Positions 1-64,000 of a stretch of DNA of 64,000 nucleotides are shown piece after piece. The stretch covers positions 1 to 64,000 of the forward strand of contig JAJQEO010000023.1 of assembly GCA_021201665.1 (NCBI GenBank), read 5' to 3'. Both the position numbers and the translations under genes were made by a program. The notes beneath the pieces are model-generated. The model was not told the origin of the DNA and made no database searches. It saw only the letters and a program-made list of their open reading frames with translations. Every line of letters starts with the position of its first letter. The first letter of the stretch is position 1. Source of the stretch: Lachnospiraceae bacterium (GTDB lineage: Bacteria; Bacillota; Clostridia; Lachnospirales; Lachnospiraceae).

Positions 1-2
1 AG

Positions 3-512
3 AATCGAAAAATTTATCGTTTTCGTGCCTATGTCGGAGAAAAGCAGAATCTGGAAGTCATGAGAAGAATAGCTTCCCTGCGTGTCGCTGAAAGTGTCTA
101 TCCAGCGGCCCTCCGATTTGGAGAGCCACGCATGAGAAATTGTGCTTCGCACAATGGCGCGGCCTTCGTCCATGATTCGTCAGACGAATCATGGACATGT
201 AATGGACGATTGATGATTGCGGATAAAAGCGGAGGCAGTCTCGGACATCTTTCCTTCGCAGAGGATGAACTGTATTATTGCCTGTTTCCATATATGAGCG
301 CGCATATGGCTCAAATCAGGCTGACAGTAAAGAACGTTCAGAGGAATAAAGAAAATTATCTGCGTCATGCAAAAGCAGAGATAGAGTTTTTGATACGCTT
401 GAATCAGGAAGCGGACAACTACCGGAATCCGGATATGAACAAACGAATAGAGAATATCTTATCTGATTACCGGAATCAGCTTCGTGTAGCTGTATATTCC
501 GGACGATTGTAA
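3..512 (+). CDS. Hypothetical protein, 5' end outside the window
   Basis: The frame is open from base 3 and continues upstream of the window, so this is the C-terminal 169 residues of a longer protein. I do not recognise the family. The last ~70 residues are rich in charged residues, Asn and Arg and look helical (QRNKENYLRHAKAEIEFL). The middle of the frame (about bases 119-235) contains two DNA hairpins of the palindromic repeat family described elsewhere in this window, with sequence GCGCGGCCTTCGTCC also present upstream of uvrB. The gene therefore either carries an in-frame palindromic insertion or is a decayed gene. An internal ATG at base 60 has no obvious ribosome site. Confidence 0.4.
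   Translation, partial: NRKIYRFRAYVGEKQNLEVMRRIASLRVAESVYPAALRFGEPRMRNCASHNGAAFVHDSSDESWTCNGRLMIADKSGGSLGHLSFAEDELYYCLFPYMSAHMAQIRLTVKNVQRNKENYLRHAKAEIEFLIRLNQEADNYRNPDMNKRIENILSDYRNQLRVAVYSGRL
119..235. repeat. Palindromic mosaic repeat inside the partial gene
   Basis: Two successive hairpins are visible: ATTGTGC-TTC-GCACAAT, then GTCCATGATTCG with its complement CGAATCATGGAC. They are separated by GGCGCGGCCTTC. The same order of modules (small hairpin, GGCGCGGCCTTC, larger hairpin ending GGACATGTAA) occurs at 1300-1375 with different stem sequences, so the architecture is kept while the stems vary. Confidence 0.7.
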
Positions 513-578
513 ATTTGTGGGAAAGACTACTGCAGTAAGAAAATTGTAAGTATATGCTTATATGGAGAAGAATGACGA

Positions 579-1040
579 ATGAAGATTCTTGTAGATGCTG
601 ATGCCTGCCCAGTGGTTCATACTGTGGAGCGAATTGCACAGAAACATGAAATTCCGGTTACTTTGTTATGTGATACGAATCACGTACTGGAATCTGATTA
701 CAGTGACATTCAGGTCATCGGAGCCGGCGCTGATGCAGTGGATTTTGCACTCGTCAATCAGTGCAAACGCGGCGATATCGTAGTAACTCAAGATTATGGA
801 GTGGCAGCAATGGCTCTTGGAAAGGGTGCGTATGCTATTCATCAGAGTGGACGCTGGTACACAGATGCGAACATAGATCAGATGTTGATGGAGCGCCACC
901 TGAACAAGAAAGCCAGGAGGAGCAAAAGCAAAAATCATTTAAAAGGTCCGGCGAAACGTACTCAGGAGGACGATCTAAGATTTGCAGAATCATTTGAGCG
1001 AATGATAAACGAATGCATAGATGAATACCTGAGCGCGTAG
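579..1040 (+). CDS. yqxD: UPF0178 (DUF188) family protein, YaiI/YqxD type
   Basis: The 153-residue protein has the family's usual length and begins with its signature MKILVDADACPVV, where clustered acidic residues suggest a metal-binding PIN/NYN-like nuclease fold. Further conserved blocks are GDIVVTQDYGVAAMAL near residue 67 and the basic tail around residues 107-130. The family is widespread in bacteria but its biochemical role is not established; nuclease-like activity is only inferred from fold. The gene stands alone, 66 bases after the preceding frame and 477 bases before uvrB. Confidence 0.9.
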   Translation: MKILVDADACPVVHTVERIAQKHEIPVTLLCDTNHVLESDYSDIQVIGAGADAVDFALVNQCKRGDIVVTQDYGVAAMALGKGAYAIHQSGRWYTDANIDQMLMERHLNKKARRSKSKNHLKGPAKRTQEDDLRFAESFERMINECIDEYLSA

Positions 1041-1096
1041 TTACATTTCAGAAATAAGTCGTACATAACAGCAAATTTAAGTGATAGCCGCCGAAT

Positions 1097-1110
1097 CGAA
1101 CAAATATTCG
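1097..1110. promoter_or_regulatory. LexA (Cheo/DinR-type) operator upstream of uvrB
   Basis: The sequence CGAACAAATATTCG matches the Gram-positive LexA consensus CGAACRNRYGTTCG at all positions but one (A for G). It lies 407 bases before the uvrB start and just upstream of TATACT-like hexamers at 1121-1126 and 1144-1149, so a bound repressor would block this promoter region. SOS control of uvrB is known in Bacillus and clostridia; the site assignment itself is an inference from sequence. Confidence 0.65.
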
Positions 1111-1170
1111 AAAAAGTGGCTATACTTTTTTGAAAGGATGTGGTATACTGCTGAAAGATTTGAGCCGTCC

Positions 1171-1252
1171 GTTTAGTGACCTGCTGTGTTATTCAGTCTA
1201 CCAGGTTTTACAGGGTGTTGCGGAGTCGGAAAATCCGGGTTTAGTGACCTGT
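1171..1252 (+). repeat. Direct repeat GTTTAGTGACCTG, two copies
   Basis: The 13-base word GTTTAGTGACCTG occurs near 1171 and again near 1240 in the untranslated region between the LexA-type operator and the palindromic repeat. No function is evident. Confidence 0.5.
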
Positions 1253-1294
1253 ATTCGTAACGAGGCCTAAAATGACGATTTTTGAAGTGGAGCC

Positions 1295-1495
1295 GCGCAT
1301 GCAAAATTGCGCTTGCGCGCAATGGCGCGGCCTTCGTCCCGATTCACTTCGTGAATCAGGACATGTAACGCATGGTTACGAATTTCTGCCTTATAGAAGA
1401 CCTTTTTTATGCGCACGAGCCGCGAAAGGAAGTATCCAGCTGACGCTGGCGCGGCTCGGCGCGAGGAGACAGGCAAGCTGTCTCCTATTCGATAT
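1295..1495. repeat. Palindromic mosaic repeat in the uvrB leader
   Basis: Four hairpins follow one another: ATTGCGC/GCGCAAT, GATTCAC-TTC-GTGAATC flanked by GTCCC and GGAC, CCGCG...CGCGG around 1421-1458, and GGAGACAG-GCAAG-CTGTCTCC near 1470-1490. The module order resembles the repeats at 40.2 kb and 62.3 kb, which also end in a hairpin closed by CCTATCCG or similar. The element ends about 10 bases before the uvrB ribosome site, so it will be transcribed in the uvrB leader. Confidence 0.7.
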
Positions 1496-1517
1496 ACGGA
1501 ATCAGGAGGTGGCTTTT

Positions 1518-3518
1518 GTGCAACTTGAACAAAAACCTTTTAAGCTTCACAGTGAGTACTCTCCCACCGGCGATCAGCCCCAGGCGATTGCCGAACTGGT
1601 CAAGGGCTTCAAAGAAGGCAATCAATTCGAGACTTTGCTGGGCGTGACCGGCTCCGGGAAGACCTTCACGATGGCGAACGTGATCGAGCAGCTGCAGAAG
1701 CCGACTTTGGTAATTGCGCACAATAAAACCCTTGCTGCCCAGTTGTACAGCGAATTTAAAGAGTTCTTCCCTGAGAACGCGGTGGAGTACTTTGTGAGCT
1801 ACTATGATTATTACCAACCGGAAGCGTATGTCCCGTCGTCGGATACGTATATTGCGAAGGATTCGGCGATCAATGATGAGATTGACAAACTGCGCCTGTC
1901 GGCGACGGCATCGCTGGTGGAGCGCCGGGATGTGATCATTGTGGCGAGTGTTTCCTGTATTTACGGTCTGGGCAGCCCGGCGGATTATAAAGATCTGGTA
2001 CTGTATCTGCGCCAGGGTCAGGAGCGGGACCGGGATGAGATCCTACGCAAGCTGATTGACATTCAGTATGAGCGCAATGAGATGGATTTTCACCGCGCCA
2101 CTTTTCGCGTGCATGGGGATGTGCTGGAAATTTTCCCGGCGAATGCGGATGACTATGCGTATCGGGTGGAGTTCTTCGGGGATGAGATTGACCGGATCAC
2201 GGAGATCGACGTGCTGACGGGTGCGGTCAAGAAGGGCCTGGATTTTATCGCGGTCTTTCCGGCATCGCATTATGTGGTGCCGATGGAGAAAATTCTGAAG
2301 GCAGCGGACGCAATCGAGGAAGAGATGAAAGAGCGGGTCGAGTATTTTAAGAGCGAGGACAAGCTGATCGAGGCGCAGCGGATCGCGGAGCGGACGAATT
2401 TTGATGTGGAGATGCTGCGTGAGACGGGCTTCTGCTCGGGCGTGGAGAATTATTCGCGGCATCTGGCGGGGCTGCCGGCGGGGGCGACGCCGCACACGCT
2501 GATGGATTATTTCGGTGATGACTTTCTGATGATTATTGACGAGTCACACAAGACGGTGCCGCAGATCCGCGCGATGTTTGTCGGCGATCAGTCGCGCAAG
2601 ACGACGCTGGTGGATTATGGGTTCCGCCTGCCTTCGGCGAAGGATAATCGTCCCTTGAATTTTGGTGAGTTTGAGGATAAAATAGACCAGCTTATGTTTG
2701 TCTCTGCGACGCCGGGCGATTACGAGGAGGAGCATGAGCTTCTGAGGGCGGAGCAGATTATCCGTCCTACGGGACTTCTGGATCCGCAGGTAGAAGTACG
2801 GCCGGTCGAGGGGCAGATTGACGACCTGATCGGTGAGATCAACAAGGAGACGGCGGCAGGCAATAAGGTGCTGGTGACGACTCTGACTAAACGGATGGCC
2901 GAGGACCTGACGGACTATATGAAAGAGGTCGGCATCCGCGTGCGCTATCTGCATTCGGACATCGACACGCTGGAGCGGACGGAGATCATCCGCGATATGC
3001 GGCTGGATGTGTTTGACGTGCTGGTCGGGATCAACCTTCTGCGGGAGGGTCTGGATATCCCGGAGATTTCGCTGGTGGCGATTTTAGACGCGGATAAGGA
3101 AGGCTTTCTGCGTTCTTCCGTGTCCCTGATTCAGACAATCGGCCGTGCGGCGAGAAACGCGCAGGGGCATGTCATTATGTACGCGGATGTGATCACGGAT
3201 TCCATGCGTGTGGCCATTGACGAGACACAGAGGCGCCGCGAACTGCAGGAAAAGTATAATGAGGAACACGGTATTACGCCGCAGACGATCAAAAAGGCGG
3301 TGCGCGACCTGATCAGCATCTCGAAAGAGCTGGCAAAGCAGGAAGTGCAGATGGAGAAGGATCCGGAGTCGATGAACCGCGAGGAGCTGGAGAAGCTGAT
3401 CGCCGAGGTGCAAAAGAAGATGAAAAAAGCGGCTTCCGAGCTGGATTTCGAGAGTGCCGCCGAGCTGCGTGATAAGATGATCCTGCTGAAGAAGCATCTG
3501 CAGGAGATTGAGGGCTGA
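1518..3518 (+). CDS. uvrB: Excinuclease ABC subunit UvrB
   Basis: UvrB is the damage-verifying helicase-like subunit of UvrABC nucleotide excision repair. The GTG start at 1518 is preceded by AGGAGGT at 1504-1510 and gives 666 residues, the family's usual length. The reading frame stays open upstream to 1272 but only through the palindromic repeat, so that extension is not counted. Walker [10 protein letters not shown] lies near residue 42, the beta-hairpin motif [12 protein letters not shown] near residue 95, DESH near 339, helicase motifs V/VI ([24 protein letters not shown]) in the last third, and the UVR coiled-coil motif at the C-terminus. A LexA-type operator upstream suggests SOS induction; uvrA follows in the same direction. 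Confidence 0.98.
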
Positions 3519-3664
3519 AGGTAAATGCAATGCGGGATATTTATGAGAGAAAAGGGTGACGGAAGAACGAATAGAAGTTTCTGACTGTCGAGAACCTTCT
3601 GTCCCTGAGCAGACGTCGAATAGATTGTCTGGAGATATCGTCCGAAATTATCTCGATTCGAATT

Positions 3665-3711
3665 AGAAGAAATATAAAATTAGAAGAAATATAAAATTAG
3701 AAGAAATATAA
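3665..3711 (+). repeat. Short tandem repeat before uvrA
   Basis: Three copies of the AT-rich 16-base unit TTAGAAGAAATATAAA follow each other in the uvrB-uvrA spacer. This is likely slippage DNA; no regulatory role is visible. Confidence 0.7.
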
Positions 3712-3751
3712 AAAATGTAGGATAAAACGAAAATAGGAGAGCTGCCTGAAA

Positions 3752-6697
3752 ATGGATTTGACAAATGCAAATGATCTTGTAGAAAACAAAATAGAGGGAT
3801 ATGAAATTCCTGGGGACGGTGCGATGTCTGCAGGTAAAAAACCGAATACAGCCGACAAAAAGCAGTTCATCCGCATCCGCGGCGCGAGTGAGCATAATTT
3901 AAAGAACATCAATCTGGACATTCCGCGGAACCAGTTTGTGGTACTTACCGGGCTTTCCGGCTCCGGCAAGTCTTCTCTGGCGTTTGACACGATCTACGCG
4001 GAGGGGCAGCGCCGGTATATGGAGTCGCTCTCTTCGTACGCACGGCAATTTTTAGGACAGATGGAGAAGCCGGATGTGGAGAGCATTGAGGGTCTGCCCC
4101 CGGCAATTTCCATTGACCAGAAGACGACGAACCGCAACCCGCGCTCGACGGTCGGCACGGTGACGGAGATCTATGATTATTTCCGATTGCTGTATGCGCG
4201 TATCGGTATCCCGCACTGCCCGAAGTGCGGACGTGAAATTAAAAAACAGAGTGTCGATCAGATGGTCGATCAGATCATGGCACTCCCGGAGCGGACCCGC
4301 ATCCAGCTGCTGGCGCCGGTGGTGCGTGGACGCAAGGGAGAGCATGTAAAGCTTTTGGATCAGGCAAAGCGCAGCGGGTACGTGCGGGTGCGGATTGACG
4401 GGAATATGTACGAGCTCTCCGAAGAGATTAAACTGGAAAAGAATATCAAGCACAATATTGAGATTGTGGTGGACCGTCTGGTCGTGAAGCCGGGGATTGA
4501 AAAACGTCTGACGGATTCGATGGAAACGGTGCTGCAGCTGGCGGACGGCCTGGGTTATGTGGATACCGGGGAAGGCGAGCTGATCAGCTTCAGCCAGAGC
4601 TTTTCCTGCCCGGACTGCAATATCAGTATTGATGAGATTGAGCCGCGCAGCTTTTCCTTTAATAATCCGTTCGGCGCCTGCCCGGAGTGTACCGGACTGG
4701 GGTATAAGATGGAATTTGACGTTGATCTGATGATTCCGGATAAATCCTTAAGTATTCTGGGCGGGGCGATTGTCGTGAATGGCTGGCAGTCCTGCACGGA
4801 TCCGTCCAGCTTTACCTATGCGCTGCTGACGGCACTGGCGAAGGAGTACAAGTTTGATCTGTCGACACCGTTCGAGCAGCTGCAGCCGGACATTCAGCAT
4901 ATGCTGATCTATGGGACGGACGGCAGATCTGTCAAGGTACACTATAAAGGACAGCGCGGCGTCGGCGTGTACGATGTGGTCTTTGACGGCCTGATCCGAA
5001 ATGTGGAGCAGCGCTATCGGGAGACTTCCTCGGATTATACCAAGCAGGAATATGAGAGCTTTATGCGGATCACTCCCTGCAAGGCCTGCCGCGGACAGAG
5101 GCTGAAGCCGTCCGCGCTGGCGGTGACTGTCGGTGAAAAAAATATTCACGAGATTACCTCCATGTCGGTCGGAGATCTGCAGAAATTTCTGGCGGATCTG
5201 ACGCTGACGCAGCAGCAGACTCTGATCGGCGCGCAGATTCTAAAAGAGATCCGCGCGAGGATTGGCTTTCTGGTAGATGTGGGGCTGGATTATCTGAGCC
5301 TGTCGCGTGCGACCGGTACGCTCTCCGGCGGCGAAGCGCAGCGCATCCGCCTGGCGACACAGATTGGTTCCGGGCTTGTTGGTGTGGCCTATATTCTGGA
5401 CGAGCCGAGCATCGGCCTGCATCAGCGCGATAATGACAAGCTGCTGCGGACGCTGAACAATCTGAAGGATCTTGGAAATACTCTGATTGTGGTGGAACAC
5501 GATGAGGAGACGATGTACGCGGCGGACTATATCGTGGATATCGGCCCCGGCGCGGGCGAACACGGCGGCGAGGTCGTGGCAGCCGGGACGGCGAAGGATT
5601 TGAAAAACTGTCCGGCATCCATCACGGGCGCCTACTTAAGCCATCGGCTCTTTATTCCGGTACCAGAGACGAGGCGTGCGCCGACCGGCTGGCTGGAGGT
5701 ACGCGGCGCACAGGAGAATAATTTAAAAAATATCAATGTAAAGATTCCGCTGGGCGTGATGACCTGTGTGACCGGCGTCTCCGGTTCGGGGAAAAGCTCT
5801 CTGATCAATGAGATTTTGTACAAACGTCTGGCAAAAGATCTGAACCGTGCCCACACGATTCCGGGACGGCATCGGGCCGTTCTTGGCATCGGCCAGCTTG
5901 ATAAAGTGATTAACATCGACCAGTCCCCGATCGGGCGTACGCCGCGCTCCAATCCCGCGACCTATACGGGTGTTTTTGATATGATCCGCGATCTGTTCGC
6001 GTCTACGGCGGACGCGAAAGCGCACGGCTATAAAAAAGGCCGTTTCAGCTTTAACATCAAGGGCGGCCGCTGCGAGGCCTGCGCCGGGGACGGCATCCTT
6101 AAGATTGAAATGCATTTCCTGCCGGATGTCTATGTGCCCTGCGAGGTGTGCCATGGGAAACGCTATAACCGCGAGACTCTCGAGGTGAAATACAAGGGAA
6201 AATCCATCTATGATGTCCTGGATATGACGGTGGAGGAGGCATTGAAATTTTTCGAGCATCTGCCTCTGATCCGCAGAAAGATCGAGACTCTCTATGATGT
6301 CGGACTTTCCTATATTAAGCTCGGCCAGCCGTCCACAACACTGTCCGGCGGAGAGGCACAGCGCATCAAGCTGGCCACAGAGCTTTCCAGGCGCAGCACC
6401 GGCAAGACCATTTATATTCTGGATGAGCCGACGACCGGTCTGCATTTTGCAGATGTGCATAAGCTTGTGGATATCCTGCACCGTCTGGCGGAGGGCGGCA
6501 ACACGGTCATCGTTATCGAACACAATCTTGATGTAATAAAGACCGCAGATTACATTATCGATCTGGGACCGGAAGGCGGCGACCGCGGCGGCACAGTGAT
6601 TGCGGAGGGCACCCCGGAGGAGGTCGCGCAGAACCCGGCTTCCTATACGGGGCAGTATATTGCGAAATACCTCTCGTCCGGGTCTGTGACCGAGTAA
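3752..6697 (+). CDS. uvrA: Excinuclease ABC subunit UvrA
   Basis: UvrA is the ATP-binding damage sensor of nucleotide excision repair that loads UvrB. The 981-residue protein has two ABC ATPase modules: Walker [10 protein letters not shown] (~67) and GVSGSGKSS (~675), and signatures LSGGEAQRI (~523 and ~865). Zinc-finger cysteine pairs are visible at CPKCG (~155), CPDC/CPEC (~286-310) and CEAC/CEVC (~774-800). The usual family length is ~940, so a start at the internal ATG 3827 (MSAGKKPN) is possible; an AGGAG 12 bases before 3752 keeps the longer form plausible. It lies 233 bases behind uvrB and is followed by a terminator. Confidence 0.98.
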
Positions 6698-6749
6698 GAG
6701 GCGGCTGTGTGCAATCGAGTAGGGAGACTTGTCCCCTGCTCGCCCGCGC

Positions 6750-6833
6750 GGGGCGCGTGCAGCGTAAGCTGCTAATTTCCTTACGCGCCCCTGTGCATAA
6801 AAACGAAAAAACCTGACTCGCGTCAGGTTTTTT
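6750..6833 (+). terminator. Branched hairpin plus rho-independent terminator after uvrA
   Basis: First comes a GC-rich arm pair GGGGCGCGT (6750-6758) and ACGCGCCCC (6783-6791) with an internal GCAGC-GTAA-GCTGC hairpin. Then AAAAAACCTGAC-TCGC-GTCAGGTTTTTT at 6806-6833 forms a classical terminator with A and T tracts on either side, so it can work in both directions. Confidence 0.9.
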
Positions 6834-6914
6834 CAGGAAAGAGAAAAATTTGGGTTGAAAAATGTTTTGCCCTGTCCGGGTTGGCTGTCCCTTTCAGGAA
6901 ATGTTTGAGGGAGT

Positions 6915-6942
6915 ACCTGGCAGCGTGTGGGGGCTGCCAGGT
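6915..6942. repeat. Perfect 10-bp inverted repeat
   Basis: ACCTGGCAGC and GCTGCCAGGT flank an 8-base loop in the 690-base spacer between uvrA and mreB. There is no T tract. The rest of 6840-7130 is AT-rich without recognised elements. Confidence 0.75.
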
Positions 6943-7130
6943 GTGAGTTATGAAATGCGTTAGCTCTTCACTAACACGAGATCTACTATAAATTGAAATT
7001 GTGATTAAAGTATGTCATGATTCTAAAAAAATCGGGAAGATCCTAAACAAATCCTTGCGAAAAAATAATTTCCATTTTACAGTATAGTGTGCTAAGATGG
7101 TGGGAGACTATCTACAGGAAAGAATGTTGG

Positions 7131-7320
7131 CAGCTGTGAGGGTACTGAACAGTTGCCAGGTTGTCACAATCTCATGGGCTTTAGATGAGGGGTAGCAGCT
7201 GTGAGGTACGGAACGGTTACGAATGTTGTCACAATCTCATGGGCTTTAGATGAGGGGTAGTAACTGTGAGGGTACGGAACGGTTACGAATGTTATCGCAA
7301 TCTCATGAGCTTTAGATAAT
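7131..7320 (+). repeat. Three tandem copies of a ~65-bp repeat upstream of mreB
   Basis: Each copy starts with an imperfect AACTGTGAGGGTAC...GAACAGTT-type inverted repeat and ends with ATCTCATGGGCTTTAGAT. Copies begin near 7131, 7196 and 7261. The first half is the same short palindrome found singly at 18419, 28537 and 39311, and the second half recurs before pyrK, so this array is an expanded member of a dispersed family. It ends 70 bases before mreB. Confidence 0.8.
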
Positions 7321-7366
7321 GGATAGTTCGTAGATAATGGATAGTTCGTAGATAATGGATAGTTCA
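7321..7366 (+). repeat. 18-bp tandem repeat, about 2.5 copies
   Basis: The unit GGATAGTTCGTAGATAAT is repeated directly after the 65-bp array and ends just before the mreB ribosome site. A diverged single copy (TAGATAATGGTCAGTTCG) precedes pyrK. Confidence 0.85.
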
Positions 7367-7391
7367 GAGAGTACGAAGGGAGATTATGGTA

Positions 7392-8396
7392 ATGGCAGCT
7401 TCGGATGTCGGCATTGATCTGGGCACGGCCAGCATATTGGTCTACGTCAGGGGGAAGGGCGTAGTTTTAAAGGAGCCGTCTGTCGTGGCCTATGACCGTG
7501 ATACAAACAAAATAAAAGCAATCGGAGAAGAGGCACGGCTGATGCTCGGCCGGACGCCTGGGAATATTATGGCAGTGCGCCCGATGCAGAAGGGTGTGAT
7601 TTCGGATTACACTGTGACCGAGCAGATGCTGAAATACTTTATTCAGAAGGCGATCGGCAGGATGTCTTTCCGCAAGCCGCGTGTGAGCATCTGTGTCCCG
7701 AGCAGCGTGACCGAGGTGGAGAAGAAGGCTGTAGAGGACGCGACCTACCAGGCGGGTGCCCGCGATGTCAATATTATCGAGGAGCCGATCGCGGCTGCGA
7801 TTGGCGCCGGGATTGATATTTCACGTCCCTGCGGGAATATGATTGTGGACATCGGCGGGGGTACCTGTGATGTGGCTGTGATATCCCTGGACGGAATCGT
7901 TGTCAGCACTTCAATCAAGGTGGCCGGGGACGATTTTGACGACGCGATTGTCCGCTATGTCCGCAAAAAATATGGGCTGATGATTGGCGAGCAGACCGCG
8001 GAGGAGATTAAGATTACGATTGGTACAGCCTTTGAAAAACCGGAGCCAAAGGTGATGGAGGTCAAGGGGCGTGATCTGGTAACCGGACTACCGAAGACGA
8101 TCCGTGTGACTTCAGAGGACACGCGCGACGCCTTGAAAGAAGTCACTGCACAGATTGTTGATGCAGTTCACAATGTGCTGGAGCGGACACCGCCGGAGCT
8201 GGCAGCGGACGTGGTAGACCGCGGAATCGTGATGACGGGCGGCGGCTCGCTGCTGAGCGGGCTGGAGGAGCTGATCGAAGCCCGGACCGGGATCAATACG
8301 ATGGTGGCCGAGGATCCGATGACCGCCGTGGCGGTCGGCACTGGAAGGTTTGTGGAGCTTACTTCGGCGAATAATACAAAGCCTCTGGAAAAGTAA
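7392..8396 (+). CDS. mreB: MreB/Mbl family actin-like cell-shape protein
   Basis: MreB-like proteins polymerise under the membrane and position the elongation machinery of the cell wall. About 334 residues, normal for the family. The actin-fold signatures are present: phosphate 1 DLGTAS near the N-terminus, IEEPIAAAIGAG, phosphate 2 DIGGGTCDVAV near 155, and the adenosine motif TGGGSLLSGL near 285. The ATG at 7392 has the better spacing (9 bases) to the AAGGGAG ribosome site than the in-frame ATG at 7386. No mreC or mreD is nearby, so this is a solitary copy, as Mbl-type genes often are. Its leader carries the tandem repeats described above. Confidence 0.95.
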   Translation: MAASDVGIDLGTASILVYVRGKGVVLKEPSVVAYDRDTNKIKAIGEEARLMLGRTPGNIMAVRPMQKGVISDYTVTEQMLKYFIQKAIGRMSFRKPRVSICVPSSVTEVEKKAVEDATYQAGARDVNIIEEPIAAAIGAGIDISRPCGNMIVDIGGGTCDVAVISLDGIVVSTSIKVAGDDFDDAIVRYVRKKYGLMIGEQTAEEIKITIGTAFEKPEPKVMEVKGRDLVTGLPKTIRVTSEDTRDALKEVTAQIVDAVHNVLERTPPELAADVVDRGIVMTGGGSLLSGLEELIEARTGINTMVAEDPMTAVAVGTGRFVELTSANNTKPLEK

Positions 8397-8557
8397 GCGG
8401 ACATGACAGTGTTTTCCGAAGAACGGGCGGGCAATACGGAAATTCGGAGATGTCAGGCGGACGGCGGAAAGCTTCTGGAGATACAGATCAACAATGCAAG
8501 CTTCTGGAAGAGGAGTTTCATGCGATATCTTTGGAGACGCAGAGAAATCGGAGAAGT

Positions 8558-10873
8558 ATGGAACATTTAACGGGTTTTATTGACCACATTATATTCAGAA
8601 ATAAGGAGAATGGCTACACGGTTTTTGTCCTGGCTGCCCAGGAACCTGAAAGCTTTTCCTCTCAGGTGGGAGGTGCGGGAGGCAAACGGCCTCCCGCGCG
8701 TTCTGCCGCGGAAACGGACGAGATCACCTGCACGGGTACACTTCCTTATATCGGGGAAGGAGAAAAGGTGGAGCTTGTGGGGGAATACATAGCGCATCCA
8801 TCCTATGGTGACCAGTTTAAGGTCACGGAGTGTCAGGTGAAAACGCCGGATGACGCGGAGTCCGTGGAACGTTATCTTGGCTCCGGCGCGATCAAAGGAG
8901 TGGGCACGGCACTCGCCGCCCGGATTGTCCGGCGGTTTGGCGAGGATACCTTTCGGATTATTGAGGAGGAGCCGGAGCGTCTTTCCGAGATTAAGGGCAT
9001 CAGTGACCGCATGGCCCGGGAAATTGCTGCGCAGGTATACGAAAAGCGCGACATGCGCAAGGCGATGATTTACCTGCAGCAGTTTGGAATTACGACGACA
9101 CTGTCCGTGAAGATTTTCAAGCAATACGGCGCAGGAATGTACCAGGTGCTGGAGAATAACCCATACCAGCTCGCGGACGACATCGTGGGAGTCGGATTCC
9201 GGATCGCGGATGAGATCGCGAAGCGGGCAGGAGTCAGCATTGATTCAGAATACCGCATAAAATGCGGGATTTTTTACGTGCTGCAGCAGGCCATGGGGGA
9301 GGGACACATTTTTCTCCCGAAGGAGAAACTCATGGAGCGGGCGCAAGAGCTGCTCGGCGTGGAGATGGAGAGCATCGACCAGTATCTGACGGATCTGGCG
9401 ATTGACAAGAAAATTGTGGTACGCCAGGAACAGGAGCAGACGCGGGTCTATATGGCATCCTGCTACTATATGGAGATGAGCTCGGCCAGAATGCTGTGCG
9501 ACATCAATATTTCGTGCGAGGTGGACCGCGAAGTGATCCTTCGCAAAATCGGCGAGATCGAAAAAAAGACGGGAACGGTGCTGGACGATCTGCAGAAGCA
9601 GGCGGTTATCGAGGCCGCGCGCTGCGGACTGCTGGTGATCACAGGTGGCCCGGGTACCGGCAAGACGACGACGATCAACACGCTGATTACCTACTTTGAA
9701 TCAGAGGGGCTGCGGATTCTGCTGGCTGCGCCGACCGGGCGCGCGGCCAAACGGATGACAGAGGCGACCGGATGTGAGGCGAAGACGGTACACCGGCTGC
9801 TGGAGATCGGCGCGCCGACAGATGCAGGTACATTTTTTACAGGCAGCCAGAACGGAAACATCTCTTCAGAGATGTTTTCCAGAAATGAGGAAAACCCTCT
9901 GGACGCGGATGTAATTATCATTGATGAGATGTCGATGGTAGATGCGTGGCTGATGCACGCACTTTTGAAGGCGGTGACACCGGGCACCCGTCTGATTATG
10001 GTGGGCGATGTCAACCAGTTGCCCTCGGTCGGTCCGGGCAGCGTACTCAAAGACATCATTTCATCCGGGGAGATTCCGGTCGTGCGCCTGACACATATTT
10101 TCCGGCAGGCCTCTCAGAGCGATATTGTAGTAAATGCGCATAAAATCAACCGTGGGGAGCATATCCAGCTGGACAATAAGAGCAGGGATTTTTTCTTTTT
10201 GAAAAGACAGGATGCGAACGTGATTATCAGTATTGTCATTCAGCTGATCCGGGAAAAGCTTCCGCGCTATGTGAATGCGGAACCTTTTGACATCCAGGTG
10301 CTTACGCCGATGCGCAAGGGCCTTCTGGGTGTGGAACGGCTGAACCGGATTCTGCAGCAATATCTGAATCCCGCCGATCCGAACAAACGTGAGTATGATC
10401 ACAACGGCATTACCTTCCGCGAGGGAGACAAGGTGATGCAGATTAAGAATAATTACCAGCTGGAGTGGGAGATCCGCGGGCGGTATGGAGTGCCGGTGGA
10501 AAAGGGAGTCGGCGTGTTCAACGGGGACATGGGAATCATCCGTGAAATTAATCTGCATACCGAGAAGATTACAGTTGAATTTGATGAGCAACGCGTGGTA
10601 GAATACTCTTGCAATGCTCTGGAGGAGCTGGAGCATTCTTACGCGGTGACGATTCATAAATCGCAGGGCAGCGAGTATCCGGCCGTGGTGATTCCTCTGC
10701 TGACGGGTCCGCGGATGCTCATGAACCGCAATTTGCTTTACACGGCAGTGACACGTGCACGAAAATGTGTCACGCTGGTCGGAGATGCATCTACCTTTGA
10801 CCAGATGATTGATAACATCGTGGAGCAGAGGCGGTACACGGCTCTGGACGAGAGAATCAGGGAATTGTCATAG
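8558..10873 (+). CDS. recD2: RecD2-type ATP-dependent DNA helicase
   Basis: RecD2 is a 5'-3' superfamily 1B helicase, acting without RecBC in Firmicutes. I prefer the start at ATG 8558 (MEHLTGFIDHIIFRNKENGY), which matches family N-termini; the open frame extends to 8450. Helix-hairpin-helix modules lie near residue 109 (GAIKGVGTALA), Walker A GGPGTGKTTT near 363, Walker B IIIDEMSM near 454, and C-terminal motifs YAVTIHKSQGSEYP near 695 and TAVTRARK near 727. Two segments look foreign to the family: residues ~26-56 and ~422-450. Both coincide with DNA hairpins (8675-8697 and 9854-9880), suggesting in-frame palindromic insertions. Confidence 0.95.
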   Translation: MEHLTGFIDHIIFRNKENGYTVFVLAAQEPESFSSQVGGAGGKRPPARSAAETDEITCTGTLPYIGEGEKVELVGEYIAHPSYGDQFKVTECQVKTPDDAESVERYLGSGAIKGVGTALAARIVRRFGEDTFRIIEEEPERLSEIKGISDRMAREIAAQVYEKRDMRKAMIYLQQFGITTTLSVKIFKQYGAGMYQVLENNPYQLADDIVGVGFRIADEIAKRAGVSIDSEYRIKCGIFYVLQQAMGEGHIFLPKEKLMERAQELLGVEMESIDQYLTDLAIDKKIVVRQEQEQTRVYMASCYYMEMSSARMLCDINISCEVDREVILRKIGEIEKKTGTVLDDLQKQAVIEAARCGLLVITGGPGTGKTTTINTLITYFESEGLRILLAAPTGRAAKRMTEATGCEAKTVHRLLEIGAPTDAGTFFTGSQNGNISSEMFSRNEENPLDADVIIIDEMSMVDAWLMHALLKAVTPGTRLIMVGDVNQLPSVGPGSVLKDIISSGEIPVVRLTHIFRQASQSDIVVNAHKINRGEHIQLDNKSRDFFFLKRQDANVIISIVIQLIREKLPRYVNAEPFDIQVLTPMRKGLLGVERLNRILQQYLNPADPNKREYDHNGITFREGDKVMQIKNNYQLEWEIRGRYGVPVEKGVGVFNGDMGIIREINLHTEKITVEFDEQRVVEYSCNALEELEHSYAVTIHKSQGSEYPAVVIPLLTGPRMLMNRNLLYTAVTRARKCVTLVGDASTFDQMIDNIVEQRRYTALDERIRELS
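8675..8697. repeat. Palindrome inside recD2, first insertion
   Basis: A perfect 9-bp stem, GCGGGAGGC and GCCTCCCGC, with a 5-base loop lies within the codons for a Gly/Ser/Pro/Arg-rich stretch that interrupts the N-terminal OB-like region of RecD2. Confidence 0.8.
9854..9880. repeat. Palindrome inside recD2, second insertion
   Basis: GGAAACATCTCT and AGAGATGTTTTCC form a 12-bp stem with one bulge and a 2-base loop. It encodes part of an Asn/Ser/Gly-rich segment between the VHRLLEIG motif and the Walker B strand of RecD2. Confidence 0.8.
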
Positions 10874-11011
10874 AAGTGGTTATATCCGGGCCGAATTTCT
10901 TCTATTCGTGAAATCGCAAAGGGCAAAAAGGTTTTAGGCAATTATGGCTTTGGCTGCCGGGTACCTGAGACTGTCACGAAATACTCTGATATCGAGGTAA
11001 ATTTTATAATA

Positions 11012-11032
11012 AACGACGTAAGTCGTTTTACC
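11012..11032. repeat. Short palindrome, copy 1 of an inverted pair
   Basis: TAAACGACGTAAGTCGTTTTA before comF is the exact reverse complement of the sequence at 19662-19682 before pyrD. Both sit just upstream of a gene. Confidence 0.8.
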
Positions 11033-11065
11033 GTCACAGAATCTGGGGAAACTGTACGGATATAT

Positions 11066-11875
11066 ATGTATAAGAAGAAAAATTTAATACGGAGCACGCA
11101 GAAAATTTGCGAGACGGCTGCAAAATGGCTGTATCCGCCCCGCTGTCCTTGCTGCGACAAGATACGCCCCATAGGGGTTTCGGATCTGGAGTGTGTCTGT
11201 GAGGACTGCGGCGGGAGGCTTCCCTGGGTGAGGGAGCCTGCGTGCATGCTCTGCGGCAAGCCTCTGGACAGTCACCGGGCGGAAGTGTGCAGGGACTGCG
11301 GGAGGACGAGGCATTTATTTGACTGCGGGCGGGCTGCCTTTACCTATTCCGGGAAAATCAGGCACAGCGTTTACCGGATGAAATTCCAGAACCGGCGGGA
11401 CTATCTGGATTTTTTTGCTGCCGCGATGTGTCTGGCTTTGGAGCCTTATCTGTGTGCGTGGCAGCCGGAGATTCTGGTGCCGATTCCCATGCATGCCAGA
11501 AAACGCGCCGTGAGGGGCTACAATCAGGCTGAGCTGCTGGCGGAAAGGATCAGCCGTCGTACGGGGATTCCCTGTGAGAAAAATCTGCTGCGCTGCGTAC
11601 GCTACACGGGAAACCAGAAGGAATTGGACAGAATCGGGCGGCTTAAGAATTTGAGAGGCAGCTTTGCCTTGAATGTTTCCCGGGAGGGCATGCCGCAGAC
11701 CTATGGATCCGGAGCACTGCCGGAAAGGGTTCTTCTGGTGGATGATGTTTATACGACAGGAAGTACGATGGATGAGGCCGCGCGGGCTCTGAAATCCGCC
11801 GGGGTACGGCAGGTATATTTCATTGTCCTCTGTACGGGAGATCAGACTGCGGGCGGGCCAGGGGACTCGCAATGA
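11066..11875 (+). CDS. comF: ComF family phosphoribosyltransferase-like protein
   Basis: ComF proteins support DNA uptake during competence and resemble amidophosphoribosyltransferases. The 269-residue protein has two CxxC pairs near the N-terminus (CPCC, CEDC, CMLC, CRDC) typical of the zinc-binding ComF domain, the motif PIPMHARKRAVRGYNQAE near residue 143, and the PRPP-binding loop VLLVDDVYTTGSTM near 222. It is alone here: no comFA helicase is adjacent, although recD2 lies upstream in the same direction. Whether the host is transformable cannot be told from this. Confidence 0.93.
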   Translation: MYKKKNLIRSTQKICETAAKWLYPPRCPCCDKIRPIGVSDLECVCEDCGGRLPWVREPACMLCGKPLDSHRAEVCRDCGRTRHLFDCGRAAFTYSGKIRHSVYRMKFQNRRDYLDFFAAAMCLALEPYLCAWQPEILVPIPMHARKRAVRGYNQAELLAERISRRTGIPCEKNLLRCVRYTGNQKELDRIGRLKNLRGSFALNVSREGMPQTYGSGALPERVLLVDDVYTTGSTMDEAARALKSAGVRQVYFIVLCTGDQTAGGPGDSQ

Positions 11876-12012
11876 AATGCTGAATTCTCATGAAACAGCG
11901 AGAAAACATGGTGTAAATGGTATATCAGACGTACAAAGCAAACGAGTAGAATAACGGACAAAGTAAACGAAAAAACATTGGGCAAAGACTATACACGAGA
12001 AATAAAAAAAGT

Positions 12013-12040
12013 TTGCATGACGCGAAAACTGTGCTATACT
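12013..12040 (+). promoter_or_regulatory. Promoter of the cdaA-cdaR-HPr operon
   Basis: TTGCAT (12013-12018) and TATACT (12035-12040) are separated by 16 bases, a good housekeeping sigma promoter. The leader that follows contains a possible stem TATGCGA (12050-12056) with TCGCATA about 40 bases downstream. Confidence 0.75.
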
Positions 12041-12144
12041 GTCTTTAAATATGCGATGTTGGATGGTTTTGTCCAAATATCCTGACATTTTCGCATAGAC
12101 ACGTATATTGACGCAGGTTAACTGGCGGGGAGGGGAGAACACGG

Positions 12145-13038
12145 ATGAGCAGTTTTTTGTTTTGGCTGAGTGACAGTTTTTCGTGGTTGACCATACCGAC
12201 CGTTTCGATTACGCTTACGGATATCGTTGAGATTCTGATCCTGGCTTTCCTCGTATACAACCTGTTACTGTGGATTCAAAATACCCGGGCGTGGAATCTT
12301 TTAAAGGGGATCGCGATCCTTGCGGCCTGTATCGCGATCGTTTATCTCTTTCAGATGACGACATTGATGTATCTGGTAAACCGGGTGGTGGACATCGCGA
12401 TCACGGCCGCTGTCGTCGTCTTTCATCCTGAGATCCGGCGCGCCCTGGAGCGGTTGGGGGAGAAATCGGTATTCTCCGGCCTGCTTCAGTTCGGGGATGA
12501 GAATAAAAATGGGGCTGACTGGTTCGGTGAAAAGACAATTAATGAGATCGTAAAGGCTTCTACTGAGATGAGCAAGGTGAAGACCGGAGCTCTGATCGTT
12601 GTGGAGCAGAATACCCGGCTCGAGGAGTATGAGCGTACCGGTATCATGCTGGATTCTCTGGTTACGAGCCAGCTTTTGATCAATATATTTGAACATAACA
12701 CGCCGCTCCATGACGGGGCTGTCATTATTAAGGGCAACCGTATTACAGCAGCGACATGCTATCTGCCGCTGTCTGATAATATGATGCTGAACAAGGCGCT
12801 TGGTACGAGACACCGGGCGGGGCTTGGCATCAGCGAGGAGACTGATTCCATGACGGTCATTGTCTCTGAAGAGACAGGGGCGATTTCAGTTGCCTATCAG
12901 GGGGAGCTGATGCACGGAATTTCTGCAGAGGAGTTAAGGAAATACCTGACGCAGCTGCAGAAGGAAAACGTCGCCCCTAAAAAGATCAGGCAATATTTGA
13001 AGGATTTCGTGAAAGGGTGGACCAAAAATGAAGCGTAA
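12145..13038 (+). CDS. cdaA: Diadenylate cyclase CdaA (DisA_N/DAC domain)
   Basis: CdaA makes the second messenger c-di-AMP from two ATP at the membrane. The 297-residue protein has about three hydrophobic N-terminal segments (to residue ~85) followed by the DAC domain, with the catalytic motifs DGA at 190-192 (HDGAVII) and RHR at 222-224 (GTRHRAGLG). A strong ribosome site AGGGGAG precedes the ATG. The 3' end overlaps cdaR by 11 bases, indicating translational coupling. c-di-AMP controls potassium and osmolyte transport and wall homeostasis in Firmicutes. Confidence 0.97.
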   Translation: MSSFLFWLSDSFSWLTIPTVSITLTDIVEILILAFLVYNLLLWIQNTRAWNLLKGIAILAACIAIVYLFQMTTLMYLVNRVVDIAITAAVVVFHPEIRRALERLGEKSVFSGLLQFGDENKNGADWFGEKTINEIVKASTEMSKVKTGALIVVEQNTRLEEYERTGIMLDSLVTSQLLINIFEHNTPLHDGAVIIKGNRITAATCYLPLSDNMMLNKALGTRHRAGLGISEETDSMTVIVSEETGAISVAYQGELMHGISAEELRKYLTQLQKENVAPKKIRQYLKDFVKGWTKNEA

Positions 13039-14356
13039 GATCCCATGGAAGCTTCCCTTTAAGCTTCCCAAAAATCTGCCGCTTAAGATGTTGTCGGTCG
13101 TGGTTGCGTTTCTGATCTGGCTGGTGGTGGCAAATGTCAGTAATCCGACCACCTCAAAGCTTTTCCGCGACATCAAGATTGAGATTATCAACGAAGACAG
13201 CGTGACAGAGATAGATAAGGCATTCGATATCGTTTCGGAGGATTCGGTCGTGATTAAGGTCACGGAGCGCAAACGAGTTCTGGAGAGCCTGTCAGCTTCG
13301 GATTTTACGGTAGTAGCTGACATGGAGAATCTGACAGAGATGAACACGGTGCCGCTGACGGTTACATGCAGCAATTCTGCCGTGACACTGGATGAGATTA
13401 CCGTGGTGCCATCGTCCATGAAGGTGGAGCTGGAGCAGATTGTCGAGAGTGAGTTTGTAGTGACCGTGGAGACGACAGGGACGCCGGTAAATGGCTATGA
13501 GGTCGGAACGACGGAGGTTCAGGAAGGGAAAACGGTGCAGATTGCCGGCCCGGAGAGCCTGATTGAGAAAATCGGTCAGGTGACAGCTTCGGTCTCGGTA
13601 AATGGCATCTCCACAGATCAGCGGCTGACATCAGTCCTTTCCATTTCAGATAAAAATGGCGACACGCTCAGTGAAACGCAGATGAGCAGGCTGCAGATTA
13701 AGGATTCGTCCGGGGTATTGCTTTCGGACAATTCTGTAACGGTTAATGTCGAGCTCTGGGAGGTACTTTACGAGGTACCGATTGAGATTCAGACCTATGG
13801 GACACCGGAGAGCGGCTATGAGGTAACAGGCGTCAGCACAGTACCGACCACCATCAATCTGGTCGGCACTGATGAGGCTCTGGAGGAGATTGACACAATC
13901 GTAGTAAGTGAACAGGTATCTGTCTCCGGAGCTACGGAGACCTTTACGCAGGAAGTGGATCTGTCAACGACGATCAGCGAAATGGAAAATGTCCGTCTGG
14001 CTTCCGGAGTGGATTCCTCTGTCACGGTTACCATTCAGGTGGAGAAAAACGGAGACCAGACGGTTTCCCTGGCTCTGTCTGAGCTGACGGTGCTGAACCG
14101 GCCGGATAATCTGGTACTGACCTTTTCACCTGCGGACGCGATTTCAGTGACGGTTCATGCGGAGGATGAGGAGAGCACCATCTCAGGCAGCGAGATTTTC
14201 GCGACAATAGACTTGTCCGTGTGTACGGAAGCAGGCGATTATGAGATACCGGTGGAAATTGAACTGCCGGAAGGCTATACGCTCGTGTCTGAAGTGACTA
14301 TTACGGTGAATGCGACTGAGGCAGAGCAGCAGGCAGAGGCGTCGACGGAGGATTAG
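13028..14356 (+). CDS. cdaR: CdaR, YbbR-domain regulator of diadenylate cyclase
   Basis: The 442-residue protein has a basic N-terminus, one transmembrane segment (~residues 18-36, MLSVVVAFLIWLVVANV), then extracytoplasmic YbbR repeats: the element YEVGTTEVQEGKTVQI and its relative YEVTGVSTVPTTINLV mark successive copies. CdaR proteins bind CdaA and tune c-di-AMP synthesis. The tail is Glu/Ala-rich. In many Firmicutes glmM follows; here an HPr-like gene follows instead after 5 bases. Confidence 0.93.
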   Translation: MKRKIPWKLPFKLPKNLPLKMLSVVVAFLIWLVVANVSNPTTSKLFRDIKIEIINEDSVTEIDKAFDIVSEDSVVIKVTERKRVLESLSASDFTVVADMENLTEMNTVPLTVTCSNSAVTLDEITVVPSSMKVELEQIVESEFVVTVETTGTPVNGYEVGTTEVQEGKTVQIAGPESLIEKIGQVTASVSVNGISTDQRLTSVLSISDKNGDTLSETQMSRLQIKDSSGVLLSDNSVTVNVELWEVLYEVPIEIQTYGTPESGYEVTGVSTVPTTINLVGTDEALEEIDTIVVSEQVSVSGATETFTQEVDLSTTISEMENVRLASGVDSSVTVTIQVEKNGDQTVSLALSELTVLNRPDNLVLTFSPADAISVTVHAEDEESTISGSEIFATIDLSVCTEAGDYEIPVEIELPEGYTLVSEVTITVNATEAEQQAEASTED

Positions 14357-14361
14357 TTTTG

Positions 14362-14616
14362 ATGCAGAAAAGACTGAAAATAAAGAATGAGCTGGGGCTT
14401 CATCTGCGCCCGGCCGGGGAGTTGTGCACACTGGCGATGGAGTTTGAGTCGAAGATTACGATCCATTTCAGGGATCGGGAATTCAATGCTAAAAGTCTTC
14501 TGAGTGTTTTGAGCGCCTGTGTGCAGAGCGGCGACGAGATTGTGATGGAGTTCGAGGGGCCGGATGAAGAGGAAGCCTCCGCGCGTATTTCCGCTTTTAT
14601 TGAAGGACTGCGATGA
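14362..14616 (+). CDS. HPr family phosphocarrier-like protein
   Basis: The 84-residue protein matches the HPr fold and length. His14 in GLHLRPAG corresponds to the PEP-phosphorylated histidine (usual motif GLHARPA), and Ser45 in NAKSLLSVLS corresponds to the regulatory serine phosphorylated by HPr kinase. A TTG three bases upstream is an alternative start; GGAGG lies 10 bases before the ATG. It is the third gene of the cdaA operon, with no EI or PTS gene around. The Ala-to-Leu change next to the histidine suggests a specialised HPr paralogue (Crh-like or other) rather than ptsH itself; this is inference. Confidence 0.85.
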   Translation: MQKRLKIKNELGLHLRPAGELCTLAMEFESKITIHFRDREFNAKSLLSVLSACVQSGDEIVMEFEGPDEEEASARISAFIEGLR

Positions 14617-14817
14617 AGGCTGACCGGCTGATGTTTCTCTTTCTTGACAGACTGCGATAAAAAACTGACGGGCGGATATCTGCTTTTAGAGATGGCCTTA
14701 CTTAAGGACAGTCGGGCAGATAATCGCCCACATTGATAATGGACTACGAAGGAGGCCGACGCCCGGATTTCCGCCTGTATCGGTGGATTCCATTGCCGGC
14801 TCCAGAGGGGAAGCTTT

Positions 14818-17370
14818 ATGAAGAAAAAGGAACAGTACAAGAGACTGATTATGTTTTTAGCCTCCGTGCTGATTGTGGCGGTTCAGACCGCTGTATTTGC
14901 GTATACCTGGTTTCATGAATATCACATGTCAGACGTGATCGGCAGACGCTACAGCTTTTGGGGGCATCTGGCTCTGATTGCGCTGTACGCGTTTATGGTC
15001 GTGGTAGTGTCTCAGCTTTTCTCTGCCTTTAAGGTTGGCTATCAGAGAGTGCTGGATGTACTCCTTTCCCAGATTTTTTCTGTGCTGATCGTGAACGCGG
15101 TCACCTACGTGCAGCTGGCTCTGATCGGTCGCTGGAGATTTCTGGAACATGTGGGTCCGATGCTTGGAGTATGTGCGGTTAACCTTGTTGCAGTGATCCT
15201 GTGGGTTCTTTTTATGCGCTGGATTTATGTGAAAATCTATCCGCCGCATTCTATTTTGCTGATATATGGTGAATTTAGTCCCAAATCTCTGCGGGAAAAG
15301 ATGGAGACGCGCAAGGACAAGTATAGCATTGAGGGCACCATTTCCCTCAGTCAGGGTATTGAAGCGATTGAGAGGGAAATTCTGAAGCATGAGGCGGTCA
15401 TGATCTGTGATATTCCGTCCCATGAGCGCAATCTCTTTCTGAAATTCTGTTTTGAGCATGATATACGGTGTTACTGTCAGCCAAAGATTTCCGATATAAT
15501 GATTATGAGCTGCGAGGAGATCAATATGTTCGACACGCCGCTTTTACTGTTCCGCAATCGTGGGCTGACCGTGGAACAGCAGGCCGTCAAGCGTTTTTTT
15601 GATGTGGTGATTTCGGCAGCGGCATTGGTGGTACTTCTCCCTCTGTTTTTACTGATCGCCCTGCTGATCAAAGCCTACGACGGAGGCCCTGTTTTTTACC
15701 GCCAGGAGCGCCTGACGAAGGACGGAAAGGTTTTTATGGTCTATAAATTCCGCAGTATGAGAGTGGACTCGGAAAAGCAGGGCGCCCGCCTTGCGGCAAA
15801 GGGCGACAGCCGCATTACACCAGTGGGAAATGTGCTGCGCAATATTCACTTTGACGAGCTTCCACAACTGCTCAATATCCTTGAGGGCGACATGTCTCTG
15901 GTGGGACCGAGGCCGGAACGACCGGAAATTGCCGCGGTATATGAAAAAGAAATTCCTGAGTTTTCCTACCGCCTGAAGGTGAAGGCCGGCCTGACCGGGT
16001 ACGCGCAGGTTTATGGGAAATATAACACGAAGCCTTATGACAAGCTGAAGCTGGATCTGACCTATATCGAAAACTTTTCCTTCCTGCTGGATCTGCAGCT
16101 GATCGCGACTACGGTAAAAATCCTGTTCCAGAAAGAAAACACCGAGGGCGTGGAGCAGTGGCAGACAACTGCGTCGACGAAGGCTTCCGGGAGTGTGCCT
16201 GCAAAAAAAACACAGAGTCAGGGAATGTCATATACAGTGGCTCAGGGAACGACACGTGGAGAAACGCTGGGAACACTGTATACTGAATCCTTTGGCGCGT
16301 CTTATGGTACTTCTCAAAGTATGTCATACAGTACTTCTCAAGGGACATCAAACGATGAATCTCAGGGAATTTCATATAGTACTTCCGAAAGGTATACTCA
16401 GAACAGATCTCGTTCGGCTGAGAATCTCTGCGGGAGCGGGCATTACCAGAACCTGACACAATCATCGTCGTCTGGGCATTCATCTTCGAGCCGTCCGCTC
16501 GTCTCCGTGATTATCCCCGCATATCAGTGTGCGGATACGATCTGTCAGGCGATCGATTCCGCTCTCGCCCAGGAAGAAATACCTCTGGAAATCGTGGTCA
16601 TCAGTGACGATTCCCCCGACGATCTGGAGTCCGCAATGAGCCGCTACAAGAACGTACGTCAGGTGCGCTATTGTAAAAACAAGCACAGCCTGGGCGCGGC
16701 CGCATCGCGCAACCGCGGAGTAAAGATGGCAAAGGGCAGATATGTCGCTTTTCTGGACGCGGACGACTGGTGGGAAAAGGACAAGCTGAAAAAACAGCTG
16801 AGGCTGCTGGAGCCAGATGGTGCCTTTCTGGATAGTATCGATCCTGATGGCACGGCCTCGAAAGGCTCTGCAAGGAATTATGATGCCTCGAAAGGCGCTG
16901 ATACGAATGATACCTCTATGATTGAGGACAGACCGGTTCTGTGTGCGACCGCCCGCGAACTGGTAACTCCGGAGGGGGAGCTGACCGGCCGCGTGATTCC
17001 CGTACATGAATCGATTTCCTACCGAAGGCTTTTGCTTCACAATTGTATCAATTGTTCTTCTGTGGTCATCCGGACGGATGTCGCCAGGAAATTTCCGATG
17101 ACACATGAGGACAGCCACGAAGACTATATTACCTGGCTGCGTATTCTGAAAAAATATGGAAATGCCGCGGCAGTGAACGAACCGCTGCTCAAATACCGTT
17201 TAAGCAGCTCCGGCAAGTCCGGCAGCAAGCTGCAGTCCGCGAAAAAGACATACCGCGCTTATCGGTACGCTGGGTTTGGCGCGGCCTCGTCAGCGGGTCT
17301 GTTCTGCCTTTATGCGGTGAATGGTGTGATCAAATATGCGCGGGCTTTTATGGGAGGACGAAAACAATGA
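14818..17370 (+). CDS. Fusion: polyprenyl glycosylphosphotransferase + GT2 glycosyltransferase
   Basis: An 850-residue protein. Residues 1-~130 hold four or five membrane segments and are followed by a nucleotide-binding-like region. Residues ~255-440 form a WcaJ/ExoY-type phosphoglycosyltransferase (KRFFDVVISAAAL, DELPQLLNILEGDMSLVGPR, GLTGYAQVYGKY), which loads a sugar phosphate on undecaprenyl phosphate. Residues ~447-557 are a Ser/Thr/Gln/Gly-rich repetitive linker (TSQGMSY-like units). Residues ~558-780 form a family 2 glycosyltransferase (VSVIIPAYQ, DADDWW), itself interrupted at ~667-707 by a repetitive Asp/Ser/Lys segment. Initiating and second transferase in one chain would let consecutive steps of surface glycan assembly occur together. 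The stop overlaps the pyrF start (ATGA). Confidence 0.9.
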   Translation: MKKKEQYKRLIMFLASVLIVAVQTAVFAYTWFHEYHMSDVIGRRYSFWGHLALIALYAFMVVVVSQLFSAFKVGYQRVLDVLLSQIFSVLIVNAVTYVQLALIGRWRFLEHVGPMLGVCAVNLVAVILWVLFMRWIYVKIYPPHSILLIYGEFSPKSLREKMETRKDKYSIEGTISLSQGIEAIEREILKHEAVMICDIPSHERNLFLKFCFEHDIRCYCQPKISDIMIMSCEEINMFDTPLLLFRNRGLTVEQQAVKRFFDVVISAAALVVLLPLFLLIALLIKAYDGGPVFYRQERLTKDGKVFMVYKFRSMRVDSEKQGARLAAKGDSRITPVGNVLRNIHFDELPQLLNILEGDMSLVGPRPERPEIAAVYEKEIPEFSYRLKVKAGLTGYAQVYGKYNTKPYDKLKLDLTYIENFSFLLDLQLIATTVKILFQKENTEGVEQWQTTASTKASGSVPAKKTQSQGMSYTVAQGTTRGETLGTLYTESFGASYGTSQSMSYSTSQGTSNDESQGISYSTSERYTQNRSRSAENLCGSGHYQNLTQSSSSGHSSSSRPLVSVIIPAYQCADTICQAIDSALAQEEIPLEIVVISDDSPDDLESAMSRYKNVRQVRYCKNKHSLGAAASRNRGVKMAKGRYVAFLDADDWWEKDKLKKQLRLLEPDGAFLDSIDPDGTASKGSARNYDASKGADTNDTSMIEDRPVLCATARELVTPEGELTGRVIPVHESISYRRLLLHNCINCSSVVIRTDVARKFPMTHEDSHEDYITWLRILKKYGNAAAVNEPLLKYRLSSSGKSGSKLQSAKKTYRAYRYAGFGAASSAGLFCLYAVNGVIKYARAFMGGRKQ
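16150..16490 (+). repeat. Imperfect repeats encoding the glycosyltransferase linker
   Basis: Degenerate copies of TCTCAGGGAATGTCATACAG-like units encode the Ser/Gln/Thr/Tyr-rich linker between the two catalytic domains. Codons drift towards A and T compared with the flanking domains. Confidence 0.7.
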
Positions 17371-18401
17371 TTCAGAAACTGATTGCAGGCATTAAAAAGA
17401 CGAACGCGCCGGTTGTGGTAGGACTTGATCCTATGCTCAGCTACATTCCGGAATCAATTACAAAGGCAGCCTTTGCGGAATATGGCGAGACGCTGGAGGG
17501 AGCTGCTGAAGCAATCTGGCAGTATAATAAGAAAATCATCGACGCAGTATATGATCTGATTCCGGCTGTGAAACCCCAGATTGCCATGTATGAGCAGTTC
17601 GGGATCCCGGGACTGGTCGTGTTTAAAAAGACGGTGGACTACTGTCACGCAAAGGATCTGGTGGTGATTGGCGATGTAAAACGCGGCGATATCGGTTCCA
17701 CATCTGCCGCGTACGCAACAGCACATCTGGGACATGTACAGGTGGGAAGCCAGATGCTGACTCCGTTCGGCGAGGATTTCGCAACGGTGAATCCCTATCT
17801 TGGCACGGATGGTATCAAGCCGTTTCTCGAAGTCTGCCGGGAGGAGAAAAAGGGAATTTTTGTGCTGGTAAAGACATCCAATCCTTCCAGCGGAGAATTC
17901 CAGGACAGGCTGCTCACTCAAGAGGAGCCGCTCAATCAGGACAGTCTGCTCACGGCTCCATCCGGGGCAGAAGCCGTCGGGGACAGCAATTTTTCCAGAA
18001 CAAAGGATTCCTGCAAACCGCTGTATGAAGTGGTTGGTGAAAAGGTCGCCGAATGGGCGGATTCCTGTATGGGCGACGACTACAGCTATGTCGGAGCGGT
18101 AGTGGGTGCAACCTACCCGGAGATGGGCAGAATTCTGCGCCGCATCATGCCGAAGTCCTTTATCCTGGTTCCCGGATACGGCGCTCAGGGAGGCAAAGCT
18201 AAGGATCTGGCGCCTTATTTTAATGAAGACGGTCTTGGCGCGATCGTCAATTCCTCACGCGGAATTATCGCCGCGTACAAACAGGAAAAGTATGCGTCCT
18301 TCGGTGCGGATCATTTTGCAGAAGCAAGCCGCGCCGCTGTTGTGGATATGATTGAAGACATTAATTCAGTGATTAGAGAACGTCTGAATTTACGCCTGTA
18401 G
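17367..18401 (+). CDS. pyrF: Orotidine 5'-phosphate decarboxylase, with internal insertion
   Basis: PyrF converts OMP to UMP, the last step of de novo pyrimidine synthesis. The catalytic DVKRGD (residues 103-108, Lys105) identifies the longer PyrF subfamily, with PQIAMYEQFG upstream and LVPGYGAQGG, NSSRGI near the C-terminus. The 344-residue chain exceeds the usual ~270-310 because residues ~180-216 are a low-complexity segment containing a 36-base direct repeat (CAGGACAG.CTGCTCAC at ~17900 and ~17937). The start is coupled (ATGA) to the glycosyltransferase stop, with GGGAGG upstream. Confidence 0.95.
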   Translation: MIQKLIAGIKKTNAPVVVGLDPMLSYIPESITKAAFAEYGETLEGAAEAIWQYNKKIIDAVYDLIPAVKPQIAMYEQFGIPGLVVFKKTVDYCHAKDLVVIGDVKRGDIGSTSAAYATAHLGHVQVGSQMLTPFGEDFATVNPYLGTDGIKPFLEVCREEKKGIFVLVKTSNPSSGEFQDRLLTQEEPLNQDSLLTAPSGAEAVGDSNFSRTKDSCKPLYEVVGEKVAEWADSCMGDDYSYVGAVVGATYPEMGRILRRIMPKSFILVPGYGAQGGKAKDLAPYFNEDGLGAIVNSSRGIIAAYKQEKYASFGADHFAEASRAAVVDMIEDINSVIRERLNLRL

Positions 18402-18418
18402 AGGCAGTAAATTCGATG

Positions 18419-18495
18419 TAACTGTGAAGGTACTGCCCAGTTGCGATTCGATGACGGAGCAGGAAGCTCACTGGTTTTAGATAATGGTCAGTTCG
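18419..18495 (+). repeat. Dispersed repeat (AACTGTGAAGGTACTG family) before pyrK
   Basis: TAACTGTGAAGGTACTG followed by CCCAGTTGCG and then TTTTAGATAATGGTCAGTTCG. It shares both halves with the tandem array before mreB, at a similar distance from the next start codon. Confidence 0.75.
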
Positions 18496-18516
18496 CATAA
18501 AAAACGGGAGAGTACA

Positions 18517-19506
18517 ATGGCAGAGAAAGCGATGATTCGGGCTAAGATTTTTTCACAAGAAAAGATAGCCTCTCAGATATACAGCATGTGGCTTGAGGCC
18601 GGGGCGATTGCGGAAAGGGCAATTCCAGGACAGTTTGTCTCAGTGTACAGCAACGATTCAGGCCGTCTGCTGCCTCGTCCGATCAGTATCTGCGAAACAG
18701 AACCCGCGAGAGGCGCACTGCGGCTGGTATACAGAGTTGTGGGGAAAGGCACTGCGGAATTTGCCGGATATCAGTCCGGCGATACGCTTGATATCCTGGG
18801 ACCGCTCGGCAATGGATTTCCGCTGGAACGTTGTCCGGAAGGGAAGACTGCATTTCTGATCGGCGGAGGGATCGGCTTGCCTCCGATGGTTGAGCTTTCC
18901 AAAAGGCTGCGGGGGCATGCGCTGATCGTTGCAGGATACCGCGACGAACTTTTCCTGACGGAGGAACTGGCGGAAAACGGGGAACTGTACCTTTCAGCGG
19001 AGGATGTATCCTTAGTGCGTCGGCTCTCTTCAGCACAGAATGCTTCATCAGCAAAAAATGCGTATTTAATGCGCCAGGCCTCATTGGCGGTGGATACCGC
19101 ATTGGCTCAGGGTGGTTCATTGGCAGGGGATACCGCATCGGTTCAGGGTGATTCTTTGACTCAGCAGGCTGCCCTGACGAAAAAGACTGAGGCAGTCTCT
19201 TTCTCAGGCGCGCCATGTTCGCGAATTACGCATGGAAATGTACTGGATTGCATCCGTGAAAACAATCTTCACGCGGATGTGATCTATGCCTGCGGACCGA
19301 CACCGATGCTGCGGGCGTTGAAAGCTTACGCACAGGAAAATGAAATTGAGTGCTGGCTTTCGCTGGAGCAGCGCATGGCCTGCGGGATCGGAGCCTGTCT
19401 GGGCTGCGTCTGCGAGTCAACAGCAGTGGACACCCACTCACAGGTGAGAAACAAGCGTGTCTGTAAAGAAGGTCCGGTCTTTGCCGCGGAGGATGTAATT
19501 CTCTGA
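18517..19506 (+). CDS. pyrK: Dihydroorotate dehydrogenase B, electron-transfer subunit PyrK
   Basis: PyrK carries FAD and a [2Fe-2S] cluster and passes electrons from PyrD to NAD+. The FAD motif RPISI is at ~54-58, the nucleotide-binding GGGIGLPPM at ~116, and the cluster cysteines Cys289, Cys294, Cys297 and Cys316 (CGIGACLGC). The ATG at 18517 has GGGAG 6 bases upstream; the frame is open to 18484. About 60 residues (~169-231) are a low-complexity insertion with a 12-residue tandem repeat (SLAVDTALAQGG / SLAGDTASVQGD) that most PyrK proteins (~260 residues) lack. pyrD follows after 197 bases. Confidence 0.95.
   Translation: MAEKAMIRAKIFSQEKIASQIYSMWLEAGAIAERAIPGQFVSVYSNDSGRLLPRPISICETEPARGALRLVYRVVGKGTAEFAGYQSGDTLDILGPLGNGFPLERCPEGKTAFLIGGGIGLPPMVELSKRLRGHALIVAGYRDELFLTEELAENGELYLSAEDVSLVRRLSSAQNASSAKNAYLMRQASLAVDTALAQGGSLAGDTASVQGDSLTQQAALTKKTEAVSFSGAPCSRITHGNVLDCIRENNLHADVIYACGPTPMLRALKAYAQENEIECWLSLEQRMACGIGACLGCVCESTAVDTHSQVRNKRVCKEGPVFAAEDVIL
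19080..19155 (+). repeat. 36-bp tandem repeat inside pyrK
   Basis: Two copies of a 36-base unit built on GGATACCGCAT.GG.TCAG encode the 12-residue repeat in the PyrK insertion. The unit is a multiple of three, so copy-number change would keep the frame. Confidence 0.85.
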
Positions 19507-19661
19507 CATATACCAGGATAGCTGCCGGATGACAAATGCGTGCTGAACTGCCAGATGCAGGATAATCAGAAGCGAGCAGAGAAGCTTTCCGTAATGAATA
19601 AGCTTATCATCAGCCATGCAGCGCAGAGCTTAAAAAAACTCAGCATTTTTTAAGGCGCAAA

Positions 19662-19682
19662 GTAAAACGACTTACGTCGTTT
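19662..19682. repeat. Short palindrome, copy 2 of an inverted pair
   Basis: TAAAACGACTTACGTCGTTTA, the exact reverse complement of 11012-11032, lies 21 bases before the pyrD start. The rest of 19507-19660 shows nothing recognised. Confidence 0.8.
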
Positions 19683-19703
19683 ACTATATATGGAGAATAT
19701 ACA

Positions 19704-20612
19704 ATGCTCAATACAAAGGTATCAATTGCAGGAATAGAATTAAAAAATCCGGTGATGACCGCGTCAGGCACTTTTGGCTCCGGAATGGAGTACGGTGAAT
19801 TCGTTGACCTGTCCCGTCTGGGAGCGGTTGTGACGAAGGGCGTGGCGAATGTCCCCTGGCCGGGCAATCCCACGCCGCGCGTGGCGGAAATCCGCGGCGG
19901 GATGATGAACGCGATCGGCCTGCAGAACCCGGGCATTGAGACCTTCTGCGCCAGGGATCTGCCCTTTCTGGAACAGTTCGATACGGCAGTGGTTGTCAAT
20001 GTCTGCGGTCATACGACAGAAGAGTACCTGGAGGTAGTGGAACGTCTTTCTGATGAGAGCACGGCCGACCTGCTGGAAATTAATATTTCCTGCCCGAATG
20101 TAAAATGCGGCGGAATCTCCTTCGGTCAGAATCCGGATTCCGTCGAAGCGATCACCCGTGAAATCAAAAAACATGCCAGACAGCCTGTCATCATGAAGCT
20201 CAGTCCCAATGTAACGGATATTACCGAGCTGGCCCGCGCGGCGGAAGCCGGCGGCGCGGACGCGATCTCCATGATTAACACGCTGACCGGTATGAAGATT
20301 GATATCAACCGGCGCACTTTCGCCCTGGCCAACCAGACCGGGGGAGTTTCCGGTCCCGCCATTCATCCGGTAGCGGTACGCATGGTTTATCTGAGCGCAC
20401 AGACCGTCAGGATCCCGATCATCGGTATGGGAGGAATCACCTGCGCCGAAGACGCCCTGGAATTCATCCTGGCAGGAGCGACCGCCGTCGCTGTCGGCAC
20501 TGCAAACTTCCGCAATCCACATGCCACAATTGACATTATAGAAGGCATCGAGGCTTATATGCGCGCTCAGAAGGTGGAAGATATCCGTAGTCTGATTGGA
20601 GCAGTACGGTGA
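19704..20612 (+). CDS. pyrD: Dihydroorotate dehydrogenase B, catalytic subunit PyrD
   Basis: Class 1B enzyme that oxidises dihydroorotate to orotate using FMN, paired with PyrK. The 302-residue length is normal. NPVMTASGTFG near the N-terminus, the active-site loop NISCPNVKCGG with Cys130 as catalytic base (Cys is diagnostic of class 1), and the FMN phosphate site GMGGI and AVGTANF near the C-terminus are all present. No insertion is seen in this gene, unlike pyrF and pyrK. TGGAGA precedes the ATG by 7 bases. Confidence 0.98.
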   Translation: MLNTKVSIAGIELKNPVMTASGTFGSGMEYGEFVDLSRLGAVVTKGVANVPWPGNPTPRVAEIRGGMMNAIGLQNPGIETFCARDLPFLEQFDTAVVVNVCGHTTEEYLEVVERLSDESTADLLEINISCPNVKCGGISFGQNPDSVEAITREIKKHARQPVIMKLSPNVTDITELARAAEAGGADAISMINTLTGMKIDINRRTFALANQTGGVSGPAIHPVAVRMVYLSAQTVRIPIIGMGGITCAEDALEFILAGATAVAVGTANFRNPHATIDIIEGIEAYMRAQKVEDIRSLIGAVR

Positions 20613-20751
20613 GAATTTACTGCGAGGATAAGGATACGATGAAAGACTGCTTGCGGTTCCATAAATTCTTTTTACCGGGAATCATTTCAGGAGCTTACAA
20701 ACATTCTCCTGAGCAAAATGAAAATGAATTGTACAAGATAATCTGCTTTAC

Positions 20752-20769
20752 TTGCCTGTCGACAGGCAA
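20752..20769. repeat. Perfect 18-bp palindrome
   Basis: TTGCCTGTCGACAGGCAA is a perfect palindrome with no loop in the 326-base spacer between pyrD and spoIIR. It could be a dimeric repressor site or part of a hairpin. Nothing else is recognised between 20613 and 20890. Confidence 0.6.
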
Positions 20770-20897
20770 ATTCAGCAGACCATCAAGTTAATAAGCAGCG
20801 CGCAATGAAGACAAATGCAAAGTCTATGCTTGCCTGATTGATGGTTGAATGCTGGAATAAAATGGAAAGAATTGCCAGAAACCTGAATAACGAATAA

Positions 20898-20940
20898 AAA
20901 ATGGGCAATACTCCCTGACGGAAGGGAGGAAGCCCATTTT
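20898..20940 (+). promoter_or_regulatory. Hairpin that encloses the spoIIR ribosome site
   Basis: An outer stem AAAATGGGC (20898-20906) with GCCCATTTT (20932-20940) encloses an inner stem CTCCCT (20911-20916) with AGGGAG (20923-20928). The ribosome site GGGAGGA (20924-20930) and the first bases of the TTG start fall inside. The structure resembles a terminator, but its position means it could mask translation of spoIIR. Confidence 0.65.
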
Positions 20941-21811
20941 GTTTATCTTCCGATTAAAGAAGGCAGAGACAATACCACAAACCATCCGATCCGGCCAGCC
21001 AGAAAATCGATCTGTAGTTCAGCCAGAAAACCGATCTGCAATTCAGTCGAAAAATCGACCTGCAATTTCGTACGTTTCCATTTTCCGGCACAACCATAGC
21101 CTGTATCATAAATATAGATTTATCATAAAAATACTTTTTTACCTGCTGCTGGCCATTTTTCTCAACCTGTCGGCCATCGCCATCCACCGTGCGTCCCTGC
21201 AGCAGGGAATCGCAGAAGAGGTTCTGCGCTTTCATATCCTCGCAAACAGCGACAGCGAAGAAGACCAGAATGTAAAATACCAGGTACGGGACGCCGTGCT
21301 CGAGTGGATGTCGAATGAACTGCATGATAAGCCTGAGGCAGCAAATACTCAGGGACTGCAAACTAAGCTGTCATCTGTTTCGCAACAGGACATGACTGCT
21401 CTTCCAGAACAGGCAATTTTGACAGACCATGAAGCGATTCTGCAGTTTCTGTCAGAAAACCTGCCGCAGATAGAAGCTGTCGCAAATACCATTCTGAACG
21501 AGCAGGGGATGTCCTATCAGGCAATCGCAGAGATCACCTGGAGCTATTTCCCGGACCGCACCTACGGCGAATACACCTTCCCGGCCGGTTGGTACCAGAC
21601 CCTGCGCATACGCCTCGGCACGGCAAAAGGACAGAACTGGTGGTGTCTCCTCTACCCGGCACTCTGCTTCTCAGACTGCCTTCACGCCAGCTTTACAGAG
21701 GACGGCCAGACTCAGCTGCAGGAAACCCTCACCGCTGAAGAATACCAGACCCTCCTACAGAATCCGTCCCAATGGAAAATCACCTTTCGCTGGGCAGACT
21801 TCTTATTTTGA
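20939..21811 (+). CDS. spoIIR: Stage II sporulation protein R (SpoIIR)
   Basis: SpoIIR is the forespore signal that triggers SpoIIGA to process pro-sigma-E in the mother cell. Identification rests on VLRFHILANSDSEEDQ, KYQVRDAVL and the C-terminal WWCLLYPALCF, all SpoIIR hallmarks. A membrane segment lies at ~61-83 before the extracellular domain. The N-terminal ~50 residues carry three copies of an 8-residue repeat (QPENRSVV, QPENRSAI, QSKNRPAI) not expected in the family. No ATG fits, so the TTG at 20939 with GGGAGGA upstream is the likely start. The 3' end overlaps the convergent typA by 9 bases. Confidence 0.93.
   Translation: MFIFRLKKAETIPQTIRSGQPENRSVVQPENRSAIQSKNRPAISYVSIFRHNHSLYHKYRFIIKILFYLLLAIFLNLSAIAIHRASLQQGIAEEVLRFHILANSDSEEDQNVKYQVRDAVLEWMSNELHDKPEAANTQGLQTKLSSVSQQDMTALPEQAILTDHEAILQFLSENLPQIEAVANTILNEQGMSYQAIAEITWSYFPDRTYGEYTFPAGWYQTLRIRLGTAKGQNWWCLLYPALCFSDCLHASFTEDGQTQLQETLTAEEYQTLLQNPSQWKITFRWADFLF
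20980..21065 (+). repeat. 24-bp tandem repeat at the spoIIR 5' end
   Basis: Three imperfect copies of a 24-base unit around CAGCCAGAAAATCGATCTG encode an 8-residue repeat ahead of the transmembrane segment. Confidence 0.85.
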
Positions 21812-23629
21812 ACGGAAGCCGGCCCTTTTCCTGAGCGTCGGATCCAGTATCTTCTTGCGGATCCGCAGACTCTTAGGCGTCACCTCGAGCAGCTCGTCCG
21901 TATCAATAAATTCCAGCGCCTGCTCCAGACTTAAGATCTTCGGCGGTGTCAGCTTCAGCGCCTCGTCCGAGCCGGAGGCGCGCGTATTCGTCAGATGCTT
22001 GGTCTTGCAGACATTCAGCTCGATGTCCTCTGGCTTCGCACTTTGTCCGATGACCATGCCTGAATAAACCTTTTCTCCCGGTCCAATAAAAAGAGTGCCG
22101 CGGTCCTGTGCGTTGAAAAGGCCGTAAGCGACTGACTCACCGCTCTCGAACGCGATCAGAGACCCCAGGTTGCGGTAGGTCAGGTCTCCCTTGTACGGAC
22201 CGTAACCGTCAAAAATAGTATTCATGATACCGTTTCCCTTTGTATCTGTCAGGAATTCCCCGCGATAGCCGATCAGACCGCGGGACGGGATGGAAAACTC
22301 CAGCCGCGCATAACCTCCCTGTCCGACACTCATGCCCTGCAATTCCCCTTTTCTGAGGCTGAGCTTCTGGATGACCGTGCCGGAAAATTCCTCCGGGACA
22401 TCAATGTAGCAAAGCTCCATCGGCTCCAGCTTTTTGCCCCGCTCGTCTGTCTTGTAAATAACCTCCGCCTTGCTGACCGCGAACTCATAGCCCTCGCGGC
22501 GCATGGTCTCGATCAGGATGGACAGGTGAAGCTCCCCGCGTCCGGATACCTTGAAGGTATCCGTGTCCTGCGTATCCTCAACCCGAAGGCTGACATCCGT
22601 GTTCAGCTCACGGTAGAGCCGGTCCCGGATATGTCGGGAGGTGACAAATTTGCCTTCCTGTCCGGCAAGCGGGCTGTCGTTGACGATGAAATTCATGGAG
22701 ATCGTCGGCTCCGAGATTTTCTGGAATGGAATCGGATCCGGCGCATCCGGCGCACAGATCGTATCGCCGATGTGCAGATCCGAAATGCCGGAAATCGCCA
22801 CAATCGAGCCGATCGTCGCGGAGCGGATCTCTACTTTATTTAAAGCGTCAAATTCGTAAAGCTTGCTGATTTTGACCTTGTGCTGCTTGGAAGGATCATG
22901 ATGGTTGACAATTACCACATCCTGATTTACGGAAATCGACCCGCGGTCCACCTTTCCCACGCCGATACGGCCGACATACTCATTATAATCAATGGTGCTG
23001 ATCAGCACCTGGGTCGGCCCGTTTTCATCACCCTCTGGGGCCGGGATGTAATTTACGATCGTTTCAAAAAGTGGCTGCATATTGCTGCCGGGAGTTCTGG
23101 CATCCAGACTGGCATAGCCTCCCTTTGCAGAAGCATAGACAAACGGGCATTCCAGCTGCTCATCGGATGCATCCAGCTCGAGAAACAGCTCCAGCACCTC
23201 GTCCACCACCTCCTCCGGGCGGGCCTCCGGGCGGTCGATTTTATTTATGCAGACAATGACCGGAAGATCCAGATCCAATGCGTTGCGCAGGACAAACTTG
23301 GTCTGCGGCATCGGCCCTTCAAACGCGTCGACCACAAGGATGACACCGTTGACCATTTTCAGCACTCGTTCCACCTCTCCGCCGAAATCCGCGTGACCGG
23401 GGGTGTCTATGATATTAATCTTCGTATTTTTATAGGTGACAGCCGTATTTTTGGAAAGGATCGTGATTCCTCGCTCGCGCTCGAGGTCATTGGAGTCCAT
23501 AATGCGCTCCGTGATCTCCTGGTTCTGCCGGAACACGCCGCTCTGCTTGAGCAGCTCGTCCACCAGCGTGGTCTTTCCGTGGTCTACATGCGCGATAATC
23601 GCGATATTTCTGACATCTTCTCTTACCAT
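21803..23629 (-). CDS. typA: Translational GTPase TypA/BipA
   Basis: Ribosome-binding GTPase of the EF-G family that aids 50S assembly and growth under stress or cold. The ATG at 23629 (MVREDVRNIAIIAHVDHGKT) has AGGAGAG 8 bases upstream and yields 608 residues, the standard length. G1 AHVDHGKTT, G3 DTPGHADFGGEV and G4 NKIDR are evident, followed by the EF-G-like domains and the TypA-specific C-terminus (NTIFDGYGPYKGDL). It is transcribed leftward alone between spoIIR and the OB-fold gene. Confidence 0.98.
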   Translation of the reverse strand: MVREDVRNIAIIAHVDHGKTTLVDELLKQSGVFRQNQEITERIMDSNDLERERGITILSKNTAVTYKNTKINIIDTPGHADFGGEVERVLKMVNGVILVVDAFEGPMPQTKFVLRNALDLDLPVIVCINKIDRPEARPEEVVDEVLELFLELDASDEQLECPFVYASAKGGYASLDARTPGSNMQPLFETIVNYIPAPEGDENGPTQVLISTIDYNEYVGRIGVGKVDRGSISVNQDVVIVNHHDPSKQHKVKISKLYEFDALNKVEIRSATIGSIVAISGISDLHIGDTICAPDAPDPIPFQKISEPTISMNFIVNDSPLAGQEGKFVTSRHIRDRLYRELNTDVSLRVEDTQDTDTFKVSGRGELHLSILIETMRREGYEFAVSKAEVIYKTDERGKKLEPMELCYIDVPEEFSGTVIQKLSLRKGELQGMSVGQGGYARLEFSIPSRGLIGYRGEFLTDTKGNGIMNTIFDGYGPYKGDLTYRNLGSLIAFESGESVAYGLFNAQDRGTLFIGPGEKVYSGMVIGQSAKPEDIELNVCKTKHLTNTRASGSDEALKLTPPKILSLEQALEFIDTDELLEVTPKSLRIRKKILDPTLRKRAGFRSK

Positions 23630-23799
23630 ATTTTTTTCTCTCCTGATAGATTGTTTCTCTCCGTTTCGCACCTTTGCAAGTTTATCACAAATTTGCCAGA
23701 ATACAAGGGCGATCAAAAAAATCATTTAAAAATTCCCATTAAAAATCTCATTTACAAAAGAAATGAAGTTCTATTTTCCTTCTCCTGTGAATAAATATG

Positions 23800-23990
23800 A
23801 ATTATGAGAAGAAAACCGCTTCTCATAATGCTCCAGAATCTGGCGATTCTGTCGCTAACTTATCGGGTGAGAGTACGCAAGCGTCCTCTCCTTCCGATAA
23901 GTTAAATTACTCGCAGCAAAAACAGCTGCTCGTTAACTTACGAAGTTCGCTCCCGCAAGCGCGGCGAACTTCTTGTAAGTTAAATTATGG
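23800..23990. repeat. Cluster of four hairpins before the OB-fold gene
   Basis: Successive inverted repeats: GAGAAG...CTTCTC (~23804), CCAGAATC...GATTCTG (~23832), TTAACTTATCGG family arms TAACTTATCGG and CCGATAAGTTA (~23857-23905) enclosing GAGAG...CTCTC, and TTAACTTACGAAGTTCGC with GCGAACTTCTTGTAAGTTAA (~23935-23985). The last two share the TTAACTTA ends and the GCAAGCG loop, so they are related copies. One frame is open throughout (23797-24045) but I do not consider it a gene. Confidence 0.7.
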
Positions 23991-24041
23991 TAAACGAAAT
24001 CCCAGTGTTTACTTTATACGAAGGAAGGGAGAAGCTTTGAC

Positions 24042-24668
24042 ATGACAGATAAGATCATTGAAAACAATCAGGTATCCATCATGGGGAAAATCATTTCCGG
24101 ATTTTCTTTCAGCCACGAGGTGTTCGGGGAGGGATTTTACATGGTGGATGTATCCGTGAGGAGGCTCAGCGATTCAACTGATATCATCCCGGTGATGATC
24201 TCCGAACGGCTGATGGATGTCACACAGGAATACGAGGGATCCTACATACAGGTTTTTGGACAGTTCCGCTCGTACAACCGACACGAGGAGAAAAGAAACA
24301 GGCTGGTGCTTTCTGTATTTGCCAGGGAGGTCAGCTTTGTGGAGGATGACAGTGATAAAATCAAAAGTAATCAGATTTTTCTGGACGGCTATATCTGCAA
24401 AACGCCGGTCTACCGGAGAACGCCGCTGGGCAGAGAGATTGCGGATATGCTTCTTGCGGTAAACCGTCCCTATGGAAAGTCTGATTACATTCCATGCATC
24501 TGCTGGGGGAGAAATGCCCGCTTCGCTTCGGGGTTCGAGGTCGGGCATCACGTGCAGGTGTGGGGACGCATACAGAGCAGGGAGTATGTGAAAAAGATTG
24601 ATGAGGACACTGCAATGCGCCGCGTCGCTTATGAAGTATCTGTAAGCAAGCTGGAATACCTGGAGTAG
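24042..24668 (+). CDS. Double OB-fold, SSB-like protein
   Basis: The 208-residue protein appears to hold two OB-fold units: residues ~8-95 (NQVSIMGKIISGF ... GSYIQVFGQFRSY ... REVSFV) and ~107-205 (NQIFLDGYICKTPVYRRTP ... YIPCICWGRNAR ... HHVQVWGRIQSREY). The second half follows the single-stranded DNA-binding protein pattern. Clostridial genomes often carry such duplicated SSB-like proteins beside the true ssb. A role in DNA binding is inferred. A GGAAGGGAGAAG ribosome site precedes the ATG. It is a single gene; a palindrome cluster forms its leader. Confidence 0.75.
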   Translation: MTDKIIENNQVSIMGKIISGFSFSHEVFGEGFYMVDVSVRRLSDSTDIIPVMISERLMDVTQEYEGSYIQVFGQFRSYNRHEEKRNRLVLSVFAREVSFVEDDSDKIKSNQIFLDGYICKTPVYRRTPLGREIADMLLAVNRPYGKSDYIPCICWGRNARFASGFEVGHHVQVWGRIQSREYVKKIDEDTAMRRVAYEVSVSKLEYLE

Positions 24669-24903
24669 TAACTGCGCCGCAGTTTCACCAGTGTCATGCG
24701 TTTTATGCCCAGGTTTTCGCAGGAAGCATTACTGTTTTTGCCCGGCTTGCTTTTCAGAGAAAGGTGTAGTAGAATGAGATAAATTTCGGGAGACGCTTAG
24801 TTCTGGAGAGACATTTGCAGAATGAACACAGGAAGTCCGCGACAGGTGACGGCTCTGCTTCCGACAGCAGAAATTTCGCAGACGTGAACCAGGAGGAAAA
24901 CTT

Positions 24904-25407
24904 ATGAGTGATCGCAAGGTACATATCTATTGTGGAAGCGGAGCGGGAAAGACCTCGGCCGCGCTGGGAAAAGGAATCCGCGAAGCGAGTATGGGGAAAA
25001 GCGTGATCGTGATTCAGTTTCTGAAGGAAAAGTACACGGACAGAACCGCTGAATATTACAAAAGGCTGGAGCCGGAGCTGAGAATGTTCCGCTTTCAGAA
25101 GTTTCCGGAAAACTATGAGAGCCTTTCGGAACGTGAGCGCGAGGATGAATGCAGGAATATTAAAAATGGCCTCAATTTCGCCCGAAAGGTCCTGGTGACG
25201 GGAGAATGTGATGTTCTGATACTGGACGAAATCCTGGGTCTGACGGACCGGGGCATCGTGCCGACAGAAGAACTGCGCGGACTGATTGATTCGGTTGGAG
25301 AAGGCATGGAGCTGTATCTGACTGGTACCAGCCTTTGTAGGGAATTATGGCCCTGTGTCGATGAAGTGACGGAAATGACCACACCGTATCTGTCGTCAGT
25401 GAAATGA
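24904..25407 (+). CDS. cobO: Corrinoid adenosyltransferase (CobO/BtuR family)
   Basis: Transfers the adenosyl group of ATP to cob(I)alamin or cobyrinic acid diamide. The P-loop GSGAGKTSAALG (residues ~11-22), VIVIQFLK, and the DVLILDEILGLTDRG segment near 101 identify the CobO/CobA family; 167 residues is normal. An AGGAGG-like site lies just upstream. It is not in a cobalamin cluster here, so salvage of imported corrinoids is more likely than de novo synthesis, as an inference. I found no convincing cobalamin riboswitch in 24669-24903. Confidence 0.88.
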   Translation: MSDRKVHIYCGSGAGKTSAALGKGIREASMGKSVIVIQFLKEKYTDRTAEYYKRLEPELRMFRFQKFPENYESLSEREREDECRNIKNGLNFARKVLVTGECDVLILDEILGLTDRGIVPTEELRGLIDSVGEGMELYLTGTSLCRELWPCVDEVTEMTTPYLSSVK

Positions 25408-25483
25408 CAAATGGTATTTTATGGTGCCTGTGCAGAAAAAATGACTGAGAAGCAATGACTGAAAGGCAATAACTGAGAAGCCT

Positions 25484-25516
25484 GAAAAAGAAACGGGAGA
25501 AGCCCGTTTCTTTTTC
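25484..25516. terminator. Bidirectional rho-independent terminator after cobO
   Basis: GAAAAAGAAACGGG and CCCGTTTCTTTTTC form a 14-bp stem with a 5-base loop; A and T tracts allow use from either side. Confidence 0.92.
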
Positions 25517-25530
25517 AATTGCAATGAGCC

Positions 25531-25613
25531 CGGCGAGGGATATCCCATGCGAAGCGTGGGATGCCACCCGGCGAGGGATATCCCATGCGAAGCGTGGGAT
25601 GCCACCCGGCGAG
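25531..25613. repeat. 38-bp palindromic unit, 2.2 tandem copies
   Basis: Each unit starts CGGCGAGGGATA and contains the hairpin TCCCATGC-GAA-GCGTGGGA. Related hairpins with a GAAG loop occur singly at ~40155 and twice at ~41797-41855, so this is a dispersed palindromic family. It sits between the cobO terminator and the HD-GYP promoter. Confidence 0.85.
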
Positions 25614-25658
25614 GGGGCAAAAGGCGAGAAAATCAGGCAAGAAAGAACCAAAAAAAGA

Positions 25659-25687
25659 TTGCACATTTCAGAAAGACTGTGTACAAT
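25659..25687 (+). promoter_or_regulatory. Promoter of the HD-GYP gene
   Basis: TTGCAC (25659-25664) and TACAAT (25682-25687) with a 17-base spacer. Confidence 0.75.
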
Positions 25688-25774
25688 ATTTGATTATGAG
25701 AAAATTTAATGTTGAAATGAAAAGCTTTCAGGGAGAAAGGAGCCGCTGAGCGGTTTTACGGGTGAAAGATTATT

Positions 25775-26956
25775 TTGAGCAGATACAGGAATGCTTTAAA
25801 TTTTTTGGAACATTATTCACGTATGATTTGTCTTTGCTTGTTTTGTCTCTTAACATGGCTGTCCTGTGCTGTTAGTGTCTGCGCGGAGACTTCGGACGCA
25901 GACTGGTGGATCAAGACGGTTTACAATGAGAGCAATGGCCTGGATACCGGCGAGGCAAATGCCGTGCTTCAGACCTCTGATGGCTACATATGGATTGGCA
26001 GCTACGGCGGACTGCTTCGCTATGACGGCGTGGATTTTGAGAATTTCAGCATCGGTGATAATTCGGTGGGTTCTTCGAGTATCCGCGCTCTTTATGAGGA
26101 TGAGAGCGGCCTGGCTTTTTCAGCAGCCACTCGCTCTGCCAGCTACACCAATCTGAGCGGAGGAGACTATATGTTCCGCATGGTCGTCTACAATGAAGAT
26201 GGTGTTGAGGGAGAAGAACCCCGCATTGCCATCCATAAGGAATTCCATTTCTGGGAAACTGCCTGGTTTCGCGTGCTGATGATTTTGCTGTTCGTTCTTG
26301 CAGTGATTATAGTATTTCAGATTTCCTACCAGTATCGGGTGCGCAGCCTGAAAAAACGGCAGAAGGAATTGAAACTGATCATTGAACAGTCCCTACATAC
26401 ATTTGCTAATGCAGTTGATGCAAAAGACAAGGACACCAACGGACATTCGGTGCGTGTGGCCGCCTATTCGAAGGAAATTGCGAGGCGGATGAACTTTTCT
26501 GAGGAAGATCAGGAGTGGATTTCCTATATGGCCTTACTGCATGACATCGGCAAGATCGGTATCCCGGATGATATTCTGAAAAAGACAGGGAAATTGTCTC
26601 CCGAAGAATGGGAGATCGTAAAGAGTCATCCGCGCATCGGCGGAGAAATCTTAAGCGAATTCACTGTGATCCCGGACATCGCGGACGGAGCCAAATATCA
26701 TCATGAACACTTTGATGGAAATGGCTACTGCGAGGGACTTAAAGGGGAGGAAATTCCGCTCAAGGCCAGAATTATAGCGATTGCGGATTCTTTTGACGCA
26801 ATGTGTTCCTCTCGCCGCTATCAGTCGGGCAGGCCGCTGGAATATGCACGTGCAGAGCTGCTGCGCTGCAGCGGAACCCAGTTCGACCCGGATATTGTTG
26901 GCTATATGATTGCCATGATTGACGATGGATTTGTAGATCAGATCATGGAGGACTGA
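25775..26956 (+). CDS. HD-GYP phosphodiesterase with a collapsed propeller sensor
   Basis: A signal sequence (~residues 15-38) is followed by the first blade of a two-component-regulator propeller (TVYNESNGL, TSDGYIWIGSYGGLLRYDG). At residue ~118 the frame jumps (LYEDESG to LAFSAATRSASYTNLSGGDY) to the end of a Y_Y_Y domain, so most of the ~600-residue sensor is missing without loss of frame. A transmembrane helix (~165-187) and an HD-GYP domain follow: HDIGKIGIPD and HHEHFDGNGY, the GYP site reading GYC. HD-GYP enzymes degrade c-di-GMP. The start is TTG 25775 or ATG 25823. Activity and input sensing are uncertain. Confidence 0.85.
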   Translation: MSRYRNALNFLEHYSRMICLCLFCLLTWLSCAVSVCAETSDADWWIKTVYNESNGLDTGEANAVLQTSDGYIWIGSYGGLLRYDGVDFENFSIGDNSVGSSSIRALYEDESGLAFSAATRSASYTNLSGGDYMFRMVVYNEDGVEGEEPRIAIHKEFHFWETAWFRVLMILLFVLAVIIVFQISYQYRVRSLKKRQKELKLIIEQSLHTFANAVDAKDKDTNGHSVRVAAYSKEIARRMNFSEEDQEWISYMALLHDIGKIGIPDDILKKTGKLSPEEWEIVKSHPRIGGEILSEFTVIPDIADGAKYHHEHFDGNGYCEGLKGEEIPLKARIIAIADSFDAMCSSRRYQSGRPLEYARAELLRCSGTQFDPDIVGYMIAMIDDGFVDQIMED

Positions 26957-27106
26957 TTAGCAGGCTGCTGTAATCTTAATATGGACAGATATTTCCGGCA
27001 TCCAAAGAAAAAGGAATCTTTTCCTGTGAAACAATAAAAATTTTTGCGAAGGAATGTTTTATTCGTAAGAAATTCGGCAAAATTTGGGGAAATTTGTGAA
27101 AGGTGC

Positions 27107-27135
27107 TTGCATAAAGTCGAAGAACGTGATATAAG
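27107..27135 (+). promoter_or_regulatory. Promoter of the amino-acid ABC transporter operon
   Basis: TTGCAT (27107-27112) and TATAAG (27130-27135) are 17 bases apart. The upstream 26957-27106 is AT-rich with nothing else recognised. Confidence 0.75.
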
Positions 27136-27139
27136 TAGT

Positions 27140-27260
27140 GATTGAGACAAGGCGGTCTGATCAAGGTGGTCAGTCCGTCTTCTTTCATGCACACGGCTGC
27201 AAAAGGAAATTAGTTGCTTGTGTGCATAAAGAAGCTTCCGGCTTATGCCGGACATATTTT
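27140..27260 (+). promoter_or_regulatory. Structured 5' leader of the ABC transporter operon
   Basis: Three stems are visible: GCGGTCTGA with TCAGTCCGT (~27151-27179), ATGCACAC with GTGTGCAT (~27188-27228), and CCGGC-TTAT-GCCGG (~27238-27251). No T tract follows any of them, and no known riboswitch signature was recognised. Confidence 0.5.
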
Positions 27261-27292
27261 ACGTATTTCATGATAAAAGAGGAGGAACTACC

Positions 27293-28384
27293 ATGAAGAA
27301 GAGAATCCTGACGGCTATGCTGGCTGCCATGATGGTTGCGGCCACCCTAAGCGGTTGCAGCTCCAACAAGAGCACGGAGACGGAGGCAACTACGGAGGCT
27401 GTGACCGAGGCGGAGACTGAGACCGAAGAAGTAACCGAGGCAGCTGAGACGGAAGAAGAGACCGAGGAAGTAACCGAGGCAGCTGAGACGGAAGAAGAGA
27501 CCGAAGCAGCCGAGACCGAGGAAGTAACTGAGGCGGCTGAGGCAGAAGAAGAGACCGAAGCAGCCGAGGCCGAGGAAGAGACTGAGGCAGCCGAGACCGA
27601 AGAAGTAGCTGAGGCGGCTGAAACTGAAGAAGATGCTGAAGAATTGGCGGATTATACCCTTAAAGAAGGCGTCCTGATGGTAGGGATGGAGATCGGATAT
27701 CCTCCGATGGAATATTTTGACGAGGATGGCGCGACAGCGATCGGCTTTGACGTTGAGGTAGCTACCGCGCTTGCCGAGGAGCTTGGTCTGGAGCTTGAAA
27801 TTGTGGATACAGCCTGGGACGGCATTTTCGCCGGCGTGACCACGGATAAATATGACTGCATTATGTCTAGTGTTTCTTACACGGATGACAGAAATGAAAA
27901 TTATCTGCTGAGCTCTCCGTATGTGGCGAACGCACCGGTGATCGTGGTTCCGAACGATTCTGATATCGCGGACATCATGGATCTGGACGGCATGACTGTG
28001 GCGGTACAGATGGAGACCACTGCGGACTATCTGATTCAGGAGTACATCGCGGACGGTCTGGACACCGATCTGAGACAGTATGAGAAGGTCATCAACGCGT
28101 TTGACGAAATCAAGGCGGGACGTGTGGATGCTGTCTGCACGGATTCTGTGGTAGCTTCCTACTATTTGGGCGATGATGCCAGCGACTATAAGACGGTATG
28201 GCAGTCTGATGAGAAAGAGCCGATCGTGATCTGCATGAAGAAGGACAATGATGCACTTGCAGAGAAGATCAACGAAGGTATGGCTGCTTTGTTTGAGAAT
28301 GGCACGATGGCTGAGCTGGCTGTGAAGTACTTTGGCACGGAAGACGTGATCGAAGGACTGGCGGAAGGCTTCGGCGTAGAGTAA
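27293..28384 (+). CDS. Amino-acid ABC transporter substrate-binding lipoprotein
   Basis: ATG 27293 follows GGAGGAA. A lipoprotein signal peptide ends in the lipobox LSGC (Cys ~22). Residues ~25-118 are a Glu/Thr/Ala-rich repeat (TEAAETEEETE units) that spaces the binding domain from the membrane. The rest is a solute-binding protein family 3 domain for polar amino acids: GVLMVGMEIGYPPMEYFDEDG, GFDVEVATALAEELG and WDGIFAGVTTDKYD. It is the first gene of an operon with permease and ATPase. The exact amino acid cannot be assigned. Confidence 0.93.
   Translation: MKKRILTAMLAAMMVAATLSGCSSNKSTETEATTEAVTEAETETEEVTEAAETEEETEEVTEAAETEEETEAAETEEVTEAAEAEEETEAAEAEEETEAAETEEVAEAAETEEDAEELADYTLKEGVLMVGMEIGYPPMEYFDEDGATAIGFDVEVATALAEELGLELEIVDTAWDGIFAGVTTDKYDCIMSSVSYTDDRNENYLLSSPYVANAPVIVVPNDSDIADIMDLDGMTVAVQMETTADYLIQEYIADGLDTDLRQYEKVINAFDEIKAGRVDAVCTDSVVASYYLGDDASDYKTVWQSDEKEPIVICMKKDNDALAEKINEGMAALFENGTMAELAVKYFGTEDVIEGLAEGFGVE
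27365..27640 (+). repeat. Degenerate repeat encoding the lipoprotein linker
   Basis: Repeated GAGGCAGCTGAGACGGAAGA-like units encode the acidic spacer. Units are multiples of three bases and probably vary in number between strains. Confidence 0.8.
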
Positions 28385-28473
28385 TTTACACGGAATGAAA
28401 GCTGCGCGGATAAAGAAGCCGCGCGTGTGAAGGCAAAGATCGCGCGGGAAATCTGCGCGTGAAGAAAGCACGG

Positions 28474-28523
28474 ACGCATGCGGGCGCGGGAAATACTGCT
28501 TGTGCAGTCCCGCGCCCGTGCGT
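28474..28523 (+). repeat. Strong intercistronic hairpin after the binding-protein gene
   Basis: GCGGGCGCGGGA with TCCCGCGCCCG, extended by ACGCA/TGCGT, gives a stem of about 16 bp with an internal CTGC-TTGT-GCAG loop. No T tract follows. In ABC operons such structures can protect the binding-protein mRNA and lower downstream expression. Confidence 0.75.
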
Positions 28524-28536
28524 GTAAAACCACGTT

Positions 28537-28563
28537 GTAACTGTTTGGTACCTTCACAGTTAT
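28537..28563 (-). repeat. Dispersed repeat (AACTGTGAAGGTACTG family), inverted copy
   Basis: The reverse strand reads ATAACTGTGAAGGTACC then AAACAGTTAC, the same short palindrome as before mreB, pyrK and the HAD gene. Confidence 0.75.
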
Positions 28564-28672
28564 ACTACATCAATTGCAGAAGATTGAATTCAGGTGACAG
28601 TTCAGAAGAACAAAACCAGAAGCTGTGGCCTGTTGTTCTGAATTGTTATCAGAAAAAAGGATGGGTTGGGAT

Positions 28673-29326
28673 ATGTTAGATAGAATCATACTGTGGATGC
28701 CGCAGCTTTTAAAAGGCGCCAGAACCACAATCATTATCACGGTCATTTCAGTCAGCATCGGACTGGTACTGGCGGTTTTCCTTGCCCTGGGCAAGATGTC
28801 GAAGCATAAGATCATCAATGCGCCATGCAGCGCATACATCTTTTTCTTCCGCGGGACTCCGCTGCTGATGCAGATTTATTTCATTTACTTTGGCCTGCCG
28901 CAGCTGAATCCGGCACTGACGATCCAGAGCGCTTTTACGGCTGCGCTGATCGCCTATGTACTGAACACGGCTGCCTATCTGGCGGAGAACATCCGGGCGG
29001 GAATCCAGTCTATCGATAAGGGGCAGTTTGAGGCATCCAAAGCACTTGGGCTCACCTACGGACAGACGATGCGTCTGGTGATTATTCCCCAGACCGTGCG
29101 GAGGCTCATCCCTCCGGTGGGCAACGAGTTCATCATGGTTCTGAAAGACGTTTCCCTGGTAGCCATCATTGGCCTGACGGATCTGACCAAGGTGACGAGG
29201 GCGATCTCTTCCTCGTCCGCCACGGCACTCGTCTACATACCGGCCATGATTCTGTATCTGATTATCACTGCGTTCTTCACCTTTATTTTCAATAAGCTGG
29301 AGAATAAATATTCGGTATATCAATAA
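28673..29326 (+). CDS. Amino-acid ABC transporter permease
   Basis: HisM/GlnP-type permease of the polar amino-acid family. From ATG 28673 ([16 protein letters not shown]) it is 217 residues with five hydrophobic segments. The family motif [17 protein letters not shown] and the EAA loop [20 protein letters not shown], which contacts the ATPase, are clear. ATGs at 28625 and 28661 are alternatives; no start has an ideal ribosome site. The ATPase gene follows after 16 bases. Confidence 0.93.
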
Positions 29327-29342
29327 GGGGAGGAATAAGTTC

Positions 29343-30101
29343 ATGTCGATGATTCGCACGGAAAATGTCTGCAAGAATTTCGGGGATCTGAAGGTCCTCA
29401 AAAATGTAAACCTGACAGTAGAGACGGGCGAGGTGGTGGTCATCATCGGCCCGTCGGGCGCCGGAAAATCTACATTTCTGCGCTCCTTAAATACGCTGGA
29501 GAAAATCACCAGCGGCAAGATTTATATTGAGGATAAGTTGTTTTATCACCGGGAGAATGACACGACAGTCAGCAAGATGGAAAAGGAAGAGTTTTCCAGT
29601 ATGCTGCTGGAAATGGGGATGGTTTTTCAGCAGTTTAACTTATTTCCTCATCTGACCGTGCTGGAAAATGTCATGCTCGCGCCGGTAAATGTACGCAAAC
29701 GTGATAAGGGTGAGGCGGAAAAGGTCGCATGTGACCTGCTTGAGAAGGTCGGACTGATCGACAAGGCGGATGTTTACCCGTCCAGGCTTTCCGGCGGACA
29801 GCAGCAGCGTGTGGCAATTGCGAGAACCCTGGCGATGGAGCCTAAGGTCATGCTTTTTGATGAGCCGACTTCGGCACTGGATCCGGAGCTGGTGGGCGAG
29901 GTGCTGAACGTGATGAAGGATCTGGCCAACCAGGGGATGACGATGCTCTGCGTCACCCATGAGATGGGCTTTGCCAGGGAGGTGGCGGACAAGGTGATCT
30001 TTATGGCGGACGGGCAGATTCTGGAAGAGGGGAAACCCGAAGAGGTCTTTGCCAATCCAAAAACACCGCAGGCACAGCAGTTCTTAAGAAGCGTACTGTA
30101 A
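29343..30101 (+). CDS. glnQ: Amino-acid ABC transporter ATP-binding protein
   Basis: 252-residue GlnQ/HisP-type ATPase. Walker [10 protein letters not shown] near residue 39, Q-loop [13 protein letters not shown], signature [14 protein letters not shown] near 144, Walker [15 protein letters not shown] and the switch CVTHEMGF are all intact. A GGGGAGG ribosome site precedes it. The FLRSLNTLE segment is typical for polar amino-acid importers. It ends the operon, although the EamA gene follows after only 20 bases and may be co-transcribed. Confidence 0.96.
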
Positions 30102-30121
30102 AAGGAGTATACTGTAAAATC

Positions 30122-31222
30122 ATGAATAAATTTGTATTGAGACAGTCCCTGCTCCTTTTATTAACGGCGGCTATCTGGGGCGTTGCTTTTGTTGCCCAGA
30201 GCGTTGGGATGGACTATGTCCAGCCTTTTACATTTAATGCCGTGAGAAACGTGATCGGCGGGGCGGTGCTTCTGCCGGTGATTTTCTTTTTAGACGGACA
30301 GAAGGCTCATAGAGGAAAAACAAAAACTGCATATCTGTCATCCGATCCTGCGAAACAGTCAGATACACAAACAGTCGCACAGGCTGACATGCAAACATGT
30401 AAGCAAACAGAAGCGCAAACAAGTATGCAAACGATCGCGCAAACTGATATGCAGACGAAAGCGCAAACAGGTAAGCAAACGGAAACGCAATCAGAGTCCT
30501 CTACAGAGCTGGGTGTGTCGTCAGCTTTTGCAACAAAGGACCTGCTTGCGGGCGGGTTTAGCTGCGGGGTGATTCTTTTTCTGGCCTCCAGCCTGCAGCA
30601 GTTTGGCATTCAGTACACATCGGTCGGTAAAGCTGGCTTTATCACAGCAATGTACATCGTACTGGTGCCGATCTTTGGCATATTTCTTCATAAAAAGACA
30701 GGGCTGCGCGTGTGGATTGCGGTGGCTATGGCTGTCGCGGGGCTGTATTTGCTCTGTATGACAGGCGACAGCCTGGCACTGAACCGGGGCGACGCCCTGG
30801 TTCTGCTTTGTGCGGTGGCGTTTACCTTCCACATTCTGGTCATTGATCATTTTAGCTCACGTGTGGATGGGGTGAAAATGTCCTGCATCCAGTTTTTTAC
30901 CTGCGGATTGCTCTCGGCGATCGGGATGCTCCTCTTTGAGACTCCGCAGATTTCCCAGATTCTGGCAGCCTGGATGCCGATATTGTATGCGGGCGTGATG
31001 TCCTGCGGCGTGGCATATACCCTCCAGATCGTCGGGCAGCGCGGCATGAATCCGACCGTAGCATCGCTGATTCTGAGCCTGGAGTCCGTGATTTCCCTGC
31101 TTTCCGGTTGGGTGATTCTTCATCAGAGTCTGTCCGGACGGGAATTGGCAGGATGCTTGATCATGTTTGCCGCGATCATACTGGTGCAGCTTCCGGGCGG
31201 TCAGAAGGAAGTTCACGCTTGA
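30122..31222 (+). CDS. EamA/DMT superfamily transporter with repeat insertion
   Basis: The 366-residue protein has about ten hydrophobic segments and two EamA repeats (AAIWGVAFVAQSVGMDY; GVMSCGVAYTLQIVGQRG). EamA proteins export or import small metabolites; the substrate is unknown. Residues ~64-138, in a loop after an early membrane helix, are foreign: they contain ~10 copies of a 4-residue Gln-Thr repeat (MQTIAQTDMQTKAQT). Typical family members have ~290-310 residues, so the insertion accounts for the excess. The ribosome site AAGGAG is 16 bases upstream, unusually far. Confidence 0.9.
   Translation: MNKFVLRQSLLLLLTAAIWGVAFVAQSVGMDYVQPFTFNAVRNVIGGAVLLPVIFFLDGQKAHRGKTKTAYLSSDPAKQSDTQTVAQADMQTCKQTEAQTSMQTIAQTDMQTKAQTGKQTETQSESSTELGVSSAFATKDLLAGGFSCGVILFLASSLQQFGIQYTSVGKAGFITAMYIVLVPIFGIFLHKKTGLRVWIAVAMAVAGLYLLCMTGDSLALNRGDALVLLCAVAFTFHILVIDHFSSRVDGVKMSCIQFFTCGLLSAIGMLLFETPQISQILAAWMPILYAGVMSCGVAYTLQIVGQRGMNPTVASLILSLESVISLLSGWVILHQSLSGRELAGCLIMFAAIILVQLPGGQKEVHA
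30355..30495 (+). repeat. 12-bp tandem repeat inside the EamA gene
   Basis: About ten degenerate copies of a GCGCAAACAGGT-like unit, each encoding x-x-Gln-Thr. The unit keeps the reading frame at any copy number. Confidence 0.85.
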
Positions 31223-31390
31223 CAAATATACATGCAGGACTTAAAATCAGAAAAGTAAGCAGGACATAGATTTGAAAACTACGTAATGAAAATTTAAAAC
31301 ATCAAGATGAATAATTTCCGTAGTCTGGGTATGTGAGTTACTATGTGCAGCTTTACTCGTGCGATTATAAAAAATATGAGGGAGGCAGCT

Positions 31391-32278
31391 ATGGGAGAAT
31401 ATATTTTGAGCTGTTGTTCGACTGTGGATTTGACAAAGGAGCATCTGGAGGGACGGCGGATTCATTATGCCTGCATGCACTATTCCCTGGATGGGAAGGA
31501 ATACATGGATGATCTCGGAGTGACAATGCCGTTTGACCAGTTTTACAAGGCCATGCAGGATGGCGCTGATACGAAAACATCCCAGATCAATGTGGAGGAA
31601 TTTCTGAAATATTTCCGGCCATTTCTGGAGCAGGGGCTGGATATTCTGCATGTCAGCCTCTCCAGCGGGATTTCCGGCACTTATAATTCCGCCTGTGTCG
31701 CCCGGGATATGCTTTCTGAAGAGTTCCCGGAACGCAAGATTCTGGTAGCGGATTCTCTTGCTGCGTCCTCCGGGTACGGACTGATGATGGACATGCTCGC
31801 AGACATGCGGGACACCGGAGCCTCTCTTTTGACGTTGTACGACTGGATTCTGGCAAACCGGCTGACCATCCATCACTGGTTTTTTTCCTCTGATCTGACC
31901 TTTTTTATCAAGGGCGGCCGGATCTCAAAAACGTCCGGATTCTTTGGAAACATGCTGAATATTTGCCCACTTATGAATGTGAACGACGAGGGCAAGCTGA
32001 TTCCGCGCGCCAATATCCGCGGCAAGCGTACGGTTATCAAAAAAATAGCGGAGAAAATGAAGGAACATGCTGTGAAGGGGACGAATTACAGCGGGAAATG
32101 CTACATGTCTCACTCTGCGTGCTACGAGGACGCCCGGGCAGTAGCGGATCTGGTAGAGGCTGCATTTCCAAATCTCGCAGAGCCGGTGCAGATTTACAGC
32201 ATCGGCACGACCATCGGCAGCCATACCGGGCCGGGGACGGTCGCGTTATTTTTTGTCGGAGATATGCGGACACGCTGA
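31391..32278 (+). CDS. DegV family fatty-acid-binding protein
   Basis: DegV/FakB-like proteins bind a fatty acid for phosphorylation by FakA. From ATG 31391 (GGGAGG upstream) 295 residues. Family features: a CSTVDLT opening (for the usual STxDL), TSQINVEEF, the Gly/Ser loop HVSLSSGISGTYNSA, DSLAASSGYGL, and the C-terminal IGTTIGSHTGPGTVALFF. The gene is single; no fakA is near. A second longer frame begins at 31343 but has no ribosome site. Confidence 0.92.
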   Translation: MGEYILSCCSTVDLTKEHLEGRRIHYACMHYSLDGKEYMDDLGVTMPFDQFYKAMQDGADTKTSQINVEEFLKYFRPFLEQGLDILHVSLSSGISGTYNSACVARDMLSEEFPERKILVADSLAASSGYGLMMDMLADMRDTGASLLTLYDWILANRLTIHHWFFSSDLTFFIKGGRISKTSGFFGNMLNICPLMNVNDEGKLIPRANIRGKRTVIKKIAEKMKEHAVKGTNYSGKCYMSHSACYEDARAVADLVEAAFPNLAEPVQIYSIGTTIGSHTGPGTVALFFVGDMRTR

Positions 32279-32389
32279 CGGGTGCAGTATTTCCTGAAAG
32301 CGGACGATTACAGGCTGACAGGCGAGGCAACCATCTGGCGGGGAACAATTGTAAATGATGACAGGCGCGGTAATTCTTCTGCGGAGGGA

Positions 32390-34066
32390 TTACCGCTTCA
32401 TTAGATCCTCCTCATCCACGATTAGTTTGATTGCCCAGGGAGGGACATCTACATCGCGGTAATCCTCGCGCAGGAACACAAAAGCAGTGTCATAGGGCGG
32501 TTTTTTGACCGGAAATATGCCATAGCCGTCCGTGAAATAGATCAGTCCGCGCAGCTTTGTGAAGCAGCCCTTGCACATCAGCTCCTTTACTCTCGCAAAC
32601 GGAGGACGAAAGTCGGTTCCGCCGAAGCCCCGGATGGTAAAATGCTCCAGATACCGCTGCATTTCCTCGTGGTTTGTGATCAGCACGTCCTCCTGCACCC
32701 GGTCGTCACATTGCAGGATGTGGATATGGATTTTGCGGAAAAAGCTTTCTGATTCACTTAAGATGCTGTAGGTTTCCTCCAGAAAATGCAGCAGCAGGTC
32801 TCCCTGGCAGGACATGGAGGTGTCCAGCACGATCACAAAATCCTCAATTTTCTTTACTTCCTTTGTCTCCAGAGGCTCAATCAAAGGCAGGTTGCCGTAC
32901 AAGTCCATACCGTAGTGGTAGTAAATATAGTCAAATGAGTCCAGATCTACCTGCATTTCTTCCTTTAATACAGAAAATTTTCTCAGAAAATCCCGATAAT
33001 CATAGCGGTGCCAGTTTGCGGCACAGACCTGTTCTTCGAGTGCTTTTACATCATCGGAAGTATCTTTCCCGAAGGTTTCCAGCTCCGTCTGCATGCGGTC
33101 ACGGATATCGTCCCATTTTTTCTTAGCATTTGCAAGTGAAGGGTTGATATTGTCAGACTCCTGCTTTGTGTCCTGTGAATCGTCTAAAGAATCTGCCCCG
33201 GCACTTTGCGTGGAAGGGGATGGATTATGCTGATGAGGATCTTTGGGAAGCTCCCAGCGGCTGTGGTCATCCACGGTAAATTCCCGCTTCAGACGGTCAA
33301 GCTGCGCCCGGTCCGGGTGGATGGCGCAGAGAATACGGTAAACGCGCTGGGCTGTCAAAGCGGGGCGGGAGGTCTTTTCACTGGTGAGAGCCGGTCTGTC
33401 TGAACGGACATCTGTAGGCGCAGGAGACCCATTCGTATAAATACGCTGGTCGGATGAGTGCGTATCTGTATCCATCCGGGAATTAAGATCATTTAAATAC
33501 ACATCTGTCCGAACAGGACGATCTTTCGAGAACGAGCTTGTCTGAGAAGAAGCATTCTTCGAAGATATGCCTGATGAAAAAGATTTCGAAAATGAATCCG
33601 TGCTGCAAACAAGGACGGGTACATCGGTGGTACGGAGTGTACGGTAAAATTCCCTGCGCAGGGCAGACTGGGGGCAGTGCACTGCCCGGATATAGAGTCC
33701 GTCGATGACTGCCTCTGCGGCCACATCGCAGGCGAGATTCCAGTATTCGGGGTCACGGTCGCCGCGCACCCACGGATGCGCGAACAGACAATGCAGGATG
33801 CTGTGCAGATAGAGCCGGTTGATCCTTTCGCGCCCTTTGCGAAAAACAGAGACTATCTGGTCAGGCTGAAAATAGTAAGAGCTGCCGTCCGTCCCGGCGG
33901 TTCGGATCTGAGCGTCCGGGGAGAATGCAAGCAAGGAGAGCGCCACATCCAGAAACCGCATATTCAGATACAATTCATTTTGCGCACCGCGTAGAATATC
34001 GCGCGCAATGTCTTCAAAGGCAGCGGTACGCGCCTGCTCGTCATAAATGACACCCATAAAATGCAA
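32390..34066 (-). CDS. DUF2201-type protein: metallopeptidase-like and VWA domains
   Basis: The N-terminal part (HSILHCLFAH near residue 88) resembles the putative metallopeptidase domain of DUF2201, and the C-terminal part (~405-558) is a VWA-like domain with a MIDAS-type DTSMS (~409-413) and GGTDFRPPF. Such proteins normally partner a MoxR ATPase, and one is encoded 2.2 kb away on the same strand. Residues ~155-240 are a low-complexity Ser/Thr/Asp/Arg segment that looks inserted, and ~285-310 is Ser/Asp-rich. The start is TTG 34066 with GGAAG close by, or ATG 34057. The function is unknown; a metal-dependent chaperone-like role is inference. Confidence 0.82.
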   Translation of the reverse strand: MHFMGVIYDEQARTAAFEDIARDILRGAQNELYLNMRFLDVALSLLAFSPDAQIRTAGTDGSSYYFQPDQIVSVFRKGRERINRLYLHSILHCLFAHPWVRGDRDPEYWNLACDVAAEAVIDGLYIRAVHCPQSALRREFYRTLRTTDVPVLVCSTDSFSKSFSSGISSKNASSQTSSFSKDRPVRTDVYLNDLNSRMDTDTHSSDQRIYTNGSPAPTDVRSDRPALTSEKTSRPALTAQRVYRILCAIHPDRAQLDRLKREFTVDDHSRWELPKDPHQHNPSPSTQSAGADSLDDSQDTKQESDNINPSLANAKKKWDDIRDRMQTELETFGKDTSDDVKALEEQVCAANWHRYDYRDFLRKFSVLKEEMQVDLDSFDYIYYHYGMDLYGNLPLIEPLETKEVKKIEDFVIVLDTSMSCQGDLLLHFLEETYSILSESESFFRKIHIHILQCDDRVQEDVLITNHEEMQRYLEHFTIRGFGGTDFRPPFARVKELMCKGCFTKLRGLIYFTDGYGIFPVKKPPYDTAFVFLREDYRDVDVPPWAIKLIVDEEDLMKR

Positions 34067-34140
34067 TTTCTTCCTTTCTTTTCTGCCGGGTATTCTGATA
34101 TTTTTCTGTCAGGAGAGCGCCATTCTGATCCGGGCTTAAA

Positions 34141-34210
34141 ATGCGGTTTTGTCAGGTTGACTATTTCCTGTTTTCGGCGCGATTTTGTCAGGCGGTCGTT
34201 CCTGTTTTGA
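34141..34210 (+). repeat. Two tandem ~34-bp copies in the VWA-ilvE spacer
   Basis: GCGGTTTTGTCAGG and GCGATTTTGTCAGG each begin a ~34-base unit ending TTCCTGTTTT. The spacer 34067-34409 otherwise holds only the ilvE promoter. Confidence 0.65.
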
Positions 34211-34265
34211 TTTGCCTCCTGTTACTATAAATCGAAATCAGCGGGAATGCAAGTAAAAGAAACTC

Positions 34266-34294
34266 TTGACAGTCTATTTTTGTGAGCGTAAACT
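34266..34294 (+). promoter_or_regulatory. Promoter of ilvE
   Basis: A consensus TTGACA (34266-34271) and TAAACT (34289-34294) with a 17-base spacer. It rules out the ATG at 34266 as the ilvE start. Confidence 0.85.
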
Positions 34295-34409
34295 AGGAAA
34301 AGCAAGTTTGTTGTGCAAGGGATTATGGGAACATGCGGTAATCCGGCAGAACAGGGCAGACGATGAGGAGTTGCCTGCGATTCCATTATACAAAGGAAGG
34401 ACAAGGATT

Positions 34410-35435
34410 ATGGAGAAAAAAAATATTGACTGGGCGAATCTTGGCTTTAGCTATGTACAGACAGACAAGCGGTATGTATCGAATTATAAGGATGGCGCCT
34501 GGGATGAGGGTGCGCTGATTTCTGACGCGACAGTAGCGATCAGTGAGTGTGCGGGTGTGCTTCAGTACGCGCAGACCTGTTTTGAAGGATTAAAGGCTTA
34601 CACGACGGAGGATGGTCATATCGTGACTTTCCGCCCGGATCTGAATGCCGCCAGACTGCATGATTCCTGTGAGCGTCTGGAGATTCCGGTATTTCCGGAG
34701 GATCGTTTTGTTGAGGCGGTTTCAGAGACCGTTCTGGCAAACGAGGCCTATGTGCCGCCTTATGGATCCGGCGCGACCTTGTATATCCGGCCGTTTATTT
34801 TCGGCAGCAGCTCCGTGATTGGCGTGGCTCCGGCAGATGAATATCAGTTCCGCGTTTTCACGACGCCGGTTGGCCCGTATTTCAAGGGCGGTGCGAAGCC
34901 GCTGACGATCCGTGTATCCGATTTTGACCGCGCGGCGCCCCATGGGACTGGACATATCAAGGCTGGCCTGAATTACGCGATGAGCCTTTACGCGATCGTT
35001 GACGCGCATCATAAGGGCTTTGATGAGAATATGTATCTGGATCCGGCTACCAGGACGAAGGTAGAGGAGACCGGCGGAGCGAACTTCCTGTTTGTCACAA
35101 AGGACGGCAAGGTAGTGACACCGAAATCCGGCAGTATCCTTCCGTCCATCACCCGCCGTTCTCTGGTTACGGTGGCGAAGGATTATCTTGGCCTGGAAGT
35201 GGAAGAGCGGGAGGTCCTCTTTGATGAGGTGAAGGATTTCGCGGAGTGCGGTCTGTGCGGTACTGCGGCTGTCATCTCCCCGGTCGGCAAGATCGTGGAT
35301 CATGGCAACGAGATCTGTCTGCCGAGCGGCATGACCGAGATGGGTCCGGTGACAAAGAAGCTGTACGAGACCCTGACCGGCATCCAGATGGGTCGCATTG
35401 AGGCTCCGAAGGGCTGGATTCATGTGATCAAATAA
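34410..35435 (+). CDS. ilvE: Branched-chain amino-acid aminotransferase
   Basis: PLP enzyme of fold class IV that makes or degrades Leu, Ile and Val. ATG 34410 lies 9 bases after AAGGAAGG and gives 341 residues, normal for the eukaryote-like BCAT II group. Lys184 in GHIKAGLNYAMS is the PLP lysine; YIRPFIFGSS, ETGGANFLFV and CGTAAVISPVG match the family. It stands alone on the plus strand, between the VWA and MoxR genes on the minus strand. Confidence 0.96.
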   Translation: MEKKNIDWANLGFSYVQTDKRYVSNYKDGAWDEGALISDATVAISECAGVLQYAQTCFEGLKAYTTEDGHIVTFRPDLNAARLHDSCERLEIPVFPEDRFVEAVSETVLANEAYVPPYGSGATLYIRPFIFGSSSVIGVAPADEYQFRVFTTPVGPYFKGGAKPLTIRVSDFDRAAPHGTGHIKAGLNYAMSLYAIVDAHHKGFDENMYLDPATRTKVEETGGANFLFVTKDGKVVTPKSGSILPSITRRSLVTVAKDYLGLEVEEREVLFDEVKDFAECGLCGTAAVISPVGKIVDHGNEICLPSGMTEMGPVTKKLYETLTGIQMGRIEAPKGWIHVIK

Positions 35436-35599
35436 TGGCTGAATATGATGGCCACGTGGTTCCATGAGCTGTGATTCATTGAAAGCTGCTCAGTTGAAAA
35501 CCGGAATCGTTTTTTTGTTTTGTTTTTACTGTACAAACCGGGTCATTTTCAGATCATTCGTCGCTGACAAAGATGAGATGTGACTGATAAAGATTGTAA

Positions 35600-35629
35600 T
35601 TGACTAACAAAAGGCTCCCCTGCTACAAT
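35600..35629 (+). promoter_or_regulatory. Promoter of the FeoA-domain gene
   Basis: TTGACT (35600-35605) and TACAAT (35624-35629) with an 18-base spacer. Confidence 0.8.
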
Positions 35630-35725
35630 GTGTCTAACTATTTAATGTGAAATTCTGACAACGGACAGAGGCAAACCGCCATAAATTGTCGGAATGAAAA
35701 GGACACTTGTCGGGGGGCTTTTTTT

Positions 35726-35944
35726 ATGCAATTGTTAACAGAAATGAAGGATAACACGGTCTGTACGGTAAAATGGATGCTGGGACTTTCGGTTGAGACG
35801 GAGGAAGCACTTCGCGGATGGGAGATTCATCCGGGTAGTGAAATCCGGGTGATTTGCAATGACGGCAGCGGACTGATGATCATCGGCGCCGGTGAGAGAA
35901 GGATCGCTTTGAATGCGGAAACCTCGGGGCATATCCGGGTGTAA
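35726..35944 (+). CDS. Stand-alone FeoA-domain protein
   Basis: The 72-residue SH3-like FeoA protein keeps the family pattern: a central Gly-x-x-Pro-Gly-Ser-type turn (WEIHPGSEIRVI) followed by RRIALNAETSGHIRV. FeoA domains modulate the FeoB iron transporter or occur in iron-dependent regulators, but no feoB is in the window. It has its own promoter and a GGGGGG ribosome site after a 90-base leader. A 40-bp minisatellite follows its stop codon. Confidence 0.8.
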   Translation: MQLLTEMKDNTVCTVKWMLGLSVETEEALRGWEIHPGSEIRVICNDGSGLMIIGAGERRIALNAETSGHIRV

Positions 35945-35963
35945 AAATCGTAAGGATGCCCCT

Positions 35964-36133
35964 GGCGGTATGCTGCCTGCAAGAGTTTGCGGATGTCCTG
36001 CTGTGATATGCTACGTACCAGAAGCATTGCAGATGTCCCGCCCGTGATATGCCGTGTACAAGAAGCATTGCGGATGTCCTGCTGTGATACGCCGCGTACC
36101 AGAAGCATTGCATATGCCCGGCTGTGATATGCG
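35964..36133 (+). repeat. 40-bp minisatellite, about four copies
   Basis: Units of ~40 bases share GTGATATGC, GTACCAGAAGCATTGC and GATGTCC. Full copies start near 35998, 36038 and 36079, with partial copies at each side. Length per unit is constant (40-41), and the array fills most of the spacer between the FeoA and MoxR genes. Confidence 0.85.
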
Positions 36134-36265
36134 AAAGGCGAGGACACAGCATGGCTTCCAACTGATGATATTCTGCAATATATGAGAAGATACTACGGCT
36201 GCCTGCCGGATTATCCCCGGCAGGCAGCCTGAAAATGCATAAATAATTACCATAACAGTTCCGAA

Positions 36266-37828
36266 CTACAGGTTTAGCGCGTCAAGCCGTGCTTCAATGG
36301 AGCGGCTGCGCTCATCAAAGAGCAGCTCTTTGTTATAACGATAATAGCGCCCACATTTATATTGCCGCAGGAAATGGATACAGTAGTAGTCGCTGTTCAG
36401 ATTCGTGATAAACAGAACCATTTCCTGTCCGCTGCCAAAGGCGGCTTCTATAAAATCAAATGCGTGCTCCAGCTGTTCTCCGGCGGCCGCGAAGCTTTGA
36501 TCCAGTGTATCCTGGCTCTGTTCAAACTGTGCGTGGATACGGCTCCAGGCATCCTGTGCGTCGCTGACATCTGCGTTTTGCAGCATTTCCAGGCAGGCTT
36601 CCAGCTGTTCCACGACCTGGCGGCAGCGGCGGTCCTCTTCCCGGGAAAGCAGTCCAGCTGCCCTTTTCTGTTCATATTCTCTGGAAAATTCGGCAATACG
36701 ATCGGCCACGCAGGCACAGGCGCGGCTTTTTTCGTTCTTACAAAGCAGTTGATCATTCCCGCGAAGCGACGAGCCGGGCATTTCTGCCTGCATGGCTTCT
36801 TTCAGTAATTTCAGCTGCTCATACAGCAGCAGATTTTTTTCGTCATCCCGGATCTGCGCGGCAAAGCGGATCTGGCAGCGGGAAAACAGCAGATGGATCA
36901 GGCTGACACGCTCGTCAAAGGGTGCGTGGGCGGTCTTTTTAAGCAGTCCTTCACTGAACCGGCCTTCCAGTACGGCATCCAGCTGGTAATCGGTCTGGTA
37001 CTTTCGGTACAGCTCCAGATAATTGGCGAAATCCTTTGCCACAATCTCATGCTGGATATACTGAGCGACGACCTCGCGGTCCATCTCTTTTCCAAGAGTT
37101 TCATAAACCTTCAGCATGGTCGACAGATCCTCCCACCCGCGCGGCGTGGCGAATTTGCGCCCATCCACAGTCGTTTCCATTTTGTAGAAGCTGCCCGGGC
37201 GGACGTCGAGATAAGAGATCACGGCCGGGTGTACCTGTTCCTTCAGCGCATATTCCTTCCAGACGGTATAATCCGGCTCGACTTCGATCTTTTTCACACG
37301 ATCCATTGTCACGACGTCAAAATCCCGCACTGACTTATTGTATTCGGGAGGATTACCGGCCGCAACGATCAGCCAGCCGTTCGGGACCTCGTGGCTGCCA
37401 AAGGTTTTGCATTGCAAAAACTGCAGCATCGCGGGCGCGAGCGTCTCCGAGACGCAGTTGATTTCGTCAATAAACAGAATTCCCTCCCGCAGTCCTGTCG
37501 TCTCCATTTTTTTATAGATGGATGAGACAATCTCGCTCATCGTATATTCGGTTATCGAAAATTCCCGGCCGTCAAACTCCTGTTTGGAGATAAACGGCAG
37601 TCCGATCGCGCTCTGGCGGGTGTGATGCGTGATAGAATAGGAGACAAGCCCGATCCGGCATTCCCGGGCGATCTGCTCCATGATCTGCGTCTTGCCGATG
37701 CCTGGCGCGCCGAGCAGCAGCACCGGTCGCTGACGGATCCTGGGAATCACGTATTCTCCATATTCATCCTTTAACAGGTACGCTTCGATCGTATCCTTGA
37801 TTTCTTGTTTTGCGCGTTTGATATTCAT
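36266..37828 (-). CDS. MoxR-family AAA+ ATPase
   Basis: From ATG 37828 (GAAAGG upstream) 520 residues. The AAA domain has Walker A GAPGIGKTQ (~40), Walker B LFIDEINC (~116), and sensor-like VAAGNPPEYN. MoxR ATPases act with VWA partners to mature or remodel protein complexes. The C-terminal ~250 residues are helical and unassigned. The likely partner is the DUF2201/VWA gene at 32.4-34.1 kb, now separated by two plus-strand genes. It is the last gene of the leftward COG2426-aroK-MoxR cluster (gaps 51 and 63 bases). Confidence 0.88.
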   Translation of the reverse strand: MNIKRAKQEIKDTIEAYLLKDEYGEYVIPRIRQRPVLLLGAPGIGKTQIMEQIARECRIGLVSYSITHHTRQSAIGLPFISKQEFDGREFSITEYTMSEIVSSIYKKMETTGLREGILFIDEINCVSETLAPAMLQFLQCKTFGSHEVPNGWLIVAAGNPPEYNKSVRDFDVVTMDRVKKIEVEPDYTVWKEYALKEQVHPAVISYLDVRPGSFYKMETTVDGRKFATPRGWEDLSTMLKVYETLGKEMDREVVAQYIQHEIVAKDFANYLELYRKYQTDYQLDAVLEGRFSEGLLKKTAHAPFDERVSLIHLLFSRCQIRFAAQIRDDEKNLLLYEQLKLLKEAMQAEMPGSSLRGNDQLLCKNEKSRACACVADRIAEFSREYEQKRAAGLLSREEDRRCRQVVEQLEACLEMLQNADVSDAQDAWSRIHAQFEQSQDTLDQSFAAAGEQLEHAFDFIEAAFGSGQEMVLFITNLNSDYYCIHFLRQYKCGRYYRYNKELLFDERSRSIEARLDALNL

Positions 37829-37891
37829 ATGAAACCTTTCCCGGCTAAGCAGACATATCTCCTGTGGGTCATGTTTGCTCGCCATCTTTCT

Positions 37892-38413
37892 TTAAAATAT
37901 CTTTTCCGAACATTTTGCAAGCTGTAACCGTATTTCCTCTGCGGCTTCCGCAATACCAATACGGGAAACATCCACCGTGATATCCGCGTATTTTTCGTAG
38001 AGCGGCACTCGTTCCGCATAGAGGTCGTCAAGTGTCTGTCCGGGCTGTGTGGGTACGCCTCGTTTTGTCAGATCTCCGAGCCTTTGGGTGAGCTCCTCGC
38101 AGTCAATCTGCAGGTAAACGATCTTCCCGATAGAGCGCAGATGCTCCATCGCGCGCGGCCCATAGATTACGCTGCCGCCGGTGGCAATGACACTGCGTGA
38201 GGCGGCAATCCCGGCATTGACTCGCTCCTCAATTTCAAAAAAGCCTTCTCTGCCGCACGATTCGATGATTTGCCAGAGCAGCATTCCCTCCGCTCGCTGG
38301 ATCAGAAGATCCGAATCAATAAAATCATATCCAAGCACCTTTGCGAGGACGATGCCGACCGTGCTTTTGCCGGCGCCCGGCATGCCGATTAATGTAATAT
38401 TGTCAGATGACAT
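37892..38413 (-). CDS. aroK: Shikimate kinase
   Basis: Phosphorylates shikimate in aromatic amino-acid synthesis. 173 residues; Walker A GMPGAGKST (~10-18), the shikimate-binding DSD (FIDSDLLIQ), and ATGGSVIYG for the substrate-binding Gly-Gly motif are present. Start ATG 38413 with AGGAGAG upstream. It is the middle gene of a leftward cluster with no other aro genes. Confidence 0.95.
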   Translation of the reverse strand: MSSDNITLIGMPGAGKSTVGIVLAKVLGYDFIDSDLLIQRAEGMLLWQIIESCGREGFFEIEERVNAGIAASRSVIATGGSVIYGPRAMEHLRSIGKIVYLQIDCEELTQRLGDLTKRGVPTQPGQTLDDLYAERVPLYEKYADITVDVSRIGIAEAAEEIRLQLAKCSEKIF

Positions 38414-38464
38414 TGTGCTCTCCTATGTAGGAACATTCCTAACCCGGATAAACCGGAACCGAAA

Positions 38465-38941
38465 TTATCCGAAAAACAGTCCAATCGCGCCCAGCAGTCC
38501 GTTGCTTGCAAGACCCATGATGACCCCGGCGAGAAGTACACCGAGTGTGACCGCGAAAGTGGTGGACTTGAAATCCATCTTTAAAATGCTGGCGGCAAGG
38601 GTGCCGGTCCACGCTCCCGTGCCGGGAAGAGGAATTCCTACGAAAAGCAGCAGCGCGACAAAAAGCCCTCTGCCGGCTTTTGCCTGCAGCTTCTGGCCGC
38701 CCTTCTCGCCCTTTTCCAATAGGAAAGTAAAGAGCTTTCCGATCAGCGGTTTATCCTGTCCCCATACGAGTACCCGGCGCGCGAACAGATAAATAAAAGG
38801 AACCGGCAGCATGTTGCCGATGATGGCCACGATATAAGTCGGCACAGTCGGAAGACCGAACAGCACGCCGTAGGGGATCGCCCCACGCAGTTCAATGATG
38901 GGAAGCATGGAAATTAAAAATACAATCAGATAGCTTTTCAT
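38465..38941 (-). CDS. COG2426 small multi-drug export family membrane protein
   Basis: 158 residues from ATG 38941 (AAGGAGA upstream), with three to four hydrophobic segments. The motif SMLPIIELRGAIPYG near the N-terminus and GIPLPGTGAWTG in the middle are characteristic of this DedA-like family. Its role is not established; the export label is by family name only. It heads the leftward cluster; its upstream spacer contains a hairpin and the microsatellite. Confidence 0.88.
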   Translation of the reverse strand: MKSYLIVFLISMLPIIELRGAIPYGVLFGLPTVPTYIVAIIGNMLPVPFIYLFARRVLVWGQDKPLIGKLFTFLLEKGEKGGQKLQAKAGRGLFVALLLFVGIPLPGTGAWTGTLAASILKMDFKSTTFAVTLGVLLAGVIMGLASNGLLGAIGLFFG

Positions 38942-39172
38942 GATAAAAATTGTCTCCTTGAAAAAATAATTGGATTCAGCCGGCTGTGCCGCCATAGGTG
39001 GAAACGCTCTACACTTCGTTCCATCCGGCACTTAGGAAAATGATTTCACAAAACGATTCTTTGTCGCACAGCTTCTCTATTATACAGGAAAGAAACAAAT
39101 TAGAACACCCTTTTTTTATTAAATTTTAAAGTGGAAGCTGCGGAAAAGCACAGAAAAGTAAAAATGAATAAA

Positions 39173-39217
39173 GCAAAAATGCAAAAATGCAAAAATGCAA
39201 AAATGCAAAAATGCAAA
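39173..39217 (+). repeat. 8-bp microsatellite
   Basis: Five perfect copies of GCAAAAAT. An open frame crosses it (39131-39367) but looks non-coding. Confidence 0.9.
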
Positions 39218-39310
39218 CCATCTCTTGCGCCGCTGATGATTTTTTATTATAATCAGACCGCTGCATATCCGTCTCGCAGCATGGAGACAGACAGGCGAAA
39301 AATGAATGAA

Positions 39311-39340
39311 TGTAACTGTGAAGGGACTGAACAGTTAGCG
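39311..39340 (+). repeat. Dispersed repeat (AACTGTGAAGGTACTG family) before the HAD gene
   Basis: TGTAACTGTGAAGGGACTG followed by AACAGTTAGCG, 27 bases before the next start codon, as in the copies before mreB and pyrK. Confidence 0.75.
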
Positions 39341-39366
39341 AATGAATATCTACGAGGAGTAATTTG

Positions 39367-40050
39367 ATGAAACATTACGAGTACATACTATTTGATCTGG
39401 ACGGAACGCTGACGGAGTCAGGCACGGGGATCATCAATTCGGTGATCTATGCGCTGAAAAAGAATGGGATTATGGAGACTGACCGCGAGAAGCTGCGGGC
39501 TTTTGTAGGTCCGCCCCTGTCAGAATCTTTTCAAAAATTTTATGGGATGACAAAGGAGGAGTCGCTCCATATGGTGGATGACTACCGGGAGTATTATCAC
39601 GACCGCGGGTGGAAGGAAAATTTTGTCTATGAAGGAATTCCGCAGATGCTGGAGGTTCTGCGTGCGCAGGGCAGGAAGCTGATTGTAGCGACGTCCAAGC
39701 CGGAGGAAAGCTCCAATAAGATCCTTTCCTATTTTCAGCTGGACGGGTATTTTGAACTGATTGCCGGGGCGACGATGGGAGAAGGCAGAAATAAAAAGGG
39801 GGAAGTCATCGCGTACGCGCTGTCACAGATTCCGGAAAAGGAGCAGAAGCCTTTTGATACAGCTCGTATGCTCATGGTGGGCGACCGTTCAAATGATGTG
39901 GATGGAGCGAGAGAGAACGGCCTTTCCTGTGTCGGTGTTTTGTATGGATATGGGTCGCGGAAGGAACTCGAGGAGGCTGGGGCAGCAGCCATCTGTCCGG
40001 AAGTGAAGGATCTGCCGGATGTGATTGCGGCTCTGGAAGGTCGGGTATAA
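39367..40050 (+). CDS. HAD hydrolase, phosphoglycolate phosphatase-like
   Basis: 227 residues. HAD motif I DLDGTLTESG, a cap domain of the PGP/beta-phosphoglucomutase type, motif II ATSKPE, motif III Lys in the NKKGEV region and motif IV GDRSNDVDGA are all present, so it should be an active phosphatase. The substrate is not determined. ATG 39367 has GAGGAG upstream; TTG three bases earlier is an alternative. Confidence 0.93.
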   Translation: MKHYEYILFDLDGTLTESGTGIINSVIYALKKNGIMETDREKLRAFVGPPLSESFQKFYGMTKEESLHMVDDYREYYHDRGWKENFVYEGIPQMLEVLRAQGRKLIVATSKPEESSNKILSYFQLDGYFELIAGATMGEGRNKKGEVIAYALSQIPEKEQKPFDTARMLMVGDRSNDVDGARENGLSCVGVLYGYGSRKELEEAGAAAICPEVKDLPDVIAALEGRV

Positions 40051-40104
40051 TTGTTCTGCCTGGCATCAGTCCTGCCATTTTAGGCACATGGCCGCGCCAG
40101 GAAT

Positions 40105-40378
40105 GATCTGGCTACGCCAGACGCGGGTCTACGCGTTATTTCGGTTGTTGAATAGCCCATGCGAAGCGTGGGATGCCCGCATCCACAATCTCCGATTGTG
40201 GACATTACGCGGCGAGGGCCTGCGTCCTCGATTTTCTGCGAAAATCAGGACATAAAACGGTCCTGCATGCCAGTGACATGCGTTAAGGATCGACCGGAAC
40301 AAAGTGTAGACACCACTGGCGCTCAGCAACGGCGCAGGCGGACAGGGGAGAAAAGTGTTCCCCTATCCGATGAAATTG
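40105..40378. repeat. Palindromic mosaic repeat between the HAD and kinase genes
   Basis: Modules in order: CCCATGC-GAA-GCGTGGG, CCACAATC-TCC-GATTGTGG, GTCCTCGATTTTC with GAAAATCAGGAC, a CATGCCAGTGACATG arm, and CGGACAGGGGA with TCCCCTATCCG. The third module and the last are shared with 62.3 kb almost base for base, and their order is the same. The whole spacer of 329 bases is this element. Confidence 0.8.
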
Positions 40379-40379
40379 C

Positions 40380-41708
40380 TCACTTCACAATCGGAATCAG
40401 AATATTGAGTGAAAATTCGTTCCCTTCTGTGTCAAACGCAACAGTTCCGCCATATTTTGCCGCAGCCTCCCGAATGCTTTCCAGGCCATATCCATGAGCA
40501 CTGCTGTCAGCTTTTGAGGTCAGCAGCGTCTGGCCGTCATACCGCAGGGCTCCGTCATAATAATTGTGAAAACGCATAATCAGGAGTTCCTCTGAGACAC
40601 CGATTTTGATGCTGATTTCTTTCATGTTCACATATTCCAGCTTTTCGGTCGCTTCAATCGCGTTGTCCATGGCGTTTCCGAAGATGACGCACAGGTCTGT
40701 CACATGGATAAATTCGGTCTGCCGCGCGTCTATATATGGAATCAGACGGATGCCTTTTTGCTGGCATTCACGCATTCGTTCAGAGAGCAGAATATCCAGA
40801 GTGCGGCTGCCGGTTTTCTGCATACATTCGTAGGCTTCGATTTCCTGACGCATCGCCTGGACGGAAGCATTTAGTTCTCTGGTATTCATCGTTTCCATAG
40901 CGGTAAGGTAATGCTTCAGATCGTGATATCTGCGGTTGACGGCGTCGATTGCCGCTACCTGGGCAGTGTATTGCTGCTGCTTTTTTTCCATGAGGATCTG
41001 TTTTTCCAATAATTCGCTGCGTTCGATCTGGACAGTCGCTATCCGGCCGGCGGAGATAATTTCGAATTCGGAGCAGACGAGAATGGCCAGCTGCAGGAAT
41101 TCCAGCTGAAGCCACTGCGGCCAGTTAAGCGCGTCAAGCCAGACAAATACAGACTGTCGGGCAGCGACATACAGTGCCAGCGGAAATACAAAGCCGGTCA
41201 TCTGCCCCGCAGTAATATTCAGCTTTTCAAAATTTTCAGTCCTTTTTTGCATCCAGATGGTGCTTGGAACCAGAAGGAGCAGATAGAGAATGGAGCAGAG
41301 GCTGATGGAAATGACATCAGAAATTGCAGAGGAAAATTTTGCCAGTAAAAATGTCAGAAAGGCATCCCGGCAGAGCAGACGGCAGAACTCCATGCCGAGT
41401 CCGAAAGGACAGACCCGGAAGATTGCGTTTGGCAATGAGGTGTTGCAGATCAGCCAGACAAAAGCAATACAAAGGAACATATATACAGGAAAATAAATGG
41501 CAATCATGAAGTTATGCAGGTGGAGAGCGATGATGGCGGCAAAAAAAACGGCATGAGCGGCTTCCCTTTTAAACCGGCTGATATTCCGGGAAGGGAGCGC
41601 ACGGATATAGAGAAGAAAGCAGGCCAATTCTGTCAGGCATTGCAGGATGTTTATTGGCGGATGGCTCCTGAAAAGAGCAGCGGCCTGTTCCATATAATCA
41701 AGAATCAT
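40380..41708 (-). CDS. AgrC-like sensor histidine kinase (GHKL ATPase)
   Basis: 442 residues with about six N-terminal membrane helices (to ~205), a coiled coil, the phosphoacceptor box RYHDLKHYLTAME and a GHKL ATP-binding domain (FGNAMDNAIEA; SAHGYGLESI). This is the peptide- or ligand-sensing kinase type paired with LytTR regulators, one of which is encoded directly upstream. No agrB/agrD-like gene is adjacent, so a peptide signal is not supported. It is divergent from the Tat flavoprotein, a candidate target. Confidence 0.92.
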   Translation of the reverse strand: MILDYMEQAAALFRSHPPINILQCLTELACFLLYIRALPSRNISRFKREAAHAVFFAAIIALHLHNFMIAIYFPVYMFLCIAFVWLICNTSLPNAIFRVCPFGLGMEFCRLLCRDAFLTFLLAKFSSAISDVISISLCSILYLLLLVPSTIWMQKRTENFEKLNITAGQMTGFVFPLALYVAARQSVFVWLDALNWPQWLQLEFLQLAILVCSEFEIISAGRIATVQIERSELLEKQILMEKKQQQYTAQVAAIDAVNRRYHDLKHYLTAMETMNTRELNASVQAMRQEIEAYECMQKTGSRTLDILLSERMRECQQKGIRLIPYIDARQTEFIHVTDLCVIFGNAMDNAIEATEKLEYVNMKEISIKIGVSEELLIMRFHNYYDGALRYDGQTLLTSKADSSAHGYGLESIREAAAKYGGTVAFDTEGNEFSLNILIPIVK

Positions 41709-41769
41709 TATCGTTTTCCTTTCTCACCCGGATAGCTTTGCATGATATGATGGTACAATGAAAGACGCG

Positions 41770-41872
41770 CAATTGAAAATCGCTTCGCGATTGCATATCC
41801 CGTACGAAGTGCGGGATGCCACTCCGGCGAGGTACATCCTGTACGGAGTGCGGGATGATACCTCGCAAACAT
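41770..41872. repeat. Palindromic repeat pair between kinase and regulator genes
   Basis: Hairpins AATCGC-TTC-GCGATT, ATCCCGTACGAAGTGCGGGAT and ATCCTGTACGGAGTGCGGGAT lie in the 193-base spacer. The last two are related to the 38-bp units at 25.5 kb, including the CCGGCGAGG junction. Confidence 0.8.
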
Positions 41873-41901
41873 AAGGAGACAGATCAGCATACGCTTTTGA
41901 T

Positions 41902-42609
41902 TTACAGCATGCGTCCGCGGTAGTTTGTAAGCGTCTGCATAAATTCTTTTTTGCGGTATTTGCTGACCGGCAGCTTCTGTCCGTCTACGGTCACATCGGT
42001 TGGACTGATGTTCTGGATATGGTTCAGGTTGACCAGGCAGGATTTGTGGCAGCGGAAGAATGGTTCCTTAGCCAGCTTGTCCTCAATGGAGGCAAGCGTC
42101 TCGGAAGAAACGATGGGTTCCTGGTTTTTCCGGTGAAGAATCGTCTGCTTGTGAAGCGCCTCAATATAAGTCACCTGCTGAATCGGGCAGCACATCTCGT
42201 CGCGCCCGTGACTGACTGTCAGGAAACGCGGCGTATTGGTCTCAATTTTACGGATGACCCGGTCAAGGCAGGAGCAGAATACCGGGTAGCGGATCGGTTT
42301 TACGAGAAAATCCGCCGCGTCTACAGAGTACCCTTCCAGCGCGTACTGGATCATGCGCGTGACAAACAGAAGCTGTACCTGCTCATCAAACTGGCGCAAA
42401 GCCCTGGCGGTCCGGAGGCCGTCGATATATTTCATCTCGATGTCGAGAAAAATCAGGTCGAGCTTTTTCGGGTAATTTTCCAGAAAATACATTCCGTCCT
42501 CAAAAAAGAAATATTCCGCATCCATTCCCTTTTTCTGAAAATAGCTGTCCGCGTATTCCTTCAGGCGGTCGCGCTCCGCCGCCTCGTCCTCTACAATCGC
42601 TATGCGCAT
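41902..42609 (-). CDS. LytTR-family response regulator
   Basis: 235 residues: a receiver domain with acidic pocket VEDE, phosphoacceptor Asp in LIFLDIEM and the conserved Lys of FLVKP, then a LytTR DNA-binding domain (YIEALHKQTILH, FFRCHKSCLVNLNHI). AgrA/VirR type. It is transcribed ahead of the kinase, 193 bases away. The divergent start faces the Tat flavoprotein gene across 119 bases, so it may control that promoter. Confidence 0.94.
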   Translation of the reverse strand: MRIAIVEDEAAERDRLKEYADSYFQKKGMDAEYFFFEDGMYFLENYPKKLDLIFLDIEMKYIDGLRTARALRQFDEQVQLLFVTRMIQYALEGYSVDAADFLVKPIRYPVFCSCLDRVIRKIETNTPRFLTVSHGRDEMCCPIQQVTYIEALHKQTILHRKNQEPIVSSETLASIEDKLAKEPFFRCHKSCLVNLNHIQNISPTDVTVDGQKLPVSKYRKKEFMQTLTNYRGRML

Positions 42610-42728
42610 AGTGTCTCCTTAAATCCAGTTATCCCGGTTTCAGGTCCAGTTGTCGGATTTTCATCTGTTTTTTGATGGTTTGTGATATGATTATAACAAA
42701 TATACCTGAATGGGGAAAGGAGATTTTT

Positions 42729-44726
42729 ATGAAGAAATCAGAAAAAACGATTTCAAGACGTGATTTTCTGCGCGGCGCGACAGCCGGAGCAGTATCCTTC
42801 GCCGCGGCAGGGATGTTCGGCGGTCTGGTACACGCGGAGGAGAGCAGCAGCGGCGACGCGATTTACACGCCGGGTACCTACACAGCTACGGCGATGGGAA
42901 TCGGCGCGGTCACAGTCACAATGACGTTTGACGAGACCAGCATTACGGAGGTCGTGGTGGATGTCTCCAACGAGACGGAGACGATCGGACAGCTGTACGG
43001 AGAAACGCTGCAGGAAGCTCTGATGGAAGCGCAGTCTGCGGACATTGACGGTGTCAGCGGTGCGACTGTTACGTCAGACGCAGTAAAGGAAGCAGCGGCA
43101 AACTGCATTGCGCAGGCGATGGGAGTAGCCGAGGCGCTTGATGCGACGAGCGAGGAAGCGGAATCCGGCTCCTGGAAGGACGCTCCGGACGCGGTGGATG
43201 ACAGCGAGATCGTCGAGACCTATGACGCGGATGTCGTGGTAGTCGGACACGGATACGCGGGACTGAACGCTTGCCGTTATCTGGCAGCGCAGGGGATCAG
43301 CGTGACTCTGATCGAGTCTCAGTCCGAGGACAGCTATCAGGCGATGGGCAACGAGGCCGGCACACCGAATGCATCGGTGCTGCTGGATCTGGGCGTACCG
43401 GAAATCGACCCGATCGAGTATTACAACAACTGGATGGTAAACTCCGGCTATCAGGCAAACCCGGGACTGATGATGAAATTCTGCCAGAATTCCGGTGAGG
43501 CAATGGACGAGTACCTTTCCGTACTTTCCGAAGAAGACCTGTCCTACATGACGACGGCATTTTATCCGCCGACAGAGCATCAGATGTCTTCCATCGGCGC
43601 GTACAAGTTCTGGCCGAGTACCTGCAGCTTCTACAGCTCTGAGTGCAACCAGACCTACATCCATCAGAAGAACCGCGAGAAGGCGATTGAAGACGGCGCG
43701 ACGTTTATGTTTTCCACAGAGGCGCAACAGCTGGTGATGGAAGATGATGAGGTCGTTGGTCTGATCGCTACTAACGCGGATGGGGATTATATTAAATTCA
43801 ACTGTAAGGCAGTCATTCTGGCTACCGGCGGTTTCGGCGCGAACTCTCAGATGCAGCAGGATCTGCTGACTGACCTTGGCGGCTGCCTGACACCGGACGA
43901 GTCCTTCTCCGTACTGATGGATTCCGACGGACGCGGCATCCAGATGGGCTACTGGGTAGGCGGCAAGCTGGATTCCCTGGGCATCCCGACCATGAACGGC
44001 AAGCATTATCATCCGGGCTATCCGCAGGGTCTGTGGCTGGACGCGGACGGCAAGCGCTATTGCAATGAGTACTGGGGACCGATCGAGTTCCGCGGCCGTC
44101 CGGCACTGCAGATGCAGCGCAGCTTCTATGCGTTCTATGATTCAAAGCTGATTGATTATCTGGCATATTCCGTTCCTTCTCACGGGTCAACCTATGCGGA
44201 TGAGGATACTCTTGCGGGCGTGGAAGAGGAGCTGGCAAACGCGCTGGCTGCCGGCAGCGAGGGCGTACAGGGCAACGACCTGAGCGCGACCTATACCCGT
44301 TACGGAGCGGAGACACTGGACGAGCTGCTTGATCTGGTTTGCTCCGATGAAACGGTGAAAGCGAACATTAAAGCTTCCATCGAGCGCTACAACGAGCTCT
44401 GTGAGGCAGGTTCTGATGAAGACTTCGGCCGCGAGAGCGAGCTGATGTTCCCGATAAAGGAAGGCCCGTTCTACTGCGACATCAAGGTGCCGGATATCGG
44501 CTGGATGATGTGTACCTGCGGCGGCCTGGTCATCAACGCAGAGCAGCAGGTTCTCAATGATTACTACAAGCCGATCAAGGGCCTGTTCGCGTCAGGCAAC
44601 TGCGCAAGCGGACGTTTCGGAACCGAGTATTTCACCCCGACGCCGGGCGTCAGCCTTGGCACTACCATCACGCTGGGACGTGAGTGTGGGAAATCTGTCG
44701 AGAAATTCCTGAATGGGGAGCTTTGA
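42729..44726 (+). CDS. Tat-exported FMN/FAD reductase (fumarate/urocanate-reductase family)
   Basis: 665 residues from ATG 42729, with AAGGAG 7 bases upstream. A twin-arginine signal ISRRDFLRGATAG leads to an FMN_bind domain (~45-130) with the ApbE-type flavinylation site SGAT (Thr113), then a FAD-binding fumarate-reductase-like domain (VVVGHGYAGLNA near 169; ATGGFGANS; C-terminal TPGVSLGTTITLGRECG). Such proteins accept electrons outside the membrane via covalent FMN and reduce an unsaturated organic acid. The substrate cannot be read from sequence. No apbE or electron-supply gene is in the window. Confidence 0.93.
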   Translation: MKKSEKTISRRDFLRGATAGAVSFAAAGMFGGLVHAEESSSGDAIYTPGTYTATAMGIGAVTVTMTFDETSITEVVVDVSNETETIGQLYGETLQEALMEAQSADIDGVSGATVTSDAVKEAAANCIAQAMGVAEALDATSEEAESGSWKDAPDAVDDSEIVETYDADVVVVGHGYAGLNACRYLAAQGISVTLIESQSEDSYQAMGNEAGTPNASVLLDLGVPEIDPIEYYNNWMVNSGYQANPGLMMKFCQNSGEAMDEYLSVLSEEDLSYMTTAFYPPTEHQMSSIGAYKFWPSTCSFYSSECNQTYIHQKNREKAIEDGATFMFSTEAQQLVMEDDEVVGLIATNADGDYIKFNCKAVILATGGFGANSQMQQDLLTDLGGCLTPDESFSVLMDSDGRGIQMGYWVGGKLDSLGIPTMNGKHYHPGYPQGLWLDADGKRYCNEYWGPIEFRGRPALQMQRSFYAFYDSKLIDYLAYSVPSHGSTYADEDTLAGVEEELANALAAGSEGVQGNDLSATYTRYGAETLDELLDLVCSDETVKANIKASIERYNELCEAGSDEDFGRESELMFPIKEGPFYCDIKVPDIGWMMCTCGGLVINAEQQVLNDYYKPIKGLFASGNCASGRFGTEYFTPTPGVSLGTTITLGRECGKSVEKFLNGEL

Positions 44727-44784
44727 TCTGAGCAGTAAAATAATAAATGAATAGGGGACAATCACTTCCCCTGCGCATAAAGAG

Positions 44785-44816
44785 AGCCGCGTCCGGTATT
44801 TGCCGGGCACGGCTTT
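44785..44816 (+). terminator. Probable terminator after the flavoprotein gene
   Basis: AGCCG-x2-TCCGG pairs with CCGGG-x2-CGGCT around a TATTTG loop, followed by a short TTT. A further hairpin CCGCAG-CTTG-CTGCGG lies at ~44900. Confidence 0.7.
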
Positions 44817-44926
44817 CTGATTGATCTCTCAGAGGTCAAATTCCCCGCAGTTCTGCTGCATAACAAATTAATGACGAGTGAAGCGAGCCTCGGTCTGAAA
44901 ACCGCAGCTTGCTGCGGGGTCGTTCA

Positions 44927-46039
44927 TTATGTAAACTCCGTAACGCCAGTATCTGTCAGCAGCCATTTTCCTTCGTGCTGACAGATATCGTTCTTCATCT
45001 CCATCTGCTGCAGTGCTTCTCTGGCCTTTTCGGCAAGCACCTCGCCATATTTCTCCCGAAGCACTGACAGGTCAATTCCCGCCAGACTTATGAGTGCGGA
45101 GTGCATTTCTTTATACATCAGGCTTTCATCGTCCAGCCGAGCGACCTGATTCGCAATCACAGAAAGGTCATCCGAATGATCCAGATACTGCTGGAGACTG
45201 TGACCATTCTTATAAGAAACTCCGTCAAGATAGCTTTCCGCTTTGTATCCGATCCCCAGCCGCTCGGTGCCATTAAGCTCTCTGACTCGGAACTGATTCT
45301 CACATCCAGGCTTTGCAAAATCATAAATCGTGTACTGGCGGTAGCCCAACTCTGCAAGCCGCGTTTTTGCCTGCTGATAAAAAGCAGTTTTTTCCTGTGC
45401 TGTACAGACAGTCAGATGCTCCTCTTGCCACCTGCGGTACAGGGAAGTCCCTCTGCACAGATGCAGCGGGTACAAGGTCAGGTGCTCCGGCTCGTAGGAA
45501 AGAACCGAGAGCAGGGAATGCTCCCAGGTATGCTCTGTCTGTCCGGGGATTCCATACAGAAGCTCAAAACTGCGATTATGCACATCAAAGGTCTTGAGGG
45601 CGACATCCACCATCGAGAGTGCTTCATAGCTGTAAGGCCTCTCCAGCAGAAGATGCTCATTCAAATCCGCCGTCTGCACTCCGAATATCCAGTGATTGAC
45701 GCCGCAGTCGGGCAATTTCTGCATCAGGGCGCGGGAGTAGTCGCCCGGCATGGTCTGCAGGGAAATCTGCACATCCTCCGCTAGATGGAAATTCTTCCGC
45801 AGCGCCCGCAGCACCTTTTGCAAACCGGATGGCTCGGCCAGCACCGGACTGCCGCCCTCGATTGAAACTGCCGTCACTTCACAGTCGTCCATATCCGCAG
45901 CGGCTGACTGAATTTCCCGCACCATGGCTTCTGTGTAGGTGCGCATCATCTGCGGGCTGTATTTGCACACGGATTGAGGACAAAAGGAGCAGTGCTTAAA
46001 ACAAAATGGGAAATTCAACTGCATAATAAGTTCATTCAT
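44927..46039 (-). CDS. HemW-like radical SAM protein
   Basis: 370 residues with the radical SAM cluster motif CFKHCSFC (Cys13, Cys17, Cys20) and a HemN/HemW-like layout (FGVQTADLNEHLLLERP; LLYGIPGQTEHTWEHSL; LTLYPLHLCRGT). HemW relatives bind or insert haem; others have different substrates. The usual HemW pattern CxYCDF is changed here (CSFCPQ), so it is a divergent paralogue of uncertain function. Single gene, convergent with the flavoprotein. Confidence 0.85.
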   Translation of the reverse strand: MNELIMQLNFPFCFKHCSFCPQSVCKYSPQMMRTYTEAMVREIQSAAADMDDCEVTAVSIEGGSPVLAEPSGLQKVLRALRKNFHLAEDVQISLQTMPGDYSRALMQKLPDCGVNHWIFGVQTADLNEHLLLERPYSYEALSMVDVALKTFDVHNRSFELLYGIPGQTEHTWEHSLLSVLSYEPEHLTLYPLHLCRGTSLYRRWQEEHLTVCTAQEKTAFYQQAKTRLAELGYRQYTIYDFAKPGCENQFRVRELNGTERLGIGYKAESYLDGVSYKNGHSLQQYLDHSDDLSVIANQVARLDDESLMYKEMHSALISLAGIDLSVLREKYGEVLAEKAREALQQMEMKNDICQHEGKWLLTDTGVTEFT

Positions 46040-46202
46040 GTGAAGGATCCTTTCCTTTGAATACTGTTTGTTATTTCGAAAAAAGAATATATTTCAATAT
46101 GTACAGTATAGAATCTAAGAAATCCTTTTGCAACTGTTTCTTTAAATTAAACTTATTTCGCAGGAATTCTTTACTTCTTTGTGGTATATACGAATAATTG
46201 GC

Positions 46203-46964
46203 TTAATTGGAATTTAATGCCAAAATCTCTTTCGCAAAAGCTAAGGCAGCCTCCTCATCTGTAGAATTTAAAAGACATAAACGAACACAAATATTCCTAC
46301 TGATATCAACCCATGTCACGATTTCATCTGAAACAGAGCCGTTTTCATAGGCGGTTCCCCACATGGTCATCTGGGCATAATACAGGGTAATGCCACCATA
46401 TTCTTCTGTCTGTACTGATCCATAGTGGAAGCTGTTGTTTACTCCTTCAACTCCATTGGGGTTCCATCCATCATCATTATATGAAAAATAGGATTTCCAG
46501 TAGGCTGTTTTTGTTGAGCCGACGCTCACATCGCAAGATGCTTCTGTATTATCCAAAGAATATTCTACGCTTGCAACTGTATATAATGGATTTGATAATG
46601 CATCCTTCCAGGAAACCCCGTGGGGGACTATTTTCAGCCATTGTGTTTCTTCACTCATAGAGGCTGCCGCCAGTTTTTCTGGAAGATAGAAGTCAAATTT
46701 GCCAAGATAAGTGGACGATGCTCTGTAAAAGGCCCACATTCCGTTTCCGGACTGACCGGCATAAACGGAAAGGCCGGATAGAATCACCAATGCTGCAGCT
46801 AACAATGCTGCAAGAACACGCTTCTTTTTCACTAAAGTACGGACTGTAACATGCTGCGTCCGCAGCTTATGTTTTCTTCTTATTTCCTCAAAAGAAGATT
46901 CTGGTACAGGAAAATGCTGCACGGTGTGAATTGCCATCTCTTCAAATTCTAAATTTGTCATCAC
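46203..46964 (-). CDS. Putative anti-sigma factor, membrane protein
   Basis: 253 residues: a cytoplasmic N-terminus (~1-48), one transmembrane helix (~50-66, VLAALLAAALVILSGLSV) and an extracytoplasmic domain without a recognised family. Its start overlaps the ECF sigma stop (ATGA). The position and topology support an anti-sigma or sensor partner for that sigma factor; sequence alone does not prove it. Confidence 0.7.
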   Translation of the reverse strand: MMTNLEFEEMAIHTVQHFPVPESSFEEIRRKHKLRTQHVTVRTLVKKKRVLAALLAAALVILSGLSVYAGQSGNGMWAFYRASSTYLGKFDFYLPEKLAAASMSEETQWLKIVPHGVSWKDALSNPLYTVASVEYSLDNTEASCDVSVGSTKTAYWKSYFSYNDDGWNPNGVEGVNNSFHYGSVQTEEYGGITLYYAQMTMWGTAYENGSVSDEIVTWVDISRNICVRLCLLNSTDEEAALAFAKEILALNSN

Positions 46965-47455
46965 TTTTCCTCCTCAAATTTATTTCGCAGAGTTCCGATT
47001 GCTCTTTCATAACGTTTTTTTACACTATGTACGGTACGATGCAGTACCCCGGCAATTTCCTGATGGGAAAGCTGCCCCAGCAGCTTTAACCGCACGATTT
47101 CACGATCCGGTTCTTTTAATTCATCAATCATGACCAGCAGTTCCTTTACACTCAGAATGGAATTCTGATCGTCCGGATTCTCATCTGGAAAAGCTTCAGG
47201 AATTCCGACGGTCTCATATTTTTTATGCCGGAGTTCATCCATGGCAAAATTCCGGGCGACTCGAAACAGCCAGACCTTTTCAGCCTTGTCATTTACAAAG
47301 GCCGGATGCGTCTGCCATGCCTTAAAAAAGACTTCCTGCATCAGATCCTCTGCCCGGAACCGGTCACAGAGGATCGAGAAAAGAAAGCGGAATAAATCGG
47401 TATGATATTTCTGATACAATACTTCAATCCAGTCATCAGGATTCTCGGGATTCAT
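46961..47455 (-). CDS. ECF-type RNA polymerase sigma factor
   Basis: 164 residues with sigma region 2 (LFRFLFSILCDRFRAEDLMQ, VFFKAWQ) and region 4 with its HTH (EPDREIVRLKLLGQLSHQEI). Typical of extracytoplasmic-function sigmas. AAGGAGG lies 8 bases before the ATG. Coupled to the downstream anti-sigma gene. The signal and regulon are unknown. Confidence 0.95.
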   Translation of the reverse strand: MNPENPDDWIEVLYQKYHTDLFRFLFSILCDRFRAEDLMQEVFFKAWQTHPAFVNDKAEKVWLFRVARNFAMDELRHKKYETVGIPEAFPDENPDDQNSILSVKELLVMIDELKEPDREIVRLKLLGQLSHQEIAGVLHRTVHSVKKRYERAIGTLRNKFEEEK

Positions 47456-47539
47456 GTTGCTGCGCCTCCTTTCCGTGTTATGAACGGTGACAATAGTTAC
47501 TTTTCTGCTCGCAACTGCGTTGCTCGTTGAACATCGAAA

Positions 47540-47572
47540 TTTCCCGGCGCAAGCGCCGCAAATTTCTTCTGG
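47540..47572. repeat. Hairpin upstream of the sigma gene
   Basis: GAAATTTCCCGGCG and CGCCGCAAATTTC surround a CAAG loop. It resembles the hairpin modules of the intergenic palindromic families. Confidence 0.6.
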
Positions 47573-47752
47573 TCACATTATATAAACGTTTGGCAGAGAA
47601 AAAAAGCGACATGTTTTTCAAAATTATTTTTTGACCCTGAATTTAATTTTTGATTGAAGGGTTTACAATCAATGATCTGGATGCAATAAGCTGTTGCAGG
47701 CAAAAAATGGATTATGCACGGATAAATAATGGATTGCGAACAACAAAACCAA

Positions 47753-47781
47753 TTGACAAATGGATAAATATTTGATAAAAT
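47753..47781 (+). promoter_or_regulatory. Promoter of the HTH-Uma2 gene
   Basis: TTGACA (47753-47758) and TAAAAT (47776-47781) with a 17-base spacer. The predicted transcript begins after the ATG at 47782, so translation starts at 47812. Confidence 0.85.
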
Positions 47782-47811
47782 ATGGGAAATTACAGAAAGA
47801 AGATAATTGCC

Positions 47812-48648
47812 ATGACGATAGAAGAAATGAGAAAGAAAAAGAACGAATGCGGATATACCTATGAACAGATTGCGAGACTGGCTGATCTTCCGGTTGGAAC
47901 GGTGCAGAAGGTGCTGGGGGGCATCACAAAGTCTCCGCGCTATACTACCCTGCAGGCACTGCAAAGAGTTTTCGAGGATGAGCGGCAGCCGGCAGCAGAG
48001 GCGTTTGCCTATGATTTTGATGGGAGCGATTCGGATATCTCCCGGCAGGACTCTGTGCACGAGGCATCCTTCGCTTATGCTTCAGACGCGCAATCATATA
48101 CGGTAGAGGACTATCTGGCACTGCCGGAAGACCGCCGTGTGGAGCTGATTGACGGCGTGTTTTATGACATGGCGGCGCCGACCCATATCCATCAGATGCT
48201 TGCCACGGAGATCTGGCGCTGCTTTTCGGAATACATCAGGAAAAATCATGGCGACTGCCGCCCGTTGGTCGCGCCGCTTGACGTGCAGCTGGACTGTGAT
48301 GACAGAACCATGGTGCAGCCGGATGTGATGATTCTCTGCGATCCGGACAAGATCCGGCATGGCAGGCTGTATGGCGCGCCGGATCTCGCGGTGGAGATTG
48401 TTTCCCGGTCTTCATCGGTGAAGGACGGACATTTGAAGTGTTCAAAGTATGAAAGGGCCGGTGTGCGTGAATACTGGCTCGTGTATCCGGAGCAGAAAAA
48501 AGTAGTCGTATACTGCTTTGAGAAAGACGATATTCCTAAAATCTATGGCTTTACGGCTGCTGTTCCTGTAGGGATCTTCAATGGCTCCTGTGTGGTTGAC
48601 TTTGCAGAAATCAATGAGTATATCGCCACCTGGTATGAGCGTCTTTAA
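47812..48648 (+). CDS. HTH-Uma2 fusion (PD-(D/E)XK nuclease-like)
   Basis: 278 residues. An N-terminal Xre-like HTH (EEMRKKKNECGYTYEQIARL, LPVGTVQKVL) is joined by an acidic linker to a Uma2/DUF820 domain (~100-278) with VQPDVMILCDPDKI, PDLAVEIVSRSS and GVREYWLVYPE. Uma2 proteins share the restriction-endonuclease fold and are common in cyanobacteria and some Firmicutes; their role is unclear. The DNA-binding fusion suggests either autoregulation or targeting. It has its own strong promoter and precedes another nuclease-type gene. Confidence 0.87.
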   Translation: MTIEEMRKKKNECGYTYEQIARLADLPVGTVQKVLGGITKSPRYTTLQALQRVFEDERQPAAEAFAYDFDGSDSDISRQDSVHEASFAYASDAQSYTVEDYLALPEDRRVELIDGVFYDMAAPTHIHQMLATEIWRCFSEYIRKNHGDCRPLVAPLDVQLDCDDRTMVQPDVMILCDPDKIRHGRLYGAPDLAVEIVSRSSSVKDGHLKCSKYERAGVREYWLVYPEQKKVVVYCFEKDDIPKIYGFTAAVPVGIFNGSCVVDFAEINEYIATWYERL

Positions 48649-48856
48649 AACTATTGTAGCTGTTTTGGACAGTATCTCGCACTTCCTGTGAAGTACGAAT
48701 GATAATGTAAATAGTACAGGAAAAATCCTTCTCCAGGACGGTATCCTGCACTTCGTATGGGATATATCTCATCGTGTAGCAATTTTTAATGGACTTTTTC
48801 GTATCTGTTGAAGGTATAGACCAATTATTTAGAATGCCATGCTTAATAAAAACAGG

Positions 48857-48885
48857 TTGTCATTTTGACAAACTTCCCTTATACT
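48857..48885 (+). promoter_or_regulatory. Promoter of the AAA-nuclease gene
   Basis: TTGTCA (48857-48862) and TATACT (48880-48885), 17 bases apart. The spacer upstream (48649-48850) contains diverged GCACTTC...GAAGT-type palindromes only. Confidence 0.75.
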
Positions 48886-48964
48886 GTTCCTCAAAGAAAC
48901 ACGTGATCTGAAATTGTAGTAGTCGACATGGCTTTTATACATGGACTCCTTTGGAGGTGAACGC

Positions 48965-50572
48965 ATGGGAAAGTTTTTTAATGTGACTGGTGCATGCAAT
49001 CCTGCCAGACATTATATGGTTGACCTGAAACCAAGGCTGAAAAAGATTCGCGAAATGGTGGACGCAGGCGATTACTTTTCTATAAATCGGGCTAGACAGT
49101 ATGGGAAGACGACCACACTGCGGGCTCTTTCGGCATTTCTTAAAGAGGATTATACAGTCGTCAGCCTGGATTTTCAGAGGCTGAGCGCTGCGGATTATGC
49201 CAGTGAAGCGGATTTTGTAAACGGTCTGGCGCGAGAAATTCGAAGAGTAACCAGACGCATGAGTGGGATACCGGACAAAATCGTCGAGGTACTGAAAAAA
49301 TATGCCGGGGAGACAGGTGAAACCGCTGCAAAACAGAACTTTAAACTTGCTGAGCTGTTTGACAGCTTCAGCGAATGGTGTGAAATATCCGAGAAGCCGG
49401 TTGTTCTGATTATAGATGAAGTAGATACTGCGTCAAATAATCAGGTCTTTCTTGATTTCCTTGCGCAGCTGAGAGCGTATTACCTGGATCGGGATGTCAT
49501 GCCCACCTTTCAGTCTGTCATACTTGCCGGAGTGTATGATCTGAGAAATCTGAAAATGAAGATTCGACCAGAAGAAGAACATAAGCTGAACAGCCCTTGG
49601 AATATTGCTGCTGAGTTTAATGTGACTATGAGTTTTTCAGCGATTGATATTCAGGGATTATTGGAACAGTACGAAGCTGACTATCATACTGGTATGGATA
49701 CGAAGGGGATTTCGGAATTGATTTTTGACTATACTTCCGGGTATCCGTTTTTGGTTTCGCGTCTCTGTAAAATTATGGACGAGAAGCTTTCAGACAGAGA
49801 AGACTTCCATCACGACCAGTGCGTATGGATGCCGGAAGGAATCCGGGAGGCGGTCAGTGTTTTGCTTTCTGAAAAGAATTCTCTGTTTGATTCTTTGTTT
49901 GGAAAGCTGAATGATTTTCCGGAGATGAAAAAACAGATTCATCTGTTATTGTTTCAGGGACAGCCAATTGCCTACAATGCGGATAATCCGGTGATTGATC
50001 TGCTTCATATGTTTGGCTTTGTGAAAGAAGAGAATGGAACAATGCAGATCGCGAACCGTATATTTGAAACGCGCCTGTATAATTATTTTCTGACACTGCC
50101 AAAAGAGCAGGGAGGAGAAATGTTCCGGCTGGCCAGTCGGGATAAAAGCCAGTTTATTCAGAACGGATTCCTGGATATGAAGCATATCCTGCAAAAGTTT
50201 ACAGAGTATTTTGACGATATCTATGGCGATCAGAAGCAGAAGTTTGTAGAAGAGGACGGCAGACGTTATTTTATGCTGTTCCTGAAACCGATTATCAACG
50301 GAACCGGCAATTATTATGTAGAGTCGCGCACAAGAAATCAGGAACGAACGGATCTGATTGTTGATTATCTGGGGGCGCAATATATCATTGAAATGAAGAT
50401 TTATCATGGAAACGCTTATAATGAACGCGGTGAAAAGCAGCTTCTGGAATATCTGGATCATTATCATTTGCAAAAAGGCTATATGTTAAGCTTTAACTTC
50501 AACCAAAAGAAGCAGATCGGTGTGAAAGAAATCGTGATTGGAGACAGGACGCTGGTCGAGGCAGTTGTATAG
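48965..50572 (+). CDS. AAA-ATPase with C-terminal PD-(D/E)XK domain
   Basis: 535 residues, start set by GGAGGTGA before ATG 48965. The P-loop is the degenerate NRARQYGKTTT (~43-53), Walker B is VVLIIDEVD (~146), and a winged-helix-like stretch follows near ~250-360. The C-terminal ~70 residues show a PD-(D/E)XK pattern: Asp in RTDLIVDY and the EMK of YIIEMKIY. This DUF1703-like family is abundant in gut Firmicutes and Bacteroidetes; its biological role is unknown, with defence or mobile-element functions proposed by context only. Confidence 0.88.
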   Translation: MGKFFNVTGACNPARHYMVDLKPRLKKIREMVDAGDYFSINRARQYGKTTTLRALSAFLKEDYTVVSLDFQRLSAADYASEADFVNGLAREIRRVTRRMSGIPDKIVEVLKKYAGETGETAAKQNFKLAELFDSFSEWCEISEKPVVLIIDEVDTASNNQVFLDFLAQLRAYYLDRDVMPTFQSVILAGVYDLRNLKMKIRPEEEHKLNSPWNIAAEFNVTMSFSAIDIQGLLEQYEADYHTGMDTKGISELIFDYTSGYPFLVSRLCKIMDEKLSDREDFHHDQCVWMPEGIREAVSVLLSEKNSLFDSLFGKLNDFPEMKKQIHLLLFQGQPIAYNADNPVIDLLHMFGFVKEENGTMQIANRIFETRLYNYFLTLPKEQGGEMFRLASRDKSQFIQNGFLDMKHILQKFTEYFDDIYGDQKQKFVEEDGRRYFMLFLKPIINGTGNYYVESRTRNQERTDLIVDYLGAQYIIEMKIYHGNAYNERGEKQLLEYLDHYHLQKGYMLSFNFNQKKQIGVKEIVIGDRTLVEAVV

Positions 50573-50735
50573 ATGGGCTGATATTACAAAAAAATAGCTG
50601 AAGCAACTGCGTAGGCGGATAGGAGAGAAAGGCGTTCAACTGTCCGATTATAGAACGTGCGCTCGCCAGGCGCACTGAGAATACGAGCACCTATATGGGT
50701 GCTCGCTTGTTTACAGCTGTCTGATCTTTTAACAG

Positions 50736-51173
50736 TCAATTACAGAACTTCCGCAAATCCGCCTTCAGCCTTTCATACCGCAGCCTTTTTTCTTCTTTTG
50801 CAAAATGCACCTCTCTTGACTGCAGCGGATTGTCTGCATAATCCAGCACTTCGGCTCCAAACTGCTCGCTGGTGAGGTCAAAAACACAATCCCCGACTAC
50901 ATTATAGCAATGATAATTTCCGCCTGGCCGCAGGATCCCGCGGACCTCGCCGCCGAAAATATCCTGCGCCAGAAAAGCGGTGATGGAACACTGCCCAAGC
51001 GTTTTGTTTTCCGGGGTCCAGTCGGAACGCATCCTTGGCGCACAGGTGTCCGCGCACCAGATCTCTGATAAGGCATCGTATAAATCCTGCGGCGTCCGGA
51101 TGCCAGCGTACAGATCTGTGAGCGCGGGGACAGCCGCGTTTTCCCATCCGTAAAAATTGTATTGCTTTGACAT
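50736..51173 (-). CDS. YunG-like protein
   Basis: 145 residues from ATG 51173. The pattern LYDALSEIWCADTCAPRMR, DWTPENKTLGQCSITAFLAQD and CVFDLTSEQFG fits the YunG family of Bacillus, whose role is unknown. The conserved Cys and the GQCSITAF plus YHCYNV layout recall papain-like folds, but this is speculation. It is leftward, between two rightward genes. Confidence 0.75.
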   Translation of the reverse strand: MSKQYNFYGWENAAVPALTDLYAGIRTPQDLYDALSEIWCADTCAPRMRSDWTPENKTLGQCSITAFLAQDIFGGEVRGILRPGGNYHCYNVVGDCVFDLTSEQFGAEVLDYADNPLQSREVHFAKEEKRLRYERLKADLRKFCN

Positions 51174-51204
51174 AATTAATGTTGCCTTTCCTTTTGCGAA
51201 ATAG

Positions 51205-51305
51205 TATATCATATGTCCGTACTCGCAAAGCGAGTATGGACACAGGCAATGTTCCGATTTTCGAAGAAAATCGAGAACGGAACCGCGCCATCTCCGTCAG
51301 GCGAT
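51205..51305 (-). repeat. Palindromic mosaic repeat, reverse orientation
   Basis: On the minus strand the order is GGCGCGG, TTCTCGATTTTC-TTC-GAAAATCGGAA, then GTCCATACTCG-CTTTG-CGAGTACGGAC. It shares the GATTTTCTTCGAAAATC core with the 62.3 kb copy. The rest of 51306-51554 shows nothing recognised. Confidence 0.75.
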
Positions 51306-51554
51306 TTCAAATGCGCGGCTTTCATTATTGTATCATGACCTGAAAGGAAAGGGCAATAGAAAAATCTCAAATCACAATTGGTGAGAGCCTGCGAAGCAGA
51401 CAGATCAATTCTCAAAACTATGTATTTGAAAAAGAATTCCGGGCATACTAAGGAAAGAAATGATTAAGGATTGCTCAAAGAAAAGCGAGCAAAGATAAGC
51501 TGTCAAGGGACTTTATGTCGCTTACGATATCTTAGAATGCCTGGAGGAATCAAA

Positions 51555-52913
51555 ATGGCCAAACAGCAAAAGATTTACTGGAAGCTATGGCAAAATAAGG
51601 CGGCGATGGAGCACCTGCTGCCGATTGAGGAAAGCTTTGACCTGATCGAGCGGGAAATACGGCTTGGCGGCCGGGAGGCGGTCTTTTATTTTGTGGATGG
51701 GATGATGAATGATGAGGCAATGCTCAAAATTCTCGATTCGATCCTGAAAATTACTCCCGAAGAAATGCCCGAGGACGCAAATGGGTTTATCAAGAAAATC
51801 CCCTACACAGAGGTCGAAACGATCGAAGATTTTGACCAGGCTGTGCGCATGGTGCTTTCCGGGATGACAATCCTGTTTGTGGACGGATACGGGGAAGCCA
51901 TCCAGATTGACAGCCGGACTTATCCGGTGCGCAGTGTGGAGGAGCCGGATATGGACAAGTCCCTGCGCGGCTCGAAGGATGGTTTCGTCGAGACGGTCGT
52001 ATTTGACACGGCGCTGATCCGAAGACGCATCCGGGACCCTAATCTGGTGATGGAAATCGTGGAGGTGGGAACTTCCTCGCGCTCGGATGTTGTGCTGTGC
52101 TATATGAAAAATCTGATCGATCCGAAGCTGCTGGAGACCGTGCGGGAGCGGATTGGGGCGATCGACACGCCGGATCTGTGCATGAACCAGCAGAGCCTGG
52201 CCGAAGCGCTGATCGGCACTCGCTGGTACAATCCCTTCCCCAAATTTAAATTCACCGAGCGACCGGACACAGCCTCCGCCTGCGTTATGGAAGGAAAGCT
52301 GACGATTCTCGTAGATAACGCACCTTCGGCGATGATCCTGCCGACCTCGGTTTTTGACATGATAGAGGAGGCAAACGACTACTATTTCCCGGCCTGGACC
52401 AGCCTCTATCTGAAAATTTCGCGGGTTCTGATCCTCATCGTGACGGTATTTCTGACACCGCTTTACCTGCTTCTGATGCAGAACCCGCAGTGGGTGCCGC
52501 CTGTATTTGACTTCGTGCTGATCCGGGATGTGGTCAACATCCCGCTCATCTGGCAGCTGCTGATTCTGGAACTCGCGATCGACGGCCTGCGTCTGGCAGC
52601 GCTGAACACGCCGAACATGCTCAGCACACCATTGAGCATCTTTGCCGGCCTTGTGCTGGGGGAATTTTCCGTCTCCTCCGGCTGGTTTAACACAGAAGTG
52701 ATGCTGTATATGGCATTTGTAGCTGTGGCAAACTACACACAACCTAATTTTGAACTGGGTTATGCCGTAAAATTCATGCGCATGATTCTGCTGATCCTGA
52801 CGGCGATTTTCGGCGTGTTCGGATTTGCCGCAGGCTGTGTCATCCTGCTTTTACTGCTCTGTACGAACAAAACCTTAAGCGGACGGAATTATCTGAATGT
52901 GAAACTGAATTAA
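51555..52913 (+). CDS. spoVAF: GerA-family spore protein, SpoVAF-like
   Basis: 452 residues from ATG 51555 (GGAGGAA upstream). The cytoplasmic N-terminal domain (AVFYFVDGMMNDE, GMTILFVDGYGEAIQID, EPDMDKSLRGSKDGFVE) and the C-terminal membrane half (four to five helices; APSAMILPTSVFD, RLAALNTPNMLSTPLS) match GerA/SpoVAF proteins of the spore inner membrane, which take part in germination. The EP...RGSKDGF motif is GerA-typical. No other gerA or spoVA genes are adjacent. Confidence 0.9.
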   Translation: MAKQQKIYWKLWQNKAAMEHLLPIEESFDLIEREIRLGGREAVFYFVDGMMNDEAMLKILDSILKITPEEMPEDANGFIKKIPYTEVETIEDFDQAVRMVLSGMTILFVDGYGEAIQIDSRTYPVRSVEEPDMDKSLRGSKDGFVETVVFDTALIRRRIRDPNLVMEIVEVGTSSRSDVVLCYMKNLIDPKLLETVRERIGAIDTPDLCMNQQSLAEALIGTRWYNPFPKFKFTERPDTASACVMEGKLTILVDNAPSAMILPTSVFDMIEEANDYYFPAWTSLYLKISRVLILIVTVFLTPLYLLLMQNPQWVPPVFDFVLIRDVVNIPLIWQLLILELAIDGLRLAALNTPNMLSTPLSIFAGLVLGEFSVSSGWFNTEVMLYMAFVAVANYTQPNFELGYAVKFMRMILLILTAIFGVFGFAAGCVILLLLLCTNKTLSGRNYLNVKLN

Positions 52914-53053
52914 ATAGACTGGTCCTGCCATTTTCTTAATCGGAGGATGGCGGGAATTCTTTGATTAAAGCTCATTTCTAATGGAATCGTTTTGACATGA
53001 TTGGCATACGAAAAGTTGTTTTGTGCAATTTGTGCAAAATGTCAAAATAGTTC

Positions 53054-53082
53054 TTGAAATAACTTGAATTATTGTGTATGAT
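53054..53082 (+). promoter_or_regulatory. Promoter of the phosphoribosyltransferase-like gene
   Basis: TTGAAA (53054-53059) and TATGAT (53077-53082) with a 17-base spacer. A ~225-base leader follows without a recognised riboswitch. Confidence 0.75.
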
Positions 53083-53315
53083 AATCACATGTGAGTTCCC
53101 TTTCGTAAATATGGCGCGAAAGCAGTCGTGGCTAAATTTTCTGGCGGTCATCAAGCTCAGAAACAGGCGCATCAAACAAATTTATAATAACGACAGGGAG
53201 CAAAAGAGCTGGACGCAGTAGATGTGCTATCACAGCAAATTGCAGCAAAAACGATAAATACTGCAATAAAAACAATGGAAACAGTGAAAACAAAATAATG
53301 CAGGAGGATCAGTTT

Positions 53316-53957
53316 ATGGAAAGCAGAGCTAACAGAATTGAGTCGAAATTAAACAACAATGTTGTTATCCGGACAATCCCGGGGCATTTTGCCACGAACC
53401 ATTCCCATATCAATAATTATGTGGATATGACAATTATGAAATGCAGAAAGAGCGAGGCGGCTGCGGCAGCTTCCGTACTGGCGAGAAAATATACAAATAA
53501 TACATACATTGACACGATCATCTGTATGGACGGCTGTGAGGTGATCGGTGCTTATCTGGCGGACGACCTGACAGAGTCCGGCATCATGTCCTTGAACCGC
53601 CACCAGACGATGTACGTGGTGACGCCGGAGATGAACCCGGGCGGGCAGTTGATTTTCCGCGACAATATGCAGATGATGATCAAAGGCAAGCACTGCATCC
53701 TGCTGCTCGCCTCTGCGACGACCGGTCGCACGATTGCGAGCGCGATTGAGTGCATCCATTATTACGGCGGAATCCTCGAGGGCATCTCCGCGATCTTCAG
53801 CGCGAGCCCGGAGGTAGAAGGCTATGAGATCAACAGCATCTTCCACGGCGAGGATATCGGCGATTATCAGACCTATGAGGTCGGTCATTGCCCGATGTGC
53901 GCTGCTGGACAGAAGATCGACGCGATCGTGAACAGCTTTGGGTATTCGAAGCTGTGA
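53316..53957 (+). CDS. Phosphoribosyltransferase-like protein (PyrE-related fold)
   Basis: 213 residues from ATG 53316 (AGGAGG 8 bases upstream). The predicted type I PRTase loop reads ILLLASATTGRTIAS: the TTGRT part is kept, but the two acidic residues that normally precede it are replaced by Ala-Ser. A C-terminal CPMCAAGQK could bind metal. Clostridial members are often labelled orotate phosphoribosyltransferase, but the altered loop makes the classical reaction doubtful. No pyr gene is adjacent. A long leader and a good terminator show it is a single-gene unit. Confidence 0.75.
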   Translation: MESRANRIESKLNNNVVIRTIPGHFATNHSHINNYVDMTIMKCRKSEAAAAASVLARKYTNNTYIDTIICMDGCEVIGAYLADDLTESGIMSLNRHQTMYVVTPEMNPGGQLIFRDNMQMMIKGKHCILLLASATTGRTIASAIECIHYYGGILEGISAIFSASPEVEGYEINSIFHGEDIGDYQTYEVGHCPMCAAGQKIDAIVNSFGYSKL

Positions 53958-54061
53958 TTGTGGTCGCCGACAATGCTGGTCGATATGGGGGCATTGAGAA
54001 GACAGGCAACACGAATAACCGGATTTACAGATGTGTATTTTGATGAGGTTTTTCAGCAATC

Positions 54062-54101
54062 AGGGGCGTCTTGGCTCAATTAGAGCCGGACGCCTTTTTT
54101 C
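54062..54101 (+). terminator. Rho-independent terminator
   Basis: GGCGTC-TT-GGCTC pairs with GAGCC-G-GACGCC around CAATTA and is followed by TTTTTTC. Confidence 0.93.
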
Positions 54102-54252
54102 TTAGAACGTATTGTTTATGGAATGAGTACGGTGCAGCCTCATGTCTGAAGCTCCGGCTGCGGCTGCATGAATTTTTTGCCCCAAATACTGCTATAAAAA
54201 TTCTCTGTAAAAATGCTTCTATAAAAAATCCCCTGAAATACTGAATTCCCTG

Positions 54253-54281
54253 TTGAATTAAGACGGTATTTGTGATATTGT
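54253..54281 (+). promoter_or_regulatory. Promoter of the sortase-pilin locus
   Basis: TTGAAT (54253-54258) and TATTGT (54276-54281), 17 bases apart. A TCTGACC-CAT-GGTCAGA hairpin follows at 54301-54317, about 20 bases into the transcript, and could act as an early regulatory structure. Confidence 0.7.
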
Positions 54282-54338
54282 AACAAAAAGAAAAAAGCTT
54301 TCTGACCCATGGTCAGACTATTTTAACAGGGCGGCAGC

Positions 54339-55202
54339 ATGAAAAAATTATATCCGATGGGGGTGATTTTCCTCATCTTCCTGATCGGGATCGGGTTTAT
54401 CCTGTATCCTTCGATTGGAAATTTCGTGACATTAAATACGGCATCAGTGACGATCGCGGACTACGAGGCGGCACTGGAGGACGAGTCACTGGATCCGGAT
54501 CCATCTGAGCGTCTGGAGCAGGCGAGACTTTTCAATACACATCTTTATTATGGAACCAATGAGGAGGATGAAGATAAGTGTCTGAATGTGAATGACGGTG
54601 TCATGTGTTATCTGGACATTCCGAAGATCAGCGTCTATCTGCCAGTTTACTATGGGACTTCGGACGAGGTGCTGCAAAAGGGCTGCGGCTATATTGAAAA
54701 TACCTCTCTGCCTGTTGGCGGGGAGAATACGAACAGCGGCCTTTCCGGACATACGGGTCTGCCGGGCGCTGAGCTTTTATCAAATCTGGACCAGATGGAA
54801 GTGGGGGATCTGTTTTATATTCACGTTCTCGGCGAGATTCTGGCCTATGAGGTTGTGGATGTGGAAGTGGTGGAGCCGGATGATGCCGAGCTGCTGGAAA
54901 TTGAGCCCGGTCGTGATCTGGTGACACTGGTGACCTGTACACCATATGGGATCAACAGTCACCGCCTTCTGGTGCGGGGAGAACGGACAGAGTATATAGT
55001 TGATGAGGATGGCGAGGAGACCATCGGCCCGCAGACTGTAAAGAAGGGGCTGTCCGCGGCGATGAAGCGGCAGCTGCTGGTGATTCTGCTGATCGCAGGA
55101 GCCGCCGTGATTGCGGTGCTTAGTGCGTTCATTTATAACAGGAGGATGAAACAGACGGTGCGCATTTCTGCTGCGGATGAGGAGAAGACCGAAGGCGATT
55201 AA
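54339..55202 (+). CDS. Class C sortase 1
   Basis: Sortases of this class polymerise pilins on the cell surface. 287 residues with an N-terminal membrane anchor (~8-26), a catalytic His138 in SGHTGLPG, Cys200 in TLVTCTPYG and the downstream Arg in NSHRLLVRG, and a second C-terminal membrane helix (~247-267), the topology of pilin sortases. The DIPKISVYLPVYYG segment corresponds to the substrate-facing region. A second sortase follows after 101 bases, then the pilin. Confidence 0.93.
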   Translation: MKKLYPMGVIFLIFLIGIGFILYPSIGNFVTLNTASVTIADYEAALEDESLDPDPSERLEQARLFNTHLYYGTNEEDEDKCLNVNDGVMCYLDIPKISVYLPVYYGTSDEVLQKGCGYIENTSLPVGGENTNSGLSGHTGLPGAELLSNLDQMEVGDLFYIHVLGEILAYEVVDVEVVEPDDAELLEIEPGRDLVTLVTCTPYGINSHRLLVRGERTEYIVDEDGEETIGPQTVKKGLSAAMKRQLLVILLIAGAAVIAVLSAFIYNRRMKQTVRISAADEEKTEGD

Positions 55203-55303
55203 TTGCCAGAGACTTCCGAGGCATTAGCCCGGGACTCGCTCCGCTTGCCATTCGCTTGCTGCGCAGCAGAGCTGCGGGGAATGAAACCCGAAGGAAACGA
55301 ATA

Positions 55304-56215
55304 ATGTCGTTTCCTGTAAAATATCAGAAGAGTGGATTTGTACCTATGAAGCATAGTATCAGACAAAGACTTCCGCTGCTCTTTATTTTTCTTATTCTGG
55401 CAGCCGGGGTGGCAATTATGGGCTATCCGGTGCTGAGCAACTGGTTATGTGAGTATACGGCAAGTGTGGAGATCGCCAGCTATAACTCTGTTCTGGAAGG
55501 GCAGGACACCTCCGAGCTGGACGCGATGCTGGAGGCAGCGGAGGAATACAATGCTGCCTTAAGCGGCAATGGGAATTCGGATTCGGTGGCAGATTATGAC
55601 AGCCTTCTTGCGCTGACGGACGCGATTGGATATATTGAGATTCCGAAGCTCGGGGTATATCTGCCGATTTATCATGGCGTGGATGATGAGGTTCTCCAGA
55701 AGGGGATCGGGCATATGCCGGAGACGTCCCTGCCTGTGGGCGGGGAGTCAACACACGCGGTTTTATCCGGACATACCGGGCTGCCGGCGGCAAAGCTTTT
55801 TACGGATCTGGATCAGCTGGAAGTGGGAGATATGTTTTATATCCATGTGCTGAACCGGATTCTGGCTTACGAAGTGGATCAGATTAAGGTCGTGCTTCCA
55901 GATGAGACGGACGACATTCGGATTGTCGAGGGAGAGGATTATGTAACGCTGCTCACCTGTACTCCCTATGGTGTCAATTCTCACCGTCTTCTGGTGCGCG
56001 GCACACGCACAGAGTATTATCCGGAAGTAGTTTCCGTACAGGCTCAGGTGGATACGACGACGAAGCAGAAGGTACCGGTGGAGAAGATTCTCTGGTACGG
56101 AGCTGTGGCGGCGGGAATTGTCTTACTTTTGATCATATTGCTGATTCTTTTTGCCCCTTCGGGGAGGAAAAAGAGGAAGGATACTCAGAATACGGATTCT
56201 CCGGATAAAAGTTAG
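55304..56215 (+). CDS. Class C sortase 2
   Basis: 303 residues from ATG 55304 (AAGGA upstream; ATG 55346 is an alternative). Same layout as the preceding sortase: N-terminal helix, IPKLGVYLPIYHG, His157 in SGHTGLP, Cys219 in TCTPYGVNSHRLLVRG and a C-terminal membrane helix. The two are clearly paralogous in tandem. The first sortase often handles assembly and the other a different step or subunit; which does which is not decided by sequence. Confidence 0.93.
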   Translation: MSFPVKYQKSGFVPMKHSIRQRLPLLFIFLILAAGVAIMGYPVLSNWLCEYTASVEIASYNSVLEGQDTSELDAMLEAAEEYNAALSGNGNSDSVADYDSLLALTDAIGYIEIPKLGVYLPIYHGVDDEVLQKGIGHMPETSLPVGGESTHAVLSGHTGLPAAKLFTDLDQLEVGDMFYIHVLNRILAYEVDQIKVVLPDETDDIRIVEGEDYVTLLTCTPYGVNSHRLLVRGTRTEYYPEVVSVQAQVDTTTKQKVPVEKILWYGAVAAGIVLLLIILLILFAPSGRKKRKDTQNTDSPDKS

Positions 56216-56325
56216 AATTAGCTGAGCATTATTATTGGCCTTTAAGGCCTGGGTTTTACGCACTGCTGTACTGATATCTGGTATTAGAGAAAGAAGAGGC
56301 TATGTAAGAAAGGGTGGGAATTGCT

Positions 56326-58518
56326 GTGAGATGGAAGAAAGATTTTTGGCGGAAAATGCTGGTGGGCGTGATGCTTTTCGCGGCGATTCTGGGCGCGCCG
56401 TCCGGTGTGTCTGCGGAAGAGACGGGGACGCTGACCGTGCAGCTGCCTTCAAGCGCGTCCGGCATTGAACTGACGCTCTACCGCGTAGCGGATTACGACG
56501 GGGGCAATTATGTATTTACATCTGCTTTTTCCGGCAGCGGAGTATCGATCACAAACCTAAATGATTCTTCGGAAGCGCAGAGCGCGGCGCAGGAATTGGC
56601 AGACTTCGCGGCAGAGCAGAGTCTTTCCGGGCACTCAAACAGCAGCAATGATGTGGTTGCCGGAACGGTGACGGCAGACGAAAGCGGCTCGGTAACATTC
56701 GACAGTCTTTCTCTGGGACTCTATCTGGTCGCGCAGACAGATGGCACGGACCTTATGGAGGTGCAGCCTGCTCTGATCCCGGTGCCCTACAGCGGCGCTG
56801 ACAGCGGGGAGGGATGGATTTACGATGTGACGGTTTCACTTAAGTATTCCTTCCCTGGCGGAGCAGTGATTCTGACAAAAACGGACGATGCCGGGGATCC
56901 GGTTGCGGATGCTGTGTTTGTACTGCAGCAGAAGGTTTATGTGGACAGTTCTTCGGAAGTGCCGTCTGACGCAGAATCGGGTACGGATGACGAAGGTGTA
57001 TATTACTGGAAAGAATTCGCGAAGGATTTAAAGACGAGCGAATATGGACAGATCGTGGTGACCGGGCTTCCGACCGGCGACTTTCGTCTGGTGGAGACGG
57101 AAAATCCGGACGGATATGTGAACAGCTATTCGACTGTGAACTTTTCGATCAGCGCCGCCGGCACGGTTGAAGAGACGGACGGCCTGTATGCAGCTGCCTC
57201 AGGCGATGTACAGGAGCTGACCGCAGTAAACGCGCGGACAGCGGTGGAGATTGATAAGGTTGATGAGTTTGGTAATGCGGTAGCCGGCGCAAAGCTGGTT
57301 ATTAAGGACGAGGACGGACATGTAATTCACACGGATGAAGGTATTGCTGCCTACGGCATGAATACTACTGAGGGGACAGACATTCTTTACGGGCTTCCGG
57401 CCGGCACTTACTACCTGAGTGAGGTGACGGAGCCGGACGGCTACAAATATACAGCCGACGTGATGTTTACTGTGAGCGAGGACGAGGGTGCGGTGAATAA
57501 AGTGACGATGACCGACCCGTCCCTGACCTCGGAGGAGTCGACACCAGGCGAAGTAACAGAAGGTACGCTGATCGTGACCAAGTCGCTGGTAACTCAGGAC
57601 GGAATGCATTTGAGTACAGACGAAGCGGAGTATTACGTAGCACTTTTTAGTGATGAGGAGTGTACGACGCGTGTCTCCGGCGTAAAAACAATCTATTATT
57701 CGGGAACAAGTGCGAGCAGTGTGACATTCGACCATCTCGATCTGGATACGACCTATTATGTCTCTGAGACCGATGAATATGGCGAGGCATACATTACCGG
57801 CACGACAGCAGACGGGGTGATTTATGCTCCTGATTACCCGGATGGCACCTCTGTGAAGCTGACAAAAAGCAGCAGCACGGTGGAATATACGTTTGATAAT
57901 GTCTTCTATGACCTGCCATCCGGATACTACTACACTGGCGAGCTGACAATCACAAAGGAGACTGTCCGCGGAGGCGAGGCATACGATACGGATGAGGTCT
58001 TCTATGCGAGAGTTTTCTTAGATTCGGCATACACACAATCTGTGGGCGATATCATTGAACTGGAGATGGACGGCGGGAGCAGCAGCAGCTATACTGTAGA
58101 GGTTGGCATAGGAGAAGATTCGAGTACAAGCGTGACCTACTATGTTGCTGAGACCGACTCTGACGGGAATCCGCTGAGCAACGGCGCAGGACTGGAGTTT
58201 ACGATATCCATAGATAAGACATCCGTGACGCTCTCTACAGGCAGCTCTTCGGATACAGTGACGATCACGAATACCTTTGCGGAGGAGGAGACAGAAGAAG
58301 AGACAGAAGAGGAGACAGAAGAGGAGACGTCGGATTCAATAACGACAGGCGGGTCTTCCTCAGATGGAACATCTACGGGAGAAACGACCACATCCTCATC
58401 TGTGCAGACGGGAGATGAGACTCCGATCCTTCTTTATCTGGGACTGTTGCTGGCGGCACTGAGCATATTGCTTGCGGCAGGGATTCGCGGACAATTGCGA
58501 AAGAAAGCCGGACAGTAA
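56326..58518 (+). CDS. SpaA-type pilin/adhesin with VQTGD sorting signal
   Basis: About 730 residues from GTG 56326. Signal peptide (MLVGVMLFAAILGAPSGVSA), then isopeptide-type domains: a first pilin domain (~33-175), two SpaA/Cna-B-like repeats (AVILTKTDDAGDPVADAVF ... RLVETENPDGY; AVEIDKVDEFGNAVAGAKL ... YLSEVTEPDGYK), and two related domains starting TLIVTKSLVTQDG and ELTITKETVRGGE. An acidic TEEET repeat leads to the cell-wall sorting signal VQTGD (693-697) in place of LPxTG, a hydrophobic helix and RKK tail. Served by the two class C sortases upstream. No tip or base pilin is present, so the pilus may be single-subunit. Confidence 0.92.
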   Translation: MRWKKDFWRKMLVGVMLFAAILGAPSGVSAEETGTLTVQLPSSASGIELTLYRVADYDGGNYVFTSAFSGSGVSITNLNDSSEAQSAAQELADFAAEQSLSGHSNSSNDVVAGTVTADESGSVTFDSLSLGLYLVAQTDGTDLMEVQPALIPVPYSGADSGEGWIYDVTVSLKYSFPGGAVILTKTDDAGDPVADAVFVLQQKVYVDSSSEVPSDAESGTDDEGVYYWKEFAKDLKTSEYGQIVVTGLPTGDFRLVETENPDGYVNSYSTVNFSISAAGTVEETDGLYAAASGDVQELTAVNARTAVEIDKVDEFGNAVAGAKLVIKDEDGHVIHTDEGIAAYGMNTTEGTDILYGLPAGTYYLSEVTEPDGYKYTADVMFTVSEDEGAVNKVTMTDPSLTSEESTPGEVTEGTLIVTKSLVTQDGMHLSTDEAEYYVALFSDEECTTRVSGVKTIYYSGTSASSVTFDHLDLDTTYYVSETDEYGEAYITGTTADGVIYAPDYPDGTSVKLTKSSSTVEYTFDNVFYDLPSGYYYTGELTITKETVRGGEAYDTDEVFYARVFLDSAYTQSVGDIIELEMDGGSSSSYTVEVGIGEDSSTSVTYYVAETDSDGNPLSNGAGLEFTISIDKTSVTLSTGSSSDTVTITNTFAEEETEEETEEETEEETSDSITTGGSSSDGTSTGETTTSSSVQTGDETPILLYLGLLLAALSILLAAGIRGQLRKKAGQ

Positions 58519-58556
58519 GATAGCTTGCAGGAGGGAAAGTATTTACTATAATTACC

Positions 58557-58598
58557 GAAACGGACGGGGAGTACTCCTTACCTTGTCCGTTTCTTTTT
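58557..58598 (+). terminator. Rho-independent terminator after the pilin gene
   Basis: GAAACGGAC and GTCCGTTTC form a stem around an AGTACTCC-containing loop and are followed by TTTTT. Confidence 0.93.
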
Positions 58599-58624
58599 GA
58601 CCGCACTGGCTGCGAAGGGAAATT

Positions 58625-58830
58625 AATGGCTTTGCCCACGTCGTAAGGTTTTTTTCTTGCTGGCGCGGCAGTTGTGATGAAAAGAACATGTAATGCCCCT
58701 TCCCAGCAGCAAAAAAATGTGGTAGGATAGGCACTGGACAAAAAATTTTAAGGAAATCTCTGGTACAGGGGAACAGCATGTTCCCCTGACCGCTGTGCGC
58801 AGCCTCGGCAGGCTCTGACAAGATAGCTTT
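58625..58830. repeat. Partial palindromic mosaic repeat before carB
   Basis: The word CTTTGCCCACGTCGTAAGG (58631-58649) recurs as CTTTGCCCACGTCATAAGG at 62231, and CAGGGGAACAGCATGTTCCCCTG near 58766 forms a hairpin like the closing module of the other copies. This explains most of the 354-base spacer between the pilin and carB. Confidence 0.65.
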
Positions 58831-58872
58831 CTTGCGTAGGTGTGTGCATATCAAAAAACAGGAGGACTTCTC

Positions 58873-61800
58873 ATGCCAAAGAGGACAGATATCCACAAGG
58901 TTTTGATTATTGGCTCTGGACCGATTATCATCGGACAGGCCTGTGAGTTTGACTATTCCGGTACGCAGGCGTGCAAGGCGTTAAAAAAGCTGGGCTACGA
59001 GATTGTGCTGGTTAATTCGAATCCGGCGACAATCATGACAGACCCGGAGATCGCGGATGTTACGTATATCGAGCCGCTGAATGTGACACGGCTGGAGCAG
59101 ATTATTGAGAAGGAGCGCCCGGACGCGCTGCTGCCAAACCTGGGCGGACAGTCCGGCCTGAATCTCTGCGCCGAGCTTGCGAACACCGGTGTCCTGGAAA
59201 AATATCACGTACAGGTGATTGGTGTTCAGGTGGACGCGATTGAGCGGGGCGAGGACCGCATCGCGTTTAAAAATACGATGAACGCGCTTGGCATCGAGAT
59301 GGCCAGAAGCCAGGTATCCTACAGTGTTGAGGAGGCCCTTGCCATCGCGGATGATCTGGGATATCCGGTGGTGCTGCGCCCGGCTTATACGATGGGAGGA
59401 GCCGGCGGCGGCCTGGTTTATAATAAGGAAGAGCTAAAGACGGTCTGCGCACGCGGTCTGCAGGCGAGCCTGGTCGGGCAGGTGCTTGTGGAGGAGTCGG
59501 TGCTGGGCTGGGAGGAACTGGAGCTGGAGGTGATCCGTGATAAGGACAATAACATGATCACCGTCTGCTTTATCGAGAACATTGATCCGATGGGCGTGCA
59601 CACCGGGGATTCGTTCTGTGCGGCGCCGATGCTGACGATTTCGGAGGAGGTACAGAAGCGCCTGCAGGAGCAGGCCTACAGGATCGTAGAATCCGTGCAG
59701 GTGATCGGCGGCACCAATGTGCAGTTTGCCCATGACCCAAAGACGGACCGGATTGTCGTGATTGAGATCAACCCGCGCACATCCCGTTCCTCCGCGCTGG
59801 CATCCAAGGCGACCGGATTCCCGATCGCGCTGGTATCGGCGATGCTGGCGAGCGGGCTGTCTCTTTCGGAGATTCCCTGCGGGAAATATGGTACGCTGGA
59901 TAAATACGTGCCGGACGGGGATTACGTGGTCATCAAATTTGCGCGGTGGGCTTTTGAAAAATTCAAGGGCGTGGAGGATAAGCTTGGCACGCAGATGCGC
60001 GCGGTCGGCGAGGTCATGAGCATCGGCAAGACCTATAAGGAGGCGTTTCAGAAAGCCATCCGCTCTCTGGAAATCGGCCGTTATGGTCTCGGACACGCGA
60101 AGAATTTTGACAAAAAGTCAAAGGAAGAGCTGCTCTCCATGCTGATCACACCATCGAGCGGGCGTCATTTCATTATGTATGAGGCACTGCGCAAGGGCGC
60201 GACTGTGGAAGAAATTTATGAGATCACGAAGGTAAAAACTTATTTCATTGAACAGATGAAGGAGCTGGTGGAGGAGGAAGAAGCACTGAGCGCCAATAAG
60301 GGAAGTCTTCCATCGGACGAGGCTCTGATTTCTGCGAAAAAGGACGGCTTCTCTGATAAATATTTAAGCCAGATTCTGGAGGTTCCGGAGGACGATATCC
60401 GTGCCCGCAGGCTGGAGCTTGGCGTGGAGGAGGCCTGGGAGGGCGTCCATGTGAGCGGTACGCCGGACAGCGCTTATTATTATTCGACCTACAATGCGGC
60501 GGATAAAAATCCTGTTTCGCAGGACAAACCAAAGATTATGATCCTTGGCGGCGGACCGAACCGTATCGGACAGGGCATCGAGTTCGACTATTGCTGTGTT
60601 CACGCCTCCTGGGCCCTGAAAAAGCTTGGTTTTGAGACCATTATTGTCAACTGTAACCCGGAGACCGTCTCGACGGATTACGATACCTCAGATAAGCTGT
60701 ATTTTGAGCCGCTGACCCTGGAAGACGTCCTGAGTATTTACCATAAGGAAAAACCACTCGGCGTCATCGCGCAGTTTGGCGGACAGACGCCGCTGAACCT
60801 GGCGGCTGATCTGGAAAGAAATGGAGTAAAGATTCTGGGTACCGCCCCGTCCGTGATTGACCTGGCGGAGGATCGTGACCAGTTCCGCGCCATGATGGAG
60901 AAGCTGGAGATTCCGATGCCGGAGTCCGGAATGGCGGTCAACGCAGAGGAGGCTAAGGCGATCGCGGCGCAGATCGGGTATCCGGTCATGGTTCGTCCTT
61001 CCTATGTTCTCGGCGGGAGAGGCATGGAGATCGTCTATGACGATGAGAGTATGGAAGATTATATGGCGGCTGCGGTCGGCGTGACACCTGACCGTCCGAT
61101 TCTGATAGATCGTTTCCTGAACCATGCCATGGAGTGCGAGGCAGATGCGATCTGTGACGGCACGCATGCTTTTGTACCGGCCGTGATGGAGCATATTGAA
61201 CTGGCCGGAATCCATTCCGGTGATTCCGCATGCATCCTTCCGTCCGTTCATATTTCAGAGAAAAATGTTAATACTATCAAGGAATACACGAAGAAAATTG
61301 CCCAGGAGATGCATGTAAAGGGTCTGATGAATATGCAGTACGCGATCGAGAACGACCGTGTATTTGTACTCGAAGCAAACCCGCGCGCGTCACGGACCGT
61401 ACCGCTTGTTTCCAAGGTGTGCAACATCCGCATGGTGCCGATCGCGACAGACATTATTACCTCGGAGCTTACCGGGCGTCCGTCACCGGTGTCGGCACTG
61501 AAGGAGCAGAACATTCCGAACTATGGGGTGAAGGAAGCAGTATTCCCGTTCAATATGTTCCCGGAGGTCGATCCGCTGCTCGGGCCGGAGATGCGCTCCA
61601 CCGGAGAGGTGCTGGGACTTTCCCCGTCCTATGGCGAGGCTTTTTACAAGGCGCAGGAGGCGACGCAGACCAGACTGCCGCTGGAGGGTACTGTGCTGAT
61701 CTCCGTCAGCGGCAGGGATAAGCCGGAGGTCGTGGAGATTGCGCGCAGCTTTGCAGAGGATGGATTTAAGATTCTGGCAACTGGCTCGACTTATGAGCTG

Positions 61801-62100
61801 ATTGCGGCGAACGGAATCAAGGCAGAAAAGGTCAAAAAGCTCTATGAGGGCCGCCCGAACATTCTTGATCTGATTATGAATGGCGATATTGATCTGATTG
61901 TGAATACGCCGATCGGAAAAGAGAGTGCTCATGACGACAGCTACCTGCGCAAGGCAGCTATCAAGGGCAAGATTCCGTATATCACAACCATGGCAGCGGC
62001 ACGTGTAACTGCGCAGGGTATTAAATATGTGAAGGAGCATGGTCCCGGAGAGGTAAAATCTCTGCAGGAAATCCATGGTGAGATCACGGATATGAAATAA
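58873..62100 (+). CDS. carB: Carbamoyl-phosphate synthase large subunit
   Basis: CarB makes carbamoyl phosphate from bicarbonate, ammonia (from the CarA glutaminase) and two ATP, feeding pyrimidine and arginine synthesis. ATG 58873 follows GGAGGA; 1075 residues, the standard length. Two ATP-grasp halves are evident (VLRPAYTMGGAGGG; MVRPSYVLGGRGM) with NPATIMTDPE and NPETVSTDYD as matching N-terminal subdomain motifs, and an MGS-like allosteric domain after ~935. carA is not in the window directly upstream, where the pilin locus lies instead, so carB is separated from its partner here. Confidence 0.98.
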   Translation: MPKRTDIHKVLIIGSGPIIIGQACEFDYSGTQACKALKKLGYEIVLVNSNPATIMTDPEIADVTYIEPLNVTRLEQIIEKERPDALLPNLGGQSGLNLCAELANTGVLEKYHVQVIGVQVDAIERGEDRIAFKNTMNALGIEMARSQVSYSVEEALAIADDLGYPVVLRPAYTMGGAGGGLVYNKEELKTVCARGLQASLVGQVLVEESVLGWEELELEVIRDKDNNMITVCFIENIDPMGVHTGDSFCAAPMLTISEEVQKRLQEQAYRIVESVQVIGGTNVQFAHDPKTDRIVVIEINPRTSRSSALASKATGFPIALVSAMLASGLSLSEIPCGKYGTLDKYVPDGDYVVIKFARWAFEKFKGVEDKLGTQMRAVGEVMSIGKTYKEAFQKAIRSLEIGRYGLGHAKNFDKKSKEELLSMLITPSSGRHFIMYEALRKGATVEEIYEITKVKTYFIEQMKELVEEEEALSANKGSLPSDEALISAKKDGFSDKYLSQILEVPEDDIRARRLELGVEEAWEGVHVSGTPDSAYYYSTYNAADKNPVSQDKPKIMILGGGPNRIGQGIEFDYCCVHASWALKKLGFETIIVNCNPETVSTDYDTSDKLYFEPLTLEDVLSIYHKEKPLGVIAQFGGQTPLNLAADLERNGVKILGTAPSVIDLAEDRDQFRAMMEKLEIPMPESGMAVNAEEAKAIAAQIGYPVMVRPSYVLGGRGMEIVYDDESMEDYMAAAVGVTPDRPILIDRFLNHAMECEADAICDGTHAFVPAVMEHIELAGIHSGDSACILPSVHISEKNVNTIKEYTKKIAQEMHVKGLMNMQYAIENDRVFVLEANPRASRTVPLVSKVCNIRMVPIATDIITSELTGRPSPVSALKEQNIPNYGVKEAVFPFNMFPEVDPLLGPEMRSTGEVLGLSPSYGEAFYKAQEATQTRLPLEGTVLISVSGRDKPEVVEIARSFAEDGFKILATGSTYELIAANGIKAEKVKKLYEGRPNILDLIMNGDIDLIVNTPIGKESAHDDSYLRKAAIKGKIPYITTMAAARVTAQGIKYVKEHGPGEVKSLQEIHGEITDMK

Positions 62101-62157
62101 ATGTGCAAATGACAGACCAGATCGGAAAAACAACATTCCTTCTGAATGATCAGTGCA

Positions 62158-62190
62158 GCCCCAGCCAGCGGATTTTTGCCGGGCTGGGGC
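62158..62190 (+). terminator. Strong hairpin after carB
   Basis: GCCCCAGCC and GGCTGGGGC form a 9-bp GC-rich stem around a GATTTTTGCC loop, but no T tract follows, so it may be a processing or pause site rather than a full terminator. Confidence 0.6.
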
Positions 62191-62230
62191 GTATATTGAT
62201 GCGCAGGGCTGCGTAAGGAATTATTCCAGC

Positions 62231-62400
62231 TTTGCCCACGTCATAAGGATCTACGTTTCGCTCCGGTCGGTGCCTGCGTCCTCGATTTTCTTCGAAAATC
62301 GGGACATGAAACGCGTGCCACTGGCACTCAGCACCCTTATGACATGGACGCAGCCCGCGCTAAGCGGATAGGGGTTCGACAAGCTTCCCTATCCGATTTT
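62231..62400. repeat. Palindromic mosaic repeat between carB and yitT
   Basis: Modules in order: CTTTGCCCACGTCATAAGG, GCCTGCGTCCTCGATTTTC with GAAAATCGGGAC, CGTGCCACTGGCACTCAG, and CGGATAGGG with CCCTATCCGATTTTTT. It parallels 40.2-40.38 kb module by module. The closing hairpin with a T run could also terminate carB transcription. Confidence 0.8.
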
Positions 62401-62472
62401 TTAAATTCAGAAGCAGCAGGGTATTTGCTGTTTCGTAGTTTCCAAGAATCAGAGGAGGAGAGGGGCTTCAGA

Positions 62473-63336
62473 TTGAAATCATTTCGTACAATATTACTGG
62501 ACATTTTTACAGATATCGTAAGCGGTGTGCTGCTCGCCGCCGCTTTCTACAGCTTTGCGATACCGGCTGACTTCCCGATGACGGGAGTCTCCGGTGTCGC
62601 ACTTATTTTCTACCATCTGGCGGGACTGCCGGTCGGAATTATGACAATTGTACTGAATATTCCGATCGCGCTCGGCTGTTACCGGACGCTGGGGAAGCAG
62701 TTTTATCTCAATTCGCTGAAAACGACGGTGATTACCTCCGTCATCATGGATGCGCTGGGACCGAGGCTGCCCGCCTATCAGGGGGAACTGCTGCTGGCAG
62801 CCATCTGTGCCGGAGTGTGCTGCGGCTTAGGGTACGCGATCGTATTTATGCGAAATTCTTCTACCGGTGGATTTGATTTTATCATGATGACGGTGAGGCA
62901 TTACCATCCTCATCTTTCTCTGGGACGAATCGCATTTTCCATGGATGTGGTCGTGATTCTGATCGGCGGCGCTCTGATCGGGGATGTGGACGCGGTGATT
63001 TATGGAATTATCCTGAATTATCTGTACACGACGGTCCTTGACCATGTTCTTTATGGCACGAGTGCCGGCAAGCTGACCCTGATTATCACTGATTTCCCAG
63101 AGAAAATGGTGCGCGCGATTGACGAGACGACCGGGCGCGGCGCGACCATCCTCAATGGCTCCGGCGGGTACAGCGGAGAAAATAAAAGCGTAGTGATGTG
63201 CGCGAGCAGCAAAAAGGAAATGTACGGCATACGCAAACGAGCCCATGAGGTAGACGAAAAGGCATTCGTCATTATTGTGGAATCGAATGAGGTCATTGGG
63301 GAAGGCTTCCGGCTGCCGCAGGATGCGGCACTGTAG
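62473..63336 (+). CDS. YitT family membrane protein (DUF161/DUF2179)
   Basis: 287 residues from TTG 62473, preceded by GAGGAGGAGAGG; the upstream ATG at 62344 lies within the palindromic repeat and is rejected. Five to six membrane segments (~10-180) are followed by the cytoplasmic DUF2179 domain (LIITDFPEKMVRAIDETTGRG, SGENKSVVMC). Members are common in Firmicutes with unknown transport role. Its 3' end overlaps the convergent pyrC by 44 bases. Confidence 0.92.
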   Translation: MKSFRTILLDIFTDIVSGVLLAAAFYSFAIPADFPMTGVSGVALIFYHLAGLPVGIMTIVLNIPIALGCYRTLGKQFYLNSLKTTVITSVIMDALGPRLPAYQGELLLAAICAGVCCGLGYAIVFMRNSSTGGFDFIMMTVRHYHPHLSLGRIAFSMDVVVILIGGALIGDVDAVIYGIILNYLYTTVLDHVLYGTSAGKLTLIITDFPEKMVRAIDETTGRGATILNGSGGYSGENKSVVMCASSKKEMYGIRKRAHEVDEKAFVIIVESNEVIGEGFRLPQDAAL

Positions 63337-64000
63337 AGATTCCGTTCCATACAACATGGCCGCCGCAGATGGTATAATGAATTTTTCCGTATAATTCCAT
63401 TCCGGTAAAGGGAGAATTTTCTGATTTAGACTGGTAGTGGCCGGCAACAAAGGTCTCCTCCGGATTGAAAATGACCAGGTCGGCAACGCTGCCCGGGCGG
63501 ATGGAGCCATAGAGCTGCTCTTTGGCGTCAGCAGCCAGCTTTGTTTCGCCTGAATCAGCTGGACGGGCCGCTTCCGCTGAAATGGAGGCAGTTTGCACCA
63601 AGACCGAATCCGGGGCTGTGCCGGGCTGCGCCAGTTCATTGATCCGATAAAGCCTGGCAGGGTTGACTGTCATTTTTTCCAGAAGCTGCATCAGGGTCAG
63701 ATGTCCGGGGCGGACAAGGTTCGTGATGCCCAGTGCCAGCGAGGTCTCGAGGCCTATGATGCCGCTCGGAGCCGAAAAGAAGTCTTCACGGCTTTTCTCT
63801 GCTGTGGCATGCGGCGCGTGGTCAGTCGCGATGATGTCAATGGCGCCGTCCTTTAACCCGGCGATGATGGCCATGCGGTCTTTTTCTGTTCGCAGAGGCG
63901 GGTTCATTTTCGCGCAGGTTCCGTAGGCTTCCACGGCTTTTTCCGTCAGTGAAAAGTGATGGGGAGTTGCCTCGGCAAAGACCGGAGCCCCCAGTTTTTT
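63293..64000 (-). CDS. pyrC: Dihydroorotase, 5' part outside the window
   Basis: PyrC cyclises carbamoyl aspartate to dihydroorotate. The frame enters from beyond base 64000; 235 C-terminal residues are visible. VFAEATPHHFSL supplies a zinc-ligand histidine region, KMNPPLR the substrate loop and IDIIATDHAPHA the catalytic Asp with its following His. SIRPGSVADLVIF is the usual amidohydrolase C-terminal segment. Between RINELAQPGTAP and that segment are ~35 extra low-complexity residues (QTASISAEAARPADSGETKL), another apparent insertion. With carB close by it belongs to the pyrimidine pathway. Confidence 0.93.
   Translation of the reverse strand, partial: KKLGAPVFAEATPHHFSLTEKAVEAYGTCAKMNPPLRTEKDRMAIIAGLKDGAIDIIATDHAPHATAEKSREDFFSAPSGIIGLETSLALGITNLVRPGHLTLMQLLEKMTVNPARLYRINELAQPGTAPDSVLVQTASISAEAARPADSGETKLAADAKEQLYGSIRPGSVADLVIFNPEETFVAGHYQSKSENSPFTGMELYGKIHYTICGGHVVWNGISTVPHPAAAGSLPQ

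Follow-up and report, generated by a model that had tools for sequence, protein, structure and literature searches.

In-frame Ser/Ala/Thr/Gln-rich inserts at fixed loops of conserved enzymes mark a clade of Lachnospiraceae

Intragenic minisatellites of bacteria are usually described in surface proteins, and the low-complexity inserts of Plasmodium occur in enzymes. The low-complexity segments of Plasmodium are described as single-residue repeats correlated with A-T content (PMC2705789). The palindromic elements of Rickettsia form repeated families of about 150 bp. The inserts reported here are in frame and rich in Ser, Ala, Thr and Gln, and stand at fixed loops, where they mark a clade of uncultured gut bacteria within one Lachnospiraceae genus (clade S, 16 species sampled). 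The comparisons confirmed that they are real and that they reach past the window, which is the whole stretch of DNA that was analyzed (64,000 bp, bases 1-64000 of contig C25).

The genome that contains the window comprises 4.7 Mb in 121 contigs, with a completeness of 97.7 and a contamination of 6.15%. Window bases 5622-25615 are repeated identically (19,994 bp) on contig C96, of which the first 20 kb was read. This is redundancy of the bin, and because the two copies are identical over this length, the duplicate is uninformative on strain variation. The genus includes Parablautia sp. Marseille-Q6255, and among named records the closest are MAGs labelled Lachnospiraceae or Clostridiales.

Clade S consists of the window species and 15 MAGs that lie near it by PyrD, except for G021, which has no PyrD match and was assigned by PyrF and PyrK only. 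In the genus-wide searches (40 genomes each), S was defined as the 14 genomes with a PyrD identity of at least 87% to the window plus G021, the other 25 genomes being at 84% or less. A four-gene FastTree tree, with 15 S tips among 61 and G021 left out, recovered the clade as monophyletic with a support of 1.0. Relatives for the alignment of window proteins were taken from 80 named loci surrounding pyrD and from stretches of genus genomes. Beyond the window, mechanically predicted proteins were compared from 407 kb of the window genome (window included), 665 kb of G014 (S), 820 kb of G017 (non-S), six further S genomes (228 kb) and four further non-S genomes (194 kb). MtaB, the U32 peptidase and the MFS transporter were named from sequence, and the ThiI, HisS, MetK and MutS families were assigned by profile.

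Distribution of the inserts in the window

An earlier note on this DNA had listed low-complexity segments in eight genes, and these segments are present in the genes it named (Table 1). In the aligned proteins the reading frame is kept and the inserts sit in loops between conserved blocks, in line with the note, and in the orthologue alignments segments of equal length are not found family-wide. Lineage-specific inserts in many conserved enzymes, the central claim, are borne out by comparisons of PyrF, PyrK, RecD2 and MetK between S and other genomes. Gene by gene, this specificity stands for PyrF, PyrK and the first loop of RecD2 and falls for the EamA transporter and the glycosyltransferase linker, which are not clade-specific.

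Table 1. Positions of low-complexity segments in the window
Feature	Positions	Strand	Method	Remark
RecD2 insert 1, loop of OB-fold region	8642..8719	+		~24 aa longer than non-S; hairpin with 9-bp stem
RecD2 insert 2, helicase part	9809..9874	+		about +12 aa
Glycosyltransferase fusion, linker between Bac_transf and GT2 domains	16171..16497	+	repeats	Ser/Thr-rich
Glycosyltransferase, GT2-domain insert	16810..16929	+		two 30-bp-spaced copies
PyrF insert between SGEFQDR and PLYE	17913..18014	+	protein alignment	
PyrK insert	19006..19227	+	alignment, repeats	about 70 aa, with a 36-bp tandem repeat
SpoIIR N-terminal extension	20993..21070	+		24-bp repeat in three copies; start codon uncertain
SpoIIR loop	21323..21421	+		variable length inside clade S
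EamA transporter linker	30317..30541	+	frame lengths	24-bp repeats
VWA protein linker	33344..33604	-		variable in genus, S frames longer
PyrC insert	63494..63628	-	alignment	~42 aa vs other genera

The pyrimidine genes show the pattern most fully. A net insert of at least 5 aa was found by alignment in the PyrF of 15 of 16 S species (9 to 31 aa) and in none of 46 others; G013, the sixteenth S species, gains less than 5 aa. PyrK carries its insert at one site in all 16 S species (8 to 70 aa), versus inserts of 5-30 aa in 12 of 67 others. These non-S inserts are mostly 5-13 aa long, with the exceptions of x121 (21 aa) and G024 (30 aa, at another loop). PyrD has no insert in any of 84 aligned rows (0/15 S, 0/69 others), in agreement with the description of neighboring genes as insert-free. 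That description holds only in part for uvrA, in which 4 of 6 S genomes differ slightly at the N terminus and the non-S G017 has one larger insert. The PyrC insert was measured against 12 homologues of roughly 38-45% identity, which come only from other Lachnospiraceae genera.

The remaining genes vary in their distribution. The first RecD2 loop is long in all eight S rows with a full view and short in all three non-S rows, and the second has extra length in the window and G021 only. The glycosyltransferase linker is variable among 15 fused S rows, and a shorter linker joins the fused domains in one non-S genome. Frame lengths of the EamA transporter vary similarly in S and non-S, while stop-to-stop frames of the VWA protein span 503-579 aa in 7 S genomes versus 448-515 aa in 10 non-S genomes. 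The N terminus and one loop of SpoIIR vary among 15 rows, all of them from clade S; the rows of typA, ssb, cobO and the HD-GYP gene likewise came from S alone. ComF has inserts in half of the S genomes (7 of 14) and also in 3 of 13 non-S genomes, showing that loop variation lies partly outside S too.

Conserved enzymes beyond the window

Genes with inserts of at least 6 aa were counted among reciprocal-best pairs, in comparisons that share genes and are not independent. The window genome has inserts in 9 genes versus 1 in G017 (41 genes; sign test, p 0.02). The earlier note had proposed a scan of the full genome for extra segments, and outside the window these are indeed present, in 5 genes versus 0 in G017 (29 genes; 4 versus 0 of 25 at an identity of at least 60%), with ThiI, MtaB and the U32 peptidase as examples. 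Against other non-S genomes the count is 5 versus 0 of 20 pairs, and outside the window 0 versus 0 of 9. Two of these five inserts are minor, one reflecting a different uvrB start and the other a distant homologue of GlnQ. G014 has inserts in 11 genes versus 6 in G017 (39 genes, not significant) and in 7 versus 1 of 20 against other non-S genomes. The other S genomes give 5 versus 1 of 16 against G017 and 5 versus 1 of 17 against other non-S genomes. Comparisons within groups gave 8 versus 7 of 33 for the window genome and G014, both S, and 1 versus 2 of 31 for G017 and other non-S genomes.

The largest inserts are found in ThiI (74 aa), MtaB (86 aa, split over two pieces of the alignment) and the U32 peptidase (61 aa, likewise in two), and the MFS transporter of the window genome has an insert of 44 aa relative to G014. 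In the genus profile search the expansion of ThiI is confined to G000, G043, G049 and G055. MetK gains length in 11 of the 12 S genomes that could be measured (of 15) versus none of the 21 measurable non-S genomes (of 25), the S values being 40 (window), 34, 30, 30, 25, 19, 19, 12, 5, 5, 4 and 0 aa. Two S genomes, G015 and G052, have an additional full-length MetK copy without gain. Among about 109 near-full-length matches in 120 genomes, one per genus and the window's included, the largest gain elsewhere is about 6 aa. The insert lies between residues 116 and 160, just before GAGDQG, a site that is presumably near the mobile active-site loop.

Eleven of 15 S genomes have a MutS2 match that is broken at profile position 667/668; the exceptions are the window's own, G008, G021 and G044. 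The break is seen in none of the 25 non-S genomes, some of them having only a partial MutS2 match or no match at all. The MutS1 matches of G001, G014 and G049 are split so as to imply an insert. HisS shows zero gain in 14 full-length S matches. Five non-S genomes (G007, G018, G020, G024 and G046) have a more distant HisS, the span of which is about 15-32 residues longer than the matched profile positions.

Insert DNA, its evolution and the supply of repeats

Sixteen low-complexity inserts of 15-109 aa were characterized, 11 in the window and 5 elsewhere in the window genome. Blastn (E ≤ 0.05) against 407 kb of the genome's own sequence, about 9% of the genome, retrieved no second copy of any of them except for one 15-bp match. 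A search of loops of 3-8 nt found a perfect stem of 9 bp in a single insert, the first loop of RecD2, and stems of at most 6 bp in the others. Within this sequence, the results do not support the earlier note in its idea of a process that seeds element-like or hairpin DNA into genes, and its mention of DNA hairpins applies to one of the 16 inserts. The GC content of the inserts is 0.46-0.64 versus 0.50 in the genome sample. Inteins match poorly: the inserts measure 15-109 aa and are of low complexity, whereas an intein splicing domain exceeds 100 aa and has conserved splice residues; the Pfam matches of the eight window proteins scanned include no intein family.

Half of the inserts show traces of tandem repetition. 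Internal in-frame repeats exceed those of codon shuffles in 8 of the 16 at p ≤ 0.01 (combined p 3e-8, some inserts having first been picked for repetitiveness), and the signal does not reach this level in the other eight. ThiI of the window species differs from that of its sister G043 by one unit of 12 aa (36 bp), plus other differences, and the unit matches a 36-bp repeat present in G043; this is one case, between species. The statement that repeat units are mostly multiples of three held for the window genome, where 61 of the 65 tandem arrays within predicted genes have such a period, versus 19 of the 46 outside. The corresponding values are 68/76 and 7/32 in G014 and 48/57 and 15/29 in G017.

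Across six pairs of sister species, the inserts of PyrF, PyrK, RecD2 and the glycosyltransferase have a dN/dS of 0.27-0.63 versus 0.05-0.07 in the cores, with the higher dS values near saturation and the insert alignments uncertain; in the cleanest pair (G010 and U2_6) it is 0.51 versus 0.06. Over the same six pairs inserts exceed cores 7- to 12-fold in dN, and indels amount to 1.4-61 aa per 100 codons in inserts versus 0-1.1 in cores. The inserts are enriched in S, A, T, P, G and D but depleted of W, Y, I and F, and order-promoting residues make up 0.169 of inserts versus 0.390 of cores. Open frames hold through the inserts in the aligned S proteins which, together with dN/dS and composition, indicates that the inserts are translated and under weak constraint. 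The earlier suggestion of selection for frame and folding alone does not agree with dN/dS values below 1. Judged by their composition, the loops are probably disordered and located at the protein surface. Loop lengths may follow a stepwise pattern.

Tandem-repeat densities were determined on contigs of at least 15 kb, with p values from contig permutation. The window genome has 19.0 repeats per 100 kb in coding sequence and 85 outside, versus 8.0 and 27.8 in G017 (p 0.0005 each), and also exceeds G014 (13.6, p 0.05; 30, p 0.0005), which is itself raised in coding sequence only. Counted by ungapped matching, the window genome has 10.1 repeats per 100 kb versus 2.7-4.6 in four other sets. The densities are 7.4 in coding sequence and 32.8 outside in 13 named S loci and 9.1 and 38.7 in 67 non-S loci, and a general repeat excess is not a trait of S as a whole.

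The excess of the window genome peaks at periods of 35-43 bp, with 3.7 such arrays per 100 kb of coding sequence and 25.6 outside, versus 0.7-1.2 and 1.2-1.9 in G017 and G014, 0 and 4.9 (the latter from one array) in the small non-S set, 0.97 and 5.8 in the 67 non-S loci and 0.88 and 0 in the 13 S loci. By eye, 5 of 15 nongenic arrays of this period are hairpin-repeat arrays and 1 of 13 counted as coding looks alike; one other array counted as coding sits in a frame that contains masked bases. The window lineage thus seems to have something added beyond clade-wide loop tolerance or supply. A heritable tandem-duplication mutator can be proposed only tentatively: its typical product would be a head-to-tail copy of 35-43 bp, genic and intergenic, made with MutS, MutL and SbcD present and without Ku, and growth of core-enzyme loops would be its filtered footprint.

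Among repair genes, loss of mismatch repair was rejected as a candidate: MutS and MutL each score over the cut-off in 35 of 40 genus genomes, and the window genome has both. One species, G008, has neither a MutS1-level match nor any MutL match. SbcD is above the cut-off in 36 of 40 genomes, including that of the window. Ku has no match in any of the 40, while the Bacillus subtilis control matched, which makes Ku-dependent fill-in unlikely, and the absence is common to S and non-S genomes.

Origin of the inserts and comparison with known systems

The reading we favor, with a probability of roughly 0.7, is that tolerant loops grow by short tandem duplication filtered by selection, most strongly in the window lineage. 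Short tandem duplications with units of roughly 12-72 bp would arise within genes, and those that keep the frame in tolerant loops would persist. Being only weakly constrained, the copies would accumulate differences until the repeats fade from view, and later gains and losses would make loop length differ between species. Tandem duplication may also be the source of the inserts without visible repeats. Several observations count against this reading: the eight inserts with no repeat signal, the lack of a general repeat excess in other S genomes, the nonsignificant count for G014 and G017, the four S genomes with an unsplit MutS2 and the second MetK copies without gain in G015 and G052.

The main competitor is drift, by which relaxed selection in the clade would let ordinary indels build up under an unchanged mutation process. 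It fits the lack of a general repeat excess in other S genomes and the median of 1.37 indels per 100 codons in S pairs versus 0.56 in non-S pairs. Arguing against general drift is core dN/dS, which is not raised in S (median over five conserved genes, 0.077 in 23 S pairs versus 0.114 in 42 non-S pairs, other genera included), as are the insert-free PyrD and the S matches of HisS without gain. We hold this account possible but doubtful. Rather less likely are adaptive loops, maintained by selection for new contacts, regulation or condensation. Insert dN/dS below 1 and the single PyrK site shared by 16 of 16 S species would suit them, but even sisters differ in loop sequence and length, and composition is the main thing that the unrelated enzymes have in common.

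Seeding by a mobile or dispersed element, in the manner of the Rickettsia elements, would account for in-frame hits in many unrelated genes and for the one insert with a strong hairpin, and intergenic palindromic repeat families do exist in the window genome. This origin is nevertheless very improbable given that all 16 inserts are single-copy in the 407 kb searched, apart from the 15-bp match, that 15 of 16 have no perfect stem longer than 6 bp and that sister species differ in sequence at a shared site. Least credible of all is an artefact of MAG assembly or binning: the window genome is fragmented and contaminated (6.15%) and has one duplicated stretch, yet about 15 other species, with genomes assembled independently, have inserts at the same sites.

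Clade S offers a natural experiment on the amount of padding that an enzyme will bear. Very conserved enzymes such as MetK, PyrF and ThiI are padded in a bacterium whose genome is large (4.7 Mb), the padding is confined to a single clade, and insert-free sisters in the same genus provide matched pairs that let one ask about loop origin, enzyme tolerance, and mutation supply versus selection on loop length. Among the matches listed from open-licence papers, no earlier report of such an insert set in Lachnospiraceae was found.

Like the Rickettsia palindromic elements, the inserts are in-frame additions to unrelated genes (PMC10969869); they differ in that each is unique in 407 kb and apparently grew in place. 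Of three features of those elements, in-frame insertion was found here, a multicopy family was not found in the 407 kb sampled from the 4.7-Mb genome, and a palindrome was not found beyond the 9-bp stem of one insert in 16. With Plasmodium they share repeat-derived, lineage-specific protein segments (PMC2705789), whereas here the host is a bacterium of ~50% GC and the units are mixed Ser/Ala/Thr/Gln ones of about 12-72 bp. Intragenic minisatellites of bacteria resemble them in having units that are multiples of three and a copy number that varies among relatives; the difference is that these inserts occupy core cytoplasmic enzymes and that many copies have diverged past recognition. The closest known kind is the coding minisatellite, here within core enzymes.

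Gene models and a duplicated stretch

Window positions 5622-25615 are identical in sequence to positions 7-20000 of C96, another contig of the same bin, and an array of 38-bp repeats at 25529 marks the point where this identity ends. For uvrB, the longest frame begins within a repeated stretch, and the real start probably lies near position 1383. The HD-GYP-like protein, named from its sequence, has 393 amino acids and is possibly internally deleted; the counterpart frame in G014, a genome of clade S, has 990. The SpaA-domain surface protein contains a Glu/Thr repeat.

Features of the window
Feature	Positions	Remark
uvrB, longest frame	1272-3518	
HD-GYP-like gene	25775-26953	
Two putative sortase genes, then SpaA-domain surface protein gene	54339-58518	sortase likeness judged by eye
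Intergenic palindromic repeats, first set	1329-1370, 40218-40259, 51249-51279, 62272-62313	
Intergenic palindromic repeats, second set	25529-25604, 40141-40178, 41784-41860	

Profile searches of the genus

In G008, a 98% complete genome of clade S, profile searches retrieved neither a MutS1-level nor a MutL match, reflecting either gene loss or a gap in the assembly. Second full MetK copies are present in G015 and G052, and additional MetK-like matches in G010 (C63), G053 (C66) and G049 (C31) are stop-broken or partial.

Intergenic palindromic repeats

The palindromic repeats between genes form two families with conserved flanks and variable stems, some copies being arranged in tandem arrays. 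We read both families as REP-like.
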